Source: Chitinophaga pinensis DSM 2588 | GTDB lineage: Bacteria > Bacteroidota > Bacteroidia > Chitinophagales > Chitinophagaceae | Length of the DNA stretch: 64,000 bases | Reading direction: 5' to 3' | NCBI RefSeq assembly: GCF_000024005.1 | Contig: NC_013132.1 | Location: 3,714,001 to 3,778,000 of the forward strand | In this document: positions 1 through 64,000 of the stretch, piece by piece | Position numbering within the stretch: the stretch's first letter is position 1 | How the letters are laid out: every line of letters begins with the position of its first letter | The notes under the pieces: generated by a model | What the model saw: the letters and a program-made list of their open reading frames with translations, nothing else | What the model was told of the DNA's origin: nothing | The model's database searches: none | Made by a program: the position numbers and the translations under genes

Positions 1-88
1 AACCTTAAACCTAAAAAACGAATAGAGACCCCACCGTATCCCTGAGCAACATCCCAAACTCTAACATTCCTGTATAATACTATAGCAC

Positions 89-1504
89 ATGAAGCAATAC
101 TTCTTCACAGGGCTATTCATTGCGTTATGCCTAACGGTCAGCGCTCAGGGCATCCAATTGCCCAGCGCAGATGATAGCCTGTTATCCCAATTACCTGGAA
201 AATATCTGAACAGTGTCCAGAACAAAACAAAACGAGTAGAAAACCTCGTTGCTAGAAGCAGCTTGAAAGCCCTGCGAAAAATGGAAAAGCTGGAAAACGA
301 GCTAAAGACTAAACTCCAAAAGGCCGATCCATCGCGTGTGGAGTCTTTATGGAGCATAAGTACCAATAGGGCATCTAATATGAAGGATAAGTTGCTTTCC
401 AAATCGAAGGAAAGAGTGAGTAGAGGCGGCTATTTAGACAATTACACAGATACCCTTCAAAGTATCCTGGACTTTTTAGACAATCAAAGACTGAAAGGTA
501 TCATAAGCAGTAATGAACTGGAAAAAGCCAAACAAAATCTACTTAATGTAAAAGACCAACTGAATATATCTTCGCAAATCCAAGAGCAAATCCGAGAACG
601 CAAACAGCAGTTGTCAAAGGAGCTGGCAGGGATAGCAAATTGTAGGCATATCCTTAGCGACATGAATAGGCAAGCTGTTTATTATACTCAGCGACTTAAC
701 GAATATAGAGATATACTGTATGATCCATCTAAAGCCGAAAAAAAGGCTATGGAATTGCTTCGTAAGAATAAGATGTTCCAGACTTTCATGCAAAAGAACT
801 CTATGCTGTCTGGGTTATTCAACATAAATATGAGCGAAGATCCTACACAAGCCCTGCAAAATCTGCAAGGTCGTAGTGTGGTAGAGCAACAGATTCAGCA
901 AAGTATTGGTTCTGATCCTTCTGCCCAACAGACAGTTAGCCAACAAATGGATCAATCGGTATCAGTTATTGACCAGGCAAAACAGAAAGTATCAAGTGGA
1001 GCCGGTTCTGTAGATGACATGCCAGACTTCCAACCCAATCCCTTGAAGACAAAACGCTTTCTACAACGTTTGGAATACGGAGGAAATGTCCAATCGCAAC
1101 GCAGTACAACATTACTTCCTACAATGACTGATATAGCCTTAGAGGTTGCTTATAAGTTTAGCCCCAAGACTCAGGCAGGTTTTGGTTTAGTATATAAGGT
1201 CGGTTGGGGCAAAAGCCTCTCACACATTACGCTCACTACTGAGGGAATTGGTTTTCGGTCTTTTGCCAATTATAGGCTCAAAGGGAGACTCCACGCTACT
1301 GCTGGGATTGAGTACAACAAATTTATGCGTATTAATTCAATGACTGAGCTGAAAAAATGGACCGGTTGGTCACGCAGCAGTCTTGCTGGTATAAAAGTAA
1401 TGGTAAGTGATAAGGCTGGCATGTTGCTACTTTATGACTTTGAAGCCCAACGCAGTATCCCACAAACTAATTCTCTAAAAATCCGTTACCACTACAAATT
1501 CTAA
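89..1504 (+). CDS. Exported coiled-coil/outer-membrane-like protein of the RHS locus
   Basis: Family not recognised. Residues 1-20 form a clean signal peptide ending VSA-QG. Residues about 45-230 are charged and helical (many K/E/Q/L, coiled-coil-like), followed by a Q/S-rich linker around 265-305. The last ~150 residues alternate polar and hydrophobic residues with many aromatic and Gly residues and end in HYKF; a terminal Phe is typical of an outer-membrane beta-barrel end signal. I infer an outer-membrane protein with a periplasmic helical part. It sits 29 bp upstream of the large YD-repeat protein on the same strand, so it is probably the first gene of the toxin operon and may help present or anchor the RHS protein. 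The barrel call is from residue pattern only. Confidence 0.6.
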   Translation: MKQYFFTGLFIALCLTVSAQGIQLPSADDSLLSQLPGKYLNSVQNKTKRVENLVARSSLKALRKMEKLENELKTKLQKADPSRVESLWSISTNRASNMKDKLLSKSKERVSRGGYLDNYTDTLQSILDFLDNQRLKGIISSNELEKAKQNLLNVKDQLNISSQIQEQIRERKQQLSKELAGIANCRHILSDMNRQAVYYTQRLNEYRDILYDPSKAEKKAMELLRKNKMFQTFMQKNSMLSGLFNINMSEDPTQALQNLQGRSVVEQQIQQSIGSDPSAQQTVSQQMDQSVSVIDQAKQKVSSGAGSVDDMPDFQPNPLKTKRFLQRLEYGGNVQSQRSTTLLPTMTDIALEVAYKFSPKTQAGFGLVYKVGWGKSLSHITLTTEGIGFRSFANYRLKGRLHATAGIEYNKFMRINSMTELKKWTGWSRSSLAGIKVMVSDKAGMLLLYDFEAQRSIPQTNSLKIRYHYKF

Positions 1505-1533
1505 TTCATCATTATCATTTAATCAACCTTAAG

Positions 1534-4500
1534 ATGAAACGTACTATTTTCAGAAAGGTCATGGTCATGACTTTCCTGTTACTATCCGCTGTTTGCGGTC
1601 TGGCACAGGACAATATTTATGACCGCACTACCATTTCCTCCCCTACACCTGCAAGTCTGGGAAAATATGTGGATTTCCCAGTCAATACACATACGGGTAT
1701 TCCGGAAATCAGCATACCAATTTACACCATCGAAACCGGCAATCTCAAATTGCCAATTACATTAGGGAATCATCCTTCCGGGCTTAAAGTACTTGAACCA
1801 AGTAGTGCAGCAGGACTAGGCTTCGCGCTAAATGCTGGCGGCGTTATTACTCGAACAGTTCGCGGCGCTCCTGACGAAAGGAGTACCAGTACTATCTACA
1901 ACCAGGATCATGGATGGTATTCAGACACAGGTTACATGCGTCGCTTCTACAGCAACCTAATGCAAGACTGGCAGGGTGTTGCCGCTGGTCGGCATGATGG
2001 AGAACCAGATTTGTATACATTTAACTTTGCAGGCTACGTCGGAAAATTCTTTTTCTCTGATGATCGCAAGCCGGTGATCCTTGCAGACGGAAAGAACCTA
2101 GATATTGAAATCCGTTGTACTTATCTAGGAGGGAATAGTATCGGAACCTTCGTACTGATTACTCCTGATGGTACTCGTTATAACTTCGGCGGTATATTGT
2201 TAAGTCCTGATAATGCAGAAGTTACTAGCCCTTTTACTGTTGCTACAGGTTTTCAAGAGGGGAAAGTGATTTCTACCTGGTATCTGACGCAAATTGTCAG
2301 TACTGATTTGGCTCAGACCATAACATTTACTTATGCTTCTGAGAACTATAGCTTTCATAGCATCACATCCGCACCAATAAGCAGCCTAGATAATACCAAT
2401 TCATATGACGCAAATCTGATCAAGAACTTCGTCAAAGGGAAACGGCTTACTCGTATAGATTGGAAAACCGGATCTGTACTGATTAATTATGGTGCAGCAC
2501 GTACAGATTTAGGTGGATATAACACGAAGGAATTAGGAGATTCTGAAGTCAATTCAGAGGCGCGTCCCATTAGTTCTATTGATATCACCAATAATCACAG
2601 CTTCTGTAAGCGGTTTAATTTCTATACTAGTTATTTCCAGGACAATACTACAGCTTTACCTACTCAACTAGGTAGCCTGACAATCAATACAGACCGGAAA
2701 CGTCTTCGCCTTGATAGTATAAAGGAAATGTCTTGTACCGGCCAGCTTTCGCAACCGGCCATCAAGTTTGAATATTTTACAGAGTTCGTTCCCCGTAGGC
2801 TTACCTTCGCCCAAGACTATTGGGGTTTCTATAATGGACAAACAGGTAATGCGAAGCTGACACCTACTATCACCGAAACAGGTACTACTACTGTAATATC
2901 AGGCGCTAATAGAGCGCCGAGCTGGCCGCAAATGCGGGCTGGTACTTTAAAGCGGATTTATTGGCCGACAGGCGGTAATACAGAATATCAATTTGAACCG
3001 CATTTCGTCACTACATCAATTGGCACACCACAATATGTAAACAGGAAAAATCTGGCAATAGGCTATGACGGCAGCAATCCTGAAGTTAAAACAGACACAG
3101 TTACGCTAGTCGGTGGCTCTTATAAAATAACATTATTGAATACTACCGGGGGGAGTGATGCTCATTTTTCGCTAAAAAACAACACTACAGGCGACTACTA
3201 TATCAGTATCTCGACGAACACTGATACGAAGCTGACAGACTCCATAATTCGTACGCTGCCAGACGGAGTATATACTATGACCATTATCAAGAATACTTTT
3301 GAAAATGGCTCTACTTCTGGGAACGGTGCAACCGGTATTATTGATAGATATACTGGCTCTAGCGGCCCTACAGATGTGATTGTTGGTGGCTTACGCATCA
3401 AAAATATACTCGCATACGACCATCTTTCTGGTACAACGAATGCTACACAATATGATTATAATCAAAATGGCCGCAGCAGTGGAATACTTTACAGCCGTCC
3501 TGTTTATGCAGCGCTGATACGTAATGATCTGGTGGCGCAATTAGGAGACTGGTCGCCATCCGGCTTTCAGCAAGCTTGCAGTCCACAAGGATGTATTGCC
3601 TGTGTAGGTTTCCCCTATTTTCGCTCCGCCAATAGCATACAACCAATGAGTACCAGTCAAGGTGAACATATCGGTTATGAGGAAGTAAGCGTAGGTAAAC
3701 CCGACAATGGATATTCCGTATATCGCTATTATACAGGAATGCCAATTGGATATGTAACACCTTCTCTTGCAGTAACAAGCGTAGACCGTAGTACCTGCTC
3801 TTATTCGGTGCCTAATTTTCCTTATGCTCCCGACGAATACAATAACCTACGAGGCAAACTAAAAGAGGAAATGCATTTCCGTAGCGATGGAAAGATCCTA
3901 AAAGATGTATTGTATACTCATCATTACGATACTCCTACTGACAGTACTCGATGTTTTATGGCTGCTGCACTTTCAGGCACTTACTTAGGTACTTTCTACT
4001 GGCTCACGAGTAGCCGGAAATATAGGGAAGTGATATATACGACAATGTATGCTGAGGACGGTCCAGATTTTTTGACCAATACGCAAACAGTTTATTATGG
4101 CAGTAAGTATCACAATGCGCCCACTAAAGAAGTCTATTTCGACTCCAAAGGAGATTCAATAGTCACGACAAATAAATATGTCAAAGATTATGAACCTAAT
4201 TGTGGTTACGTTCTCACTTGCAGTAATAATTATCGCAATGTCTGCAATTCTTGTCAAGCTACCTACACAGCTGCGCAGAATGCTTGCGCTGGTCAGGGAG
4301 GTGCTTGTTATACAAATGCATTTTTGGCCTATCAGAAATGTATGGACAATGCCCGCATTACATACTCTGACTGCAGACTGCAAAAAGAGCTGGGATTTAC
4401 TGACTATTATTGGTGCCGTCGTGGTTACAGAAGCACAGCCGATTCCAACTTGGCTGCTATATACAGCATGGCATTAGACAATAACAATGAACGTGTAGAA

Positions 4501-5325
4501 CAGTCTACATTTAAGGCGGGACTGCTCGTTGATGCCAAGATCAATCTCCATAAGCGAATGAATGACTCCTTCAGGGTAAGTCCGAATCAATTGCAGACAC
4601 TACCGATAGCGGCTCCAAGTAATAGCTTTAGCCCATCAGGCATTAGTGGTAATAATCTATCCAAAGATTCCAGGTACATGCGCGAAGCGTCTGTGTTATT
4701 TGACAGCGGAGTAGTCCATCAGCTTAGTTCGGACTACAATCCTCCGATAAGCACCATATGGGATTATCGTTTCAGTTACAGAACAGCAGTGGCGACTAAT
4801 ACAACAATAGATCAGATTGCTTATACTTCTTTTGAAGCAGACAATAGAGGTGGCTGGATTTACGAGGACAACTCTATAGCTGATACCAATGCGATGACTG
4901 GGAAGGTAGTTCATCGTCCACTCACTGGTATTTACAAATCCGGACTGGATATAAACCGGACATACATTCTCAGTTACTGGACAGATAAGACTACTCCATT
5001 CACCATAGCGGGAACTATTGCGTACATACATGGAACTGCTAATGTAAACGGCTGGAGGTACTTTGAGCACAAGATTAGTGGGGTAACAGTAATCAATCTT
5101 ACCGGAAACTTCAAAATAGATGAATTGAAGTTGTATCCAGAAGGTGCTCAGATGGTGACTTACACTTATGAGCCAATGGTAGGAATGACTAGTGTAAGCA
5201 GTGCAGGCGATCAAATCATCAGATATAGCTACGATGCTCTAGGTCGTCTGATCGCAGTAAGTGATAGGGAGCGAAAACTAATGAAAGTCTACGATTATCA
5301 ATTCCAAGTTCCAACCCTTCAATAA
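1534..5325 (+). CDS. Large secreted YD-repeat/RHS-associated protein (1263 aa)
   Basis: A signal peptide is visible (residues 1-24, ending GLAQ). The N-terminal part is beta-rich with patterns typical of large surface proteins found upstream of Bacteroidota RHS genes. The C-terminus carries a YD-repeat signature (YSYDALGRLIAVSD, about 1230-1243), the hallmark of RHS-type shells. Residues about 888-970 are a Cys-rich stretch with nine Cys in roughly 80 residues, unusual in an exported Bacteroidota protein. It ends 10 bp before the next RHS ORF, so the two are co-transcribed and may assemble together. A role as a shell or carrier subunit for the toxin-bearing RHS protein is inference. Confidence 0.65.
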   Translation: MKRTIFRKVMVMTFLLLSAVCGLAQDNIYDRTTISSPTPASLGKYVDFPVNTHTGIPEISIPIYTIETGNLKLPITLGNHPSGLKVLEPSSAAGLGFALNAGGVITRTVRGAPDERSTSTIYNQDHGWYSDTGYMRRFYSNLMQDWQGVAAGRHDGEPDLYTFNFAGYVGKFFFSDDRKPVILADGKNLDIEIRCTYLGGNSIGTFVLITPDGTRYNFGGILLSPDNAEVTSPFTVATGFQEGKVISTWYLTQIVSTDLAQTITFTYASENYSFHSITSAPISSLDNTNSYDANLIKNFVKGKRLTRIDWKTGSVLINYGAARTDLGGYNTKELGDSEVNSEARPISSIDITNNHSFCKRFNFYTSYFQDNTTALPTQLGSLTINTDRKRLRLDSIKEMSCTGQLSQPAIKFEYFTEFVPRRLTFAQDYWGFYNGQTGNAKLTPTITETGTTTVISGANRAPSWPQMRAGTLKRIYWPTGGNTEYQFEPHFVTTSIGTPQYVNRKNLAIGYDGSNPEVKTDTVTLVGGSYKITLLNTTGGSDAHFSLKNNTTGDYYISISTNTDTKLTDSIIRTLPDGVYTMTIIKNTFENGSTSGNGATGIIDRYTGSSGPTDVIVGGLRIKNILAYDHLSGTTNATQYDYNQNGRSSGILYSRPVYAALIRNDLVAQLGDWSPSGFQQACSPQGCIACVGFPYFRSANSIQPMSTSQGEHIGYEEVSVGKPDNGYSVYRYYTGMPIGYVTPSLAVTSVDRSTCSYSVPNFPYAPDEYNNLRGKLKEEMHFRSDGKILKDVLYTHHYDTPTDSTRCFMAAALSGTYLGTFYWLTSSRKYREVIYTTMYAEDGPDFLTNTQTVYYGSKYHNAPTKEVYFDSKGDSIVTTNKYVKDYEPNCGYVLTCSNNYRNVCNSCQATYTAAQNACAGQGGACYTNAFLAYQKCMDNARITYSDCRLQKELGFTDYYWCRRGYRSTADSNLAAIYSMALDNNNERVEQSTFKAGLLVDAKINLHKRMNDSFRVSPNQLQTLPIAAPSNSFSPSGISGNNLSKDSRYMREASVLFDSGVVHQLSSDYNPPISTIWDYRFSYRTAVATNTTIDQIAYTSFEADNRGGWIYEDNSIADTNAMTGKVVHRPLTGIYKSGLDINRTYILSYWTDKTTPFTIAGTIAYIHGTANVNGWRYFEHKISGVTVINLTGNFKIDELKLYPEGAQMVTYTYEPMVGMTSVSSAGDQIIRYSYDALGRLIAVSDRERKLMKVYDYQFQVPTLQ

Positions 5326-5335
5326 CCATATTCAT

Positions 5336-6847
5336 ATGCAACGCATATACAAAAATACAATAATAGGCTTTGGGTTGTTCATTTTTGCCTTTACCGGCAA
5401 ACTAGTTGCCCAAAATGCTCCATCAAATGTGACGCGACCTTCGGTCAGTCAGGTCTTTAGCCCTGGAAGTTATCAAGCCGGCCAAATCAATTTCATACGG
5501 ACATGGGAAATTAAATATCCAACTGCCGATATTAACGCCGTCAAATCTACCTCCAGATCTGTTGCTGAGGTATTCCGTACTACAGAATATTTGGACGGTC
5601 TAGGTAGAACAATACAGACTGTAACCAAACAAACAAGTCCATCTGGTAAAGATATCGTTCGCATTACTCATTACGACAGCGTTGGAAGAGAACAATATAG
5701 TTTTGCCCCATATGTACCTAAGAATGGCAACAACAATGACGGCTTTTTTAAGTCCGATGCCTTTGCGGCTCAGAGACAATTTTATCAGGACATCAGCCTA
5801 AATCCTGGCGTAGCAGGTGAAAGTACCTTTTATGGACAGACTGAGTATGAAAAATCGATGCTTAACAGGCAAAATCGTCTTTACAGCCCAGGTGATTCCT
5901 GGGCGAAGTTTGGCGGTAATCATCCTACAATATCAACTTACGCCGTAAACGTGGTATCAGATTCTGTACGTCTATGGACAATCGGATCAGCAGTTACTCC
6001 TACATCAACCGGATTCTATCCTGCCCGTACATTGAAAAAAATGATTGTCACAGATCCGAATGGCAGACAGGTAGTAGAATATAAGGATATGGATGATTTG
6101 CTTGTACTTCGTAAGGTACAAGTTACCAGCAATCCAGGTAACGCACATACTGGCTGGGCATGTACTTATTATGTTTATGACGCCTTGCGTAACTTGCGTT
6201 TTGTGATACAGCCGAGAGGCGTAGAAATAATCCGTAGCAACTGGTCGCTAACAAGTTCAGTAATCACGGAACAATGTTTTATCTACAGGTATAATGCAAG
6301 GAAGCAGATCATTGTTGAGAAGATTCCAGGGGCAGATAGCATTGAATACGTATATAATAAACATGATAAGATAGCTCTATGGAGAGATGGTAACCTGAAG
6401 GAAACCGGGCGCTGGAAGGTCTTTCGTTATGATGGGCAGGGCAGAGAAATTCTAAAAGCATTATTGACGTTTAATTATACTCGCGCTCAATGGGAGGAGC
6501 ACTTTAGGGTTTACCCCTATAGTGATACAAGCGCTATACCTGTCGGAACGGACGGTAATTTGTTTCCATTGGTATACACTTACTACGATGATTACAATTT
6601 CCAGGGCAAATCAAACTATGACCCCACAGACATCGGCAAGGTCTTGGCTGGTAGTAACCCGTATGCTGAAGTATTACCTACTAGTCCAAGCACAAATACG
6701 CGAGGTTTGAAAACAGGCGAGCGTATCCGGGTCGAATTACTGGATGTATGGCTTACTACTACTTTCTACTATGATAAAAAGGACAGAGCAACACAAGTGA
6801 TCAAAGACAATATTGCGAGGAAAAACTACCACAAATACGCTATATGA
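5336..6847 (+). CDS. DUF6443-type RHS protein, N-terminal part (frameshifted)
   Basis: The ORF has a signal peptide (residues 1-25, ending KLVAQ) and then the region I recognise as DUF6443, the usual N-terminal part of Bacteroidota RHS-core proteins: a FIRTWEIKYP-like segment near 45, TTEYLDGLGRTIQTV near 82, then YD-like repeats (YDKKDRATQV near 477). It stops abruptly after NYHKYAI. The expected continuation (a linker, then LYDFSGKELSTY) is present immediately in the +1 frame. This and the following ORF therefore look like one ~1440-aa protein split by a one-base insertion (or two-base loss) between 6801 and 6846. As it stands, this half would be made as a truncated secreted protein. Confidence 0.75.
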   Translation: MQRIYKNTIIGFGLFIFAFTGKLVAQNAPSNVTRPSVSQVFSPGSYQAGQINFIRTWEIKYPTADINAVKSTSRSVAEVFRTTEYLDGLGRTIQTVTKQTSPSGKDIVRITHYDSVGREQYSFAPYVPKNGNNNDGFFKSDAFAAQRQFYQDISLNPGVAGESTFYGQTEYEKSMLNRQNRLYSPGDSWAKFGGNHPTISTYAVNVVSDSVRLWTIGSAVTPTSTGFYPARTLKKMIVTDPNGRQVVEYKDMDDLLVLRKVQVTSNPGNAHTGWACTYYVYDALRNLRFVIQPRGVEIIRSNWSLTSSVITEQCFIYRYNARKQIIVEKIPGADSIEYVYNKHDKIALWRDGNLKETGRWKVFRYDGQGREILKALLTFNYTRAQWEEHFRVYPYSDTSAIPVGTDGNLFPLVYTYYDDYNFQGKSNYDPTDIGKVLAGSNPYAEVLPTSPSTNTRGLKTGERIRVELLDVWLTTTFYYDKKDRATQVIKDNIARKNYHKYAI

Positions 6848-9671
6848 TTTTTCCGGAAAAGAATTGAGCACTTATACGAAACAGACCAATCCACGATCTA
6901 CTCTCACTCCTGTGGTGACCCAGCTAAGAATGAACCATTATGATGCCGCAGGCCGTGTCGATTCTGTAAAGGAACGAATCAATGACAATGGGCCATTAGA
7001 AACTGTTGCAGTTACGGTTTACGATGAATTGGGCAGAATCAAACAGAAACGATTAGGTATTACTGGTACTACAGTACAACTGGAAAGCGTCAATTATGAA
7101 CACAATCTGCAAGATTGGATGACAAGTATCAATAAAGATTATGTTAATAATGTGGGCAGTACGAGTAACTGGTTCGGTGAGCAGCTTTCTTTCGATAGTG
7201 GTTTCTCCAAGCTCCAATACAATGGTAACATCGCAGGTGCCAAATGGAAAAGCAGATCAGATGGTTTAGGTCGCTTATATGGTTATGAATATAACACATC
7301 CCAACAGCTTATTCGGGCAGATTTTTTGCAACAGAATGGCGGAAGTAGCAACTGGACAAATGATCAGGTTGACTTTTCAGTAAATGGTATCAGTTACGAC
7401 ATTAATGGAAATATCCTTGCATTGAAACAGGTGGGCATGGATGGTAAGACAATCAAAACGATCGATAGTTTGAAATATGGCTATTTAATAGGAAGTAATA
7501 AGCTGAGCTACGTCACAGATAAGAAGAATGTAGCTAATAGTCGATTGGGCGATTTTAAAGAGATAGACAATAACGAGGGCGCCGATTATACCTATAATTC
7601 CGCGGGTTTTATTACAAAAGACGATAATAAGGACATTGCTACTATATATTATAACCACAACAATATCCCAGCAATTGTACAGGATAGTGGAAGAGGAAGC
7701 ATTTTTTACCAAACCGGTGGTGACGGCACTATACTTAGTAAAATTGTTAATGACACATCAATTGCTGGCTATGTGGATGTGACCTATTACATGGATGGCT
7801 TTACATATAGGAACGATACGCTAGAGTATATAAACCATCCCGAAGGCCGTACTATTCCTGTGATAAAAAATGGTATCCTTAATGGTTTCAAAAAAGAATA
7901 TTTTATAAAAGATCACCTGGGCAGCACTCGTGTGGTTTTGACTACCCGGAGCGACACGGCTATTTATGCTGCTACAATGGAAAGTAGCAGAAGTGCTTTG
8001 GAGAATGCCTTGTTTAGCAATATAGATTTGACACGTTCAGCTAAGCCTTCTGGATACCCCAATGACCCGACTACCAATCCTAATGATTACCTGATTAGGC
8101 TCAATGCACAGAACGGCCAGAAGATCGGGCCAGGTAAAGCGCTATATGTACAGGCAGGTGACACCATACAGGTAGCGGTAAAGGCTTTTTATAAATCAAC
8201 AGCAGCAAGCACGTCTTACGCAACCCCTGCTCAAATGTTGATGTCCGTAGTCCAAGCTTTCCTTGCAACCGGTGCTGTAAATGGTGCACACAATGCCACT
8301 GGGCCGAATGCTCCTATTGCAAATACCTTTAGCAGTACAGATTATACCACGTTATTAAACCAGGACCCGGCACAAAACCTAAGTGATAAGCCTAAAGCTT
8401 ACTTACATGTAGTGGCTTACGATAATCAATTTAAACTGATACCGGAAAACTCTTATGTGCGTCAAGTTCAGGGAGCGCCCGACGCCATTCAAAATCTGGC
8501 TACAATACGCTACGCCATTCAAAAAAGCGGATTTGTGTATATATTTGTAAGCAACGAGAGTGCGCAAGATGTGTTTTTCGATAATCTGGTGATAAACCAT
8601 ACATCAGGCCCGCTGGTTCAAAGTATGCATTACTATCCATTTGGTGTAAGTATGGCAGGTATCAGCACCCAAGCATTTTCAGCGGCTGGATACAGTAGAA
8701 ATCGGATCTTATTTGCTGGAAAGGAACTTCAAAGTAAGGAGTATCGAGATGGTGGCTCATTAGACTGGTACGATTTCGGGAGCAGAATGTATGATCCACA
8801 AATAGGCCGCTGGATGATCGTAGATCCCAAAGCAAATAAAATGAGGCGTTATTCTCCTTACACGTTTGCATTCAATAACCCAATTAAGTTTATTGATCCT
8901 GATGGAATGATGCCCTGGAGCGATTATATAAATTTAAAAGGCGAAAAAGTTGCTCACAGAGAGGATGGTACAAATAACGTAAATTTACTTTTAACTAAAA
9001 GCAAAGATGAAGCAACAGTCAATAGATTTATTGACAATGGTTATTACCTGATCAATCCCGGACAAGAAATGCTTAGCGCGATGAATGAGGCTTATACTTC
9101 AACTGAGGCGAATGGCACAGAATATTATTTTGAGATAGGCACGCGGGGAGTAGTCAGTGCAGTTTTCCAGGGACTAGCAAGGGAAGTCCCGCCACAAGTA
9201 ACTGCGCAAGCACGCGCCAATCTGGTACAGCGTGGAGATCTTTACAGAATGAGTGGACATACGCATCCAAGTAGGTGGAATGATGCAAAAGATGAATTAC
9301 TTGAAATGGGTTTGGCCGAACCGTCTTCACGCGCAAATAGGCCAGACCATACTCCGGGAGATCTGGAAGACTTGCAAGAGCATAATGATGACCGACCTAA
9401 CATTGTGTTAGGCTATAAGAGAGGTGGTGATAGGAAAGCTGATCCAAACAATGCAATGGGAGGAAAAATGATCCCTACAATCTACCGAGCGCTAGGATTC
9501 TTCAATCAGCATGGTCTTTTTGCTGAAATAGATTGGGATGATTTCCTAAAAGCAATGCGTAAATTTGAAGCAGAACGCCGAAAAATTGAAGCATTCATTA
9601 GGCAGCAAGAAGAAGAGAGGCGAAGACGCGAGAATAACAATAATAATAACAATCCTCCTCCAGTTCGATAA
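6813..9671 (+). CDS. RHS core protein with C-terminal JAB/JAMM-like toxin domain
   Basis: This is the C-terminal half of the split RHS gene. The only start near the frame opening is a TTG at 6813, and there is no signal peptide. YD repeats fill the first ~600 residues, and the RHS-associated core follows: YYPFGVSM near 610, then WYDFGSRMYDPQIGRW and SPYTFAFNNP with IDPDG near 690. After the core, sequence character changes, as in polymorphic toxins. The tail has HTHP at 816-819 and, about 25 residues later, PDHTPGD (844-850), with an upstream Glu. This fits the E...HxHP...[ST]xxD zinc site of JAB/JAMM peptidase-type toxins. It ends in a charged helix and an Asn/Pro run. A deubiquitinase-like or other isopeptidase target cannot be told from sequence. 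Confidence 0.75.
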   Translation: MRGKTTTNTLYDFSGKELSTYTKQTNPRSTLTPVVTQLRMNHYDAAGRVDSVKERINDNGPLETVAVTVYDELGRIKQKRLGITGTTVQLESVNYEHNLQDWMTSINKDYVNNVGSTSNWFGEQLSFDSGFSKLQYNGNIAGAKWKSRSDGLGRLYGYEYNTSQQLIRADFLQQNGGSSNWTNDQVDFSVNGISYDINGNILALKQVGMDGKTIKTIDSLKYGYLIGSNKLSYVTDKKNVANSRLGDFKEIDNNEGADYTYNSAGFITKDDNKDIATIYYNHNNIPAIVQDSGRGSIFYQTGGDGTILSKIVNDTSIAGYVDVTYYMDGFTYRNDTLEYINHPEGRTIPVIKNGILNGFKKEYFIKDHLGSTRVVLTTRSDTAIYAATMESSRSALENALFSNIDLTRSAKPSGYPNDPTTNPNDYLIRLNAQNGQKIGPGKALYVQAGDTIQVAVKAFYKSTAASTSYATPAQMLMSVVQAFLATGAVNGAHNATGPNAPIANTFSSTDYTTLLNQDPAQNLSDKPKAYLHVVAYDNQFKLIPENSYVRQVQGAPDAIQNLATIRYAIQKSGFVYIFVSNESAQDVFFDNLVINHTSGPLVQSMHYYPFGVSMAGISTQAFSAAGYSRNRILFAGKELQSKEYRDGGSLDWYDFGSRMYDPQIGRWMIVDPKANKMRRYSPYTFAFNNPIKFIDPDGMMPWSDYINLKGEKVAHREDGTNNVNLLLTKSKDEATVNRFIDNGYYLINPGQEMLSAMNEAYTSTEANGTEYYFEIGTRGVVSAVFQGLAREVPPQVTAQARANLVQRGDLYRMSGHTHPSRWNDAKDELLEMGLAEPSSRANRPDHTPGDLEDLQEHNDDRPNIVLGYKRGGDRKADPNNAMGGKMIPTIYRALGFFNQHGLFAEIDWDDFLKAMRKFEAERRKIEAFIRQQEEERRRRENNNNNNNPPPVR

Positions 9672-9696
9672 TGTTTGTTAAATTAAAATCCAGATT

Positions 9697-10239
9697 ATGC
9701 TACAATTTTCTCTCAAATGTATCGTATTAGTTTTGTGTATTTCTTCATGTGCCCAGGCTCAAAAGAAGGATCTGCCATTAGTACATAAACAACTGTCGCC
9801 TGAGCTATTTAAAAAGTATGAAGACTCGCTGGTCTTTACATTGCCGCAGTATCCTCCACTGTCTGCCGATGGACCCGCTATTAAACCATCACGGTATACT
9901 TTGCAGCTACCGTCAAAACTGAGAGATTACTATGAAGATATGCCTTCTTATATGCTGTTCAACTATAAGAACGGTGAGAACCTGATTGTAAGAACAAATC
10001 ATTCGCAATCAGCTAACCAAGAAGACAGCAGCTTTATACCTGATGTGGACTATCTCGACCATTTTTTACCATTGATAGATTACATTGACGAACAAGCAGA
10101 TTTTATGCCTCAGAAAGGCCGCGAGACAAAAGTGATAGTCAAAGGGAATCATGAAATCTTACTGTTAAACATTAAGCCAGAGAATATCGGAAAATTTACT
10201 GAATCGGCTAAGTCACTCCGGATATTATCAGCTGAATAA
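9697..10239 (+). CDS. Putative exported immunity protein for the RHS-JAB toxin
   Basis: Family not recognised. The 180-aa product begins with a signal peptide. Residues 11-18 (VLCISSCA) could be a lipobox with Cys18, or cleavage could follow AQA. The mature part is acidic and without membrane segments. It starts 25 bp after the toxin gene on the same strand and is followed by a strong terminator, the usual position of an immunity gene in a polymorphic-toxin locus. The immunity role rests on position only. Export would place it in the periplasm or on a membrane, implying that the toxin is neutralised there. Confidence 0.5.
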   Translation: MLQFSLKCIVLVLCISSCAQAQKKDLPLVHKQLSPELFKKYEDSLVFTLPQYPPLSADGPAIKPSRYTLQLPSKLRDYYEDMPSYMLFNYKNGENLIVRTNHSQSANQEDSSFIPDVDYLDHFLPLIDYIDEQADFMPQKGRETKVIVKGNHEILLLNIKPENIGKFTESAKSLRILSAE

Positions 10240-10268
10240 TTTGAAAGACGTTTATTAACTATCGTATA

Positions 10269-10303
10269 GACGAACCGGGTATTTTGCCCGGTTTGTCTGT
10301 TTT
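10269..10303 (+). terminator. Intrinsic terminator of the RHS toxin operon
   Basis: An 11-bp stem (GACGAACCGGG with CCCGGTTTGTC, one G-T pair) with a short loop, followed by TGTTTT. It lies 30 bp after the putative immunity gene and closes the 89-10239 operon. Confidence 0.75.
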
Positions 10304-10443
10304 AGACATATCTATTGGATAAATGTCAGGTAATACACGAAAGCATTTTGTTTTTTATACTGCTTTCTGTATATTCGCTAGGAGCTTAGCGGAAGCTTGC
10401 CACTCGTCTTAAGCAAAGCTGAATCGGCACCGCCTTCAATTTT

Positions 10444-11238
10444 ATGACTATCGAAACCATTTCCCGTTTCGAAGGATGGTTGACGAGTGACATTTTTTCG
10501 CCGGGAGATCGGAAAAAGATGGATCAAAAAGTCAATGGCTATACTGCAGCCTACATAAAGCGAAAAGCTAAAAGCATTAAGAAAATACAGCAAGTACCTC
10601 ACTATGAAGCCTTGGATATGGCCGCAGCCTCTGTGGGGTTTTCGAATTGGAAAGATTTTGTGAATAAATATGAAGTTGAAGTTAAACGGAAAAACAAAAG
10701 TATTGATCTAGCTTCCCCTTCAGTATCAGTTCCAGGTGAGTCTGTGAAGGGCTCTTCACTGAAAATAGATCCTTATCGTAAACTTCTCATTGCAGCTACG
10801 AATGAATTATTGCAGAGAGGCTTAATTACATTGGAATCAAAGTCCGGTAGTTATTCGCATGAGCCTAAAGGGCATGTGTTACTTGATTTATTTGGTTTTC
10901 CATCCGTAGTTTTATGGGATGATATTGGATTTGAAGAATTACGAATTTCGGTTTGGTGGAAATACGATCATTCGTCACATCCTCAAGCTAATTTGACAGG
11001 CAACTCCCGCGAAAAATTTAGCATGTCGTCGCCATTGGCAGCAAGAGCATATTATAAGAAATTTGTTGGCGTTACTGCAAGCGCCTGGCTGGAAAGAAGA
11101 ACAGGTAAACATCTTCAAGGTAAAAATCGAGATAAAATCTTTGACATCTATACTAGAAATGGCGAATTAGCAGAAATGGAAAAATTGCCGTACCCTTATC
11201 CCAAGGGTTTTCGTGCTCAAGGAAAGTTCTTCTTCTAG
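10444..11238 (+). CDS. Hypothetical protein with DUF5623-like N-terminal segment
   Basis: Not firmly recognised. Residues about 35-75 (KKIQQVPHYEALDMAAASVG, then FSNWKDF) resemble the short helical motif, ending in a Gly-Phe-x-x-Trp pattern, of the DUF5623/glyoxalase-related families. A Lys/Ser-rich linker follows at 82-105. The rest (about 110-264) is a mixed alpha/beta region with several Trp (SVWWKYD, ASAWLERRTGKH). There is no signal peptide or membrane segment, so it is probably cytosolic. It stands alone between the RHS terminator and the caspase-like gene in AT-rich sequence and is probably accessory cargo. Function unknown. Confidence 0.5.
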   Translation: MTIETISRFEGWLTSDIFSPGDRKKMDQKVNGYTAAYIKRKAKSIKKIQQVPHYEALDMAAASVGFSNWKDFVNKYEVEVKRKNKSIDLASPSVSVPGESVKGSSLKIDPYRKLLIAATNELLQRGLITLESKSGSYSHEPKGHVLLDLFGFPSVVLWDDIGFEELRISVWWKYDHSSHPQANLTGNSREKFSMSSPLAARAYYKKFVGVTASAWLERRTGKHLQGKNRDKIFDIYTRNGELAEMEKLPYPYPKGFRAQGKFFF

Positions 11239-11502
11239 AAGTAATATGAGGTGTTGTTTTTTGTAAAAAATGGTAATTAGCGATTTAGCTAACAGGATGA
11301 CTTTCGCCGATGTCAATAGTCAAAGTGCTAGGCATCATAAACAGTTCTTGTGATTTAGACAATTCCGTACTGTTTTCGCATAAGTCTTGGCGATTAGTCT
11401 TAGATGACAAACAACGATAATTGCAAGGCAGCCATTATTATTTTAATAAATAGTTAAGTCTGAAAAATGGAATATTCAGGCTTTATCCCTTAAATCAAGA
11501 AC

Positions 11503-12903
11503 ATGAGCGAAACCCGCTATGCCATATTGATAGGCATTAATGATTATGAAAATTTCCCTTTACGATATTGTTCTAACGATGTAGTCGAATTGAAAAAGCG
11601 ATTGCTTAGTAATTGTCTTTATGCCAACGAGAACATATTTGAAATAGTTAGCACTAAACAGGCACCAGTCGCTGATGTTTACGGAGAGCTTAATCGAACC
11701 ATAAATTTGATTAGCCAATTGTTTACTGGCCAAAATGACAGTATTTTTTTTTATTTTTCTGGACATGGAAAATTTAAAGAAGGTCAAACATTTTTAGAAT
11801 TTCATCAAAACCTAGTGTCTACCCAAACCATCTACGAGCGATTAAGTGAGTTAGTACCTGCTAATCAGGTGTATGTATTGGATGCATGCCATTCAGGTTT
11901 TGGAATAGAATTTAAGTCTGGTGAAGATGCGGCAATGACGGCTTACTATCAACAAAGATATATCGCAGGATCGGAAGGATTTTTTTTCCTCTGTTCCTGT
12001 AAACAAGATGAAAGATCACAGGCTTTCCCTCAGTATAAAAATGGGGTTTTTACAAAGTATATTCTTGAAGCAATTGATAACCCTAGCATTTATGACAACG
12101 AGAATAATTACTTGACTCTTCCTGTAATTCACGAATATGCGTTAAAAAAAATATTACTTACTGGTAAATATGAGCAAACTCCTTTTATGCAAATGCAGGC
12201 AAGTGGCTATTATCCATTTGCTGTTAGAAAGCGGGAAGAATATCAGATTTGTGAATCTCTAATCGAAACCTTTAGCAAGGAGGCTGAAATCGAAGATTTT
12301 TTTAGACTAGAGGATTTAAACCTTTCCAAGGATTTGCGTAGAGATCTGTTTCACTTTTGTTCAGAACTAATCTTGAACCTCTTTGGGCATGGCTACAGTC
12401 CCAATGCTCAAATCAGTGTAGCCAGAAATACTATCTCTATCTATGATTATAGTGAAAAGAGCTTTAATCCATTTACAGCAGAAGCGACAACAGATGGAAA
12501 AGGCATCAAAATTATGCGCGACTTCATGAAAAGGTATAAAGGTGTTTGTGAATTTAAATATGAGGAAGGCAATCCAAATGTTACGACACTTGCCTTTTCT
12601 GATGAGATTGGAGAGTTTAAATATAATGCCCCATGTTTTCTTCTAATTGAGAAAGAATCTTTATATTATCCTTCAAATCTCAATAATATCAAAATAGATA
12701 AAACTTGTAAAGAACTCTTAATTGATGCGACTAATGCATATGTATGGGGCAGTATGGCCGGTCTATTTTTGGATTATTTAATGCGACGTACAGAAGATAG
12801 TCAGGCGTTTATTATATTAAAATTAGATAAAAACGATTTCACAAAAGATTATTTAGTTTCTATGGTAAAGGAAGGTCCTTATCCAAGAATAATGATTGTA
12901 TAG
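11503..12903 (+). CDS. Caspase-like (C14) protease fused to a GHKL/HATPase-like domain
   Basis: Residues 1-235 form a caspase/metacaspase-type p20 domain: YAILIGINDY at 6-15, the His motif FYFSGHG (His88) and the Cys motif VYVLDACHSG (Cys129), both catalytic residues present. Residues about 245-390 resemble a HATPase_c_2 (RsbW-like GHKL) module: an N-box-like ELILNLFGHG near 285 and a glycine-rich DGKGIKIMRDF near 340. The canonical DxGxG is replaced by IYDYSEKSF, so ATP binding is uncertain. The C-terminal ~90 residues could be a STAS-like or regulatory fold (weak guess). No signal peptide. Caspase-like proteases with regulatory partners act in bacterial abortive-type defence, and this gene lies convergent to a Gabija-like pair. 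The defence role is inferred. Confidence 0.75.
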   Translation: MSETRYAILIGINDYENFPLRYCSNDVVELKKRLLSNCLYANENIFEIVSTKQAPVADVYGELNRTINLISQLFTGQNDSIFFYFSGHGKFKEGQTFLEFHQNLVSTQTIYERLSELVPANQVYVLDACHSGFGIEFKSGEDAAMTAYYQQRYIAGSEGFFFLCSCKQDERSQAFPQYKNGVFTKYILEAIDNPSIYDNENNYLTLPVIHEYALKKILLTGKYEQTPFMQMQASGYYPFAVRKREEYQICESLIETFSKEAEIEDFFRLEDLNLSKDLRRDLFHFCSELILNLFGHGYSPNAQISVARNTISIYDYSEKSFNPFTAEATTDGKGIKIMRDFMKRYKGVCEFKYEEGNPNVTTLAFSDEIGEFKYNAPCFLLIEKESLYYPSNLNNIKIDKTCKELLIDATNAYVWGSMAGLFLDYLMRRTEDSQAFIILKLDKNDFTKDYLVSMVKEGPYPRIMIV

Positions 12904-13122
12904 ATACTTGGATTGGTCATGTCCGTGTGAGTTTTGAAGAAAGTGCAAATATCTTTAGTACGCAAAAAATATAGTTATGTAGACTAATGCTGATATTACA
13001 ATTAAATGGCAGTTGACGATGCTTATTTATTTATTTATTGAACACGAAATCCCAACCCGGCATTTGCAATTATCACTAGTAACAGTTTTTTACAGAATTT
13101 TGCCTAGTTTATGCTTTCTCAG

Positions 13123-14151
13123 TTACTTGTTTTTATACGCTTTAAACATCGAGTCCGGTGCAAAGTATAAATCACCTTTTGTACGTGAGATAGCTACGTA
13201 TAATTTATTTTTGGTTGCTGAAGGAAGTGTGTTGAGGTTGTCATCTTCCAAATGCTTCCAGCTTTTTCTGTTCATAATTATACAGACGTCATTATAATGA
13301 TCTTCGCCTTTTGAGGCGCCCCAATTATTGCTATAACATTTATATGCTGAATGTTCGTCATAGAAAAGTTTAACTATTGCATTATTGTTGAATAGTCGTT
13401 CGGCTTCATCCTCCATTGATACCGTATACCACTGCGATTTATCGGTGCGATTAGATTCAATGTGGATACCGAGTTTAATCGTAATGAATTTGCAAATTTC
13501 CGGATTGCAGCGATAGCTTTTTACTAAAGTCGTGGTGTCAATGGATAAGCCCATAGATCTAAAATGTGCCTGATACCTATTATAGTCATCATGCAGAGTA
13601 CCGTTTACATTTCCATCTTTACTTGTATCATATGTGTGCTGGTTGAAATCCCCAACTAGGCAAATGTCCATATTTGCCTGCGCAATGTTTTTTAAAAAGT
13701 TGAAGTCATGTCCGCCAAAATCTTGAACTTCATCAATAAAAAGCATGTCAAAATATTGAACCACTCTTTCGTTGATTTCAGTTTCAATTCCGGTTTCTTT
13801 AAAATATTTTGTTATTCTATTACTATAAAGACGATCAAAACTATCGATAAAATATCCCCTATCAGTAGCCTTATGGTATCTAGAGGTGTTAGGTGACCAA
13901 TTAATGCCAGCGGCTTTTACTTGATGAGATAATAGAGGCTTGAAACAGAAATTATATAAAAAGTCGTAATACGTCATTACCTTGATGTTCGCAGGTATAT
14001 AACCGAACTTTTTAGAAATGCCGATTTTTAGATTATTGTAATTGTTATTTGTATACGTTAGTATAAGTGCTCTCTTTTGTAGGTCTAGCTTGTTGATTAT
14101 ATATGTTGTTTTGCCAGATCCTGCAACTGCAAAAATTACTCTCTTATCCAT
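13123..14151 (-). CDS. Compact UvrD/SF1-like helicase, GajB-like partner of the OLD nuclease
   Basis: SF1A helicase motifs appear in order: motif I AVAGSGKTT (8-16), motif Ia LILTYTNN (29-36), motif II FIDEVQDF (138-145), motif III LVGDFNQ (165-171), motif IV-like KSYRC (211-215), and motif VI LYVAISRTKGD (317-327). At 342 aa it is much shorter than UvrD/Rep (~700) and than typical GajB (~490), so the accessory 1B/2B domains are reduced or absent. Its start overlaps the end of the OLD-family gene by 16 bp, showing translational coupling. Such a tandem is the class 2 OLD/Gabija architecture, in which the helicase-like subunit is thought to sense DNA ends or nucleotide state and license the nuclease. 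Function is inferred by homology. Confidence 0.8.
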   Translation of the reverse strand: MDKRVIFAVAGSGKTTYIINKLDLQKRALILTYTNNNYNNLKIGISKKFGYIPANIKVMTYYDFLYNFCFKPLLSHQVKAAGINWSPNTSRYHKATDRGYFIDSFDRLYSNRITKYFKETGIETEINERVVQYFDMLFIDEVQDFGGHDFNFLKNIAQANMDICLVGDFNQHTYDTSKDGNVNGTLHDDYNRYQAHFRSMGLSIDTTTLVKSYRCNPEICKFITIKLGIHIESNRTDKSQWYTVSMEDEAERLFNNNAIVKLFYDEHSAYKCYSNNWGASKGEDHYNDVCIIMNRKSWKHLEDDNLNTLPSATKNKLYVAISRTKGDLYFAPDSMFKAYKNK

Positions 14152-15698
14152 CTTATTGCTTCTGCTATGTGGTTAGGCGTAACTATTATTGTTCTTGCTA
14201 CTTCATCGTCCAGCAGTTTAAATGCTGCTTCAGTTTTATTCTTCAACATATATTCTTGAATTGGCAATTCACGACGAGAGGTAGTGAATACACGGTCACA
14301 AAGTGCCGTATTATCTTGATATACACAAATTTCTAATGTGCGCCTTGCAGGATCTTGATCAGCAAACACTTGAATAGTTTCTGAAGTATATCCTGCATAG
14401 TTATCAATGCAATTACTCTTATAATCTCCGTCATTATCTCGGATTACAGCAGTTCTGATATTTAATAACGCAGCGAGCTCCATATAACGTTTAAAACTAG
14501 TGCCATCAACTGAAATCACATGCACTAAATCAGCATCCAGCGAACTACCTGAAACCCTACGGTAAAATTGCTCTAGAAGGATATATTCTGCATCTCCCTC
14601 CACCAATAATACCTTGTTCGACAACACAAATTCAATAACACTGTTGTCTGGAGCTTTCATGAAGAATTTAGCAGTATCCCTGGATAAGTCCTTCAAAGCA
14701 GCGTTCACGTAAGTATTGCTGTTTAATAAAATGGACTTTCTCAAATCTAAACGGGTACTAATCAGACTATTGTGAGTGCTAATGAAAAGCTGTTTTTCGG
14801 CAGTGCCTTTTATTTGATCAATCAGCTTTTTGGTATGAGCGTGGCTTAAATGATTCTCAGGTTCTTCAAGTAAGATAAGATCAAGTGAATGCCTTCTATT
14901 TAATGCAAAATCCGTTTTAATAAAACATTGTTTCCCTTTACCCTTATTTTCAATGTTAATACTGCCTTCGTTTAGAGTAAGGTCTGTAAATAGGTTTGCT
15001 TTGGTACTATTACGTACACCAAATTGGTAAACGGACAGTGTTCTATTTACATCTATGAGTTTATTATTTGTAAAGTCGCCTTTATACCTTCGGTACTCAT
15101 TCGAATGCTTATAACGCTGAACATCGCTTACACTCGCACGATACATGTTTTTTACATATTCCTTAGTTGCATATTCATTGTTGATTTGGGAACTGTCGAT
15201 CAGAACATGATTCAAATAACGCGTATATCCAGTATAAGGATGATTCGCAAATGTTTTGAAGCTGATTGTATAATACTCGAATGGGAAATTGTTGTCTGGT
15301 TCTGATAGAATTTGGCTGATCTCGTGACTCAAACTGTCATTCGGCTCACAGCAAAGACGGAGGCCATCGCATGTTCTATTTTCAGAATTGGCTCTTCCAT
15401 TTAGTTCTGCATTTTGCTGATCATTGAGATACAATTCAATTTCAAGCTTTGGTAAGCGATTATACTGTTTAGCTCCCGCAAAGAAGGATTCTACAGCTTG
15501 AGAATTCAGAAGAACATCTATTCCCAGGCTTTCCACCTTACTATGGCTACCACTTAACACCAGATCTATGGCAGATAAAATGGAACTCTTACCAGCTTCA
15601 TTATCTCCGATAAGCAAATTCAGATCGTCCTGGAATTCTATTTCAAGGCTGGGAAAGCGCTTGAAATTCAAGAGCTTAATTTTTTTTATAGTTTTCAT
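14136..15698 (-). CDS. OLD-family ATPase-TOPRIM nuclease, GajA-like
   Basis: The ABC-type ATPase domain has Walker A GDNEAGKSS (31-39), a Walker B segment DLILLEEPENHLSH (273-286) and a switch His in STHNS (307-311). The TOPRIM domain follows: the invariant Glu in LLVEGDAEY (364-372) and the DxD-type acidic motif IRDNDGD (419-425). The order ATPase then TOPRIM defines the overcoming-lysogenization-defect family. With a UvrD-like gene downstream this is class 2 OLD, the GajA subunit of Gabija anti-phage systems. At 520 aa it is slightly short against typical GajA (~580). Expected activity: DNA-nicking or cleaving endonuclease held in check by ATP/NTP. It is the first gene of a two-gene minus-strand operon. 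Confidence 0.8.
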   Translation of the reverse strand: MKTIKKIKLLNFKRFPSLEIEFQDDLNLLIGDNEAGKSSILSAIDLVLSGSHSKVESLGIDVLLNSQAVESFFAGAKQYNRLPKLEIELYLNDQQNAELNGRANSENRTCDGLRLCCEPNDSLSHEISQILSEPDNNFPFEYYTISFKTFANHPYTGYTRYLNHVLIDSSQINNEYATKEYVKNMYRASVSDVQRYKHSNEYRRYKGDFTNNKLIDVNRTLSVYQFGVRNSTKANLFTDLTLNEGSINIENKGKGKQCFIKTDFALNRRHSLDLILLEEPENHLSHAHTKKLIDQIKGTAEKQLFISTHNSLISTRLDLRKSILLNSNTYVNAALKDLSRDTAKFFMKAPDNSVIEFVLSNKVLLVEGDAEYILLEQFYRRVSGSSLDADLVHVISVDGTSFKRYMELAALLNIRTAVIRDNDGDYKSNCIDNYAGYTSETIQVFADQDPARRTLEICVYQDNTALCDRVFTTSRRELPIQEYMLKNKTEAAFKLLDDEVARTIIVTPNHIAEAIRWIRE

Positions 15699-15921
15699 TC
15701 ACATGAATTTTAAGATAAGGCACTGATAGTCGGCAATTTAGGTTGAAATTTTACGAACTGCCTTGATGGAATTTAATTTTTCTATAACATAAGGTGTCAA
15801 AATTGGTCTGTTTTATTTACCGAAAGGAAAAAAATTTCGCCCTTTATAGACATATTACTCTTTTAAACAGTATTGGGATTAAATTAGAGTAAGTACAAAG
15901 ATCATAGACCCTGAGTTTATT

Positions 15922-16064
15922 CTCGAACTTTTATTGTACTATTTTAACATATTGTTAGTAAGTACTAATGAATATAGTTAATTCATCAATAATTTGGTTC
16001 GAGTTTCTCATACTTGGGGTCACAGGAAAATTAAAGGCTTCAAGTTCAAGGACTTGGAGCTTTT
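15922..16064. repeat. Direct repeat copy A: tRNA 3'-end-like segment plus terminator hairpin
   Basis: This ~143-bp stretch matches 19192-19332 imperfectly but over its length. Both start with CTCGAACTTTT, share TAGTTAATTC, then GATTTGGTTCGAGTTT (ATTTGGTTCGAGTTT in this copy) and GGTCACAGG/GGATCACAGG, and end in an 8-9 bp hairpin (GCTTCAAG...CTTGGAGC) with a T run. The GGTTCGAGT and GATCAC parts and the hairpin also occur in order at the tRNA-Lys gene at 32.4 kb. The segment therefore looks like a duplicated tRNA T-arm/acceptor end with its terminator, as integration into a tRNA gene would leave. Confidence 0.7.
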
Positions 16065-16648
16065 ACATTTTTGGGCGTTTCATACATTATCTTCATTATC
16101 AACTATTAAACAGGTTCGAGTCCCAGTGGGTTTTCTTTTGCATTTGCGCATCCAGTACACATACTGAAACTCAAGCTGTTTGTGACAAGGCTTAAATCAA
16201 GCTCGCGAACAACACTTGCATTCAATGGCTTGGAAACGCAGATAATGTGTGACTTGAAGATCATAAAATCCTGTCCATCACAATTAAAGACGCAACCAAT
16301 CTAATCGAGCCAGTCGAACAGATCTGACACTGCTATTTAAACCCAATTCATAGTGATGCTATGTCCATCCAGCTATCAAATTCGCTTTCTGCATATTGTA
16401 AACTTTCTTCGGAAAGCAATTACGTAGAACTTGTTCTCAATATTAACAGATCTAACCCTCAATGATCTTAATAAGTTAGGAGGTTGGATTATATGAAGAA
16501 GTCTACCTTTTTAATAGAGCGAGGATAATGAGGATTTATGCAAACCATCGGTTATATGTTATATATACAAAGAAAGTTTTACAAAATCCTACTATATTTT
16601 GTAAATTTCAATATGTGAATTAAAGCTATACTTACCTTATACTTGTTT
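16065..16648. other. Gene-free AT-rich spacer with a second tRNA-derived scrap
   Basis: No convincing coding sequence is visible; a short open frame over 15968-16195 runs through the repeat and has no family features. At 16112-16130 the sequence AGGTTCGAGTCCCAGTGGG matches the T-arm of the tRNA-Lys gene (GGTTCGAGTCCCAG identical). It is a second, shorter tRNA scrap 50 bp after repeat copy A. Nothing else was recognised up to the J-domain gene. Confidence 0.5.
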
Positions 16649-18025
16649 ATGCGAGATTATTATTACATCCTTGGTGTCGAAAATAATGCTACAGAACTAG
16701 AAATCAAAACTGCTTATAGAAAACTAGCCCAAAAGTTCCATCCTGATAAGAATAACGGAGAACAGTTTTTTGAAGAAAGATTTAAAGCCATACAGGAGGC
16801 CTATGAAGCACTTTCTAATGTTGTTAAAAGAAAGGCCTACGATGAGCGATTGAGGCAGTTTAGGTCATCTAAAATTAACAGTGATGACCTCAAAAGGTAC
16901 GAAGAAACGTTGAAAAGAAGGTTTGAAGAAGAGCTACGAAAAAGAGAAGAGGAGCTGCGTAACCGTTATGCAGGAAGAGAAGAGCGCATCAGGAATGAAG
17001 CAGAACAAAAAATACGCGAAAAGGAAAATATGATGCACGCGGAAAGTAGTTCGCATAAAAGAGGAGGAGTATATTTTCTTGTTGCAAGCTTATGTAGTGC
17101 CCTAATCATTTTGTCAATAGTGCTGTTATTAAACCAGCGATCAAACACTTCAAGCAATTCAACCTCGGCCAATATAATAAATGCTCAAGTATTATCTCAG
17201 GATTTCGAACATCTAGTGCATGAATGGAATGATGCTCATAATACAAAAGATATAGGCGTCTTTGCGAAACTTTTTGCCAACTCTGTTCTTATATACGGGA
17301 CACCGCTAGAAAAAAACGCATGTATTGAACTTAAACTTAATCTTCTAGGGAAATATAAGTATTTCAGACAACATATTACTGGCAACGTACAAACGGAAAT
17401 GCAGAACAGTGGTGATTTTAAGTGCATTTTTATCAAAACAGTGAAGTTCGATGATACCGAAAAAGATTATTCAGCTTATCTGATCTTCCGGAAAATAGGA
17501 GACGATTGGAAAATCATAGTGGAAGGAGACATGACTACCGATCGAAATCTTGAAAAGAAGAAAAATGAAATACCTACAGGTGCTATTAAGGGAGACTTTG
17601 ATGGAGATGGTCAAACGGAATTTGTATGGTTGGTACCTCCTAAAATTGATGAAGAAGGTATGGATTGCGTAGGGGATTGTGTTAGTTATCTGAAATTTTC
17701 TAATCATATTCCGCAGATTAAGGTGGAAAATTGTATAAGTGGTGGACTTAACAACCTTGGAGATCTTAACCTGGATGGCAAAGACGAACTCGGATTATTA
17801 CCTGGTTGGTTCACCAGCTGTTGGAGATTGTACCATGTATACACCTATAAAATGGGGAATTGGCGACATGCGGTGCCTCCCTTTTCAACTCACTGTAACC
17901 AATGGGAAGACGGTGTAACACCAATCGAAATTGATCGCAGTAAGCCAGGTATTGTTATAGTCAGGTATAGCGAGAATACAGGAAATGATATTGTCATCAG
18001 GACTGAATCAATTACGATGGAATAA
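16649..18025 (+). CDS. Membrane-anchored J-domain protein with C-terminal repeat-like sensor region
   Basis: Start chosen at the ATG 16649 ([10 protein letters not shown]), two codons after an in-frame TTG. Numbering below counts from that TTG. Residues 4-72 are a DnaJ J-domain with the HPD tripeptide at 33-35, so it should stimulate an Hsp70 ATPase. Residues 80-132 are a charged coiled coil ([20 protein letters not shown]). One membrane helix follows at about 143-164. The outer part starts with a SnoaL/NTF2-like segment (about 185-300) and ends with two FG-GAP/EF-like motifs ([20 protein letters not shown]). It has neither the zinc-finger nor the C-terminal domains of true DnaJ, so it is a J-domain fusion. 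It lies between the two tRNA-like direct repeats, so it may be island cargo. Confidence 0.75.
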
Positions 18026-18309
18026 ACTAGCAATGTTATTGTGTACTTCTTGAAATGGCCTCTAAAAAATGACAATAAAGCTGTAAAAGATAAATATTTG
18101 TTTGCCTGTTGCTATCTGCTATCCCACCTGAAAAATGCGTCGCACGTTATTTCTTGATAAGTAGTTCCCGCAGATCAAGATGTTAAACGAGAAAAGGTAT
18201 CAGGTATTCTTCAATCACTAACTCACGTGACTTACTGAGAATTTATTCTGTCTTACCCAAAGATTAGCATAGATGCTTAAAAGGCTGAGAAAATCTAAAG
18301 AATTGGAAT

Positions 18310-19011
18310 ATGCGCTTTGCGTTAGTTGATGGTCAACTTATTGAAGCTCTATATGCGCTAGAAGGAACTTGCCCTGGATGTGGAAAGCAAGTTTTTGCAA
18401 GATGTGGTGATGTGAGAGTAGCCCATTGGGCACATGCCGGCGAAAAGATGTGCGATAGGTGGTGGGATTCAGAAACTGAATGGCATCGATCCTGGAAAAG
18501 TCAATTTCCCCAACCATGGCAAGAAGTTTTTAGGCAGGATGTACGAACTCATGAAATTCATATTGCCGATGTCCAAACTGAACATGATTTAGTAATTGAA
18601 TTTCAACATTCAAGTATTAAAAAAAAAGAACGCGACGCCCGGGAAAGTATTTATGGGAATATGGTTTGGGTGGTTGATGGAGCATTCCGAAAGAATGATT
18701 ATTCGCGTTTTTTTAAAAATCAGGGGAAGTTTAAGTTTACTGAAGAGAGTGGCATATTCCATGTTGACCGTCCCGAAGAATGCTTTCACTCTACATGGCT
18801 GAGCAGCTCCAAACCTGTTATATTCGACTTTAGAGCTGTAGCCCCGGAAGGTAATATTTTCGATGCACACAAATATCTGTACTGCTTGTTCCCGATCTCA
18901 ATTGGAGGAAGCGCCGTTTTTGCGGAGTTAACACCTGATGATTTCATTAAGAAAGTGATTAAAGGTGAATGGCTTTTATGGTTTGAGGGACTTATGAACG
19001 GTTTTAGATAA
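18310..19011 (+). CDS. CoiA-like nuclease (zinc ribbon plus restriction-like fold)
   Basis: The N-terminus carries one CxxC knuckle (CPGC, 21-24) and the HWAH motif (39-42) typical of CoiA-family proteins. The nuclease part has conserved E/H/W-K residues (ETEWHRSWK, about 55-63), an Asp at 87 (IADVQT) and the ExQ motif in VIEFQHS (95-101), the D-(E-x-Q) core of a PD-(D/E)XK fold, then the usual IYGNMVWVVDG strand. CoiA proteins are named for competence but are widespread orphan nucleases. At 233 aa this one is shorter than Firmicute CoiA (~320). It sits alone between the J-domain gene and repeat copy B. A DNA-processing or defence role is inference. Confidence 0.75.
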   Translation: MRFALVDGQLIEALYALEGTCPGCGKQVFARCGDVRVAHWAHAGEKMCDRWWDSETEWHRSWKSQFPQPWQEVFRQDVRTHEIHIADVQTEHDLVIEFQHSSIKKKERDARESIYGNMVWVVDGAFRKNDYSRFFKNQGKFKFTEESGIFHVDRPEECFHSTWLSSSKPVIFDFRAVAPEGNIFDAHKYLYCLFPISIGGSAVFAELTPDDFIKKVIKGEWLLWFEGLMNGFR

Positions 19012-19191
19012 GAAAATGAGACAGCCGCGGTTTGGGATACGCAGAGACGGCAAGAATTATGGACAGATGAGCAGCGTGAAAACGCTTTAAGAAGCAAACA
19101 GTTTTTATTTGGTAGAAGGAGGAGGTTTTGATCTTTAATTGAAATAGTCAAGACTTATCCTTACAGTTTTGTTAGCTACCCAAAGAAGAGC

Positions 19192-19332
19192 CTCGAACTT
19201 TTGTCATATTATTTTAACTCATTAATGCCAATTGCTATTGAGTGTAGTTAATTCTTCAATGATTTGGTTCGAGTTTCCCATACCTGGGATCACAGGGAAA
19301 GCTTCAAGTTTAAAGACTTGGAGCTTTTTTTT
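19192..19332. repeat. Direct repeat copy B: tRNA 3'-end-like segment plus terminator hairpin
   Basis: This is the partner of copy A, 3270 bp downstream in the same orientation. It contains GGTTCGAGTTTCCCATACC, then GGGATCACAGGG and the hairpin GCTTCAAGT-TTAAAG-ACTTGGAGC followed by eight T. It is closer than copy A to the tRNA-Lys acceptor end (GGGATCAC is identical to the end of that gene). It ends 30 bp before the left end of the IS481-type element. Confidence 0.7.
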
Positions 19333-19361
19333 GGGGGAATAGTTTATATGTAAAAGTTAAA

Positions 19362-20549
19362 ACTTAATCTGACAGTTATTGTTAATTAATAATTGTAAAA
19401 GATTAAAGTCATGACAACAATTCAAAAGATTATCCAGCCAAAGATGGGTCTGTTGAAGTTGGCCGAGAAGTTCGGCAATGTATCCGAAGCCTGTAAAGTT
19501 ATGGGCTATAGTCGGGACTCATTTTATCGTTTCCAGAAACTTTATGAAGAGGGAGGAGAACTGGCTCTCAAAGAGATCAGTCGCAGTAAGCCTCTGCTAA
19601 AGAATCGGATTCCTAGTCAAGACGAAGAAGCAGTCGTTGCTTACGCCATTGAGCATCCTGAACAGGGACAATCTCGCGCTAGCAATGAATTAAGGAAAAG
19701 AGGAACCATTGTATCTCCGGCTGGTATCCGCTGTGTGTGGCTGCGGCACGATTTAGAGACAATGCAGAAGCGCTTAAAGGCTTTAGAAGCCAAAGTTGCT
19801 CAGGATGGTCTTATCCTCACAGAAAGCCAGGTTGCTGCCCTGGAACGTAAAAAAGAAGAACAGGAAAGCAGGGGCGAAATTGAAACACACCATCCTGGCT
19901 ACCTCGGGTCACAAGACACCTATTATGTCGGATACATTAAGGGAGTGGGTAAAATTTACCAACAGACATTTATTGATACTTATACTCGGGTTGGATTTGC
20001 TAAGCTTTATGATCGAAAAAATGCACTGGTTGCCGCGGAGATACTCAACGATAAAGTGTTACCTTTCTATCAGGAGCAGGAAATTGATCTACTTCGTATT
20101 CTCACAGATCGCGGAACAGAATATTGCGGAGCTAGAGAACATCACGAATACCAGTTATACTTGACTATCGAAGATATTGATCATACACGGACCAAAGCCA
20201 AAAGTCCTCAAACCAATGGCATTTGCGAGCGATTCCACCGAACAATGCAGGAAGAGTTCTATGCTATTGCGTTTAGGAAGAAAATGTACGATTCATTGGA
20301 TGCGCTACAAGAAGATCTTGACAGGTGGCTTCATTATTATAATACAGAACGTTCCCATAGCGGGCGTTACTGCTTTGGGAAAACGCCCATGCAAACCTGG
20401 TTAGATAGCAAGGAACTAGCTAATGAGAAAAAGATTGATCAATTGTATGCCAGAGGAAAAGTGTCAACCTGAGGCCTTTTATCCATGAAATATGCACAGG
20501 TTTATAGACGATCTTGCGAATCAAAAATGCTTAATCTGTCAGATCAAGT
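19362..20549. mobile_element. IS481-family insertion sequence
   Basis: The element is delimited by imperfect terminal inverted repeats: ACTTAATCTGACAG at 19362-19375, and CTGTCAGATCAAGT at 20536-20549, whose reverse complement matches 13 of 14. Its ~1.19 kb length and single transposase ORF fit IS481. No target-site duplication could be recognised, so the true ends could differ by a few bases or the insertion may be old. Confidence 0.65.
19411..20472 (+). CDS. IS481-family transposase
   Basis: The N-terminal helix-turn-helix region ([20 protein letters not shown], about 16-35) is followed by a second HTH and a rve-type integrase core. The DDE residues are plausible: Asp in GSQDTYYVG (about 169), Asp in ILTDRGTEY (about 231), and Glu in [15 protein letters not shown] (about 268). 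The C-terminal [10 protein letters not shown] block is typical of IS481/IS3-like transposases. The 353-aa ORF is complete with no frameshift, so the copy may be active. It catalyses cut-and-paste or copy-out transposition of its own element. Confidence 0.88.
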
Positions 20550-20566
20550 ATTAGCTATTACAAATT

Positions 20567-20605
20567 AAAAAAGCCAGCTGCTTGTAAAAGCAGCTGGCTT
20601 TTTTA
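20567..20605. terminator. Bidirectional terminator between the IS and the efflux operon
   Basis: A perfect 10-bp stem, AGCCAGCTGC...GCAGCTGGCT, with A run before and T run after, so it can end transcription in both directions. It ends the minus-strand efflux operon 32 bp after the outer-membrane gene. Confidence 0.85.
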
Positions 20606-20636
20606 ATAATGATGTTGCTGAATAATCAATTCGCTG

Positions 20637-22046
20637 CTAAATACCACCGCCAAGACTCCGGTATAAGTCTGATATCGCTGTTAATTCAGCACATTTAATG
20701 GCTGCAAGGTCAAGTTCACATTGTAACACATTACTTTGAGCAGTTATCACCTCCAGATAGTTGGCCATGCCGTTTTGGAAAAGCGCATTTGCATTTATCG
20801 TAGCTTCCTGCAGGGTTTTTACACGTTCAGCCGTAACGCTTTCCCTTACCTTTAGTTTTTCGATACTCGCCAATGCATCCGATACCTCACCTACAGCTTT
20901 CAATACCGTCTGCCTGAAAAGTAAAACGGTTTTCTCGCGTTCTAGCTGAGCTACCCGGTATTGCGTACTTAGTTCTTTATGCTGAAGTAAGGGTTGCAGT
21001 ACACCTCCACCTACGACACCAAAGATGGAGCCCGGTATATTAAACCAATCACTTGCCCTGAGTGAGTTGACGCCGCCGGAAGCAGTTATCCGTAATGAAG
21101 GGTACATTTGAGCTTTTGCAATACCAACCCGTGAATTAGCTATCATCAGCTCAAATTCGCTGCTTTTAACATCAGGTCTCCGGCTGATCATTTCAGATGG
21201 GATACCTGCAGATAAGATCGAAGGAAAGGTGATGTCTTCAAGCAAGCTGTTTCGATCTATCTTGTCTGGAAGTTGTCCGCTTAAGAAGCGAATTGCATTT
21301 TCCTGGATAATAATTGCCTGCTCCAATTGAGGTAGCAAGCCCGCTGACAGCTGACGTTGGGCAATCGCTTGCTGAACCGCCAGATAGGTGACCTGGCCGG
21401 CTTCGTATTGTAACTGAACGATAAGCACTGTACTGTCGTTGAGTGTAAGATTTTTTTCGACAATATTCAGCTGCGCATCCAGCATCAAAAGATTGAAATA
21501 ACCTTGTGATACAGCTGCAATCAGGCCCGTCTGCAGAACTTTACGGGCTTCCTGGGATTGCAGGTAGGAAGCCAGGGCCAGTCTGTTTGTATTCCTGATT
21601 TTACCCCATATGTCCGCTTCCCAGCTAACGCTTAGATTTGCGGAGTAGTCTTCCAGGTGATCTGTCCCTAAAAACTGCCCAAGCGTCAAACCGTTTAAAC
21701 TATTGTTTGATGGATTCGTAGTGGAAGCCGTAACGTTTAAGCCCACGACAGGAACATTGTTCCATTTAGACTGTTGCAGCACTAATTGCGATTGCTCCAG
21801 GTTTTTAAGTGCTGACTGCATATCGAAGTTCCTTGCTAAAGTACTATCGATCAACTCCTGTAGCACCTTATCCGTAAAAAAAGACTTCCAGGGAATACCT
21901 GCAATGCTGGAAGTGTCTGTATCATTGCCGTTACGAAAAGCGGACGGTGTCTCCGGTCGTTGATCTGGCAGGTCTTTTGATACCCTGCAGGCTCCTGCCA
22001 AAGCCATGAAGAAAAGAAGCAGATATATTTTTTTATGATGGTTCAT
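20637..22046 (-). CDS. RND efflux outer-membrane lipoprotein (NodT/OprM family)
   Basis: The signal peptide ends in a lipobox, LAGAC (Cys20), so the mature protein is lipid-anchored. The 469-aa length and the duplicated OEP pattern are visible: PWKSFFTD and LQELIDSTLARNFDMQSAL in the first half, ISRRPDVKSSEFELMIANSR in the second, and YRSLGGG at the end. It forms the outer-membrane channel of a tripartite efflux pump. It is the last gene of the operon MFP-RND-OMF, separated by 18 bp from the RND gene. Confidence 0.92.
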   Translation of the reverse strand: MNHHKKIYLLLFFMALAGACRVSKDLPDQRPETPSAFRNGNDTDTSSIAGIPWKSFFTDKVLQELIDSTLARNFDMQSALKNLEQSQLVLQQSKWNNVPVVGLNVTASTTNPSNNSLNGLTLGQFLGTDHLEDYSANLSVSWEADIWGKIRNTNRLALASYLQSQEARKVLQTGLIAAVSQGYFNLLMLDAQLNIVEKNLTLNDSTVLIVQLQYEAGQVTYLAVQQAIAQRQLSAGLLPQLEQAIIIQENAIRFLSGQLPDKIDRNSLLEDITFPSILSAGIPSEMISRRPDVKSSEFELMIANSRVGIAKAQMYPSLRITASGGVNSLRASDWFNIPGSIFGVVGGGVLQPLLQHKELSTQYRVAQLEREKTVLLFRQTVLKAVGEVSDALASIEKLKVRESVTAERVKTLQEATINANALFQNGMANYLEVITAQSNVLQCELDLAAIKCAELTAISDLYRSLGGGI

Positions 22047-22064
22047 GGTTTGTATATTAGGCGA

Positions 22065-25000
22065 TTAAAGAACAGGTGATGGTTCATGTTTAAGCACCAG
22101 ATCCTCTTCAACCAGTATCTTTTTTCCGGCAACTTTTTCGTGAAGCGCCTGGAACACAACAAATAATACAGGGATGATAAAGAGCCCTAAAACGACCCCA
22201 CCCAGCATGCCGCCGGCCGCACCTATACTAATCGAATGATTACCCATAGCAGAAGGGCCGGTCGCTCGCATCATAGGAGAAATACCTGCTACAAATGCAA
22301 TTGATGTCATTATGATCGGGCGAATTCGAAGTCTGGCAGCCTCCAATGCTGATTCTACCAGTGTATGTCCTGCATGTCTGCGTTGCACCGCAAATTCGAC
22401 GATCAGAATGGCATTTTTTGCCAACAATCCGATCAGCATAATAAGTGCTACCTGGATGTAAATATTATTGTCAATACCAGCCATACCGATTGCCAGAAAG
22501 ACACCAATGATACCGGTAGGAACAGAGAATACCACCGCTAATGGCAGTATGTAACTATTGTATTGGGCACACAATAAAAAGTAGACGAATAACAGAGAGA
22601 GGCTAAATATAAGTAAAGATTGGCCGCCGGAAGAGATCTCTTCTCTCGTCATTCCCGAAAACTCGAATGAATAACCTGTAGGCAATACGTTTGCAGCTAC
22701 TTCCCTGACAGCCTGGATCGCATTTCCTGTACTATAACCTGGTTTGGGTACGGCATTGACGCCTATTGAGTTGAAAAGGTTATAACGGGTAATGGCTTCT
22801 GGTCCGAATACCCTTTTCAAAGTTACGAGCGTATTTATTGGCACCATGTTACCAGCTCTGTTTTTTACATAGATTTCATTCATGGATGCAGGATCAGCTC
22901 GTTCTTCTTTCTCTGCCTGTACCATTACACGGTAATACTTACCGAACCGGTTAAAATCAGAGACCTGGGCACTGCCGAAATAAGATTGCATAGTGCTTAA
23001 CACATCTTTTTCATCAACCCCGAGTTGTTCGATCTTTTCATGATCAAGCAGCATTTCATATTGAGGATAATCTGCGCGAAATGTCGTAAAGGCAATAGCT
23101 ATTTCCTTGCGTTTCATTAATTCAGCAATAAAGCGGTTCGCGATACCTCCAAACTTATCTAGCCTGCCACCTGCCTTATCTTCCAGGACCAGATCAAGCG
23201 CGTCGACATTGCTGAAGCCAGGCACCGTTGGAAAGGAAAATACAAAGCATTGCGCACCTTTTATCGTATTCAGGCGCTTTTGCAGTTCAGCAATATTAGC
23301 AGAGACGTCGTTCATTTCGCCACGTTCTCCGTCTTTTTTCATCCTGAAAAAAGCTACGCCGGATGATGGACTTGTTGAACTGGTTAACACATTAAAGCCA
23401 GCAACCTCATTGAAGGCGAATTTTGCTTTCATATCCCTCACCTTATTAGCCGCTTCATCGAGGATCGCCTGCGTTCTGTTCATCGAAGAGCCTGGAGGAA
23501 GATTCACTGAGATCGCAATGAAACCTAAATCTTCTGATGGAATAAAGCCGGTAGGCGTCCTGCGTATCAGCCAACCAGTTATCAGCACGACCAGTAATAA
23601 TCCGGCAAGACTAACCCACTTGAATCTGATCATTGTTTTAACCGCTCCAACATATTTACCGGTGACGTTTTCAAAACCTTTATTGAATGCAATGAAAAAC
23701 CGCTGCTTGAAATTGGCCGGTTTTTCCTGGTGGTCATGATTGACATCTTTCAGTAGTAAAGCACATAAGGCCGGACTAAGCGTCAGGGCATTTAACGCAG
23801 ATATGGCAATAGCAATCGCCAGCGTAAAGGCGAACTGCCTGTAAAAGACACCTGCTGAGCCCTGCATAAAACCGACCGGAAGAAATACCGCTGCCATTAC
23901 AAGGGTAATTGAGATGATCGCACCTGTGATCTCATGCATGGCAGACATAGTGGCTTTCCTGGGGCTGATGTTTCTATGCTCTAATTTGGAATGCACTGCC
24001 TCTACGACCACAATGGCATCATCCACAACAATGCCAATGGCAAGAACAAGCGCAAATAAAGTCAGCAAATTAATGGAGAACCCAAAGACGGACATAAAGA
24101 AAAATGTTCCAATAACTGCTACAGGAACAGCAATGGCAGGGATCAGCGTTGACCGGAAGTCCTGCAAGAATATATAGACTACAACAAAGACGAGGATAAA
24201 GGCTTCCAGTAAAGTATGCTCCACCTGATCGATAGATTGATCCAGCATATCTTTCGTATTGTAAAGTATTTGCTGTTTGATGCCAGGGGGAAAATCCTTC
24301 TCTGCTTTTTTTAGAAACGCTGCCACCTTTGTCTGTATTTCCCTTGAGTTAGAACCTGGCAGTTGTATGACCTGGAATAAAACACTTTGTTTATCATTCA
24401 CCGTGTTTAGCGAGTTGTAAGTATAACTGCCTAATTCAACCTTCGCCACATCCTTCAGTTTGAGCATACTACCATCTGCGTTCGCTCTTATGATCATATT
24501 GCCATAATCCTCCGGTTTAGTATACTTGCCGGCATATTTTAACACGTATTCAAAAGACCTGTTGCTTGACTCTCCAAATCTTCCGGGAGCTGCTTCCTGA
24601 TTTTTACTTTTGACGGCAGTCATCACCTCAGTAGGGGTGATGTTGTAAGTGGCCATTTGTGCCGGATTGAGCCAGATCCGCATGGAGTAATCCCTGTTAC
24701 TACCAAAGAAGGTGACCTGACCAACACCCTGTATGCGTTTTAGTTCCGGTATGATATTTATTTGTGCGTAGTTGGTCAGATAAGTCGCATCATACAATTG
24801 AGGATTTTCGCTCATCAGATTGATCGCCATAATGAGTGAATTCTGTACCTTTTGGGTGTTTATGCCGGCCTGAACTACCTCAGGCGGTAAGAGTCCGGTA
24901 GCAGATGATACACGGTTCTGCACATTTACCGCCGCCTGATCAGGATCAGTACCTAACTTAAAATAGACCGAAATAATCAGGGTTCCGTCATTAGCAGAGG

Positions 25001-25241
25001 TAGAACTCATATAAGTCATATTCTCTACTCCGTTAATAGCCTCTTCCAATGGCGGCGCTACGGCACGCACCATAGTTTCTGCATTTGCACCAGGATAGTT
25101 GGCTGACACCTGTACCACTGGCGGCGCTATATCGGGGAATTGCTGTATAGGCAGGTCCATCAGACCTACCAAACCGAGAATCACCAGCATGATGGAAACC
25201 ACCGTTGCGATAACCGGCTTGTCAATAAAAACTTTCAACAT
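22065..25241 (-). CDS. RND multidrug efflux transporter, HAE1 (AcrB-like)
   Basis: A full-length 1058-aa inner-membrane pump. It begins with the typical MLKVFIDKPVIATVVSIMLV helix and has the proton-relay Asp pair in TM4 (GIVVDDAIVVVEAV), the conserved Lys in TM10 (LLAKNAILIVEF), and the HAE1 motif GFIPSEDLG. Two large periplasmic porter loops are present. It exports hydrophobic compounds by proton antiport. It lies between the adaptor gene (16 bp upstream) and the outer-membrane gene. No unusual residues were noticed. Confidence 0.95.
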   Translation of the reverse strand: MLKVFIDKPVIATVVSIMLVILGLVGLMDLPIQQFPDIAPPVVQVSANYPGANAETMVRAVAPPLEEAINGVENMTYMSSTSANDGTLIISVYFKLGTDPDQAAVNVQNRVSSATGLLPPEVVQAGINTQKVQNSLIMAINLMSENPQLYDATYLTNYAQINIIPELKRIQGVGQVTFFGSNRDYSMRIWLNPAQMATYNITPTEVMTAVKSKNQEAAPGRFGESSNRSFEYVLKYAGKYTKPEDYGNMIIRANADGSMLKLKDVAKVELGSYTYNSLNTVNDKQSVLFQVIQLPGSNSREIQTKVAAFLKKAEKDFPPGIKQQILYNTKDMLDQSIDQVEHTLLEAFILVFVVVYIFLQDFRSTLIPAIAVPVAVIGTFFFMSVFGFSINLLTLFALVLAIGIVVDDAIVVVEAVHSKLEHRNISPRKATMSAMHEITGAIISITLVMAAVFLPVGFMQGSAGVFYRQFAFTLAIAIAISALNALTLSPALCALLLKDVNHDHQEKPANFKQRFFIAFNKGFENVTGKYVGAVKTMIRFKWVSLAGLLLVVLITGWLIRRTPTGFIPSEDLGFIAISVNLPPGSSMNRTQAILDEAANKVRDMKAKFAFNEVAGFNVLTSSTSPSSGVAFFRMKKDGERGEMNDVSANIAELQKRLNTIKGAQCFVFSFPTVPGFSNVDALDLVLEDKAGGRLDKFGGIANRFIAELMKRKEIAIAFTTFRADYPQYEMLLDHEKIEQLGVDEKDVLSTMQSYFGSAQVSDFNRFGKYYRVMVQAEKEERADPASMNEIYVKNRAGNMVPINTLVTLKRVFGPEAITRYNLFNSIGVNAVPKPGYSTGNAIQAVREVAANVLPTGYSFEFSGMTREEISSGGQSLLIFSLSLLFVYFLLCAQYNSYILPLAVVFSVPTGIIGVFLAIGMAGIDNNIYIQVALIMLIGLLAKNAILIVEFAVQRRHAGHTLVESALEAARLRIRPIIMTSIAFVAGISPMMRATGPSAMGNHSISIGAAGGMLGGVVLGLFIIPVLFVVFQALHEKVAGKKILVEEDLVLKHEPSPVL

Positions 25242-25257
25242 GATTCTGTAATTAAAA

Positions 25258-26394
25258 TTAATTGCTGGCCAATTTTTCGTTCGATCTTTCAGGTTTTACG
25301 ACTGTACCATCTTTAAGAGACTCCAACCCCTTTAGAACAAGCCGGTCGCCATCCTTTAATCCACCGCAGATATAATAGGTATTTCCCGTTGATCCGGATA
25401 TGGTCAGTGCCGCCTGTCGTGCTTTACTATTTTGGTCAACGATAAACGCAAATGTTTTATCCTGCATTTCGAAAGTGGCAGATTGGGGGATGCGGATCAC
25501 TCCGGATTGTTTAAGTGCCAATTTTATCCGGGCTGAATTACCGGAACGAAGTAAACCTCCTTTATTGGGGAATGTCGCGCGCAAAGTGATTGCTCCGGTA
25601 TTTTTATCAAAAGCCGCGTCAACCATATCCAATACGCCCGTTTGCGAATACGCTGTTCCTCCGGAAAGCAACATATTTACAGCCGCCGCATGCTTTAATT
25701 TTTCGTCAATTGAAGCGCCCTTTAACTCATTTTTGAACGTGACAAAATCAGCTTCTCCAATAGAAAAATAGGCATGTACTTCCCGGTTATCAGAAAGATA
25801 GGATAAGGGCTGAGTGTCCGAAGGCGCAAGGAGACTTCCTGTTTTCTTGAAAAGTCTGCCGATATATCCACTTACCGGTGCCGTGATGGTCGCGAAACCC
25901 AAGGTAATCTTCGCATTTCCGACTTTGGCTGCTGCTTGTTTTTCTCTCGCCAGGGCAGCTTCATAGGCAGCCTGTGCGGTTTTTAACTGGTAAGCAGATA
26001 CCACCTTGCTTTGAACCAGTGGTGTTAGCTTATCAACCTCTAGTTTTGCAGTGACTACGCCTGCTTTGACAGCGAGTAATTCTCCCTCGGCATTGTTGTA
26101 TGCTTCGCGATATGGTCGCGCGTCAATTTGAAACAAGGGAGCGCCTTTTTCTACATATGCCCCTTCGGAAACGTAGATTTTTTCCAGTATTCCCGCAACT
26201 TGTGTTCTGATCTCAATGTCGTTCTGACCTTCAATCTTCGCCGGATATTCCGTATAGACAACGGCGTCACCTGCATTAACGGTGGCCACCGGTACTGTTG
26301 GTGTTGTTGCGGTTGGCGATTGTGTACCGCCTGATGAGCAGCCCGAAAGCATGATAGCATTAGCTAACATGCCATATATCAGATTTCTATTCAT
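25258..26394 (-). CDS. RND efflux membrane-fusion lipoprotein (AcrA-like)
   Basis: The start is set at 26394 (MNRNLIYGMLANAIMLSGCS) because this gives a proper signal peptide with a lipobox (MLSGC). The upstream in-frame ATG at 26514 would add 40 unrelated residues and overlap the DUF420 gene. The order lipoyl-like hairpin, coiled coil (LTPLVQSKVVSAYQLKTAQAAY), beta-barrel and membrane-proximal domain is typical of the HlyD/AcrA family. It is the periplasmic adaptor bridging the RND pump and the outer-membrane channel, and first gene of the operon. No linked TetR gene is visible. Confidence 0.92.
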   Translation of the reverse strand: MNRNLIYGMLANAIMLSGCSSGGTQSPTATTPTVPVATVNAGDAVVYTEYPAKIEGQNDIEIRTQVAGILEKIYVSEGAYVEKGAPLFQIDARPYREAYNNAEGELLAVKAGVVTAKLEVDKLTPLVQSKVVSAYQLKTAQAAYEAALAREKQAAAKVGNAKITLGFATITAPVSGYIGRLFKKTGSLLAPSDTQPLSYLSDNREVHAYFSIGEADFVTFKNELKGASIDEKLKHAAAVNMLLSGGTAYSQTGVLDMVDAAFDKNTGAITLRATFPNKGGLLRSGNSARIKLALKQSGVIRIPQSATFEMQDKTFAFIVDQNSKARQAALTISGSTGNTYYICGGLKDGDRLVLKGLESLKDGTVVKPERSNEKLASN

Positions 26395-26432
26395 AAAATT
26401 TATATATGGAGTGATAAAAAAGTGTAGAAATA

Positions 26433-27017
26433 TTAATGAGGATAATAAGGAGATATCATGAGGTAAACGATGACACCCGTGAGACTCACATATAACCATA
26501 TGGGCATTGTCCACGCTGCGACTTTACGGTGTTTTATAATATTACCGTTTAACCCAAATCCCATAGTGATCAGTGCCAGCGGTACGATCAAAACAGCCAG
26601 AAAAATATGCGTGAGCAGTATAAAGAAGTAAATCCCTTTGATAACGCCACTACCTCCGAATTGCGTTGAAGGAGTTGAAAAATGGTAAAGCAAATAGGAA
26701 AACAGGAATAAAGAAGTAAACGCGAATGCCAGAAACACAAAACTTCTATGTAATAGCTCATTTTTTTTATTGACAGCGATCAACGCCGTGAGTAAAGCAA
26801 TAAATGTTGAACCGTTTAATACCGCATTGACTAAAGGTAATACGGAGAAATTATAGTGCTTTAGTGTATCGATCTTTGGTAAGAAGTAGGACACCGTAAT
26901 CAGACCATTGATGAAAATCGCCAATGTCCAGATCAAGGGAGTATAGTTTTTTTGTTTTGATCCTTTTCTTAGTATTCCTGTTCCGGCTAGTGTTGCTTTT
27001 GTCATTTCCATCCTCAT
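26433..27017 (-). CDS. DUF420-family membrane protein
   Basis: A five-helix integral membrane protein of 194 aa, recognised as DUF420 (YozB-like) by LPLVNAVLNGSTFIALLTA, the His in NELLHRSFVFLAF and the HIFLAVLIVPLAL helix. The family is often linked to cytochrome oxidase assembly or heme-copper oxidase loci; conserved His residues in the helices suggest heme or metal binding. There is no oxidase gene nearby, so its partner is not visible. It lies just upstream of the efflux operon on the same strand (38 bp) and could be co-transcribed with it. The start could also be the Met at residue 5 (27005). Confidence 0.8.
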   Translation of the reverse strand: MRMEMTKATLAGTGILRKGSKQKNYTPLIWTLAIFINGLITVSYFLPKIDTLKHYNFSVLPLVNAVLNGSTFIALLTALIAVNKKNELLHRSFVFLAFAFTSLFLFSYLLYHFSTPSTQFGGSGVIKGIYFFILLTHIFLAVLIVPLALITMGFGLNGNIIKHRKVAAWTMPIWLYVSLTGVIVYLMISPYYPH

Positions 27018-27231
27018 TAGTATGGCGCAAAGTTATCTGCCTTCTGTTTGTATTCGCAATTCCACTACACCGCAAATCATATCTGGAAATTGCAGAATGA
27101 ATGCATTTTCGGACTTTAATTTTATCTCTTTTGCTTAGATAATGATTTGATTTTTATTTATTTGAATTTTCATGATAGATGGAATATGATTTTTTTTGCA
27201 GCAATGAAAAATGGCCTAAAGTGCGTCATTT

Positions 27232-28350
27232 ATGTCCTTTGAGACAATATGCGCAAAACCTAATTTTGTTGTTATGAAAGAAGGGGTTCTTGTAGTGAAA
27301 AGAAAGACAGAGAAAAAGAAGGTTGTTATTGTGGCTATGACTGGCCGTATGCTAATGGACTTCGTTGGCCCGGCAGACGTATTTACAACTGCCAATATAT
27401 TTTTAAAACACTCCGATATCCATGAAGGATATGATGTTAGGATCGCTTCTCCTACAGCTGAAAAAAAAGTAGTTACAGGAGCAGGTGCAGATATTTTATG
27501 CCAGGTTAGTGCAATTGACATCAGGTCGCGTATCGATACGCTGATTATATCCAATTATGACTCCCATGAATCTTTCACCGAATTGTTCGAACCTTTCTAT
27601 AGATGGCTTTCAAAAAGAACACCCAATAATACAAGGAGGATCGCTTCTGTGTGTGCGGGCGCATTTGCTTTAGCGCAGGCAGGTCTTATCAACAATCATA
27701 AAGTAACAACACACTGGGGACTTAACGAAAAACTACAAAAAACCTATCCACAGCTCAGCGTAGACACGAATCCCTTCTTTGTCAAGGATGGACATATCTA
27801 TACATCAGGCGGGGTATCTTCAGGCATCGACCTGGCTTTGGCTATGGTCGAGGAAGATTTTGGTAAGGAAATAGCTATCCAGGTAGCGAGGGAACTGGTA
27901 GTCTATTTATATAGACCAGGTTATCAAAGCCAGTTTGCTAATCTGTTACCGTCCACGGAAAGTACAGGTCTTAGCCAGAAATTACGAACCTGGGTGCTGG
28001 AACATTTGAATGAACAATTAGATGTGAGAAGGATTGCAGATCACCTGAATATGAGCCCCCGTAATTTTACCAGGGTATTCAATAAGCAGACAGGTTCTTC
28101 CCCGGCAAAATTTGTAGAGAAAGTGCGTGTCGAGCAGGCCAGGAGATTATTGGAGGATACTGACAACTCACTGGAAAGTATTGCAGAAATGTGCGGATTC
28201 GGTGGTCTTAGTTCTCTGCGTCGAACATTTTTAAGGCTGCTAATGACCACTCCGTCCGATTACCGACGGGTATTCAGGAAAGCACTGCGAGATGCCGGCT
28301 TAGGTGAACATTACCCATTGAATATTATCAACCAGCATGAGATGGACTGA
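27232..28350 (+). CDS. GlxA-type transcriptional regulator (DJ-1/PfpI plus AraC HTH)
   Basis: Residues about 28-215 form a DJ-1/PfpI domain with the nucleophile-elbow Cys in RIASVCAGAF (Cys141). Residues about 255-355 are an AraC double helix-turn-helix (LDVRRIADHLNMSPRNFTRV, SLESIAEMCGFGGLSSLRRT). The family senses small metabolites through the DJ-1 fold and activates nearby genes. The gene is divergent from the DUF420/efflux genes and convergent to DoxX/peroxiredoxin-like genes, so either could be its target. Start: the ATG at 27232 is used; the Met at 27274 is a reasonable alternative. Confidence 0.88.
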   Translation: MSFETICAKPNFVVMKEGVLVVKRKTEKKKVVIVAMTGRMLMDFVGPADVFTTANIFLKHSDIHEGYDVRIASPTAEKKVVTGAGADILCQVSAIDIRSRIDTLIISNYDSHESFTELFEPFYRWLSKRTPNNTRRIASVCAGAFALAQAGLINNHKVTTHWGLNEKLQKTYPQLSVDTNPFFVKDGHIYTSGGVSSGIDLALAMVEEDFGKEIAIQVARELVVYLYRPGYQSQFANLLPSTESTGLSQKLRTWVLEHLNEQLDVRRIADHLNMSPRNFTRVFNKQTGSSPAKFVEKVRVEQARRLLEDTDNSLESIAEMCGFGGLSSLRRTFLRLLMTTPSDYRRVFRKALRDAGLGEHYPLNIINQHEMD

Positions 28351-28408
28351 TCATATGCGGTCTTTCCCCTTTTAACTACATCTTCAACTTGTAACCGCGT
28401 ACCCATTA

Positions 28409-28870
28409 TCATGCGCTTCCTCTTTTTATTCCACTATCTGCTGATACTCTTCCTGCTCCATTTATCAATAGAAAAGCAAGAATTCCAATATAGAGCAGAT
28501 TGATTTCATATCCCGGCGGACCGAATATTGGGCCATCCGTATTCAGGCCCGTCGTTTGGATAGTGCTGAAGCCATAACGGATATGTATCGTGAACATTGC
28601 AGTTAACATTACAACGATAAGCGCTGTGGATATAATTCGCGTGAGAAAGCCGAGTATGAGCAACATACCTCCGATTAGTTCCAGATAGGGAACCAAAATA
28701 CTCATGAAGTGGGCATAGGGCGTATGAATTTGTAAAAGTAGTTTTTCAAAACCTGCTGTTCCCCGGCTAATCTTGGCCCAGCCGTGTACAATAAAACCAA
28801 TCCCGGCAATTGTACGTAATCCGGCAACCGACCAATCCGAATATCTATTTCTCTTTAATTTTAGTTGCAT
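28409..28870 (-). CDS. DoxX-family membrane protein
   Basis: A four-helix protein of 153 aa with the DoxX pattern: GLRTIAGIGFIVHGWAKISR at the first helix, LVPYLELIGGMLLILGFLTR at the second, and GYEINLLYIGILAFLLI near the end. DoxX proteins are linked to thiol or redox stress and quinone-linked oxidation. It sits 14 bp behind the thioredoxin-fold gene on the same strand, so the two form an operon, which agrees with a redox role. Confidence 0.85.
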   Translation of the reverse strand: MQLKLKRNRYSDWSVAGLRTIAGIGFIVHGWAKISRGTAGFEKLLLQIHTPYAHFMSILVPYLELIGGMLLILGFLTRIISTALIVVMLTAMFTIHIRYGFSTIQTTGLNTDGPIFGPPGYEINLLYIGILAFLLINGAGRVSADSGIKRGSA

Positions 28871-28884
28871 TATCGCTCACATAT

Positions 28885-29580
28885 TTAGAGATCCTTCCTG
28901 ATGCTATTGGTGACAGCTTTTAATAGATCAGCACTTAATCTTTGTTTAAAGTCAGGGTTGATATATTCGAAATGGATGGTTCCTTTTTTGTCTAATATAA
29001 AAACTGATGGTACGGGTAGTAGCAACGCTGTATCCAGGCCACCAGTTGTTTTAGGCAACATGTTCCAATATGCTTCGGGTGCTTTGTAGGCGATCCCAAA
29101 TTGTTTTGATAGGGATAGATCGGCGTCGGAAAGCAATGTATAGTCCAGTTTTTCTTTTGTTGCAGATTGCATAAGTTCTTCCGGAGTGTCAGTGCTTATT
29201 GCGATTAACTGATATCCCAACTTTTCGAGATCGGGGGCCGCTTGTTGCAAGCCGGAAAGTTGTCTGGAGCAATAGGGACACCAGCCTCCCCGGTAGAACA
29301 CCAGCACGGTCGGTTTTTCCGACACTGCTTTATTGAGGTCGAATTTTTTTCCGGATAAATCGGTCAATATCGCTTTTGGAATCTTTTCCCCGTTTAGTAA
29401 TGGACTGATATCTTCCGGTTTTTGTGGAATGGTGTAAGACATCTGTTGCGGCTCCATTTTGTCCATCATCATTGATGAATCCCTGGATACACGTTGTGCA
29501 TTAGCTACCGTAGCTGTTGTGAAGGATAGCAACAGTGTTATAAAAATTGATCTGGTATTTTCTTTTATGAAACTTTTCAT
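28885..29580 (-). CDS. Exported peroxiredoxin-like/thioredoxin-fold protein
   Basis: The signal peptide (1-29, ending VANAQ) predicts periplasmic location. Residues about 55-225 form an AhpC/TSA-like thioredoxin fold with the active-site CxxC in FYRGGWCPYCSRQL (Cys101, Cys104), the signature of the peroxiredoxin-like family, and the typical DTPEE, FGIAY and GTIHFEY segments. It probably reduces peroxides or disulfides in the periplasm. It is followed after 14 bp by the DoxX gene. Confidence 0.85.
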   Translation of the reverse strand: MKSFIKENTRSIFITLLLSFTTATVANAQRVSRDSSMMMDKMEPQQMSYTIPQKPEDISPLLNGEKIPKAILTDLSGKKFDLNKAVSEKPTVLVFYRGGWCPYCSRQLSGLQQAAPDLEKLGYQLIAISTDTPEELMQSATKEKLDYTLLSDADLSLSKQFGIAYKAPEAYWNMLPKTTGGLDTALLLPVPSVFILDKKGTIHFEYINPDFKQRLSADLLKAVTNSIRKDL

Positions 29581-29825
29581 CTTGCAATATTCTTTAGTTC
29601 GACAATTATGATAGCATTTCTTTTTGTTAGTTAAAGATAGGTCTGTTCATTGCTTGTAGAGATATCTGTATTTCCTTTTGTATTGCCCATATTTCCCGAT
29701 TACGTTTTATCTCCATACCATTTTGCATCGAATGGGACTTTAGAAACAGCGAATGATTACCTGCTTGCTTTAGATATAAATAGTGTATATTTTGCTTTCA
29801 AATTAACCCCTAAAACCCTATAATC

Positions 29826-30137
29826 ATGTCCATGTGGGAAATTGAAAGCCTGGTAGAAGAAGGAATTAACCTGGTTGATAAAATAGACACAACAAACGAA
29901 AAGAAAATTCAATTGATTGGGAACCTGTATGCTATACAGGACCAGCACGATTGTTCATTCACGAACTTCAGAGTAATGCCTGTTCTGCTCAAGACAGGTT
30001 ATACGAAAACGATCGACTGCACAGAGCACCCTGATTATAAAGGAAATGAAGCCTATTTTGAGAAACTCCTCAAAAAAAAGGACATTGAGTTTATTAACCG
30101 GGATATTAAAAAGAAATGGAATCCATCTGCGAAATGA
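29826..30137 (+). CDS. Hypothetical protein, N-terminal part of an apparently frameshifted gene
   Basis: Family not recognised. It is an acidic, helical 103-aa product without a signal peptide. The reading stops after WNPSAK, but the +1 frame continues immediately with LRNDVVAYFDP, a smooth continuation of the same kind of sequence. The ORF and the one overlapping it (30046-30528) are best read as one ~235-aa gene split by a one-base insertion near 30120-30137. It may be an immunity-type protein like those further along (inference from neighbourhood). Confidence 0.5.
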   Translation: MSMWEIESLVEEGINLVDKIDTTNEKKIQLIGNLYAIQDQHDCSFTNFRVMPVLLKTGYTKTIDCTEHPDYKGNEAYFEKLLKKKDIEFINRDIKKKWNPSAK

Positions 30138-30528
30138 CGTAGTTGCTTATTTTGATCCGATGGACAAGCAGATCTACATCGATTTTGGTTCTCCGTTGAG
30201 AAAAGGTGAGCCAACGTTGGAGTTAATGTATGCTTATGATCTCGGAATATACCTGATCCGCGAGGCAGATAAACTGAAGGAAAAGGAACGGGTGTATGAA
30301 TGGACAGCTTTTCTTATTGCATACGGTGAGGATGATGACACAGAAAAGTTAATTAAAAAGTATTTCAAGGAGATCAAAAAGATCTGGTCAAAGTATGACT
30401 ATTCAGATTATGAGCCAATACATGAATCCCTGACTTTATCGAGAGAGGTGCTGGATGATGCAGATGATTGGAAAAATACATTTGAGGATGGAAGAGAGGA
30501 TTTACTCGATTGGTTTTTTGACGAATAG
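30046..30528 (+). CDS. Hypothetical protein, C-terminal part of the frameshifted gene
   Basis: Family not recognised. The frame opens inside the previous ORF. The part that looks authentic begins around 30125 (LRNDVVAYFDPMDKQIYIDF) and runs to the stop. If expressed alone, the ATG at 30160 (MDKQIYIDFG) is the likely start. The product is acidic and helical (SREVLDDADDWKNTFEDGRE, LLDWFFDE). No membrane segment. See the preceding entry for the frameshift argument. Confidence 0.55.
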   Translation: MKPILRNSSKKRTLSLLTGILKRNGIHLRNDVVAYFDPMDKQIYIDFGSPLRKGEPTLELMYAYDLGIYLIREADKLKEKERVYEWTAFLIAYGEDDDTEKLIKKYFKEIKKIWSKYDYSDYEPIHESLTLSREVLDDADDWKNTFEDGREDLLDWFFDE

Positions 30529-30576
30529 CAGATTTATAACATTGAGTTCCCTGGTTTTCAATACAGGAGCTGCTAA

Positions 30577-30615
30577 GAAACGGTGTTCTGCTAATAGCGA
30601 ACGCCGTTTCCTGTT
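30577..30615. terminator. Terminator hairpin after the frameshifted hypothetical gene
   Basis: A 12-bp stem, GAAACGGTGTTC...GAACGCCGTTTC with one G-T pair, 10-nt loop, then CTGTTT. It lies 49 bp after the stop and also faces the truncated dehydrogenase remnant. Confidence 0.65.
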
Positions 30616-30653
30616 TATATATGTACCAGCGCCACGATGGTGTCGCTGGCATC

Positions 30654-30860
30654 TCAGGCCAGGGTGTTGGGATCTTTGCTTAAAATGTCCGGATTGTAAA
30701 TGCCGTCAACGATAGACTTGTCTCTGTAATTAATAGATACAGCATTTACCCTGATAAGCAGGTCATTCGACCCTGGCTGCGGAATTGCGATAGCATCCAA
30801 ATGGAGGTGTTTGATGCCGAGCTGATGTAGTCTCCGCGCCTTTATTTTGTGCGTAGCCAT
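30654..30860 (-). pseudogene. Truncated zinc-type (MDR) alcohol dehydrogenase, N-terminal remnant
   Basis: The 68 residues (ARRLHQLGIKHLHLDAIAIP, then LLIRVNAVSINYRDKSIVDG and YNP) match the start of the MDR/NAD(P)-dependent alcohol dehydrogenase family, which is normally ~330 aa. The reading leaves the family after YNP and stops 15 residues later. The catalytic and Rossmann domains are absent. This is a deletion remnant. Confidence 0.7.
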
Positions 30861-31080
30861 AAAAAACTGATTAATTGACGGGCAAAATTTGGGGTATCGG
30901 CACGGCTAAATATGCGGATATCAATCCAAAAACTGCAAAAATCAAACAATAGATCTTATTTTATTTTGCCTCTTTTTGCAATCATTTTAGTAGCATTGCA
31001 GATCTTATAGAAAGATGCTGTACCCATGGGAGATAGAATCTGATCACATTTGAGAGCATATATCCCCTGATTGTCTTCCA

Positions 31081-31761
31081 ATGTCTATGAAAATTATGAG
31101 CGAGAAAGAACATATCCTGACTGCCCTATCTGGTTTTAAACGCAGAGACAAATTTTCCTACGGTGTATTTCAGGAACGAGGTTTAAACCCTTCTGATGAT
31201 GAGCTGTGCCAGTGGTTACAGACGCAGATGAATATATGTACCGATCAGTTGATTGCCGCAGTAGAGGAGGATCTTAATGAGAGGAAATTATCGAAGATCC
31301 TTAAAACCAGCCTGGAAAATCTTGATGCTTCCTACTTTGATACAGAAGAGCGTGGGCTGATCTGTGACTATTATTATGAATTGTCGCGGATCGTTGATGC
31401 CGATATAAAACATGATCTGAATAGTTGGCTGCATGGTATGATACTGGGCGCAATGCTTAGAATAAGCAACCTGCTAAAGCGACAGGAGAAAATTATAGAA
31501 ACGATAGAACAGCCCTGTACGAGCTGTAACTTACCGTTGCGCACTTCTATCCTGTGCAAAGAACCGAGCATCCCGGATTTCAGCTGGTCTATTATACGTT
31601 GTAATAACTGTAACGAGTATAATTTATTATCAGTAGGACCTGGTGTCAAACAATTCAGATTTGAGAATCATGCATCCATTGAACAATTGTCGAAGGCTGA
31701 CTATAGTGAAGAAGACGCGAAAGTGAGGTTGGAGCAGATAAAGTATTTCCGGAAGAAATAG
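31081..31761 (+). CDS. Hypothetical protein with C-terminal zinc-ribbon-like motif
   Basis: Family not recognised. It is a 226-aa soluble protein. The first ~140 residues are helical and acidic. Residues about 147-185 contain two CxxC pairs (CTSC and CNNC) about 30 residues apart, which could bind one zinc ion as a ribbon. The N-terminus has two closely spaced Met; the first (31081) is used, and the Met at residue 6 is possible. It is followed after 6 bp by another hypothetical gene, so the two are probably co-transcribed. Role unknown. Confidence 0.55.
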   Translation: MSMKIMSEKEHILTALSGFKRRDKFSYGVFQERGLNPSDDELCQWLQTQMNICTDQLIAAVEEDLNERKLSKILKTSLENLDASYFDTEERGLICDYYYELSRIVDADIKHDLNSWLHGMILGAMLRISNLLKRQEKIIETIEQPCTSCNLPLRTSILCKEPSIPDFSWSIIRCNNCNEYNLLSVGPGVKQFRFENHASIEQLSKADYSEEDAKVRLEQIKYFRKK

Positions 31762-31767
31762 CGGCAT

Positions 31768-32250
31768 ATGGCACAGAAAACGGACCAATTTCTTAAAGAG
31801 AGGTATATATGTAAGGTCCGGCAATTTCCTGGATTGTCGGAATTTAATTGCTTGTTTGACGACCTGGCAGTTGAACAACAAGCAGCATTGTCATCACATA
31901 TCGATGAGTCATTAATGGGAGTCCCTGTTCTGTTTTTCACAAAGCCAGGTGGTGAATGGACTTTGTTATGTACCCGACAAGTAGTGGGTTTTGATGGAAA
32001 GACTTATTGTGCAGTCCTACTTAGTGATATTGAAGGGTTCTACCCAGCGGAGCTGATCGGATTAGATGGAAAAGAGAGTTTACGCAAAGTAAGGGAAGGT
32101 GGAAAGAAGGAGTTTAATCAGCTTTCAGTAAGGATCAGAAACAGAGCACCTATTATACTTCATGCGAACAAAGGTGCAGATTTTCATGAGATGTGTGGTG
32201 TTTTATTGATGGCGGCGAGATTGAATAACTGGGCCGGAGGTGCTTTGTAG
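31768..32250 (+). CDS. Hypothetical soluble protein
   Basis: Family not recognised. A 160-aa alpha/beta product with no signal peptide or membrane helix; the central part (VPVLFFTKPGGEWTLLCTRQ, then GKTYCAVLLSDIEGF) is beta-rich and the C-terminus helical. It starts 6 bp after the zinc-ribbon-like gene, so they form a pair. The pattern of a two-gene unit of small soluble proteins beside tRNA-Lys is typical of accessory cargo. Confidence 0.5.
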   Translation: MAQKTDQFLKERYICKVRQFPGLSEFNCLFDDLAVEQQAALSSHIDESLMGVPVLFFTKPGGEWTLLCTRQVVGFDGKTYCAVLLSDIEGFYPAELIGLDGKESLRKVREGGKKEFNQLSVRIRNRAPIILHANKGADFHEMCGVLLMAARLNNWAGGAL

Positions 32251-32317
32251 ATAAGGTTTTGAGCATGTTCGATAAGTCATGTGATGAAATATTTGAAGGA
32301 GTTTTTTTAAAAAGGTG

Positions 32318-32347
32318 TTGTTTATAAAATATATTATCCTATCTTTG
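32318..32347 (+). promoter_or_regulatory. Bacteroidota-type promoter of tRNA-Lys
   Basis: The -7 element TATCTTTG (32340-32347) fits the Bacteroidota consensus TAnnTTTG exactly. A TTG at 32318-32320, 19 bp upstream, fits the -33 element. It ends 26 bp before the tRNA. Confidence 0.75.
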
Positions 32348-32373
32348 CACTCCCAATTACAAAAAGAAGGAAT

Positions 32374-32446
32374 GATTCCGTAGCTCAGTTGGTAGAGCAA
32401 TACACTTTTAATGTATGGGTCCTGGGTTCGAGTCCCAGCGGGATCA
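32374..32446 (+). tRNA. tRNA-Lys (anticodon TTT)
   Basis: A 73-nt cloverleaf can be folded by hand: acceptor GATTCCG/CGGGATC (7 pairs, one G-T), D-arm GCTC...GAGC, anticodon arm ATACA-CTTTTAA-TGTAT with anticodon TTT, T-arm CTGGG-TTCGAGT-CCCAG, discriminator A. CCA is not encoded. Its 3' end and terminator are echoed by direct repeats at 15.9 and 19.2 kb, so it may serve or have served as an integration site. Confidence 0.93.
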
Positions 32447-32455
32447 CGAAAAAAT

Positions 32456-32496
32456 TAACAGCTTCAAGTTCAATGACTTGGAGCTGTTAGTTTTTT
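32456..32496 (+). terminator. Intrinsic terminator of tRNA-Lys
   Basis: A 14-bp stem (TAACAGCTTCAAGT with ACTTGGAGCTGTTA, one G-T pair), 6-nt loop, then GTTTTTT. The inner part of the hairpin (GCTTCAAG...CTTGGAGC) is the same as in the repeats at 16.04 and 19.30 kb. Confidence 0.85.
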
Positions 32497-32567
32497 ACGG
32501 AGTATCTTTAATGTCTTTATTATCAACTGCCTTTTGGGGATCAAGTTGAATTCTTGGGGGATTGCCA

Positions 32568-32752
32568 TTAGGAATATAATTTAACGAGCCTAAAAAGGAA
32601 GAAGTTCACGTCCCTTACTCCTCTCATAGCGTTTCTAAATGATTTTACCTTCGCATTAAATGATTCTGCCGCCGCATTGGTGGCCCGGTTATTAAAGAAT
32701 TTCAGGATATCCAGATAATGGTTTTGTACAGTCCTGGACATCACCTCCGTTC
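32568..32752 (-). pseudogene. ISL3-type transposase C-terminal remnant
   Basis: Translating the minus strand gives NHYLDILKFFNNRATNAAAE, then SFNAKVKSFRNAMRGVRDVN and FFLFRLVKLYS, then a stop. This is the characteristic end of DDE ISL3-type transposases (N-R-x-T-N-A-x-A-E-S-F-N-A-K). Only ~60 codons remain; the rest of the element is gone. It lies about 70 bp behind the tRNA-Lys terminator. Confidence 0.8.
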
Positions 32753-32833
32753 ATCCATTCTCCTAATGAGGAGCAATGTTAGCGAGCGTACTTCGTTTTC
32801 CGGTTTGATAAATCAGCAGTAATGCCATGGGCA

Positions 32834-33502
32834 TTACTGCTGGTCTGGAGAGAAATCAACGTGGTCGAATGGGTAGAAGTCTCCTGAATCGCCTACGCAT
32901 TTAATGAATATTTCTTTTGGAATTTCGTTAGAAAAATCAATTTTCGTAATGGCGTTACAATCTTGCTGACCTGAGAAAACCAGGGTGGTGCCTTCCACTC
33001 TCACCGGAAGTGAAAGGGTGTCCTGTACCGCATAGTCCCCTAAGTAGTTATTATGCTGATCGTATAATAATACTGCTCCGGTGTAATGTGCCTTGCGACT
33101 GTCAAAACCGCCGGTTATGTTTATCAGGTTGAGAAACTTTAACGTTGTATCACTTTTCGTCTTTATAGATCCTATGTACGTCATCCTGTATCTGGTGCGG
33201 TCAGGATCGCCTTTGATCTCATACTCGAACTGTTTTCCTACTTCGCCCTTTTCTACTACCTGTTTGGGGTAGTCAGTGTTCTGAGAACAGGCTGTTAAGA
33301 AGATCTGAATAAGCGAGCACACTAAAAATGCAGCCTTACTATTGTACAACGCTATTTTCCCTGTGCCGGATCTGGCGCTGATGGAGTCTGTCCTTTTAGC
33401 GCCTGCACCATCAGCACTTGTACTGCCAGATGCTGAGCTGGTAAAACCTGCGTTGCTAAAACTATCTTTACTAAACGGGCTTACTAAAAATGGTGTTTTC
33501 AT
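32834..33502 (-). CDS. Hypothetical membrane-anchored or lipoprotein-like protein with odd N-terminus
   Basis: Family not recognised. Residues about 50-72 (KIALYNSKAAFLVCSLIQIF, then LTACSQ) read like a lipoprotein signal with a lipobox LTAC, but ~49 Ser/Gly/Ala-rich residues precede it (SNAGFTSSASGSTSADGAGA). Either the real start is an internal non-ATG codon, or the N-terminus comes from another gene through a deletion fusion. The mature part (about 75-222) is beta-rich and would be extracytoplasmic. It is preceded by a 93-aa gene 16 bp upstream on the same strand. Confidence 0.5.
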   Translation of the reverse strand: MKTPFLVSPFSKDSFSNAGFTSSASGSTSADGAGAKRTDSISARSGTGKIALYNSKAAFLVCSLIQIFLTACSQNTDYPKQVVEKGEVGKQFEYEIKGDPDRTRYRMTYIGSIKTKSDTTLKFLNLINITGGFDSRKAHYTGAVLLYDQHNNYLGDYAVQDTLSLPVRVEGTTLVFSGQQDCNAITKIDFSNEIPKEIFIKCVGDSGDFYPFDHVDFSPDQQ

Positions 33503-33518
33503 ACGTGCATTTATGTTT

Positions 33519-33800
33519 TTATTTGATTATTTGTGCGTTTTTTTGATGCTCTGGAATTGTTAGCTGTGGAGACCTGCTAAGCCACTCTCTGGCTCCTCTC
33601 GACATTGAGTTATATTGCTCTTCCGCCTTCTTCAGTAACTGCTCTATCTGCTCCACGTAGTACTCGTTGCCGCCACCGTTGTAATTTTTAACAGCTTTAG
33701 TTTTGGATAAGATAAACATAAAATCGGCTGTAGGCTGCAGCTTCTTTTGTGTCAGCCAGTATGGTCCATATTTAGGGTGTTCCATTTTTAAGTTAATCAA
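33519..33800 (-). CDS. Small hypothetical protein
   Basis: Family not recognised. A 93-aa charged soluble product with many Lys/Glu (YYVEQIEQLLKKAEEQYNSM). The Met at residue 6 (33785) is an equally good start. It lies 16 bp before the lipoprotein-like gene and 12 bp after the LanC-like fragment on the same strand. Confidence 0.45.
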   Translation of the reverse strand: MINLKMEHPKYGPYWLTQKKLQPTADFMFILSKTKAVKNYNGGGNEYYVEQIEQLLKKAEEQYNSMSRGAREWLSRSPQLTIPEHQKNAQIIK

Positions 33801-33812
33801 TACCTGAATAAT

Positions 33813-34124
33813 TCAGGTGGCACGATCGAGCCATTTTTCTTCATTCAAGATACTATAAGCTTCCAAATATATTTCTCCTAAGCCTGTTAGTCCATGGCAT
33901 TGTGTGAGATTGTTATCTATTACGTGAGGTGTGTGCATATTAAAGGCCATTGTCGCGTACCATTTATAGATTGGATTTTCCGTGACTTTATAAGCTTTTA
34001 AAAAGGCCATAGCAATACCCTGAGTTCCCTCACACCACCAGTAATCCATTTCATTCTCTTTTTTCCCTTTCCAATCAATACAATCCGTACCATACTTTTT
34101 TGATTTACAAATAAGATACCTCAA
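33813..34124 (-). pseudogene. LanC-like fragment
   Basis: The translated piece has WWCEGTQGIAMAFLKAYK and LTQCHGLTGLGEIYLEAY. These match the two C-terminal zinc-site motifs of lanthionine synthetase C-like proteins (W-C-x-G-x-x-G and C-H-G). LanC-like proteins are ~400 aa; only ~100 residues are left here, with no proper start (TTG at best). All three putative zinc ligands (Cys, Cys-His) are kept, but the rest of the barrel is missing. Probable decayed gene. Confidence 0.65.
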
Positions 34125-34251
34125 GCCGCTATTTCAGTTCTGATGTGATGTTTAGTGATGCCTCCTTTCTAAGATTGAAAAACGTGATGATGTTATATCA
34201 CCTGCCTAAGTCACTGGCGAATAAAATTGCTTACTTCATCTAAAGTATTAA

Positions 34252-34362
34252 AATCCATCATCTTACCTGATTGATCCAAGCGGGAAAATTGTTGCCAAAA
34301 ATTTTCGGGGCGAACAATTCCAGCAAGAGCTGGAATCCATATTCAGCCAGGTTCAGAAATAA
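34252..34362 (+). pseudogene. TlpA/thioredoxin-like C-terminal remnant
   Basis: Reading the plus strand in the frame ending at the 34360 stop gives PSSYLIDPSGKIVAKNFRGE, then QFQQELESIF. This is the typical end of TlpA-family disulfide oxidoreductases (cis-Pro loop, then LIDPSGKIVA). An in-frame stop sits directly upstream at 34249. No catalytic CxxC part is present. The rest of 34125-34530 shows no gene. Confidence 0.65.
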
Positions 34363-34530
34363 AGTAGGAAGAGTAGGGGCGGGAGCTTATATAACTTCTC
34401 GTATCTCATTCCGAATACCCTAACGCTAAAGATGTATTCCTACCCGGGCTGCGATGTATTGTCTGTTTCAATCATATTATATGGATGTTGTAGTATATTC
34501 GCATACAACTTTAAAATATAAGAATACCTT

Positions 34531-34875
34531 ATGCCTGATTTTAAGCTTTGGCTGGAATTTGAAGCAGTGGACTACGGCGATTATGATGTTGAAAACGAGT
34601 TTTGCAACATTCATGTTGATACCAAAGAAGGAATACGTTATGGTATAAACGTCTGGACATTTAAATACCTTGAGACGTCAAGACTAATCGATCAGCAGAA
34701 TGGAGAGAATTTGAATGGAGCCTATGTCCGTCCTCCTGATCTGTTTGTTAAAGAACTGACCCGTGAGTGTATCGAAAAGGTCATCGAAGATTTGTTAAAG
34801 ATAGGTCGCCTTGAAAATTTACTAAATCCCAGCGTTTATGTAGGATCATTGAATAATATTGTGGACGAAGATTGA
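34531..34875 (+). CDS. Hypothetical small protein, immunity-like
   Basis: Family not firmly recognised. A 114-aa acidic protein: a beta-rich first half (FKLWLEFEAVDYGDYDVENE, then INVWTFKYL) and a helical end. The W/F/D-rich beta pattern is common among small immunity proteins of polymorphic-toxin systems. It stands in a row of small plus-strand genes without toxin genes nearby. Confidence 0.5.
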   Translation: MPDFKLWLEFEAVDYGDYDVENEFCNIHVDTKEGIRYGINVWTFKYLETSRLIDQQNGENLNGAYVRPPDLFVKELTRECIEKVIEDLLKIGRLENLLNPSVYVGSLNNIVDED

Positions 34876-35075
34876 GTTTTGTTCTGACGGATTCTAAATT
34901 ACAGCTTATGTCGATTTTTTTTTGTGATGTACCATTGGGTATAGCAACAAAGCATGAATAAACGATCAATTTTGTGCTCAAGGTGTTTATCAGATATCAT
35001 CACAATTGATTTGATAATTCTTTACTTCTTTCTCATATTTATTGTCTTTTTTTATACAACTCTTCTTTAAATAAT

Positions 35076-35333
35076 ATGGATGATTTAACAAATGACGCTC
35101 TTGAAATAAATAGCAAGGAAGATTTTCTGGCTTTTTTTGATAAACTCATTACACAATTCGAAACAAATCCTCAATCATGGGAAAATAAGGATCTACGCAG
35201 CTATCTGAACGCTATGTACAGTTGGATAGAGGATATGAATGGATTTTATAAAAATACTGGATTGCCAATTCCTCAGCATGTAGATTGGAAGACATTTGGT
35301 CACATATTAATTGCTGCTACAATGTATGAATAG
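35076..35333 (+). CDS. Small DUF7660-like protein, immunity-like
   Basis: An 85-aa acidic helical product whose pattern (SKEDFLAFFDKLITQFE, WENKDLRSYLNAMYSWIEDM) resembles the DUF7660 family, small proteins often found in orphan immunity clusters. No signal peptide. It is followed 19 bp later by a tiny membrane protein. A role as an immunity protein is inferred from family context only. Confidence 0.5.
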   Translation: MDDLTNDALEINSKEDFLAFFDKLITQFETNPQSWENKDLRSYLNAMYSWIEDMNGFYKNTGLPIPQHVDWKTFGHILIAATMYE

Positions 35334-35352
35334 TCGCATAAGCTACTGGTAA

Positions 35353-35541
35353 ATGAAAAATATAGGAATATTTTTAAAAGGCGCCGTTTTCGGTGGATTC
35401 ATTGTATATGTATTCTTTTTTTTCTTTTCAAAGGAATGGCGGGTCAAGAGGCAAAAGGATCTCTGGGACAGACGAGTAAGGGAATTTCGCGCTGATACGT
35501 CGAGGAAACATCACTACGAATATCCTGCTAAAATTAAGTAA
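35353..35541 (+). CDS. Tiny single-pass membrane protein
   Basis: A 62-aa ORF: one strongly hydrophobic helix at about 7-26 (FLKGAVFGGFIVYVFFFFFS) and a basic cytosolic tail (RVKRQKDLWDRR). It ends one base before the next gene, so translation is probably coupled. Function unknown. Confidence 0.45.
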   Translation: MKNIGIFLKGAVFGGFIVYVFFFFFSKEWRVKRQKDLWDRRVREFRADTSRKHHYEYPAKIK

Positions 35542-35542
35542 A

Positions 35543-36106
35543 ATGATAAAATCATTAGAAGAGGCATCCGAAGAATTTCGGAAGTATTTAGTAGATGTGA
35601 TTTTTGACAATCAGCATTATTTCGCCGTATGGGGAACTGATATGTTTGACGAGGAGACTGATAAATGGCTATTGGATGTAAAACAGCGCATATTCTTTTT
35701 CCGGGATATTGAAACGCTCTCAAAAGCCATTGCTTTGGAATCTAATTTTGATGATCACGAAAACCTTCAACAATGGTCGGTGTATCTGCATTCACAGTCC
35801 ATTCCATATAACACTTTGGATTTTGATATCTTAAAGGAAGACTTCGATTCTCTTCATGCCGCGCTCGATGACTTATATACCTTAACTGGCCTTATCGAAG
35901 ATTATGCTATTCAAATAGAAGACCCGGAAATGCAACCTCTTTTCAGAAGTGAATTGTTTATGGCGTTCAAAGAAGAAGCAGCAAATACGTTTCTATGGGC
36001 AGGCCAGGACGAATTCAATAAAGACTTCGATTTTGCAAACCTTAATAAGGAGTGTCATAAAATTCATAAGCAATTAAAGCATAAAATAGCTTTTCCGTCT
36101 GCATAA
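35543..36106 (+). CDS. Hypothetical acidic protein, immunity-like
   Basis: Family not recognised. A 187-aa acidic, mostly helical soluble protein (DFDILKEDFDSLHAALDDLY, then TLTGLIEDYAIQIEDPEMQP). It is the last gene of the three-gene row 35076-36106. Its ATG lies one base after the stop of the membrane peptide gene. No toxin is visible here. Confidence 0.5.
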   Translation: MIKSLEEASEEFRKYLVDVIFDNQHYFAVWGTDMFDEETDKWLLDVKQRIFFFRDIETLSKAIALESNFDDHENLQQWSVYLHSQSIPYNTLDFDILKEDFDSLHAALDDLYTLTGLIEDYAIQIEDPEMQPLFRSELFMAFKEEAANTFLWAGQDEFNKDFDFANLNKECHKIHKQLKHKIAFPSA

Positions 36107-36151
36107 TTAGCAGGCTCCTTTATGCGCATCTTTATTTCTTTTTGGATGTAC

Positions 36152-36192
36152 AAAAAAGCGCCGGACACGTATAAATGCCCGGCGCTTAAAAA
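36152..36192. terminator. Terminator between convergent hypothetical and peroxiredoxin genes
   Basis: A 9-bp stem (AAGCGCCGG...CCGGCGCTT) with A run on the left and AAAAA on the right, so it can work on both strands. It serves the minus-strand peroxiredoxin gene and the plus-strand hypothetical row. Confidence 0.7.
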
Positions 36193-36202
36193 GCAGAGAA
36201 AA

Positions 36203-36772
36203 TTATTTACCTGAAAGGTAGCTTAATACCTTGCTGGAATGTTCATCGCCCTTCATAAAATCACGGAAACTGTAAACGACCTTGCCATCCAGACCGATAA
36301 CAAAAGTTTCACGACCACTCGCTTTCATATTGTTGCCGAAATCCTGCTCTTTTACGCCGAATTTGTTCAACACTACGTTGCCTGGGTCGCTCAATAGGGT
36401 AAACGGAAGATGATTTTTAGTTGCAAATGCTTTATGGCTCTCTACTGTACCATTGTTGATACCAATTACGATAGCATCAGCATCTTTGTACTTTTCATAA
36501 GCATCTCTGAATGCACATGCCTCTGCAGTACATACCGGACTCTCATCTTTCGGATAGAAGAAAATAACCAGCTTTTTCTTACCAACAACACTGGATAGCT
36601 TGAATGTTTTACCATCCTGGTCTTTCAGTGAGAAATTAGGTGCTTTGTCACCCTGGGTAAGGGTTTTTTGGTCAGTAGCGTCCTGGGCTTTGGCAACAGG
36701 TGCGTTAAATGTCAGACTGCATCCGATGGCCAATAATGCTGCGATCGATATTTTCTTGATATTCAGTTTCAT
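36203..36772 (-). CDS. Exported peroxiredoxin (BCP/AhpC-TSA family)
   Basis: The signal peptide (1-30, ending VAKAQ) places it in the periplasm. The peroxidatic Cys81 and a second Cys at 86 lie in YPKDESPVCTAEACAFRD, the two-Cys arrangement of bacterioferritin-comigratory-type peroxiredoxins. GDKAPNFSLKDQDG at the start of the fold is typical. It reduces hydroperoxides. Single gene, with a WYL regulator divergent at 36950 that could control it. Confidence 0.9.
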   Translation of the reverse strand: MKLNIKKISIAALLAIGCSLTFNAPVAKAQDATDQKTLTQGDKAPNFSLKDQDGKTFKLSSVVGKKKLVIFFYPKDESPVCTAEACAFRDAYEKYKDADAIVIGINNGTVESHKAFATKNHLPFTLLSDPGNVVLNKFGVKEQDFGNNMKASGRETFVIGLDGKVVYSFRDFMKGDEHSSKVLSYLSGK

Positions 36773-36949
36773 AGCTTTGAAAAATTAAATGTGTGTATTT
36801 TGTTTTTTCAAAGCTCCGTTGAAATTATCAGGGGAATTTTCACTTTAGTTAAAATCCGTGTTCTTTTAGAAAAAAAACAGAAAATTGTTAAAGTCACCCG
36901 GGGAGACAGATTTGCCTGATTTTTGTAAACAGTACATAAAGCGAATAGT

Positions 36950-37657
36950 ATGCCCCCCTCTGATATGAAACGGTTGACGAGACTAACCGCTATCCTGATA
37001 CGTTTACTAACTAAAAAGATTGTCACAGCTTCAGAACTGGCGGCAAAATTTGACGTGAGTGTCAGAACCATTTACAGGGATATAAGAACCCTGGAGCAGG
37101 CAGGTGTGCCCGTAGTTACTGAAGAGGGGGTAGGGTATACTTTAATGGATGGATATCGTATACCGCCGGTCATGTTTACCGAAAGTGAGGCTAATGCGCT
37201 TATTACCGCGGAAGAGATCGTCTCGGGAAATAAGGATGCCTCTTTCGTGGCGGCATTCAGCGGCGCTACAGCAAAGATCAAGGCATTACTCCGGGAAACA
37301 ATGAAGGAAAAGGTCAATTTGTTGCAAGACAGGACCATTGTTAAGCAAGCTGCCTATAAAGAACACTCAAGCAGCTGTCTGTCGCAATTACAAATCTCAA
37401 TGACCAATGCGCAGCTGGTAAAAATTAAATACATGGATGAACATGCTGTAGCTACAGACAGGATAATTGAACCATTTGCATTTTACGGGACAGGCGACAA
37501 TTGGTTGATAATAGCTTACTGCAGACTGAGAAAGGACTTTCGGGTTTTCCGCCTGGACAGGATAGTACTGTTGGAACCCTTACAAGAGAAGTTTACACCG
37601 CAAAAAATGACACTAAGCGAATTTTTTCAACAGCACTACAGCACCCCTGACATATAG
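36950..37657 (+). CDS. YafY-type WYL-domain transcriptional regulator
   Basis: The N-terminal winged HTH (TASELAAKFDVSVRTIYRDI, about 22-41, continuing RTLEQAGVPVV) belongs to the HTH_11 type. The C-terminal WYL domain runs from about 145 (LVKIKYMDEH) through FYGTGDNWLIIAYCRLRKDF and FRVFRLDRI. WYL proteins bind ligand or nucleic acid and usually repress neighbouring genes. It lies between a divergent peroxiredoxin and a UvrA-like gene 50 bp downstream; the latter is its probable target. Start: ATG 36950; the Met at 36965 (MKRLTRLTAI) is equally plausible. Confidence 0.88.
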   Translation: MPPSDMKRLTRLTAILIRLLTKKIVTASELAAKFDVSVRTIYRDIRTLEQAGVPVVTEEGVGYTLMDGYRIPPVMFTESEANALITAEEIVSGNKDASFVAAFSGATAKIKALLRETMKEKVNLLQDRTIVKQAAYKEHSSSCLSQLQISMTNAQLVKIKYMDEHAVATDRIIEPFAFYGTGDNWLIIAYCRLRKDFRVFRLDRIVLLEPLQEKFTPQKMTLSEFFQQHYSTPDI

Positions 37658-37707
37658 CTGTCACAACCCTGGTCTAATTTCGTTGCTTTAACAACAAAGA
37701 GCAGCAT

Positions 37708-39972
37708 ATGAAATCGAATAACCGTATGATAAAGGTATCAGGAGCCCGCCAGAATAACCTCAAAAATATCTCACTGGAGATCCCTAAGGGCCGGATTGTT
37801 GTTTTTACCGGGGTATCAGGATCTGGAAAATCATCCCTGGTTTTCGAAACGATCGGCGCAGAGGCACAGCGACAGGTAAATGAAACCCAGCATAGCTTCA
37901 CCAGGAACCGGTTGAGCCATCTCGGTATTCCGGATGTCGATAAGATTGAACACCTGAATGTTCCTGTTATCATCAGTCAGAAACGGATAGGAGGTAATGC
38001 CAGGTCTACAGTCGGGACCGCAACTGACATCTACGCCTCTTTACGGCTTTTGTTTTCTAGGATGGGAAACCCTTTTGTAGGTTATTCAAGTATCTTTTCT
38101 TTTAACCACCCCCAGGGTATGTGTCCCACCTGCGAAGGACTGGGATTTATAAGTACGATTAACACAGATGCACTGCTTGACAAGGATAAGTCACTGAATG
38201 AAGGCCCCATATTGTTCCCTACCTTCCAGCCTGGAGGCTATAGATGGATCCGTTATGCCCATTCAGGTTATTTTGACCGGGATAAAAAACTAAGAGACTA
38301 TAGTAAGAAAGAACTGGAATTACTACTCTATGCGGAGGAACATAAGCCACCGCATCCGGATAAGTCTTGGGGCAAAACAATGCAGTATATCGGCTTACTG
38401 CCAAGGATTAAAAACGACTTTCTTAAAAAGGAATCTAAAGAACATCATCTGCGGAAAAAGGAACTGCAGAAAATTATAAACACGGTAAGCTGTCCTGATT
38501 GTAAGGGCAAAAGGCTTAACAAAACGGTACTTTCCTGTAAAATCAAGGGAATGGATATTGCAGATTGTTCTGCAATGCCTGTTGGCGAACTACTCGCATT
38601 TATTCATACGCTCTCTTCGAAGTCCTTTAGCGCAATACGGTACGAGTTGCAGAAAAAGCTGGAGAATGTAGTCACCATAGGGTTGCAGTATCTTACACTG
38701 GACAGAACCACTGATACGCTTTCAGGCGGTGAGTCACAACGAATCAAGATGGTCAGACATCTGGGAAATAGTATCGAGGATCTGCTGTACATTTTCGACG
38801 AACCAAGTATTGGTCTACATGCAAAGGATCTGGATAACATCTCAAAGATCATCCGGAAAATAAAGGAAAAAGGAAACTCGGTACTGATTGTAGAGCATGA
38901 CCCGGATATCATCAAGATCGCGGATCACGTAATAGATGTAGGTCCGCTGTCAGGTGTCCATGGGGGAGAAATTATTTATGAAGGATCGTTTAAAGGATTG
39001 CTCGCTTCAAAGGGTAAGACCGGGAAGTATTTTTCACAGAAACGTACATACAGAGACAACCCACGTACGGCTCAGACATCCATCAGGATAGAGAATGCCA
39101 GCCTGTTCAATCTTAAGAATATTACAGTGGATATTCCCAGGAACGTATTAACGGTCGTTACCGGCGTCGCCGGTTCTGGCAAGAGTACACTGATAGGGAA
39201 GGTGTTGCCGCTACAATTGCCGGAGGTGAAAATAATCAACCAGTCTCCGATTACAGGCAGTCAAAGAAGTACATTACTGACCTATCTGGACCTGTCTGAC
39301 AAACTAAGAAGATTGTTTGCTTCAGCAAACAAGGTCAGTGACCGGCTTTTCAGTACCAACAGTCTCGGCGCATGTCCTGATTGTAAAGGCTTGGGGGTTG
39401 AAAAAATAGACCTTGCCTTTATGGATGATATTGAACAACCATGCGACGTCTGCCATGGAACCGGATTTGATCCTAAAGTCTTAAAGTATAAATTCCTGCA
39501 TAAGAATATAGCAGAGGTGCTGAATCTGACAGTAGAGGAAGCGATGACCTTTTTTGAGCAATATGATTTTGTCACACATTTTGAACTGCTGATTGCACTC
39601 GGTCTCGGGTACCTGAAACTAGGACAACGCCTCAGCACATTTTCAGGTGGTGAAAGGCAACGTTTAAAGTTAAGCGCCGAGTTGGCGGAAGCCAATAAAA
39701 TACTCGTACTTGACGAACCAAGTACCGGACTTCATCCGGCAGACACCGGGCAACTACTGCAAGTCCTGGACAGGCTGGTAGAGCAGGGCAATACCGTGAT
39801 TGTCATTGAGCATAACCTGGATGTCATCGCACAGGCAGATTGGATCCTGGATATTGGCCCCGGAGCCGGTAAATATGGCGGTGAACTGGTCTTCCAGGGA
39901 AATGTCAGGCAGCTGCTGGAAAATAAGGTATCTGAGACGGCGAAGTATTTAAAACAACACTTAATTGCTTAG
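37708..39972 (+). CDS. Short UvrA-like ABC ATPase (UvrA paralogue)
   Basis: Two ABC ATPase halves are present: Walker A GVSGSGKSS near 33 and GVAGSGKST near 488, signatures LSGGESQR near 337 and FSGGERQR near 646, Walker B FDEPSIGLH and LDEPSTGLH. Zinc-type Cys motifs are seen as CPTCEGLG, CPDCKGKR, CPDCKGLG and CDVCHGTG. At 754 aa it is ~190 residues shorter than UvrA and appears to lack the UvrB-binding region, like DrrC/UvrA2 proteins linked to resistance to DNA-binding drugs. The WYL regulator is directly upstream. Repair proper is unlikely to be its sole task. Confidence 0.88.
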   Translation: MKSNNRMIKVSGARQNNLKNISLEIPKGRIVVFTGVSGSGKSSLVFETIGAEAQRQVNETQHSFTRNRLSHLGIPDVDKIEHLNVPVIISQKRIGGNARSTVGTATDIYASLRLLFSRMGNPFVGYSSIFSFNHPQGMCPTCEGLGFISTINTDALLDKDKSLNEGPILFPTFQPGGYRWIRYAHSGYFDRDKKLRDYSKKELELLLYAEEHKPPHPDKSWGKTMQYIGLLPRIKNDFLKKESKEHHLRKKELQKIINTVSCPDCKGKRLNKTVLSCKIKGMDIADCSAMPVGELLAFIHTLSSKSFSAIRYELQKKLENVVTIGLQYLTLDRTTDTLSGGESQRIKMVRHLGNSIEDLLYIFDEPSIGLHAKDLDNISKIIRKIKEKGNSVLIVEHDPDIIKIADHVIDVGPLSGVHGGEIIYEGSFKGLLASKGKTGKYFSQKRTYRDNPRTAQTSIRIENASLFNLKNITVDIPRNVLTVVTGVAGSGKSTLIGKVLPLQLPEVKIINQSPITGSQRSTLLTYLDLSDKLRRLFASANKVSDRLFSTNSLGACPDCKGLGVEKIDLAFMDDIEQPCDVCHGTGFDPKVLKYKFLHKNIAEVLNLTVEEAMTFFEQYDFVTHFELLIALGLGYLKLGQRLSTFSGGERQRLKLSAELAEANKILVLDEPSTGLHPADTGQLLQVLDRLVEQGNTVIVIEHNLDVIAQADWILDIGPGAGKYGGELVFQGNVRQLLENKVSETAKYLKQHLIA

Positions 39973-40001
39973 CCCCCCGAAACGTGATATACAGATTGCT
40001 G

Positions 40002-40361
40002 TTAATCAATCACAGGCTCCCAGATGCATCTTTTATCAGGCTCTTCCAGCTGATTACCCCAATCAAACATCGCCTTTAATACAGGAATGAGTGTTTTTCC
40101 CAGACTGCTTAGCTCATATTCAACGCGTGGTGGTTTTTCCATAAAACTGTGACGAATAATCAGTTTGTCCTCTTCCAGCTCCTTTAACTGCTGACTTAAA
40201 ATTTTTCGGGATATGTCAGGTATTTTGGAGGCCAGCTGGCCAAAACGAACTTTACCACTCGTGAGGAGCCTGATCAGTATGATCGGCTTCCACTTGTTTC
40301 CAATATACCCTACTGTGCGTACGACCGCGCAGTTCTCTGGATTCTGAAGCGCTTTTCTCAT
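40002..40361 (-). CDS. HxlR-family winged-helix regulator
   Basis: A 119-aa MarR-like winged helix typical of HxlR: CAVVRTVGYIGNKWKPIILI at 12-31, then FGQLASKIPDISRKILSQQL and EDKLIIRHSF. It begins with the Cys-containing N-terminal helix often used as a redox or electrophile sensor (NPENCAVV). It is divergent from the SDR oxidoreductase gene and probably controls it; two similar 18-19 bp elements lie between them. Confidence 0.92.
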   Translation of the reverse strand: MRKALQNPENCAVVRTVGYIGNKWKPIILIRLLTSGKVRFGQLASKIPDISRKILSQQLKELEEDKLIIRHSFMEKPPRVEYELSSLGKTLIPVLKAMFDWGNQLEEPDKRCIWEPVID

Positions 40362-40372
40362 TAGTTACTAAT

Positions 40373-40423
40373 ATGTTACCACTTTTTGCCTTTTAGTTGC
40401 CAGCATGTAACCACTATTTAGCC
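40373..40423. promoter_or_regulatory. Direct repeat in the HxlR/SDR intergenic region, probable operator
   Basis: Two similar elements, ATGTTACCACTTTTTGCC (40373-40390) and ATGTAACCACTATTTAGCC (40405-40423), lie 32 bp apart, about three helical turns, between the divergent HxlR and SDR genes. This fits paired binding sites for the HxlR dimer (inference). Confidence 0.5.
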
Positions 40424-40489
40424 ATGCAAAGAAGGATGTTATTATTTGCTTTAGTTTCTTTACGAAACAAAAGTAAATTTATTCTAACA

Positions 40490-41284
40490 ATGAACAATCA
40501 ACAAGATCAACAGGGAGAGCTCAAAGGCAAAATAGCCCTCGTAACAGGTGGTACCAAAGGCATCGGAAAAGCAGTTACCGCCAGATTACTGGAGGCAGGT
40601 GCAAAAGTGATCGTCACTGCCCGTAACCAGCCGGAAGAGGCTAATCCTGCTTATCATTTCATACCGGCTGACCTTTCACAGCCAGCAGAAGTGGTTAAAG
40701 TTACTACAGAGATCCAATCGTTATTTGGCGGAGTGGACATCCTTATCAACAACATGGGCGCTAATACTTTCCCAGGAGGAGGATTCAGCACATTAACAGA
40801 CGATCACTGGAATCAGGCGATGCAGATCAATTTACTGTCGTCAGTCCGCCTGGACCGGGCTTTATTACCCAAAATGCTGGAGCAGGGGAGCGGTGTTATC
40901 ATCCATATCTCGTCTACCAGTGGCCAGTTCCCGATCTGGGAGTCTACGATGGCTTATACCGCCGCTAAAGCAGCATTAAATGCTTATAGTAAGTCGCTAT
41001 CGCAGGAAGTAGCTGCCAAAGGAGTCAGGGTCATCACCGTATCTCCCGGGTTGAATAATACGGAGGCAATGTCGGTTTTTCTGGAGGATTTGGCACAGAA
41101 GGCAGGTCTTACAGTCGAAGGAATCACCCAGCGGCTTTTCGAAAGAGTGGGCGGTGTACCACTTGGCAGAATGGCTGATCCGGCAGAAACGGCAGAACTG
41201 ATCTACTTCCTTGTTACGCCCAGAGCTTCCTATATCACGGGTGCGAATTATGCCATAGACGGCGGTAATTTCCCGGTAATATAG
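40490..41284 (+). CDS. SDR-family NAD(P)-dependent oxidoreductase
   Basis: The start is set at 40490 (MNNQQDQQGE), because the 31 residues encoded upstream overlap the operator region and are not SDR-like. From there it is 264 aa, the normal classical SDR length. Features: cofactor motif TGGTKGIG (19-26), NNMG (87-90), catalytic Ser in HISSTSG (about 142), Tyr156 and Lys160 (AYTAAK), and SPGLNNTEA after them. It oxidises or reduces a small carbonyl or alcohol; substrate unknown. Paired with the divergent HxlR regulator. Confidence 0.9.
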   Translation: MNNQQDQQGELKGKIALVTGGTKGIGKAVTARLLEAGAKVIVTARNQPEEANPAYHFIPADLSQPAEVVKVTTEIQSLFGGVDILINNMGANTFPGGGFSTLTDDHWNQAMQINLLSSVRLDRALLPKMLEQGSGVIIHISSTSGQFPIWESTMAYTAAKAALNAYSKSLSQEVAAKGVRVITVSPGLNNTEAMSVFLEDLAQKAGLTVEGITQRLFERVGGVPLGRMADPAETAELIYFLVTPRASYITGANYAIDGGNFPVI

Positions 41285-41386
41285 CAGCAGGAGATTCATA
41301 CATTGAACGATAAAATAGCTTTCACAAACCTGTGAAGCTATTTTGTTTTTACATCAGCTACATGCATTTATTGTGTGCAGGCAACT

Positions 41387-41394
41387 TACCTTTG
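41387..41394 (+). promoter_or_regulatory. Probable -7 element for the HD-domain gene
   Basis: TACCTTTG fits the Bacteroidota TAnnTTTG pattern and lies 33 bp before the ATG at 41427; this supports that start. No convincing -33 TTG at the usual distance. Confidence 0.4.
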
Positions 41395-41426
41395 CGTTTT
41401 ACAATTATCTCATAACGCGCAAACTG

Positions 41427-42038
41427 ATGAACACAAACCAATTGTTGCAACAGGTAGCTTTTATCAAAGAAATTGATAAGTTAAAATACATCCAACGTAG
41501 AACTAAACTATTTAACAGCGACAGGCACGAGAATGATGCAGAACACAGCTGGCATCTTGCAATGATGACGCTCGTGCTGGCAGAACATGCCGACAAGCCA
41601 ATTGATGTACTGAAGGTCGTAAAGATGGTCTTGATTCATGACCTGGTTGAAATTGATGCAGGCGACACTTTTATTTATGATACTGCGAAAAATCATACGA
41701 ATACAGACGAAGAACGCCTGGCTGCACAACGTATCTTCGGCATCTTGCCGGAAGCGCAGGCGCAGGAATTTATAGCCATATGGGAAGAGTTTGAAGAAGG
41801 TCTTACTGATGATGCAAAATTTGCAAAAACGATGGACAGGTTTGAGCCTTTATTGCAGAATACGTCAAACAATGGCGGTACCTGGGTTGAATTTAATGTT
41901 GATTACCAAAAAGTGTATGATAAGAAGAAAGCTATCCAGCATGGTTCCACCGCTATCTGGGCATATGCAGAGCAATTGTTGAATGAAAGTGTTGAAAAGG
42001 GCATCCTTAAAAAAGAAAATCCGGAAGAAAAAAAGTAA
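41427..42038 (+). CDS. HD-domain phosphohydrolase (YfbR/5'-nucleotidase-like)
   Basis: The start is set at 41427 (MNTNQLLQQV): the upstream in-frame ATG at 41343 would begin before the putative -7 element. The HD metal motif is clear: RHENDAEHSWH (33-43) supplies one His and HD at 71-72 (LIHDLVEID) the pair, with a further Asp in the C-terminal half (KTMDRFEPLL). The 203-aa HD_3 family includes YfbR-type deoxyribonucleoside 5'-monophosphatases. Cytosolic, single gene. Confidence 0.88.
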   Translation: MNTNQLLQQVAFIKEIDKLKYIQRRTKLFNSDRHENDAEHSWHLAMMTLVLAEHADKPIDVLKVVKMVLIHDLVEIDAGDTFIYDTAKNHTNTDEERLAAQRIFGILPEAQAQEFIAIWEEFEEGLTDDAKFAKTMDRFEPLLQNTSNNGGTWVEFNVDYQKVYDKKKAIQHGSTAIWAYAEQLLNESVEKGILKKENPEEKK

Positions 42039-42172
42039 TCCTAAAACGTTTATACGCTGTGTTAGGTCATAAGCATGTTACCCCTATGTCCCGGAACTTT
42101 TCCGAAAATTAACCTAAGTGAAAAATTAGCAGATAGAATCGGCCGAGGTTTGTGGAAATTAATCACACAGAC

Positions 42173-43009
42173 ATGAAAACACACTTAGGAACGCGTATCG
42201 CAAGACCATTGGTCTATTTAGGCTTATTGGCAATAGCTACGCTGTTAACTTTCAGCAGTTGTTCTAAAGATGACAACAATGAACATCCTTCAAAAACCTT
42301 TGTACTGGTACACGGTGCTTTTCAGGCGCCTTATGCATGGCAGTTTGTAAAAACAAAACTGGAAGCTTCCGGAAACAACGTAGTTGTTGTGGAGTTGCCA
42401 GGCCATGGTCAGGATCAGACTGATCCTAAAAAAATTACCATCAACACTTATCGTGATAAAGTGGTGGCCGCGATCAATGCAACAAACGGTCCGGTAGTAC
42501 TGGTGGGGCATAGTCTTGGTGGCGCGATCATTACCGCTGTTGCCGATTCAATTCCTGGCAAGGTGGAAAGGCTTGTATACCTGGCCGGTTTCGTTCCTGC
42601 TAACAACCAATCCATTCTTGATCTGACCACCATGGATCCTAATTCTTTGTTTGGTCCGTCATTAGAGTTTTCTGCAGATGGCTCGCTTGCTATTATTTCG
42701 AACGATAAAATCGTTCCTGTATTCGCACAGGATGCCAATGACGAGGTGAAAAAACTGCTCATGGACAATAACAGACCAGAGCCTATCGCTCCACAGGCTG
42801 ATAAAGTATTTTTAAAGAACCCGGCTTTCGCGGGCGTTCCCAAATATTATATTCAAACTATTCAGGACCATGCAATCACTATTGATCTGCAGAAAAAGAT
42901 GATCAGTGCAGCTGGTATTAAAAATGTTTACTCCGTTGAATCAGGACACTGCCCGATGCTCACTCAGGCAGATAAAGTAAGCGATCTGCTTTTGCAGATT
43001 GCAAAGTAG
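42173..43009 (+). CDS. Alpha/beta-hydrolase lipoprotein
   Basis: The start is set at 42173 (MKTHLGTRIA), which gives a standard signal peptide with lipobox FSSC (Cys30). Hydrolase features: HGAF oxyanion segment (48-51), GHSLGG nucleophile elbow with Ser114, and the catalytic His in ESGHCPML near the end. The family matches small esterase/AB-hydrolase proteins such as plant-SABP2/PIR7-like esterases. Substrate unknown. It is attached to a membrane facing the periplasm or surface. Confidence 0.88.
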   Translation: MKTHLGTRIARPLVYLGLLAIATLLTFSSCSKDDNNEHPSKTFVLVHGAFQAPYAWQFVKTKLEASGNNVVVVELPGHGQDQTDPKKITINTYRDKVVAAINATNGPVVLVGHSLGGAIITAVADSIPGKVERLVYLAGFVPANNQSILDLTTMDPNSLFGPSLEFSADGSLAIISNDKIVPVFAQDANDEVKKLLMDNNRPEPIAPQADKVFLKNPAFAGVPKYYIQTIQDHAITIDLQKKMISAAGIKNVYSVESGHCPMLTQADKVSDLLLQIAK

Positions 43010-43022
43010 CCAGTAAGACACG

Positions 43023-43052
43023 CCCGGCAAGTGTAGGCTTGCCGGGTTTCTT
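43023..43052. terminator. Terminator after the hydrolase gene
   Basis: A perfect 9-bp stem, CCCGGCAAG...CTTGCCGGG with 6-nt loop, then TTTCTTCT. Confidence 0.8.
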
Positions 43053-43080
43053 CTATCAAGCTAATTGCGGTTTAAATCTT

Positions 43081-43475
43081 TCAGATAGTCCAGTGCATCT
43101 CCGCTGTAGCAGCTATCAAAGCAATATAACCATCAGGTCTGATCAACACGGCTCCCTTATCTATGCCATAAGCCTTACTGATATTTTCCTCTAAATTGTT
43201 GATCACCTCCGGTTGTTCATGCTGACCACTTAGTTTTTCCTCATTAAAAAGCAGCAGTTTCCATTCCGTACCACGGAACTGATCTGACAACCAAAAAGAG
43301 ACTGAAAGGTAACGTCTATACCGTCGTTGTTGAACCAGCACCGACAGCAACCCTTATCAATATAAAATAACTTCCGGGCTAATACGCCTTCCTTTGCCAG
43401 CAAAGTTTTGGCAGGTAGCTCTTCTCTGGTATAAGCACTTTTGATGCGGTCGATAAATGCAGCGGCTTCGGACAT
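43081..43475 (-). pseudogene. Chimeric remnant: Crp/Fnr N-terminus joined to FAD-monooxygenase C-terminus
   Basis: The first frame (43475 downwards) reads as a Crp/Fnr cyclic-nucleotide-binding N-terminus (YTREELPAKTLLAKEGVLAR, then KLFYIDKGCCRCWFNNDGID). It derails after about 65 residues. The overlapping frame ending at 43081 reads as the C-terminal end of a PheA/TfdB-type FAD monooxygenase (NISKAYGIDKGAVLIRPDGY, then IALIA). Two unrelated gene ends are thus fused, as an internal deletion would leave. Neither half can be functional. Confidence 0.65.
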
Positions 43476-43712
43476 ATAACAAATATGAGCAGGACACCAG
43501 ATATCAGGAATGGATGACGGTTCACTAAAAATTTATAGTAAGATGGCTGCTCAGTTCGTTTATTTAATTATAATTGGTTGTTTTAAAGCGACAGAATGCA
43601 CTTTTTACAAGGATAGGGGCCAATATTATATTATATGTCGTTTAATTATATTTTAAATATTTGCGAGATACTCTTGAGCGTTAACTTTTTTTAACATAGT
43701 TTGTGACTTCAA

Positions 43713-44330
43713 TTGGATTTAACCGAATTGTCAGCCAGAACAGCATATGAAGAAATTGAGCTGATTTCCGCCTTTCAGCGAGGAGACAGAAAAGCTTTGC
43801 ACCAGGTATATACGCTCTATCAACAGTCACTTTGTTTTTTTACAGAGCAGCTGATCGGGGATACTATGGCGGCAGAGGACATTGTTTCAGAATGTTTTAT
43901 CAACGCTTTTCAGCGAAAAGAGGATTTTCCTTCCTTAGGACAATTGAAGTCTTTCCTGTTCACCGCAGCAAAAAATGCGGCACTTAATTATATAAAGGCG
44001 CAAAAACGCCATGATAATATTCATAATTCCATAGAAAGGGGGGCCGAACGTTTCTCAATAGATGTAGAGAATGCATATATAAAAACAGAAGTCTTACATA
44101 TTATATCAGGGGAAATAGAAAAATTACCACCACAATGCCGGCAGGTTGTACACCTGGCCATTATAGAAGGGAAAAGCGCTCCCGAAATCGCCGCTGAATT
44201 AGATATGGCTTATCAGACAGTGCTGAATCAAAAAGCCAAAGGGGTAGCATTACTGCGTACCGCCATCCTTAAAAATAAGTTACTTTCCTTGCCCATGCTC
44301 GTTTTAGCGTTGAATATTTTACACCGGTAA
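43713..44330 (+). CDS. ECF-type RNA polymerase sigma-70 factor
   Basis: Sigma region 2 is seen as AFQRGDRKALHQVYTLYQQS and the DTMAAEDIVSECFINAFQ block (about 51-68). Region 4 is seen as IEKLPPQCRQVVHLAIIEGK and SAPEIAAELDMAYQTVLNQK. The reading starts at a TTG (43713); no in-frame ATG gives a full region 2. It is followed 68 bp later by a FecR anti-sigma gene, then by SusC with an STN domain. This is the classical cell-surface signalling arrangement, so its target promoters probably include the SusC operon. Confidence 0.9.
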   Translation: MDLTELSARTAYEEIELISAFQRGDRKALHQVYTLYQQSLCFFTEQLIGDTMAAEDIVSECFINAFQRKEDFPSLGQLKSFLFTAAKNAALNYIKAQKRHDNIHNSIERGAERFSIDVENAYIKTEVLHIISGEIEKLPPQCRQVVHLAIIEGKSAPEIAAELDMAYQTVLNQKAKGVALLRTAILKNKLLSLPMLVLALNILHR

Positions 44331-44398
44331 AAAAAACTTAAAAAAAGTTTAAAGTAGACCGGTATATAAAGTGGAGTTAGTTGTTTTAGTAGTATAGC

Positions 44399-45592
44399 AT
44401 GACAGAAAAGAATCATTATATAGCCGCATTAATCGCTAAATATCTTGATAACAGCCTGAATGAAGCTGAGGAGATTGAGCTGACAGCATGGATAAATGCT
44501 GAAGCCCACCACCGTGATCTGTTTGAACAGATGACTGATCCCCAGCAGCTCACCACGCATCTGCAGCAGTTCTATACCTATGATTCAGACAAAATAATCC
44601 GTAAGATTAGCCAGCATATACCTGAATTTAATGACGAGCCTGTACGCATACGCCCTGTTTATCTGAGAAAATGGGGTTGGGCAGCAGCGATCGCCATGCT
44701 TTTAGTAGGTGGTTCTTATTACTGGGCATCACGTCTCCACAACAAACCGGCTGTAATAGCGTCAGTACCGGTCAACATTGAGCCTGGTAAACAAGGAGCC
44801 ATTCTTACACTGTCAGATGGCCGGGAAGTAGTCCTGGATAGTCTGCGCAGTGGTATAATAGCTAATCAGAGCGGTGCATCCATCGTCCTCTCCGAAGGAC
44901 AGTTAGTATACGATCCGACCACAACCGGAAATATGGATGCTCAGTATAATATAATGACTACACCCGCAGGCAGACAATTCCAGGTAACACTGCCCGACGG
45001 GACTAATGTATGGCTGAATGCGGCCAGTTCTATCAGGTTTCCTACCAGCTTCGTTGGGAATGAAAGAAGGGTAGAAATAACCGGAGAGGTATATTTTGAT
45101 GTCATAAAGAATGCAAATAAGCCTTTTATTGTAGCAGTTAAAGACAAGATTGATATAGAAGTCTTAGGTACTTCTTTTAATGTGAATGCATACGAGAACG
45201 AGCGCGCCATCCGTGCCACACTTATTAATGGTAGCATAAGGGTAGGAGTGCCATCAACCGATCATAAAAAGGCTGTAACACTACAGCAAGGCCAACAGGC
45301 GGGGATAATAAATAATAAGATCACCATAACAGATAATCAGGATCCGGAGAAAATATTAGCCTGGAAAAATGGATTGTTCAACTTTGACGGCGCCAACCTT
45401 GAAGAAGTCATGCGCGAGTTGGAACGATGGTATGACATAGAAGTGGTATATGAGAATGGTATTCCGAATGCAGATAAGTTTATCGGGGAAATGACCAGGC
45501 AGATTGCTTTAACAGACTTATTAGATATTTTAAAAAGATTTCAGGTCGACTTTAGGGTGGAGGGACGCAAGCTCATCGTAATAAACAAGTAA
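44399..45592 (+). CDS. FecR-family anti-sigma factor
   Basis: The N-terminal cytosolic anti-sigma helices (about 1-80) are followed by one membrane helix (WGWAAAIAMLLVGGSYYWAS, about 97-116). The periplasmic FecR domain has QFQVTLPDGTNVWLNAASSI and VEITGEVYFDVIKNANKPFI. The C-terminal DUF4974-like part reads LEEVMRELERWYDIEVVYEN. It holds the neighbouring ECF sigma factor until the STN domain of the SusC receptor signals substrate. Confidence 0.94.
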   Translation: MTEKNHYIAALIAKYLDNSLNEAEEIELTAWINAEAHHRDLFEQMTDPQQLTTHLQQFYTYDSDKIIRKISQHIPEFNDEPVRIRPVYLRKWGWAAAIAMLLVGGSYYWASRLHNKPAVIASVPVNIEPGKQGAILTLSDGREVVLDSLRSGIIANQSGASIVLSEGQLVYDPTTTGNMDAQYNIMTTPAGRQFQVTLPDGTNVWLNAASSIRFPTSFVGNERRVEITGEVYFDVIKNANKPFIVAVKDKIDIEVLGTSFNVNAYENERAIRATLINGSIRVGVPSTDHKKAVTLQQGQQAGIINNKITITDNQDPEKILAWKNGLFNFDGANLEEVMRELERWYDIEVVYENGIPNADKFIGEMTRQIALTDLLDILKRFQVDFRVEGRKLIVINK

Positions 45593-45678
45593 ACAACCAA
45601 AGCTATGCCGAAAGCGTAATTAATTACTGGAGGAACTCCGGTCAGGAGATGTATTGTCAAAAACTAACCAATAAAAAG

Positions 45679-45706
45679 AACGTCACGGATTGCGGCCGTG
45701 ACGTTT
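45679..45706. terminator. Hairpin between fecR and susC
   Basis: A perfect 10-bp stem, AACGTCACGG...CCGTGACGTT. The T run is weak (TTT), so it may attenuate rather than fully end transcription. It separates the sigma/anti-sigma pair from the transport genes. Confidence 0.5.
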
Positions 45707-45767
45707 AACATGACCTGGTTAGTCCATTAATGTCTTTTCGATTCACATTTATTAACAACCAAATCTG

Positions 45768-48700
45768 ATGCAATTTATGCAAAAAAAACGCTATTGGCCA
45801 CCCGATCGCCGGGTTACAAGCGCCAGCCTAACCAAAATCTTTCTGGCTATGAAACTGACCGCTGTATTACTAATTACCGTCATCTTGCAGGCCGCTGCCA
45901 CAGGGCATGCACAAACTATCTCTATATCAGGTAAAACTATACCTTACAAACAAGTTTTTTCTGCCATCAAGCAGCAAACCGGATATGTTGTATTCAGCAA
46001 TACAAATACCATCAGTGAAACCGCAACAGTATCAGTTTCCGCCAAGGATATGCCCTTAACGGAATTTCTGGATGAAATGCTGAAGGACCAGCCGGTCACT
46101 TATCTTATCAAGGACAAAACGATCGTTCTGTCACGGAAAGCTGCGGAAGTATTACCTCCAACTACCATCACCGGTACGATCCGTACCAGTACAGGGGAAT
46201 TGTTATCGGGTGTATCCGTGAGAATTAAAAATACCGTCAATGGTACGATCACCAACAACAGCGGTACCTTTTACTTCAATCACCTTCCTGAAAATACAGT
46301 GATCCAGGTTTCCATGCTGGGATTCGAATCGTTGGAAATCGCGGTGCAGAAATCTGCCAACGGATACTCTGCTTATACACTCAATAAAGCGCAGGCCAGC
46401 TCTTTGCTGGTGACAGAAGGTAATAATCTTGTATTGAATATTACCCTGAACAGGAAGGATTACGAAATGAATAATGTGGTGATTACCGGTTATATGAACG
46501 TCAACAAAGGTAACTATGTGGGCGCTGTATATTCTGTAAAAGCCGATGAGATAAAAATTGCGGGTGAAACCTCGATCGATCAGATGTTACAGGGGGTTGT
46601 TCCCGGTATGTCTGTAATAACACAGACGGGCCAGGTAGGCGGAAGTCCTAAGATCCGTATTCGTGGTACTTCAACTATTCTGGGTAATCAGGAACCACTC
46701 TGGGTTGTAGATGGTATCATTCAGCGTGATCCGCTTCCTATTCCGAATGGTAGTGGTTCGCTGGCAGGTGATGTTGCCGATCTCAGACTAATCGCATCTA
46801 ACGCTATTGCCTGGCTGAACCCTAATGATATTGAAACCATCACTGTATTGAAAGATGCGTCTGCTACCGCCATCTATGGTTCTCAGGCAGCCAACGGTGT
46901 AATCGTTCTTACTACCAAAAAAGCACGCCCTGGCCAGTTATCTGTTTCATATACTAACAGTCTGTCTGTGGGTCAGCGTCCTGATTATGGTATGTATGAT
47001 CTGATGAACTCCCAGGAGCTGATGCAGTTCTCCAAAGAAGTATACGCCAACCGCGACAGTTATACCAATACTGTTTTGCCAATTGGTTACGGTCAGCTTA
47101 TCCAGCAATTACAAAATAAAGAAATAGACTACCCTACATATCTGGCAAGGTATAGAAAAATGGAAAACCAGAATACAGACTGGTTTAAACTGCTTTTTCG
47201 TAATTCCTTTAACCAGAATCACAGTATCAGCATCTCCGGAGGAACAGAGAAGATCATGAACAGAACTTCCTTCAATGTGCAACAGCAGAAAGGAGAAGCT
47301 AAAGGAAATGATCTGAGTACTTTTTCCGCTTCATCTAATACGACCCTGAAATTTGGTAAGAAGATGACTGTAAACTTCCTGCTGAATGGTACTGTACGTA
47401 AGACTGATGGTTTCGCATATGGTGTGAATCCATTCGATTATGCCTATCAGACTGCCAGGACCATCCCGCTGTATAACGATGACGGAACATTTTTCTTTCA
47501 TGAGAAGGTAAGCCAGATCTCCAGTACTTCCTATCTCAATAAATTTTCTTACCTGTACAATATTCAGAACGAAATAGACAATACGGGTAACAGAAATAAT
47601 ACGACTACACTGGGATCTACTATCGATGTACGTTATGAGTTGGCAAAAGGGCTGGAATACCAGGGTCTGCTTTCTTATAGTTCAGCCACCTCCAACATCA
47701 AATCCTATGCGACCGAACTCTCTTACTTTGCTACGCAATACAGAGGGTATGAATTTGGTACGGTGTCTTCCAATAGCCCTGAAGAATTGGCCAGCCGTCT
47801 GCCTTTCGGAGGACTGGCACAGCTGGAAAGTGCATCCAACAGATCCTATACCGTAAGGAATGCCCTTATTTACAACCACTCATTTGCACAAAAGCATAAT
47901 ATGACCTTACAGGGTGGTATCGAAGCAAGATCTTCTCTTTTGGAAGGAAGCACCAATACCCGCTATGGTTATCTGCGCTACCGCGGAGAAAGCTTTGCAC
48001 CGGTGCCTTTGATGCCGGCAATGCTGACAAATTTTTCCGCGCCAAACCTGCATGAGGACATGCGACTGAATTCCAGGATCGTGAACCAGGAAAGCAATTT
48101 CCTGAGCGAATATTTCTCTGCTGTGTATGCATATGACGCCCGTTACATTTTCAACTTTAACGCGCGACTGGATGCCTCTAATCGTTTTGGCCAGGATAAA
48201 AACAAACGTTTTCAACCTACCTGGTCACTGGGTGGCAGATGGCGCCTTGCAAATGAAAAATTCCTTAACAACAACAACTGGCTGAATGCGCTGGATCTGT
48301 CTGCCACTTATGGTTATCAGGGTAACGCAGTGGAAGCCGTGTCTCCATACCTTATCGCCACAGACGGAGGGCTGAATGACCAGTTCAAACAATACACCCT
48401 TAATATTAAGTCTTTGCCCTACCCGGATTTAGGCTGGGAAAAAACCAAGACCTGGAACCTTGGGCTGGATGTTTCTGTATGGAATGGCCGATTCAATGCG
48501 ACAGCGAATTACTACAGGAAATCAAGTAATGTGCTGGCTTCCCGCCAGATACCTGTTGAAAACGGTATGGGTTCTGCAACCGTATTTGGCTCTCAGATAG
48601 AAAATGTGGGGTATGACCTGATTATAAGTGTTATCCCTGTTAAAACAAAGGACTTCAGCTGGCAGATTTCTGTGAATACTGGTCTGGCAAGAAACAAGGT

Positions 48701-49430
48701 GAAAGAGAATGAAAGAGTCAACCTGCTAGCCGACTATCTGGGCGGTCAGGCGATTGTGAATGGCGAGGCATACTCTACCTTCTATTCTTATTCCTATGCG
48801 GGACTTAACCACAACACCGGTATCCCTATGTTTAATAATCTGGATATCAAGCCTACTTCCAATGATCTTGATTTCCTCGTTAAATCAGGAAAACTGGAAC
48901 CCGATTTTTCAGGTGGTGCCAATACCATGTTCAGGTATAAGAATATATCCTTCAGTGCGCAGTTTGCAGTGGCGTTTGGCGCCAGCAAACGTCTGCCTTC
49001 ATTTTATAATGCAAGTGGCGCCCCAACTCCTGAACAGAATGTGCCACGTATCCTGAAAGAACGCTGGCAACATCCGGGAGATGAATTAAATACCAATGTG
49101 CCGGTAATCCCTCCAGGTAACCCCCGTTACTATGAGTTGACTTTACCGCAGTTAAATAAATCAACAACACTGACACCATATACCTTGTATAATGCATCTG
49201 ATTATATGGTGGGAAATGCTGATTTTATCCGTTGTCGTCAGATGTCACTGAATTATGAATTCACACAGTCGATACTCGAAAGAATCCATATTAAACGTCT
49301 GAGCACATCATTCAGTTTAACAAACCCTTTCCTGATCACATTTGATAAGAAATGGAGAGGTTATGATCCGGAAACAGTGGGCTGGCCGGCACGCAGACTG
49401 GCGTCGCTTTCATTTAACATGACACTCTAA
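45768..49430 (+). CDS. SusC/RagA-type TonB-dependent receptor with STN signalling domain
   Basis: The signal peptide is MKLTAVLLITVILQAAATGH-type after a short basic head. An STN/secretin-like domain (SISGKTIPYKQVFSAIKQQT, about 50-120) supports transduction to the FecR protein. A CarboxypepD_reg-like domain follows (about 130-235), then the plug (IKIAGETSIDQMLQGVVPGM, IRIRGTSTILGNQEPLWVVD, LKDASATAIYGSQAANGVIV) and a large beta-barrel ending SLSFNMTL. It imports a ligand delivered by the SusD-like lipoprotein next door. Ligand type cannot be read from sequence; the absence of glycoside hydrolases nearby argues against a classical glycan locus. Confidence 0.95.
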   Translation: MQFMQKKRYWPPDRRVTSASLTKIFLAMKLTAVLLITVILQAAATGHAQTISISGKTIPYKQVFSAIKQQTGYVVFSNTNTISETATVSVSAKDMPLTEFLDEMLKDQPVTYLIKDKTIVLSRKAAEVLPPTTITGTIRTSTGELLSGVSVRIKNTVNGTITNNSGTFYFNHLPENTVIQVSMLGFESLEIAVQKSANGYSAYTLNKAQASSLLVTEGNNLVLNITLNRKDYEMNNVVITGYMNVNKGNYVGAVYSVKADEIKIAGETSIDQMLQGVVPGMSVITQTGQVGGSPKIRIRGTSTILGNQEPLWVVDGIIQRDPLPIPNGSGSLAGDVADLRLIASNAIAWLNPNDIETITVLKDASATAIYGSQAANGVIVLTTKKARPGQLSVSYTNSLSVGQRPDYGMYDLMNSQELMQFSKEVYANRDSYTNTVLPIGYGQLIQQLQNKEIDYPTYLARYRKMENQNTDWFKLLFRNSFNQNHSISISGGTEKIMNRTSFNVQQQKGEAKGNDLSTFSASSNTTLKFGKKMTVNFLLNGTVRKTDGFAYGVNPFDYAYQTARTIPLYNDDGTFFFHEKVSQISSTSYLNKFSYLYNIQNEIDNTGNRNNTTTLGSTIDVRYELAKGLEYQGLLSYSSATSNIKSYATELSYFATQYRGYEFGTVSSNSPEELASRLPFGGLAQLESASNRSYTVRNALIYNHSFAQKHNMTLQGGIEARSSLLEGSTNTRYGYLRYRGESFAPVPLMPAMLTNFSAPNLHEDMRLNSRIVNQESNFLSEYFSAVYAYDARYIFNFNARLDASNRFGQDKNKRFQPTWSLGGRWRLANEKFLNNNNWLNALDLSATYGYQGNAVEAVSPYLIATDGGLNDQFKQYTLNIKSLPYPDLGWEKTKTWNLGLDVSVWNGRFNATANYYRKSSNVLASRQIPVENGMGSATVFGSQIENVGYDLIISVIPVKTKDFSWQISVNTGLARNKVKENERVNLLADYLGGQAIVNGEAYSTFYSYSYAGLNHNTGIPMFNNLDIKPTSNDLDFLVKSGKLEPDFSGGANTMFRYKNISFSAQFAVAFGASKRLPSFYNASGAPTPEQNVPRILKERWQHPGDELNTNVPVIPPGNPRYYELTLPQLNKSTTLTPYTLYNASDYMVGNADFIRCRQMSLNYEFTQSILERIHIKRLSTSFSLTNPFLITFDKKWRGYDPETVGWPARRLASLSFNMTL

Positions 49431-49441
49431 CATTATAGCGC

Positions 49442-50869
49442 ATGAAACGTAAGTTATTTTTAATAGCCGGTCTGGCCGGTCTGCTTACTTTGAGCAGTTG
49501 TAAAAAATTTTTGGAGGAGAAATCGCAGAGTGACGTGATTCCTAAAACGGCGACAGATTTCAGAGAATTGCTGATTGGATCCGGATATATGACTAATTCA
49601 GAGCCATTGAATTTTCTTTATTTCATGGATGATGACGTTGATTTCTTCCTGGAATATGCAAATGATCCATCTAATGTAGTAGGTTCTTATGATGCACAGG
49701 TGAACTACCTCTGGTATACCTGGCAGCCTAAACTGGCCGATATAAATGGCGTGGGCGTGCTGATTGCAGAAGACCCTTCAGCTACCGCCTATGCACAGTA
49801 TTACACGAAAATATTAGGCTGTAATGCTGTATTGGAAAATATAGATAAATCTATCGGTTCCCAGCAGGAAAAAGATCGTGTAAAAGCAGAGGCACTGGCG
49901 GTACGGGCAATGTATTATTTCCGGCTTGCAAATGTATATGGAGAGCCTTATAACTACAACCCAAAGTCGCTTTGTATACCATTAAAGGTGACATCAGGCA
50001 TCGTGTCAACACCCTTGCCGCAGGCCACAGTCGGAGAAGTGTATGACCTGGTCGTACATGACCTGCTGGAAGCATCATCATTGATGGATCCCTTGCAGAT
50101 TATGCGCAGAGATTATCATATCAATCAACCTGCCATTCATATTTTATTGTCAAGAGTATATCTCTTTATGGAGAAATGGAAAGAAAGTGTGGCAGAAGCC
50201 AATAAGGTGTTTGAAGAGGGGGGTAAGATACTGGACATGACCACGCTTGCTACAGAGTCTGGTACATGGCTTACTTATAATAATGCTGAGGTAGAGTGGC
50301 TGTTTGGTGGCAACACACAGCCTAACCAGAGTACTTATGTGCCTGCTGCAAGGTTCCTGTCCACCTACGATAGCAACGACGCCAGGTACAGGGTCGGCTT
50401 TTCTCTGCAAACAAATACCAATGTACAACTGGTGTCTAAGCTGCCTACAGGACTTGATCTGGCACAAACCTTACGCTCTTCAGAAGCTTTGCTGAACAGG
50501 GCAGAAGCCAATGTGCAACTGGGTGAACTGGGTAGCGCCCTGAAAGACCTGAATGATCTCCGGCGTAAACGTATTGAGGGGTATGCGGATGAAGTGATCA
50601 CCGATAAGGTAACCTTGCTGCAGGCAGTACGGGATGAGCGTCGTAAGGAATTTGCATACGAAGGTTTCCGTTGGTTTGATCTGCGTCGTTATGGTATGCC
50701 TGAGATCCAACATCGTTATCAGCATGATCTGGGGGAAAGTGTTTTACAATACAAGCTTACTAAGAACGATGCTATGTATGTATTGCCTTTTCCGACAAGT
50801 GTGATATTGAAGAATTCGGCACTTAAACAGAACCCTTCTGGTCAGATGCCAGACAGAGTAGGACAATAA
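49442..50869 (+). CDS. SusD/RagB-family substrate-binding lipoprotein
   Basis: The signal peptide ends in the lipobox LSSC (Cys20). The TPR-like SusD fold is seen in AEALAVRAMYYFRLANVYGE (about 150-169), HILLSRVYLFMEKWKESVAE and EALLNRAEANVQLGELGSAL, with the conserved end VRDERRKEFAYEGFRWFDLR. At 475 aa it is the normal length. It captures the ligand above the SusC barrel. It starts 11 bp after SusC. Confidence 0.94.
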   Translation: MKRKLFLIAGLAGLLTLSSCKKFLEEKSQSDVIPKTATDFRELLIGSGYMTNSEPLNFLYFMDDDVDFFLEYANDPSNVVGSYDAQVNYLWYTWQPKLADINGVGVLIAEDPSATAYAQYYTKILGCNAVLENIDKSIGSQQEKDRVKAEALAVRAMYYFRLANVYGEPYNYNPKSLCIPLKVTSGIVSTPLPQATVGEVYDLVVHDLLEASSLMDPLQIMRRDYHINQPAIHILLSRVYLFMEKWKESVAEANKVFEEGGKILDMTTLATESGTWLTYNNAEVEWLFGGNTQPNQSTYVPAARFLSTYDSNDARYRVGFSLQTNTNVQLVSKLPTGLDLAQTLRSSEALLNRAEANVQLGELGSALKDLNDLRRKRIEGYADEVITDKVTLLQAVRDERRKEFAYEGFRWFDLRRYGMPEIQHRYQHDLGESVLQYKLTKNDAMYVLPFPTSVILKNSALKQNPSGQMPDRVGQ

Positions 50870-50896
50870 TAATACTAACAAGCAATTCATTCATCT

Positions 50897-51820
50897 ATGA
50901 AGCATATATTTATTATCACCTGTCTTTGCAGTGTTGTGTTGTATTCCTGCAAAAAGGACGTAGCTATCGGCCCCGAGATCGATGTACCGGTAGATTATGT
51001 TTTACCACAGGGTGATGCACCAGCGGAGGCCAATGATAAAATTCAATCCCTTTACAATACCTACGGTTCCTATTTCCTCTATAATTTCACACAGAAAGAC
51101 TTCCTGTGGGTGCCGTCAACGGGTGGAGGAAATTCTAAAATTGATACAGCCGTGCTGGCAAATCCTGCCTACACCATGGATATGCTGCAATTCCTGGATG
51201 ATATCTGGCTGAAGTTTTTACCTGAAGACTTCAAAAAATCCCAGGGTATCCCTTATCGCGTATTTATGGCCGATACTATTAAACAGTATCGTGTAGGATA
51301 TCCGCCGGGAAGAGAATACCTCTATTTCGACTACAAAGTAATAGGAAAATCCATCGCCTTTGCCGGCATGAACGCATCACTGCGCACCATGTCATCAGCT
51401 GATAAAGTGGCAAAAAGGAATATATTGATTCAGGTCATCTGGAATTACTATATCCAGAATAAGATCATGGATTTCCCCGCTGCTTTCTATGATATCAGTG
51501 ATTATGTGACTTACCCGGCATCTCCGATCAATGCGTCCAACCCTGCTAACGTCGATGCATTCAGACAAAGAGGATTCTTACCAGCCTCTTATTTGCCAAA
51601 CGGAAATCCATCTGAGTGGTACTACGGAACCTATTCCTGGCCGCAAGCCAAGAGCAATGATCAGACGACCTATCTTCTTGCTATCCTGACACGTACCGAC
51701 GCGCAGATGGCATCATATCTTTCATATCCTATGATCAAACAGAAGTTCGACTTATTAGTGAACTACTATAAGTCAAAATTCAATATTGACGTACGCGCCA
51801 TCGCGAACGCCACTTATTGA
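50897..51820 (+). CDS. SusCD-associated lipoprotein, metallohydrolase-like without a visible HExxH
   Basis: The signal peptide has a lipobox (LYSC, Cys18). The overall shape and some later segments (DFPAAFYDIS near 196, GFLPASYL, and the final FDLLVNYYKSKFNIDVRAIA) resemble the substrate-import-associated zinc metallohydrolase lipoproteins that sit behind SusC/SusD genes in many Bacteroidota. In those I expect an HExxH helix just before the DFP segment. Here that position reads LIQVIWNYYIQNKI, so the zinc site is not there. If the assignment is right, this is a pseudoenzyme, perhaps a third ligand-binding subunit. Family assignment is from memory of the pattern and not certain. Confidence 0.6.
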   Translation: MKHIFIITCLCSVVLYSCKKDVAIGPEIDVPVDYVLPQGDAPAEANDKIQSLYNTYGSYFLYNFTQKDFLWVPSTGGGNSKIDTAVLANPAYTMDMLQFLDDIWLKFLPEDFKKSQGIPYRVFMADTIKQYRVGYPPGREYLYFDYKVIGKSIAFAGMNASLRTMSSADKVAKRNILIQVIWNYYIQNKIMDFPAAFYDISDYVTYPASPINASNPANVDAFRQRGFLPASYLPNGNPSEWYYGTYSWPQAKSNDQTTYLLAILTRTDAQMASYLSYPMIKQKFDLLVNYYKSKFNIDVRAIANATY

Positions 51821-51832
51821 TCCCTAACCCTT

Positions 51833-51867
51833 CCAATTGTCCGGGGTTTAAGTCCCCGGGCAATTGG
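51833..51867 (+). terminator. Hairpin ending the SusC/SusD/lipoprotein unit
   Basis: A 14-bp stem, CCAATTGTCCGGGG...CCCCGGGCAATTGG (one T-G pair), without a clear T run. It is strong enough to stop or process the transcript between the lipoprotein and the ABC genes. Confidence 0.6.
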
Positions 51868-51959
51868 AAGTTAGTTACTCCCAGATCTTTTATTGTTGCT
51901 GGTAATTGTGTAAGCCGTGCTTACGCCTGCTATTTTATTTATTAAACAATCCGTAATGA

Positions 51960-52889
51960 ATGGAACATACTATCGTAAAAGTTGAAAACTTATCTCACCG
52001 GTACGCGTCACAGTGGGCGGTAAGAGATATAAATTTTGAGATCAGCAGCCAGGGAGTAGTCGGACTATTAGGGTCTAACGGAGCTGGTAAATCTACCACA
52101 ATGAATATCATTTGTGGGGTGCTGAAGCAGTCTAAAGGGGAAGTATTTATCAATGGCGTCAACCTGAAAGAAAATCCTGTAGCTGCTAAACGCAATATTG
52201 GCTTTATGCCGCAGAAACTGCCCCTGTATCTCGACTTTACGGTAGAGGAATACCTGACCTACTGTGCTGAACTGAGAATGGTAGAAAAAACACAGGTAAA
52301 GAAAGCGGTGGCCGATGCATTGGAAAGATGCGGCGTAGCGCATTTCAGAGAGCGTCTCTTACGTAACCTCTCCGGTGGTTATCAGCAACGTGTGGGTATC
52401 GCACAGGCGATCGTACACAACCCGAAGTTTGTCGTACTGGACGAACCTACCAATGGTCTCGACCCGAATCAGATAGTGGAAGTACGTAACCTGATCAAAC
52501 AGATCGCATTGGACCGTGCAGTTCTGCTTTCTACGCACATTCTCACAGAGGTACAGGCTACCTGCAGAGAGATCAAAATGATCGAAGAAGGACAGATGGT
52601 ATTCTCCGGTTCACTGGAAATGTTTGATAACTACATAGAACCCAATACACTTGTAGTCACGCTGGATACACCTCCTGTAAGTGATGCACTGATGAGCGTG
52701 GAAGGTATCAGATCCGTAGAGCAGATTGCTCCTTTCAGATACCGTCTGGGTTATGATGGTGAAAAGAAAACACCACAACGCTTTGCTGCTGCCAGTGTGA
52801 GCCAGGATTGGGGACTGATGGAACTGATCATTGAAAAGAGCTCACTTGATGAGGTATTTGCCAGACTGTCAAAGAAAAACAATAAGTAA
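51960..52889 (+). CDS. ABC transporter ATPase (GldA/ABC-2 type)
   Basis: Walker A GSNGAGKST (38-46), signature LSGGYQQRVG (about 138), and Walker B VVLDEPTNGLDP (about 157-168), with a C-terminal extension typical of ABC-2 exporters (about 225-309). The downstream gene supplies permease and GldG-like domains, so the two form one ABC complex. The closest well-known relatives are GldA, used with GldF/GldG for gliding in Flavobacteria; here the neighbours suggest export or remodelling linked to the SusCD unit. Confidence 0.9.
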   Translation: MEHTIVKVENLSHRYASQWAVRDINFEISSQGVVGLLGSNGAGKSTTMNIICGVLKQSKGEVFINGVNLKENPVAAKRNIGFMPQKLPLYLDFTVEEYLTYCAELRMVEKTQVKKAVADALERCGVAHFRERLLRNLSGGYQQRVGIAQAIVHNPKFVVLDEPTNGLDPNQIVEVRNLIKQIALDRAVLLSTHILTEVQATCREIKMIEEGQMVFSGSLEMFDNYIEPNTLVVTLDTPPVSDALMSVEGIRSVEQIAPFRYRLGYDGEKKTPQRFAAASVSQDWGLMELIIEKSSLDEVFARLSKKNNK

Positions 52890-52910
52890 AATCCGATAAC
52901 AAGATATTAA

Positions 52911-55214
52911 ATGAGACGTATTTTTAAGATCGCCAAGGCAGAATTGTTCACCTTGTTCTATTCGCCGATCGCCTGGATGATATTGATAGTTTTTACTTTC
53001 CAGACGGGAATGGCCTTTGCTGAGCACCTGCAGGAGGTTGTTCGCGCTAAAAACATTGGTTTGGGTAACTACTTTATTACGGCAGGCATTTTCTCCGGTC
53101 AGCTCGGTTTATTTTCAACCGTTCAGGGGTATCTATATCTGTATATGCCGTTGCTTACCATGGGGCTGATGAGCCGTGAACTGAGCAGTGGTTCTATTAA
53201 ATTATTGTACTCTTCACCTGTAACCTCTGCACAGATCATTTATGGTAAATTCACGGCCATGATGCTTTACAGTCTGATACTGATCGGCATACTGATGATA
53301 TATGTGGTGATAGGTATGTGCACCGTAGAAAACTTTGAACTGGCTCCCGTATTATCAGGCTTATTGTCATTATACCTGCTACTGTGTGCGTATGCGGCTA
53401 TTGGCCTGTTTATGTCATGCCTTACTTCCTATCAGGTAGTGGCTGCATTAGGAACGCTGGTGCTGCTGGCAGCACTCAGTTATATGAAACAGGTAGGGCA
53501 GGATATTGATTTTGTTCGTGATATTACTTACTGGTTGTCTATTTCCGGTCGTTGTAATGAGATGATCATGGGATTGATCTGTAGCGAAGATGTACTGTAC
53601 TTTGTGATAGTTATCGCTATGTTCCTCACGCTGAGCATCCAGAAATTACAGGCTAACCGTACTCATGCTTCTTTTGCAGTAGTATGGGGGAGATACGCAG
53701 TAGTGGTGGTTGGGGCGATGCTGGTGGGCTATGCTACTTCCCGTCCTATGCTCATGGCTTATTGGGATACGACAGAGACGAAACGTAATACACTGACGCC
53801 CAACAGTCAGGCTGTGATGGCTAAGCTCGATGGAGACCTCACTATCACCACTTATGTGAACATCCTCGACAGAGAATACTACAACGGTATTCCAAGCCAG
53901 GTAAATGAAGATAAGGAACGTCTAAAACAGTATATCCGTTTCAAACCGGAAACCAAACTGAAATACGTTTACTACTACGATAAACCAAGCAATAATCCAC
54001 GACTGGATTTTGTTTATAAGAATAAAACGCTCGCTGAAATGGCTGCTAAGGAAGCAGAGATCCGTGATCTGGATATCAATATGTTCCTGACGCCTGAGCA
54101 GATCAAGAAACAGGTCAACCTGACGGATGAGGGCAATACCTTTGTTCGTTTAGTAGAAAGAGGTAACGGGCAGAAAGCATGGCTGAGGATCTATGAGGAT
54201 ATGATGAAATTCCCGGATGAAGGCGAGGTAACGGCTATGTTCAAGAGAATGGTGATGAAGCTGCCTAAAATCGGTTTCCTGCAGGGGCATGGAGAAAGAG
54301 GAATCGAAGGAGACAGGATCAAAGACTATACACTCTTCTCTTCTGTAAAGACCTTTCGTTATGCACTGACTAACCAGGGTTGTGATGTGGAAGCTCTTGA
54401 CCTGACAGGTGATAAAGAGATTCCAAAGGGTATCGATATCATCGTTATCTCAGATATGAAAGAAGCATTGGATAGCGCTACTAAAAAGAAACTGGACGTA
54501 TATATTGCTAATGGCGGTAACCTCGCTATTACCTTAAAGCCAGGCTCTCCTGTAATGGAAGCTTTCATTGAGCAGTTCGGTGTTAAAACTATTCCTGGTC
54601 AGCTGGTGCAGCCTAAACAGGATGTAGCGGCAAACGTTGTAATGGCAGTTGCTACACCAGCAGCAGAGAAAATTGCGCCGATATACAAGTTGATGCGTGC
54701 ACAACGCAGATATGTAGGAATGGTGAAAAGCGCGGGTTTAGTATTTAGTCCTGAAAAAGGCTTTAACGCAGTTCCGGTATTGCAGACAGTAGATACCATG
54801 AAAACATGGAATGAGGTTAAAACGATTGACTTCGTCAATGATTCTGCTTCCGTAGATGTTGCTGCCGGAGAAAAAGTGGACAGCTTTGTAACTGCCTATG
54901 CTTTGTCAAGAAAAGTAGGCAACAAGGAACAGCGTATTATGATCCTGGGAGATGCCGATTGTATCAGCAACGGTGGTATGAATCCTCCAATCAGACGTTA
55001 TGGCGCATCTAACTTCTCATTGATCCCGGGCATGTTCCATTGGTTATCTTATGGCACCGTACCGGTAGATGTAAGTCGTCCGCCTTCTACTGATAACGAT
55101 ATTTCCCTGACCAAAGAAGGTGTAAAAGGACTGAAATACTTTCTCATGTGGGTTATTCCGGGTATTTTGCTGATTGGTAGCACTATCTTATTGATCAGAA
55201 GAAAAAGAAAGTAA
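52911..55214 (+). CDS. ABC-2 permease fused to GldG-like domain (GldF-GldG fusion)
   Basis: Residues about 1-245 hold six membrane helices of an ABC-2 permease (FTLFYSPIAWMILIVFTFQT at the first; LLTMGLMSRELSSGSIKLLY is the conserved loop). A further helix follows near 260-280, then a large extracytoplasmic GldG/ABC_transp_aux domain (about 290-730; NTLTPNSQAVMAKLDGDLTI, GFLQGHGERG, VIISDMKEAL-like strands), and a final helix (LMWVIPGILLIGSTILLI) with a basic tail. In GldF/GldG the two parts are separate proteins. It starts 21 bp after the ATPase gene. Confidence 0.85.
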   Translation: MRRIFKIAKAELFTLFYSPIAWMILIVFTFQTGMAFAEHLQEVVRAKNIGLGNYFITAGIFSGQLGLFSTVQGYLYLYMPLLTMGLMSRELSSGSIKLLYSSPVTSAQIIYGKFTAMMLYSLILIGILMIYVVIGMCTVENFELAPVLSGLLSLYLLLCAYAAIGLFMSCLTSYQVVAALGTLVLLAALSYMKQVGQDIDFVRDITYWLSISGRCNEMIMGLICSEDVLYFVIVIAMFLTLSIQKLQANRTHASFAVVWGRYAVVVVGAMLVGYATSRPMLMAYWDTTETKRNTLTPNSQAVMAKLDGDLTITTYVNILDREYYNGIPSQVNEDKERLKQYIRFKPETKLKYVYYYDKPSNNPRLDFVYKNKTLAEMAAKEAEIRDLDINMFLTPEQIKKQVNLTDEGNTFVRLVERGNGQKAWLRIYEDMMKFPDEGEVTAMFKRMVMKLPKIGFLQGHGERGIEGDRIKDYTLFSSVKTFRYALTNQGCDVEALDLTGDKEIPKGIDIIVISDMKEALDSATKKKLDVYIANGGNLAITLKPGSPVMEAFIEQFGVKTIPGQLVQPKQDVAANVVMAVATPAAEKIAPIYKLMRAQRRYVGMVKSAGLVFSPEKGFNAVPVLQTVDTMKTWNEVKTIDFVNDSASVDVAAGEKVDSFVTAYALSRKVGNKEQRIMILGDADCISNGGMNPPIRRYGASNFSLIPGMFHWLSYGTVPVDVSRPPSTDNDISLTKEGVKGLKYFLMWVIPGILLIGSTILLIRRKRK

Positions 55215-55228
55215 AAACATTTGCTGGT

Positions 55229-56581
55229 ATGGGCTTAATGACGGATAAACAAACACTGAATGATCTGAATATCTTCGGTAAAAGCGGTACGAACGGTGGT
55301 ATATATTCCATCTTTAACCGTACGCATACAAGAGGAGGATCAGAGCTGCTGGAAGAAATGTTCCGTAATCCATTGTCGGAAGTAGATGCAGTGAATGCAC
55401 GTAGTACTACTATCCGTTTATTTGGAGCAAACGGGATCGCGTTTCCTTATGACGCTACCTGGTTTGACGGTGCAGAACAATATCTGCTGGATACGGATGA
55501 ACGCAGCCGTTTGAGTGATCAACAGGACAATCTGAAGAGAAAATTAAACCAGCTCATAGCAGGAGACAATGCGTATAAGGCGATTGAGAAAGGTGTGGAA
55601 AGCCTGATCGCGATCTTGCAGACTACTATTCAGTTTGCCGATACAATACGCCGGCAGATGACAGGCACTCCTTACAGTAAAGAGTTGGCCGTTATAGAAG
55701 AACTTCTGAAGGAGAATGAACTACAGGCGATCCTGCAGGAACCAGCTAAACAAAAATTACCTTTTGCCAAGGTGGCGGAGTATGATAAAATACTCCGCTT
55801 CCGGCAACGGGATGTTATGAACAGGCTGTTACGGCTACTTTATCAGACAGACGTTTATATTTCTGTAGCACGTATCGCGGCAGAGAAGCAATTCTCTTTC
55901 CCGCTCGCTTTGCCGCGTGAACAGCAAACCGTTATCCTGGAGGATTTTTACCATCCTTCACTAACGACGCCTGTGGCGAACACCATCAACATTTCACCAT
56001 CCAGTAATGTCATATTTCTGACGGGTGCGAACATGGCGGGTAAATCCACTTTCATGAAGGCGCTGGGTATCTGTATGTACCTGGGGCAGATGGGATTCCC
56101 GGTACCCGCTTCAAAAATGGAGTTTTCAGTGAGAGATGGCATCTTCACCACCATCAACCTGCCGGATAACCTGAGCATGGGCGCCAGCCACTTCTATGCG
56201 GAAGTACTGCGTATCAAAAACGTGGCGAGGGAGTTAAGCAGGGATAAATACCTGTTTGTCATCTTTGATGAACTGTTCCGCGGAACAAACGTAAAAGATG
56301 CACATGAAGCTACAATTGCCGTTACCAGTGCAATTGCCCGCAGAAAGAACTGCATGTTTGTAGTGTCTACACACATTATTGAAGCGGGTGATGTATTGAG
56401 GGAAAAGTGTGCAAATATTAATTTCGTATTTCTGCCGACGCTGATGGAAGGTAATAAACCTGTATACACGCACAAGCTGCAATCAGGTATTACGGCTGAC
56501 AGACATGGTATGGTAATTATTAAAAACGAAGGTATCCTGGATATCCTGGCGAGAAAAAAAACAGTAAATAAGAACGCATGA
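55229..56581 (+). CDS. MutS-like ATPase lacking the mismatch-recognition domain (paralogue 1)
   Basis: The 450-aa protein has the MutS lever/core (domain III-like, helical, about 10-230) and the MutS ATPase domain: Walker A FLTGANMAGKST (about 262-273), the MutS-type FPVPASKMEF segment, Walker B LFVIFDELFRGTN, and the switch His in VVSTHI. Domains I and II are absent, so there is no Phe-x-Glu mismatch reader and classical repair is unlikely. It starts 14 bp after the ABC permease gene and overlaps the next paralogue by 4 bp (ATGA), which means tight co-translation; a heterodimer is plausible. Confidence 0.85.
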   Translation: MGLMTDKQTLNDLNIFGKSGTNGGIYSIFNRTHTRGGSELLEEMFRNPLSEVDAVNARSTTIRLFGANGIAFPYDATWFDGAEQYLLDTDERSRLSDQQDNLKRKLNQLIAGDNAYKAIEKGVESLIAILQTTIQFADTIRRQMTGTPYSKELAVIEELLKENELQAILQEPAKQKLPFAKVAEYDKILRFRQRDVMNRLLRLLYQTDVYISVARIAAEKQFSFPLALPREQQTVILEDFYHPSLTTPVANTINISPSSNVIFLTGANMAGKSTFMKALGICMYLGQMGFPVPASKMEFSVRDGIFTTINLPDNLSMGASHFYAEVLRIKNVARELSRDKYLFVIFDELFRGTNVKDAHEATIAVTSAIARRKNCMFVVSTHIIEAGDVLREKCANINFVFLPTLMEGNKPVYTHKLQSGITADRHGMVIIKNEGILDILARKKTVNKNA

Positions 56582-57891
56582 GCTTTATTGCAGACAAACA
56601 AATGCTAGACGATTTGTCCTTGTTAGGTAAATTTAATCCTGGTTCTGTTTTCAGTCTTTTTAACCAGGTAAAAACCAGGGGCGCCGAGAAATTACTGGAT
56701 GCCATGTTCCTGCATCCCTTATCGGATGTGGAAGCGATCAACAACAGAAGTGCTGTTTTCCGCTATTTCAATCAACATCCTGTCAGCTTCCCTTTTGATG
56801 AAAAGCAGCTGGAACGTATGGAATCCTATATGGATGAAGGCGGTGACGGGAGTTATATCATGGCATTATGGGAATTAAGCCGGAAGAAAGTAGCATCAGT
56901 ACTGGTAAAAGATGATACCTATGACCTGACCTTAACAGGTATAGAAAGCAGCATCTCCGTATTAAAAGCCTGTGAAAAGCTACTCAAACAGCTGGAGCAG
57001 GAAGGACGCGATAACGATCAGCCATGGGTAAAATGGTCAGAGATCGTACGCACGATCACTACAGATGACCGGTTGAAAGATTTCTCTAAGCCTGCCAGGT
57101 CTTTAATGGATAATGTACGGCTGCATCATATGCTGACAGGCGTATTTCGTAGTCAGCTGAAAACGCTCCTTGAACTGATCTATGAAACAGACCTGTACCT
57201 GGCAGTAGCAGGCGTAGCGAAGGCAAAAGGCTTCTCCTATGCACAGGCATTACCGAAGGATCGGAATATACTGGAAGCTAAAGGACTGAGACATCCGGGG
57301 CTTGATAAGGGCGTCGCTAACTCATTGTCCTTTAATGCCGGTACGAATGTCCTGTTTCTTACCGGTGCAAACATGGCGGGTAAGTCAACATTGATGAAGT
57401 CGACAGGTATTCTCATTTATCTTGCGCATATGGGATTCCCGGTAGCAGCCACTGAAGTGAAATTTTCTATATTGGATGGTATTTATTCTTCCGTGAATGT
57501 GCCCGATGACCTGAATAAAGGATATAGTCACTTCTATGCGGAAGTACTGCGCGTGAAAAAGGTAGCAGAAGAAGTAGCTACAGATAAATCTTTGTTTGTC
57601 ATCTTTGATGAGCTGTTCAAAGGTACAAACGTAAAAGATGCTTATGACGCTACCCTGGCGGTAACTGAAGCGTTCACTGATTTTACAAATTGTTTCTTTA
57701 TCATTTCCACGCATATATTTGAAGTCGGACATGCATTGAATAATGGTGGATCACAGATCGCGTTTGAATTCCTTCCAACCATCATGAACAATAACGTGCC
57801 GCAGTATACATATCAGCTGCAGAAAGGTATTACTACTGACAGACAGGGCATGATCATTATTGAGAATGAAGGAATACTGGATATGTTATAG
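56578..57891 (+). CDS. MutS-like ATPase lacking the mismatch-recognition domain (paralogue 2)
   Basis: 437 aa, a paralogue of the previous gene with the same architecture: core helices about 10-230, Walker A FLTGANMAGKST (about 260-271), FPVAATEVKF, Walker B LFVIFDELFKGTN, and IISTHI. It lacks domains I and II. The two proteins share ordered blocks (SHFYAEVLR, GTNVKDA, GMVIIKNEGIL/GMIIIENEGIL), so they came from a duplication and probably pair as MutS subunits do. It is followed 26 bp later by the M16 peptidase gene. Confidence 0.85.
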   Translation: MSFIADKQMLDDLSLLGKFNPGSVFSLFNQVKTRGAEKLLDAMFLHPLSDVEAINNRSAVFRYFNQHPVSFPFDEKQLERMESYMDEGGDGSYIMALWELSRKKVASVLVKDDTYDLTLTGIESSISVLKACEKLLKQLEQEGRDNDQPWVKWSEIVRTITTDDRLKDFSKPARSLMDNVRLHHMLTGVFRSQLKTLLELIYETDLYLAVAGVAKAKGFSYAQALPKDRNILEAKGLRHPGLDKGVANSLSFNAGTNVLFLTGANMAGKSTLMKSTGILIYLAHMGFPVAATEVKFSILDGIYSSVNVPDDLNKGYSHFYAEVLRVKKVAEEVATDKSLFVIFDELFKGTNVKDAYDATLAVTEAFTDFTNCFFIISTHIFEVGHALNNGGSQIAFEFLPTIMNNNVPQYTYQLQKGITTDRQGMIIIENEGILDML

Positions 57892-57917
57892 TCTAAATTG
57901 ATAATCCCTGAGGGGGG

Positions 57918-60755
57918 ATGTTACAACAAAAAAAACAAATTATGCACTATCGCCATTGGGCTGCAGCAGGGTTAATGCTGTTGCTGGTAAATGGAAAAGC
58001 AGCTTTTGCGCAACAGCAGGGCCAGCCTATGCCTCTTGATACCGCAGTTCGTACAGGTAAGTTGCCAAACGGATTTACCTATTATATCCGCAGAAATGCA
58101 GAGCCGGAAAAAAGAGCGTTCTTTTACCTGGTAAATAAAGTAGGTTCCATTTTAGAAGATGAAGACCAACTGGGTCTGGCACACTTCATGGAGCACATGA
58201 ACTTCAACGGTACCACGCATTTTAAGAAGAATGACCTGATTGATTATCTACAGAAAGCAGGTGTAAGATTTGGTGCAGACCTGAATGCTTATACCTCTTT
58301 TGATGAAACCGTATACCAGTTGCCTATTCCTACTGACAATCCCGCTATGGTAGGTAAAGGACTGAATATCATGCGTGACTGGGCACAGGAAGCGATCCTG
58401 GATGCGGATGATGTAGATAAGGAAAGAGGCGTTATCCTGGAAGAGAAAAGATTACAGGAGGGCGTTGGTAACAGAATACAACAACAGACTATTCCGGTAT
58501 TGTTCAATAATTCAAGATATGCTGTCAGACAACCTATTGGTACTGACACTGTTCTGAAGCACTTCCCGGTAGCCGCTATCCACCGTTTTTACAAGGACTG
58601 GTACAGACCCAATCTGCAGGCCCTGATAGTGGTAGGCGACATTAATGTGGATGCTGTTGAAAAACAGATCAGGAAACAGTTTGCTGATCTGAAGAATCCG
58701 GCTAATGAGCGTCCACGTCCGGAATATAAAATCGAGCTGACAGGCAAAAATCAGTTCAGAACGATTACGGATCCCGAACTGACAGCAACAGAACTTGAGT
58801 TGCTGGTAAAACATCCGGGTTCCAAACTGATCACCACTGCCGATTACAGGAATGCCATGAAAACATCCCTGTTTAATCAGATGCTGAGTCATAGAATCGG
58901 AGAGTTAAGCCAGCAGGAAAATCCTCCATATCTGGGTGTTAAAGCGGGTGTTGGTGGTTTCTCCGGTGGTCTGGAGCAATTCACTTTCTCCATTACAGCC
59001 AAACCTGGTAAACTGCAGGAAGCTTTCACAGATACCTGGCAGTTGATAGAACAGGTAAAACGTGATGGTTTTACCCAGGCTGAATTAGACAGGGTGAAGC
59101 TGGCCTATGCGACAAGCATGGATGCCGCTAAACAGGAAAAAAGCAAAACGCCTTCCAGCAGTTATGTATCGGAATATCAGCGTTTGTTCCTGGATGGTGC
59201 TGCTGCACCTGGTTTCGACTGGGAATATGATTTCGTGAAAGCGACATTGCCCGGTATCACCTTAGCGGATATCAAAGAGGTAGGTACGCATTTCATTACG
59301 ACTACCAACAGGGACATCTTCCTGGTAGCGCCTGAAAAGGAACAAGGTAATCTGCCTGATTCCGCTACTATCGAAGGATGGTTTAATAAAATGGCCGTTG
59401 CCGCTATTAAGCCTTATAACGATTCTACCGCTACCAGTGTGTTGCTGAAAACCATTCCTGCAGGTGGTAAAGTCGTGTCTCAGTCTGCTGTTGCCGCATT
59501 GGATATCAAACAGCTGACGCTGAGCAATGGTATCAAGGTGTGGCTGAAGTCGACCAACTATGCCAATGACCAGATTCAGTTCATGTCTTTTGCACCGGGA
59601 GGTATCAATAAATATTCCAATGAAGAATTTCCGACAGCCGCCAATACGATCGGTATTATCGGTGGTAGCGGTTTGGGCGAATATTCTCCTGTTCAGTTAT
59701 CAAAAATGCTGAACGGAAAATCAGCAGCTGTAGGTGCATATATCGGTGGTCGTAGCCAGGGTATCAACGGTGGTTGCAGAACAGAAGATCTTGAAACGGC
59801 ATTACAGCTGATTTACATGCGCTACACAGCGCCACGTAAAGACCCTGTTTTATTCAGCAACGCGATTGCCCGTTCTAAAGAAGCGGTTAGAAACAGGTAT
59901 GATGATCCTAACAATGTGTTCAGAGATACCGTTAGTGCTGTACTGAGTGGTTATAGCTATCGTACAAGTCCGGTTACACTGGAAAGACTGGATAGTATCA
60001 GCCTTGATAAAGCGTTGGCTATCTATAAAGACAGGTTTGCAGATGCTTCTCAGGCGAATTTCGTGTTTGTCGGTAACTTCAATGCAGATAGCATTCAGCC
60101 CCTGTTGGAGCGTTATCTCGGTGCATTGCCTGCATTAAACCTGAAAGAGAAAGGTGTCATCCTTCACGGAGAGGTACCGAAAGGCAAACTGGTAAAAGTA
60201 GTAGAAAAAGGGAAAGGTAATAAAGCTACGGTGTTGCTGGTATACAACGGCGAATGTGCATACAGTGCTGAAGAAAACCTGCAACTGCAGGCGCTGACAG
60301 AAGTATTGCAATACAGATTGCTGACCAGCCTGAGAGAGAAAGCAGGAGAGGTGTATACGCCATCTGCCCAGGGTAGCATGATGAAAGAGCCTGATCAGCG
60401 ATTTGCTATCAACGTTTCTTTTGGTTGCGCACCAGAGCATGTAGACCACCTGGTAGGCCTGGTAGCACAGGATATCGCCGATCTGCAAAGCAAAGGCGCT
60501 ACCAGCGATGAATTGAAGAAGTTTAAAGCCGGATACAGAACGCAGATTGAACTGCAGGTAAAAAGCAATGAATTCTGGTTGCAATACATTGCAGGCAGAC
60601 TGGAAAGAGAGGAAGAACTGAAAGCATTACCTGATGTGGAAAAGAGACTCAAGCAGATTACGGGTAATTCTGTTAAGTCGGCTGCCACTAAGTACCTGAA
60701 CGGTGAGAATGTAATCCAGTTTGTAGCATTGCCGGAGAAGGCAGAGGCGAAATAG
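57918..60755 (+). CDS. Exported two-domain M16 zinc metallopeptidase (PqqL-like)
   Basis: The signal peptide (cut near AAFAQQ, 28-33) sends it to the periplasm; the start could also be the Met at 57942. The active site is intact: inverted zinc motif HFMEH (89-93, in LAHFMEHMNFNGTTHF) with the third ligand Glu in KERGVILEEKRLQ (about 177-180). A second, non-catalytic M16 half runs from about 525 (SNGIKVWLKSTNY). At 945 aa it matches PqqL/insulinase-type proteases, which degrade peptides in a closed chamber. Last gene of the ABC-MutS-M16 row, followed by a terminator. Confidence 0.92.
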   Translation: MLQQKKQIMHYRHWAAAGLMLLLVNGKAAFAQQQGQPMPLDTAVRTGKLPNGFTYYIRRNAEPEKRAFFYLVNKVGSILEDEDQLGLAHFMEHMNFNGTTHFKKNDLIDYLQKAGVRFGADLNAYTSFDETVYQLPIPTDNPAMVGKGLNIMRDWAQEAILDADDVDKERGVILEEKRLQEGVGNRIQQQTIPVLFNNSRYAVRQPIGTDTVLKHFPVAAIHRFYKDWYRPNLQALIVVGDINVDAVEKQIRKQFADLKNPANERPRPEYKIELTGKNQFRTITDPELTATELELLVKHPGSKLITTADYRNAMKTSLFNQMLSHRIGELSQQENPPYLGVKAGVGGFSGGLEQFTFSITAKPGKLQEAFTDTWQLIEQVKRDGFTQAELDRVKLAYATSMDAAKQEKSKTPSSSYVSEYQRLFLDGAAAPGFDWEYDFVKATLPGITLADIKEVGTHFITTTNRDIFLVAPEKEQGNLPDSATIEGWFNKMAVAAIKPYNDSTATSVLLKTIPAGGKVVSQSAVAALDIKQLTLSNGIKVWLKSTNYANDQIQFMSFAPGGINKYSNEEFPTAANTIGIIGGSGLGEYSPVQLSKMLNGKSAAVGAYIGGRSQGINGGCRTEDLETALQLIYMRYTAPRKDPVLFSNAIARSKEAVRNRYDDPNNVFRDTVSAVLSGYSYRTSPVTLERLDSISLDKALAIYKDRFADASQANFVFVGNFNADSIQPLLERYLGALPALNLKEKGVILHGEVPKGKLVKVVEKGKGNKATVLLVYNGECAYSAEENLQLQALTEVLQYRLLTSLREKAGEVYTPSAQGSMMKEPDQRFAINVSFGCAPEHVDHLVGLVAQDIADLQSKGATSDELKKFKAGYRTQIELQVKSNEFWLQYIAGRLEREEELKALPDVEKRLKQITGNSVKSAATKYLNGENVIQFVALPEKAEAK

Positions 60756-60778
60756 TTAAGGTTGTGTGAATGTATATT

Positions 60779-60820
60779 CCAGGATGCCGTTTGTATTGTT
60801 GGGCGGCATCCTGGCTTTTT
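60779..60820 (+). terminator. Terminator of the ABC-MutS-M16 operon
   Basis: A perfect 11-bp stem, CCAGGATGCCG...CGGCATCCTGG, 14-nt loop, then CTTTTT. It lies 24 bp after the M16 stop. Confidence 0.88.
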
Positions 60821-60964
60821 GAAAGAGGAATTGATAGGTTTTTAAAGAGAATGATAATAATATGTTGAAGTGTTGAGACTATGTTGATCATTTTTAGGTA
60901 AACGAGTGATGATCTGAAATATTATAGCAATCTGTTTTGGCTTTTTAATGCCTGGGAACACTTG

Positions 60965-60989
60965 AAGCGCACGAATGTGCGCTTTTTTT
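60965..60989 (+). terminator. Second terminator hairpin upstream of the TPR gene
   Basis: An 8-bp stem AAGCGCAC-GAAT-GTGCGCTT followed by seven T in total. It speaks against the upstream ATG at 60975 as the start of the TPR gene. Confidence 0.7.
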
Positions 60990-61091
60990 ATGGATATCAT
61001 CTCCCTGTCTGTCAAACGCTGCCGTTTTCATTTTGGTTCGATTTATGTAGTTAGTGGACGTTCGATTTTGTTAACCCAAGCTATACGTCGT

Positions 61092-62621
61092 ATGAAATAC
61101 ATACCGCTCAAACTAGTAAGAAATATATCAGGACTTTTACTGCTGACTACAACAATGGCTTACGGCCAGACAGATTCATTATTGGTGCATAGCAGATCAA
61201 CTGCGTATTATGCTGAGGGAAAGAGCTACCTCAAAGAGAAGGATTATAATGCCGCCATTCAGAGTTTTACAGCGGCGATCGCCATTCATCCCACTGACTC
61301 CGCATATGCAAACCTTGGATTTGCCTATATCCGGAAGGAGAATGATAAAAATGCATTTGTTGCCCTGAATAAGGCGCTTGATCTCAATGGAAACTATGCC
61401 TGGGCTTATTGTCTCCGGGGATATCTTTATACGAAAATTAACGTCCCGGAATTATCTTTTAATGACTTCTCAAGGGCCATTGCACTAAATGCAAAAGGAG
61501 GGGATTTGTCCGGCGCTCAGAATGCGGTATCAGATAAATCGGTGATCCGGGATTATACGAAGAAAATAGGAAAGGATCCTAAGGATGATAGTGCTTATTT
61601 ACAACGGGCGCGCGCCTATGAGAGCCGGGAGAAAAATAAACAGGCGGTAAAGGATTATAAGAAAGCAATCGCACTCGATCCGGATAATACAGAAGCCTAT
61701 TACGGTCTGCAAAATCTTTATCTGCAGGGGAAAGGACCTAAACAAAGTTCAGCTCCTGCTGATGATATCTCGGATACGACGGAACAGTATATAGAAGAAC
61801 AACCGTTCACAGAATTCTATGCTACCCAGGGTACAACTTATTCAACGCTTGAAGAAAAGTATGCATTGACGATTCGTGATTATACAAAAGTGATTACGCT
61901 GTTTCCCGGGAACAGCGCTGCTTTTCGGGATCGCGGCTACCTGTATGCAAAACTTAATAAGACAGACTCCGCTATTGCTGACTTTACAAGCGCAATCACA
62001 CTCGATCCGCAGTCATCGCTTGCATTGGGTTACCGGGGTGCATTGTATATAGAAACAAAGCAACTGGAATCAGCAATCGCTGATTTGTCAGCCGCGATTA
62101 AAATCGACCCGGATGCTTTGCAGCACTATTATAATCGTGGGCTGGCCTACTACCAGTGGGGCGCATATGAACCGGCTATAGCAGATTTTACTACCTTAAT
62201 CACCAAAGGTCCGCCTAATGCAGTTGCCTATCGCTACCGGGGGAATCTTTATACATACGTCAATAAGCCTGCATTAGCCATTGCTGATATCAGCAAGGCG
62301 ATCGATCTGGCGCCAAAAGAAGCAGAAAGTTATGCGGTTCGCGGACTGGCCTATGCTTTACAAGCAGATTATAAACAGGCCGTCCAGGATTTTAGCACTT
62401 CCATCAAACTGGATCCTGGCAGTAAGACGATATATGTTAATCGCGCATTGGCGTATAAGTACCTGAACAATTATAAGGCGGCTATTAAAGATTATACCCA
62501 GGCGATTGAGCTGGACCCGAATGATGTGGACGTATATAAGGAACGGGGCAAGGTGTATGAGCAGATGGGAAAAAAAGACCTGGCAGCCGCTGATTTTAAG
62601 AAGGCAGGAGCGGTGGAATGA
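61092..62621 (+). CDS. Exported TPR-repeat protein
   Basis: The start is set at 61092 (MKYIPLKLVRNISGLLLLTT), which yields a signal peptide ending MAYGQ. The in-frame ATG at 60975 lies within a terminator hairpin and gives no signal. From there the protein is 509 aa and almost wholly TPR repeats, about ten, with clear A-x(2-3)-Y-x(2)-G and D-x-[ST]-x-A-I patterns (YYAEGKSYLKEKDYNAAIQS, ALGYRGALYIETKQLESAIA, AYRYRGNLYTYVNKPALAIA). A scaffold for protein complexes in the periplasm. Single gene. Confidence 0.85.
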   Translation: MKYIPLKLVRNISGLLLLTTTMAYGQTDSLLVHSRSTAYYAEGKSYLKEKDYNAAIQSFTAAIAIHPTDSAYANLGFAYIRKENDKNAFVALNKALDLNGNYAWAYCLRGYLYTKINVPELSFNDFSRAIALNAKGGDLSGAQNAVSDKSVIRDYTKKIGKDPKDDSAYLQRARAYESREKNKQAVKDYKKAIALDPDNTEAYYGLQNLYLQGKGPKQSSAPADDISDTTEQYIEEQPFTEFYATQGTTYSTLEEKYALTIRDYTKVITLFPGNSAAFRDRGYLYAKLNKTDSAIADFTSAITLDPQSSLALGYRGALYIETKQLESAIADLSAAIKIDPDALQHYYNRGLAYYQWGAYEPAIADFTTLITKGPPNAVAYRYRGNLYTYVNKPALAIADISKAIDLAPKEAESYAVRGLAYALQADYKQAVQDFSTSIKLDPGSKTIYVNRALAYKYLNNYKAAIKDYTQAIELDPNDVDVYKERGKVYEQMGKKDLAAADFKKAGAVE

Positions 62622-62675
62622 TAGGCAGGTCAATAATTCATTTCTGCATTTGCCCGCCAGCTATTATCATTGCAT

Positions 62676-63236
62676 ATGGATCAAATAATGGCCTTGCAAA
62701 GGTGTTTACAGGACATCGGTACATTTTCTCCTGCCGAACTGGAACTCATTGCATCAAAATGCAGCCACCGGTATATCGCTAAGAATGATTATATCCTGCA
62801 ACAGGGAGCCATCTGCAATGCCATCAGCTTCCTGCTGACTGGGTCTTGTTATGAGTCCTATACTGAAGATACAGATGAAAATATCATTGAGCTCTATTGC
62901 GCCTATGATTGCGTCGTCAGTCCGTCCAGCTTCTTTTTGCAGCAAGCGGCTGAACATCCTATAAAAGCCTTTGCAGATTGTGAAGTGTTGACATTAAGCA
63001 TCCATACCCTACATCAGCTGATCGGTATTTCTCCGGTATTTTTTCAGTTGGGTAAGATCTTACAACCGGGTTGGTTTCGTGTAGGTTTTTATGACCAGCG
63101 AATGTCTCCGAAAGAGAAATATAATCACCTGATGACACACAAACCAACTATCATCCGGACTTTTCCATTGAAATTCATTGCTTCCTATCTGAAGATCACC
63201 CCCGAGACGCTTAGCCGTATCCGGGCTGCGCAGTAA
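62676..63236 (+). CDS. Crp/Fnr-family transcriptional regulator
   Basis: The start is set at ATG 62676; the reading opens two codons earlier at a TTG. The cyclic-nucleotide-binding jelly roll runs from about 15 to 115 (HRYIAKNDYILQQGAICNAI, then SFLLTGSCYESYTEDTDENI). The C-terminal winged HTH is short, with FPLKFIASYLKITPETLSRI as the recognition part. At 186 aa it is typical for Bacteroidota Crp/Fnr proteins that lack classical cAMP residues. Targets unknown; the VOC gene behind it, 80 bp away, is one candidate. Confidence 0.88.
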   Translation: MDQIMALQRCLQDIGTFSPAELELIASKCSHRYIAKNDYILQQGAICNAISFLLTGSCYESYTEDTDENIIELYCAYDCVVSPSSFFLQQAAEHPIKAFADCEVLTLSIHTLHQLIGISPVFFQLGKILQPGWFRVGFYDQRMSPKEKYNHLMTHKPTIIRTFPLKFIASYLKITPETLSRIRAAQ

Positions 63237-63316
63237 CATTTCTTGATGCTAATCAAGTTGTAATCTGAGAGAAGAATGCCATATTTGCCGGAGTATTTTA
63301 TCAAATAGCTTCACTT

Positions 63317-63664
63317 ATGATGACCGCCGTTCACCCAAAATTGCCCATGAGGGATAAAAGGGCTACAATAGATTTTTATATCAATAAACTAGGATTTGAG
63401 CGCTTTGGTGGAGATTATGATGGTTACCTGATGGTACAGAAAGACCAGATCCAACTGCATTTTTTCGAATACAAAGAGCTCGATCCTGCATCCAATTACG
63501 GGCAGATCTATATCAGGACAAATGATATCGCCGGTTTATACCAATCTATGCTGGACAAAGGTTTGCCTATCCATCCTAATGGACATCTCCAGGTAAAACC
63601 ATGGGGACAAAAGGAGTTTGCCATGCTGGATCCGGATAATAATTTACTGACCTTCGGACAGTAA
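63317..63664 (+). CDS. VOC-family (glyoxalase/bleomycin-resistance-like) protein
   Basis: A 115-aa single VOC fold: HPKLPMRDKRATIDFYINKL at the start, LMVQKDQIQLHFFEYKE in the middle, and KEFAMLDPDNNLLTFGQ at the end. The last block contains the acidic metal or ligand position of the family (DPDNN). The family includes bleomycin-binding and glyoxalase-like proteins; the function is undefined here. Confidence 0.85.
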   Translation: MMTAVHPKLPMRDKRATIDFYINKLGFERFGGDYDGYLMVQKDQIQLHFFEYKELDPASNYGQIYIRTNDIAGLYQSMLDKGLPIHPNGHLQVKPWGQKEFAMLDPDNNLLTFGQ

Positions 63665-63682
63665 GAAAAGAATCACTATTGA

Positions 63683-64000
63683 CTATAAGAAAGATTGTCT
63701 GAACGCCAGTGGAGAGTAACTGGTTTTTGTCTTAAAGAGCCGGCTGAAAGACTGTGGATGTTCAAAGCCCAGTTGATAGGCGATTTCTGCGACAGACAAA
63801 TCTGAAGTAGATAATATTTCTTTTGCTTTTTCAACCAGTTTACCGTGAATCAGCTGTTGTACATTCTGTCCTGTTAATGTACGCAGCATATCGCCTAAAT
63901 AACCCGGCGACAGGTTCTGTTGTGGAGATAAAGGCTGCCTGTTCCCTGATCTGTATGAGCGCCAATGCTGCTGAGATGTACAATGCGCTTGACGCCGGAT
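63683..64000 (-). pseudogene. Chimeric remnant at the window edge: NmrA-like fragment joined to AraC HTH
   Basis: The frame ending at 63683 reads as the end of an AraC-type HTH (NLSPGYLGDMLRTLTGQNVQ, then SDLSVAEIAYQLGFEHPQSF), from about 63930 downward. Further upstream (about 63925-64000) a different minus-strand frame reads GVKRIVHLSSIGAHTDQGTG, typical of NmrA/NAD(P)-binding SDR proteins. Two gene parts in different frames are therefore joined near 63925. The AraC half lacks its sensor domain. The window ends here, so an upstream remainder is not seen. Confidence 0.6.

Follow-up and report, generated by a model that had tools for sequence, protein, structure and literature searches.

A SusCD-linked ABC/GldFG envelope unit with a MutS-type ATPase pair in Chitinophaga pinensis

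Described systems and the ten-gene unit

The closest described counterparts of the locus reported here are the RagAB/SusCD transporters with ECF sigma and FecR regulators, the GldA-GldF-GldG proteins of gliding, the MutS/MSH/MutS2 ATPases, KamC (NF052383, lysine 5,6-aminomutase reactivase ATPase) and the TIGR04549 family of substrate import-associated zinc metallohydrolase lipoproteins, whose place is after SusD. PMC11817032 describes RagAB as implicated in protein uptake. A search of the literature, confined to the accessible text of open-licence papers, found no description of the unit analysed below.

The window, a stretch of 64,000 nucleotides of the Chitinophaga pinensis DSM 2588 genome, carries the unit on its plus strand at 43713-60755. 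The unit consists of ten genes and not nine, as the first-pass annotation had counted, although the identities, places and strand given there were borne out: all ten ORFs are present and the Pfam and NCBIfam matches agree with the earlier readings. An ECF sigma factor (43713..44330; 205 aa, called with a TTG start; Pfam scores over the cut-off for Sigma70_r2 and r4_2; 120.6 bits to TIGR02985, cut-off 126.4) and a FecR-type anti-sigma factor (44399..45592; PF04773 and PF16344 above cut-off) precede a SusC/RagA-type TonB-dependent transporter with an N-terminal STN signalling domain (45768..49430; PF07660; 590 bits to TIGR04056, cut-off 368), which with the SusD/RagB lipoprotein next to it (49442..50869; PF07980, PF14322, lipobox-like LSSC) forms a SusCD/RagAB pair. 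Then come a pseudo-peptidase lipoprotein (50897..51820), a GldA-like ABC ATPase (51960..52889; PF00005), a GldF-GldG fusion (52911..55214; PF12679, PF09822), MutS-type ATPases A (55229..56581; PF05192, PF00488) and B (56578..57891; PF00488), the start of B overlapping the end of A by 4 bp, and a peptidase of family M16 (57918..60755; PF00675, PF05193) with a signal-like N-terminus and the zinc motif HFMEH, of the form HxxEH. Pfam and NCBIfam matched no RiPP modification enzyme among the ten window proteins and, in keeping with the earlier reading, no glycan-active enzyme, so that the unit does not classify as a polysaccharide utilization locus.

The lipoprotein at 50897..51820 has no match to a Pfam family. 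It had been called a degenerate metallohydrolase, which is a fair label because the Zn-metallopeptidase fold predicted for it is that of the putative Zn metallopeptidase 4l7a, which we take to belong to the TIGR04549 family, and because HExxH is absent from the window protein and from all 18 relatives examined. Low-Z matches of the model to other zincins were not taken as kinship.

Occurrence and arrangement in other loci

Relatives of the MutS proteins were taken as the B-type rows among the matches listed. Just upstream of the pair and on the same strand, GldFG was found in 83 of 86 loci, the ABC ATPase in 80, SusD in 80 and SusC in 79, and SusC plus SusD also accompany 32 of the 35 GldFG copies that lie away from MutS-pair loci. 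Conservation in this genome alone, which had been named beforehand as what would speak against a single unit, is thus not what we observe: the unit recurs in other genomes and the proposal of one conserved unit stands. Among the 80 best named loci, SusD, ABC and GldFG lie on the same strand in 69, a count that requires only the strand of a locus of about 21 kb (some are shorter) in a set that overlaps the 86, several of its loci being found there too (e.g. L125 and L038); the 19 Sphingobacteriaceae loci among these 80 all have the three genes. SusC genes are common in this genome (56 scored among 205 first-look candidates), and by our rough estimate SusC and SusD would stand directly upstream of a random gene by chance in a few per cent of cases, against 79-80 of 86 here. 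A chance neighbourhood was rejected on the 86-locus counts, the 19 of 19 Sphingobacteriaceae loci and the similarity borders.

Gaps of 60 bp or less separate SusC from SusD (78/79), ABC from GldFG (77/80), GldFG from MutA (77/80) and MutA from MutB (72/77); longer spacings are frequent between sigma and FecR and between FecR and SusC. Distances of SusC and of MutB are correlated (rho 0.56, p<=0.002) over 52 loci, thinned from the 65 of 86 with all eight genes and evaluated with 500 permutations (floor p 0.002), in statistics that ignore kinship and for which shared ancestry can partly account.

On sequence comparison the fixed core comprises the ECF sigma factor, FecR, SusC, SusD, the ABC ATPase and the GldF-GldG fusion, and the MutS-type ATPase pair, a peptidase, TlpA thioredoxins and extra lipoproteins appear as add-on modules. 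This division follows from the 32 of 35 MutS-pair-free GldFG copies that keep SusC and SusD. The pair and M16, which the first-pass annotation had listed within the unit, do not belong to the invariant core, M16 also being absent from 3 of 14 close relatives. In those 14 relatives of the window type, DNA similarity is confined to the interior of the unit; many genomes hold several copies, and the SusC and SusD of different copies are divergent (median identity 27%). The unit is apparently one member of a multi-copy, movable class of Bacteroidota envelope units. Exceptions occur: in L053 the MutS pair occurs with SusCD and TlpA but without GldFG, so that its tie to ABC/GldFG is not strict; in L115, ABC, GldFG and MutS are present with no SusCD upstream within the available stretch; and in 24 of the 86 MutS loci no same-strand gene follows MutB within 250 bp. 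On a GldFG tree, MutS presence changed 7 times and the peptidase label 14 times, numbers that are rough because the tree was made by a quick method from 123 rows and has some long branches. MutS A was missed in L070 and L090 because the ORF caller keeps the longest ORF, antisense ORFs hiding it there and probably hiding SusD in L233; L091 has an extra ORF between A and B, and L103, L108, L121, L230 and L232 reach contig ends. MutS B was detected at E<=1e-60 in 3 of 395 genomes of a phylum sample and GldFG in 7 of 395 of a class sample, the own genome included in both, and within the genus 16 of 60 genomes gave no GldFG match; the unit is frequent there and patchy elsewhere.

Between the lipoprotein and ABC genes of the window lies a GC-rich hairpin with a 17-pair stem (51830..51870, plus strand). 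By z-scores from mononucleotide shuffles, a strong stem is present in 14 of 15 subtype loci, the window included and L040 excepted, with differing arm sequences. The first-pass annotation had suggested that a hairpin at 51833 may divide the unit into two transcripts; the hairpin is real, but it has no T-tract and was not among the sites returned by the terminator scan. That scan did return, as a weak terminator-like site, a second, weak hairpin followed by CTGCTATTTT (51908..51926, plus strand), and a similar sequence precedes the ABC gene in the subtype relatives listed. These hairpins fall inside a 139-bp gap between the SusCD and ABC halves in the window subtype. In the two other arrangements that occur most often, the median length of the junction before ABC is 29-32 bp. 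Since the strong hairpin is unlike a terminator and the junction elsewhere is so short, two transcripts would be at most a feature of the subtype. A strong terminator-like hairpin with a T-tract (60779..60814, plus strand) directly follows the M16 gene and closes the unit.

The MutS-type pair, the ABC/GldFG proteins and the peptidases

The A and B proteins are 437-450 aa long. All 84 A proteins carry Walker A as GANMAGKST and all 80 B proteins have a Walker A, while Walker B reads DELFRGT in 81/84 A and DELFKGT in 79/80 B, which places both in the MutS ATPase superfamily. The only MutS domains that Pfam detects at E<=0.01 are III and V; the mismatch-recognition domains I and II are not among them. 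The predicted model of B corresponds to E. coli MutS from residue 264 onward, the aligned E. coli MutS rows likewise begin only at 264-265, and the stretch to Walker A is about 87 residues shorter than in E. coli MutS. Scores of A and B stay below the cut-offs of PRK05399, the MutS equivalog (143.0 and 117.1 against 480 bits), of MutS2 (84.8 and 78.9 against 400) and of KamC (110.7 and 109.7 against 300). True mismatch repair was rejected on the unmet cut-offs and the missing recognition domains, and the job of the pair is probably other than DNA repair. A known defence system was likewise set aside, PADLOC matching B not at all and A only weakly. The two genes overlap (median -4 bp), and natural A-B fusions exist in L099, L119 and six further proteins; in the alignment made for a natural fusion, single A and B proteins lie on one stretch and the invariant columns all fall in the first half. 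Given this overlap, the fusions, the retained ATPase motifs and the absence of recognition domains, A:B is read as a putative heterodimeric ATPase serving a membrane machine. No match to Sus, ABC or GldFG lies within the 14 kb surrounding a lone MutS-like gene at 8.876 Mb (L205). Among 8000 candidates scored, 6670 proved related to MutS B with E<=1e-30; the named ones of the 120 listed are called DNA mismatch repair protein, MutS-related or MutS domain, and one is hypothetical.

The GldF-GldG fusion has an ABC-2 permease part, with hydrophobic segments up to residue 275, and a C-terminal hydrophobic segment at 741-763; the roughly 465 residues between them form a large middle domain that we take to be extracytoplasmic. 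Scores against the gliding equivalogs remain below cut-off (TIGR03522, to which the ABC ATPase is similar, 270.7/402.6; TIGR03518, 71.3/288.5; TIGR03521, 33.9/389.9 bits); on these values, and on the separate gldF- and gldG-like genes elsewhere in the genome (L206), true gliding genes were rejected.

An M16, S41 or S1 peptidase directly follows MutB in 49 of 86 loci, and TlpA thioredoxins, and rarely S8 or M1, occupy accessory places in other loci of which representatives were scanned. M16 follows GldFG directly in five units without a MutS pair, and recognised M16 (the only peptidase in this count) occurs in 6 of 40 such units of the tree; HxxEH is kept in 13 of 13 M16 relatives. Because unrelated peptidases recur in the accessory places, a peptide or protein ligand is favoured, and the peptide-type ligand guessed in the first-pass annotation gains from this recurrence and from that of TlpA. 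In L084 the presence of an F5/8 type C and BT_3987-like protein would be compatible with a glycan ligand as well.

Candidate mechanism and comparison with known systems

In the mechanism that we propose, a peptide or protein ligand would bind SusCD, with help in the window unit from the pseudo-peptidase lipoprotein. Through its STN domain SusC would signal by way of FecR to the sigma factor, which would switch the unit on, and SusC would carry the ligand to the periplasm. There M16 (S41, S1, S8 or M1 in sister units) would cut it, and TlpA, where present, would open disulfides. At the inner membrane the ligand or its products would be moved or acted on by ABC/GldFG, at the expense of ATP and through the GldFG middle domain, and the cytosolic A:B heterodimer, as an ATP-driven clamp without mismatch-recognition domains, would be a dedicated partner of ABC/GldFG or of its substrate. 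Because ABC-2 permeases are mostly exporters, peptide uptake across the inner membrane is left unexplained. Taken whole, a SusCD-fed, protease-equipped ABC/GldFG envelope unit with a MutS clamp partner has in our judgement about an even chance of being the right description. With somewhat more doubt than belief, we suggest that A:B may be a heterodimeric motor of the MutS family that has exchanged work on DNA for a role in membrane transport, its clamp acting with ABC/GldFG and the inducible SusCD pore as one trans-envelope peptide or protein system, which would have spread as a movable cassette with the protease swapped to suit the ligand.

The same genes could serve in defence against peptide antibiotics or secreted proteins, SusC sensing a toxic peptide, peptidases destroying it, the ABC-2 machine exporting it and the MutS pair being a stress ATPase. 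The ABC-2 family permease, the varied peptidases and the several, divergent copies with cassette-like borders would suit such a role, but SusCD with TonB would import the peptide, many sister units have no recognised peptidase and no resistance equivalog reached its cut-off among the matches listed, so that we regard defence as unlikely. It can also be the case that the pair performs cytosolic DNA- or ribosome-directed quality control, as MutS2 might, and is merely co-regulated with the Sus unit. Its sequence and fold are closest to MutS, MSH and MutS2, and one listed MutS2 entry is, by its title, a collided-disome complex; the missing recognition domains, scores well under the MutS, MutS2 and KamC cut-offs and the dozens of divergent copies in which the pair is closely linked to ABC/GldFG/SusCD make this reading decidedly improbable.

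The unit might export and mature a small peptide, a bacteriocin or another RiPP, and use SusCD to take it up again or to signal. This would accord with the ABC-2 permease, the peptidases, the thioredoxins and the ECF regulation, yet no modification enzyme was matched among the ten window proteins, and we consider it very improbable. Least credible of all is a chance joining of two independent operons, the SusCD half and the ABC-MutS-M16 half: the hairpin-bearing gap of the window subtype would agree with it, but the halves stand together in 79-80 of 86 loci and in 32 of 35 other GldFG copies, which with the short junctions elsewhere leaves it hardly any room.

If proteins of the MutS B type work in envelope transport, an annotation error of wide extent in Bacteroidota would come to light, the MutS fold would have a new job and SusCD units a testable inner-membrane partner. 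The SusCD link of the GldFG copies and the M16-GldFG adjacency make the coupling testable by gene removal.

Compared with TIGR04549, the window lipoprotein is alike in being a lipoprotein, in fold and in its place after SusD, and differs by its score (17.1 bits, cut-off 75) and the loss of HExxH. KamC partly resembles both A and B (about 110 bits each); it is MutS-like, and its NCBIfam name, that of a protein reactivase, points to an enzyme and not to DNA as its target, whereas no aminomutase is found among the ten window proteins. With MutS, MSH and MutS2 the pair shares the core-lever and ATPase fold, the Walker motifs and, as in MSH heterodimers, two different subunits, but its proteins are short, lack the N-terminal part and are encoded by adjacent or fused genes. 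The gliding proteins GldA, GldF and GldG have the same ATPase, ABC-2 permease and GldG-like domain, the unit falling below all three of their equivalog cut-offs and having its GldF and GldG parts fused. RagAB/SusCD systems with ECF-FecR share the SusC plug and STN, the SusD lipoprotein and the ECF sigma factor and FecR directly upstream; from these the unit, devoid of glycan enzymes among its ten proteins, is set apart by the ABC/GldFG machine, the swappable peptidase and the MutS pair.

Make-up and conservation of the unit

ORF calling and Pfam/NCBIfam-type profile matches gave ten ORFs on the plus strand of the window (43713-60755), encoding, in this order, an ECF sigma factor, FecR, SusC with STN, SusD, a lipoprotein, a GldA-like ABC ATPase, a GldF-GldG fusion (GldFG), two MutS-type ATPases (MutS A and MutS B) and an M16 protease. 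These parts and their order are established, as are their conservation, the catalytic motifs of the MutS ATPases and M16, and the loss of HExxH. Several junctions are tight (SusC-SusD, 11 bp; SusD-lipoprotein, 27; ABC-GldFG, 21; GldFG-MutS A, 14; MutS A-MutS B, -4; MutS B-M16, 26) and others are wide (68 bp after the sigma gene, 175 bp before SusC, 139 bp before the ABC gene). A terminator scan located strong terminator-like hairpins 5' of the unit (43022) and 3' of the M16 gene (60779).

A search of 99 genomes, C. pinensis DSM 2588 included, rendered MutS B matches at 1e-40 in 60/60 genomes of the genus; 18 of these had a single match, taken to be the distant single gene. The 83 loci from the B-type matches listed, two from a phylum search (L038-L122 together) and the window made up a set of 86, in which the genes upstream on the same strand included GldFG (83), ABC (80), SusD (80), SusC (79), FecR (74) and sigma (72), and a MutS pair or A-B fusion was present in 82. 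L103, L108 and L121 end at a contig edge, and the apparent gaps in L070 and L090 are ORF-calling artefacts; L053 is a genuine exception, as it lacks GldFG but has the MutS pair along with SusCD and a double TlpA. A scan of named genomes detected at least 568 relatives; among the best 80, a set partly overlapping the 86 loci (some are identical), SusD, ABC and GldFG lay on the same strand of the locus in 69, including 19/19 loci of Pedobacter, Mucilaginibacter and Sphingobacterium and 23/24 of Chitinophaga. No description of this gene combination was found in the portions of the published literature searched.

Of the 15 loci belonging to this subtype, 14 have a strong stem after the lipoprotein stop, here near 51833 and ahead of the ABC gene; the sequences of its arms vary. 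A weak second hairpin lies downstream, and no T-tract follows the first. The hairpin may adjust the balance between the SusCD and ABC parts. In the most frequent alternative arrangements, ABC is preceded by a short gap, with a median of 29 bp after a 255-aa lipoprotein or 32 bp after SusD. This 255-aa family, of unknown function and with a weak DUF4397 match, lies between SusD and ABC in 31 of the 86 loci (e.g. L120, 8563-9330), mostly in the S41 subtype of the unit.

Core, module and surroundings

GldFG was matched 121 times, in 44/60 genomes of the genus. The MutS-pair loci and the window account for 86 of these matches; the other 35 (33 fetched, two from C. pinensis itself) lie elsewhere. 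SusC and SusD accompany ABC/GldFG in 32 of these 35; L230 and L232 are cut by a contig end, and L233 has no called SusD. Among the 35, L216 has a solitary MutS-type gene, and L203, L220 and L222 show the order sigma-ABC-GldFG-FecR-SusC-SusD. At class level, SusCD was also present in each of the five loci fetched (L240-L244). The tree of GldFG sequences shows 7 changes in MutS presence, versus about 34 in shuffles. The retention of SusCD at GldFG copies lacking the MutS pair, together with these few changes, shows that the core is formed by sigma/FecR/SusCD and ABC/GldFG and that the MutS pair is added as a module. Besides the fused GldFG of its Sus units, the C. pinensis genome has a gldF-like gene (244 aa) and a gldG-like gene (566 aa) that are unfused and distinct from it (L206, 6859-9395).

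Distance correlations over 52 loci, all at the permutation floor, were highest for ABC-GldFG (rho 0.89) and MutS A-MutS B (0.78), followed by GldFG-MutS B (0.64), SusC-MutS B (0.56) and FecR-MutS B (only 0.23). Median identity was 27% for SusC and SusD versus 59% for ABC and 52-54% for MutS, and such far greater variability is expected if SusCD carries the ligand specificity.

A DNA-level comparison of the whole 64-kb window with 14 same-type relatives and three loci from named genomes gave matches only inside the unit. Among the 14, the left border fell at 43623-43833 in 13 and at 44969 in L044. The right border lay at 60736-60740 in 11; in the three lacking M16 it coincided with the end of MutS B (57885-57890). 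Since the flanks compared were short (roughly 1-2 kb per side for the 14 relatives; for the named loci, some 7 kb on the downstream side), this pattern speaks for differing surroundings alone and does not establish a mechanism of transfer. The genome holds four units, in the window and at 3.26, 3.62 and 1.62 Mb, and no close paralog of the M16 protease (best, 29% over part).

Elsewhere in the window, a Gabija-type pair (13123-15698, minus strand), in which GajA (PADLOC, 358.7 bits) adjoins GajB (172.3 bits), neighbours a caspase-domain protein (PF00656; 11503-12903, plus strand). On the plus strand, 1534-6847 encodes a protein weakly matching RHS repeats and a DUF6443 protein; a 952-aa ORF (6813-9671) that matched no Pfam family follows. 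A 754-aa protein containing two stretches of ABC ATPase (37708-39972, plus strand) may be UvrA-like.

Exchangeable peptidases and the putative ligand

The first same-strand gene within 250 bp after MutS B encodes an S41 protein in 30 of the 86 loci, M16 in 14, S1 in five and another protein in 13, and is absent in 24. Family tests on representatives assigned the accessory peptidases, among them an S41 protein, a trypsin/HtrA-like protein, a subtilisin S8 (L076), an M1 peptidase (L086, sister in L068) and a tail-specific protease (L068, sister in L086), as well as a serine beta-lactamase-like hydrolase (L048) and TlpA-type thioredoxins. The S41, S1, M16, M1 and tail-specific proteins inspected can be read as having signal-like N-terminal stretches. 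M16 turns up at three or more distinct places on the GldFG tree; it directly follows GldFG in L212, L215, L217, L241 and L243, all without the MutS pair, and was recognised in only 6 of the 40 units on the tree lacking that pair. The five units with a trypsin-like protease (L072, L087, L091, L099, L100) carry two GldFG-type genes in tandem.

The peptidase is thus swapped among unrelated families, or missing, with the core unchanged. That it is swapped in this way is the strongest reason to propose a peptide or protein ligand; L084 contains an F5/8 type C protein, which could suit a glycan. The putative peptide ligand would be sensed through STN, FecR and sigma and cut in the periplasm, and both ABC/GldFG and the A:B MutS pair would take part in the process. 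The main rival to such peptide sensing and processing is that the unit is a defence or extrusion system, since ABC-2 permeases are usually exporters.
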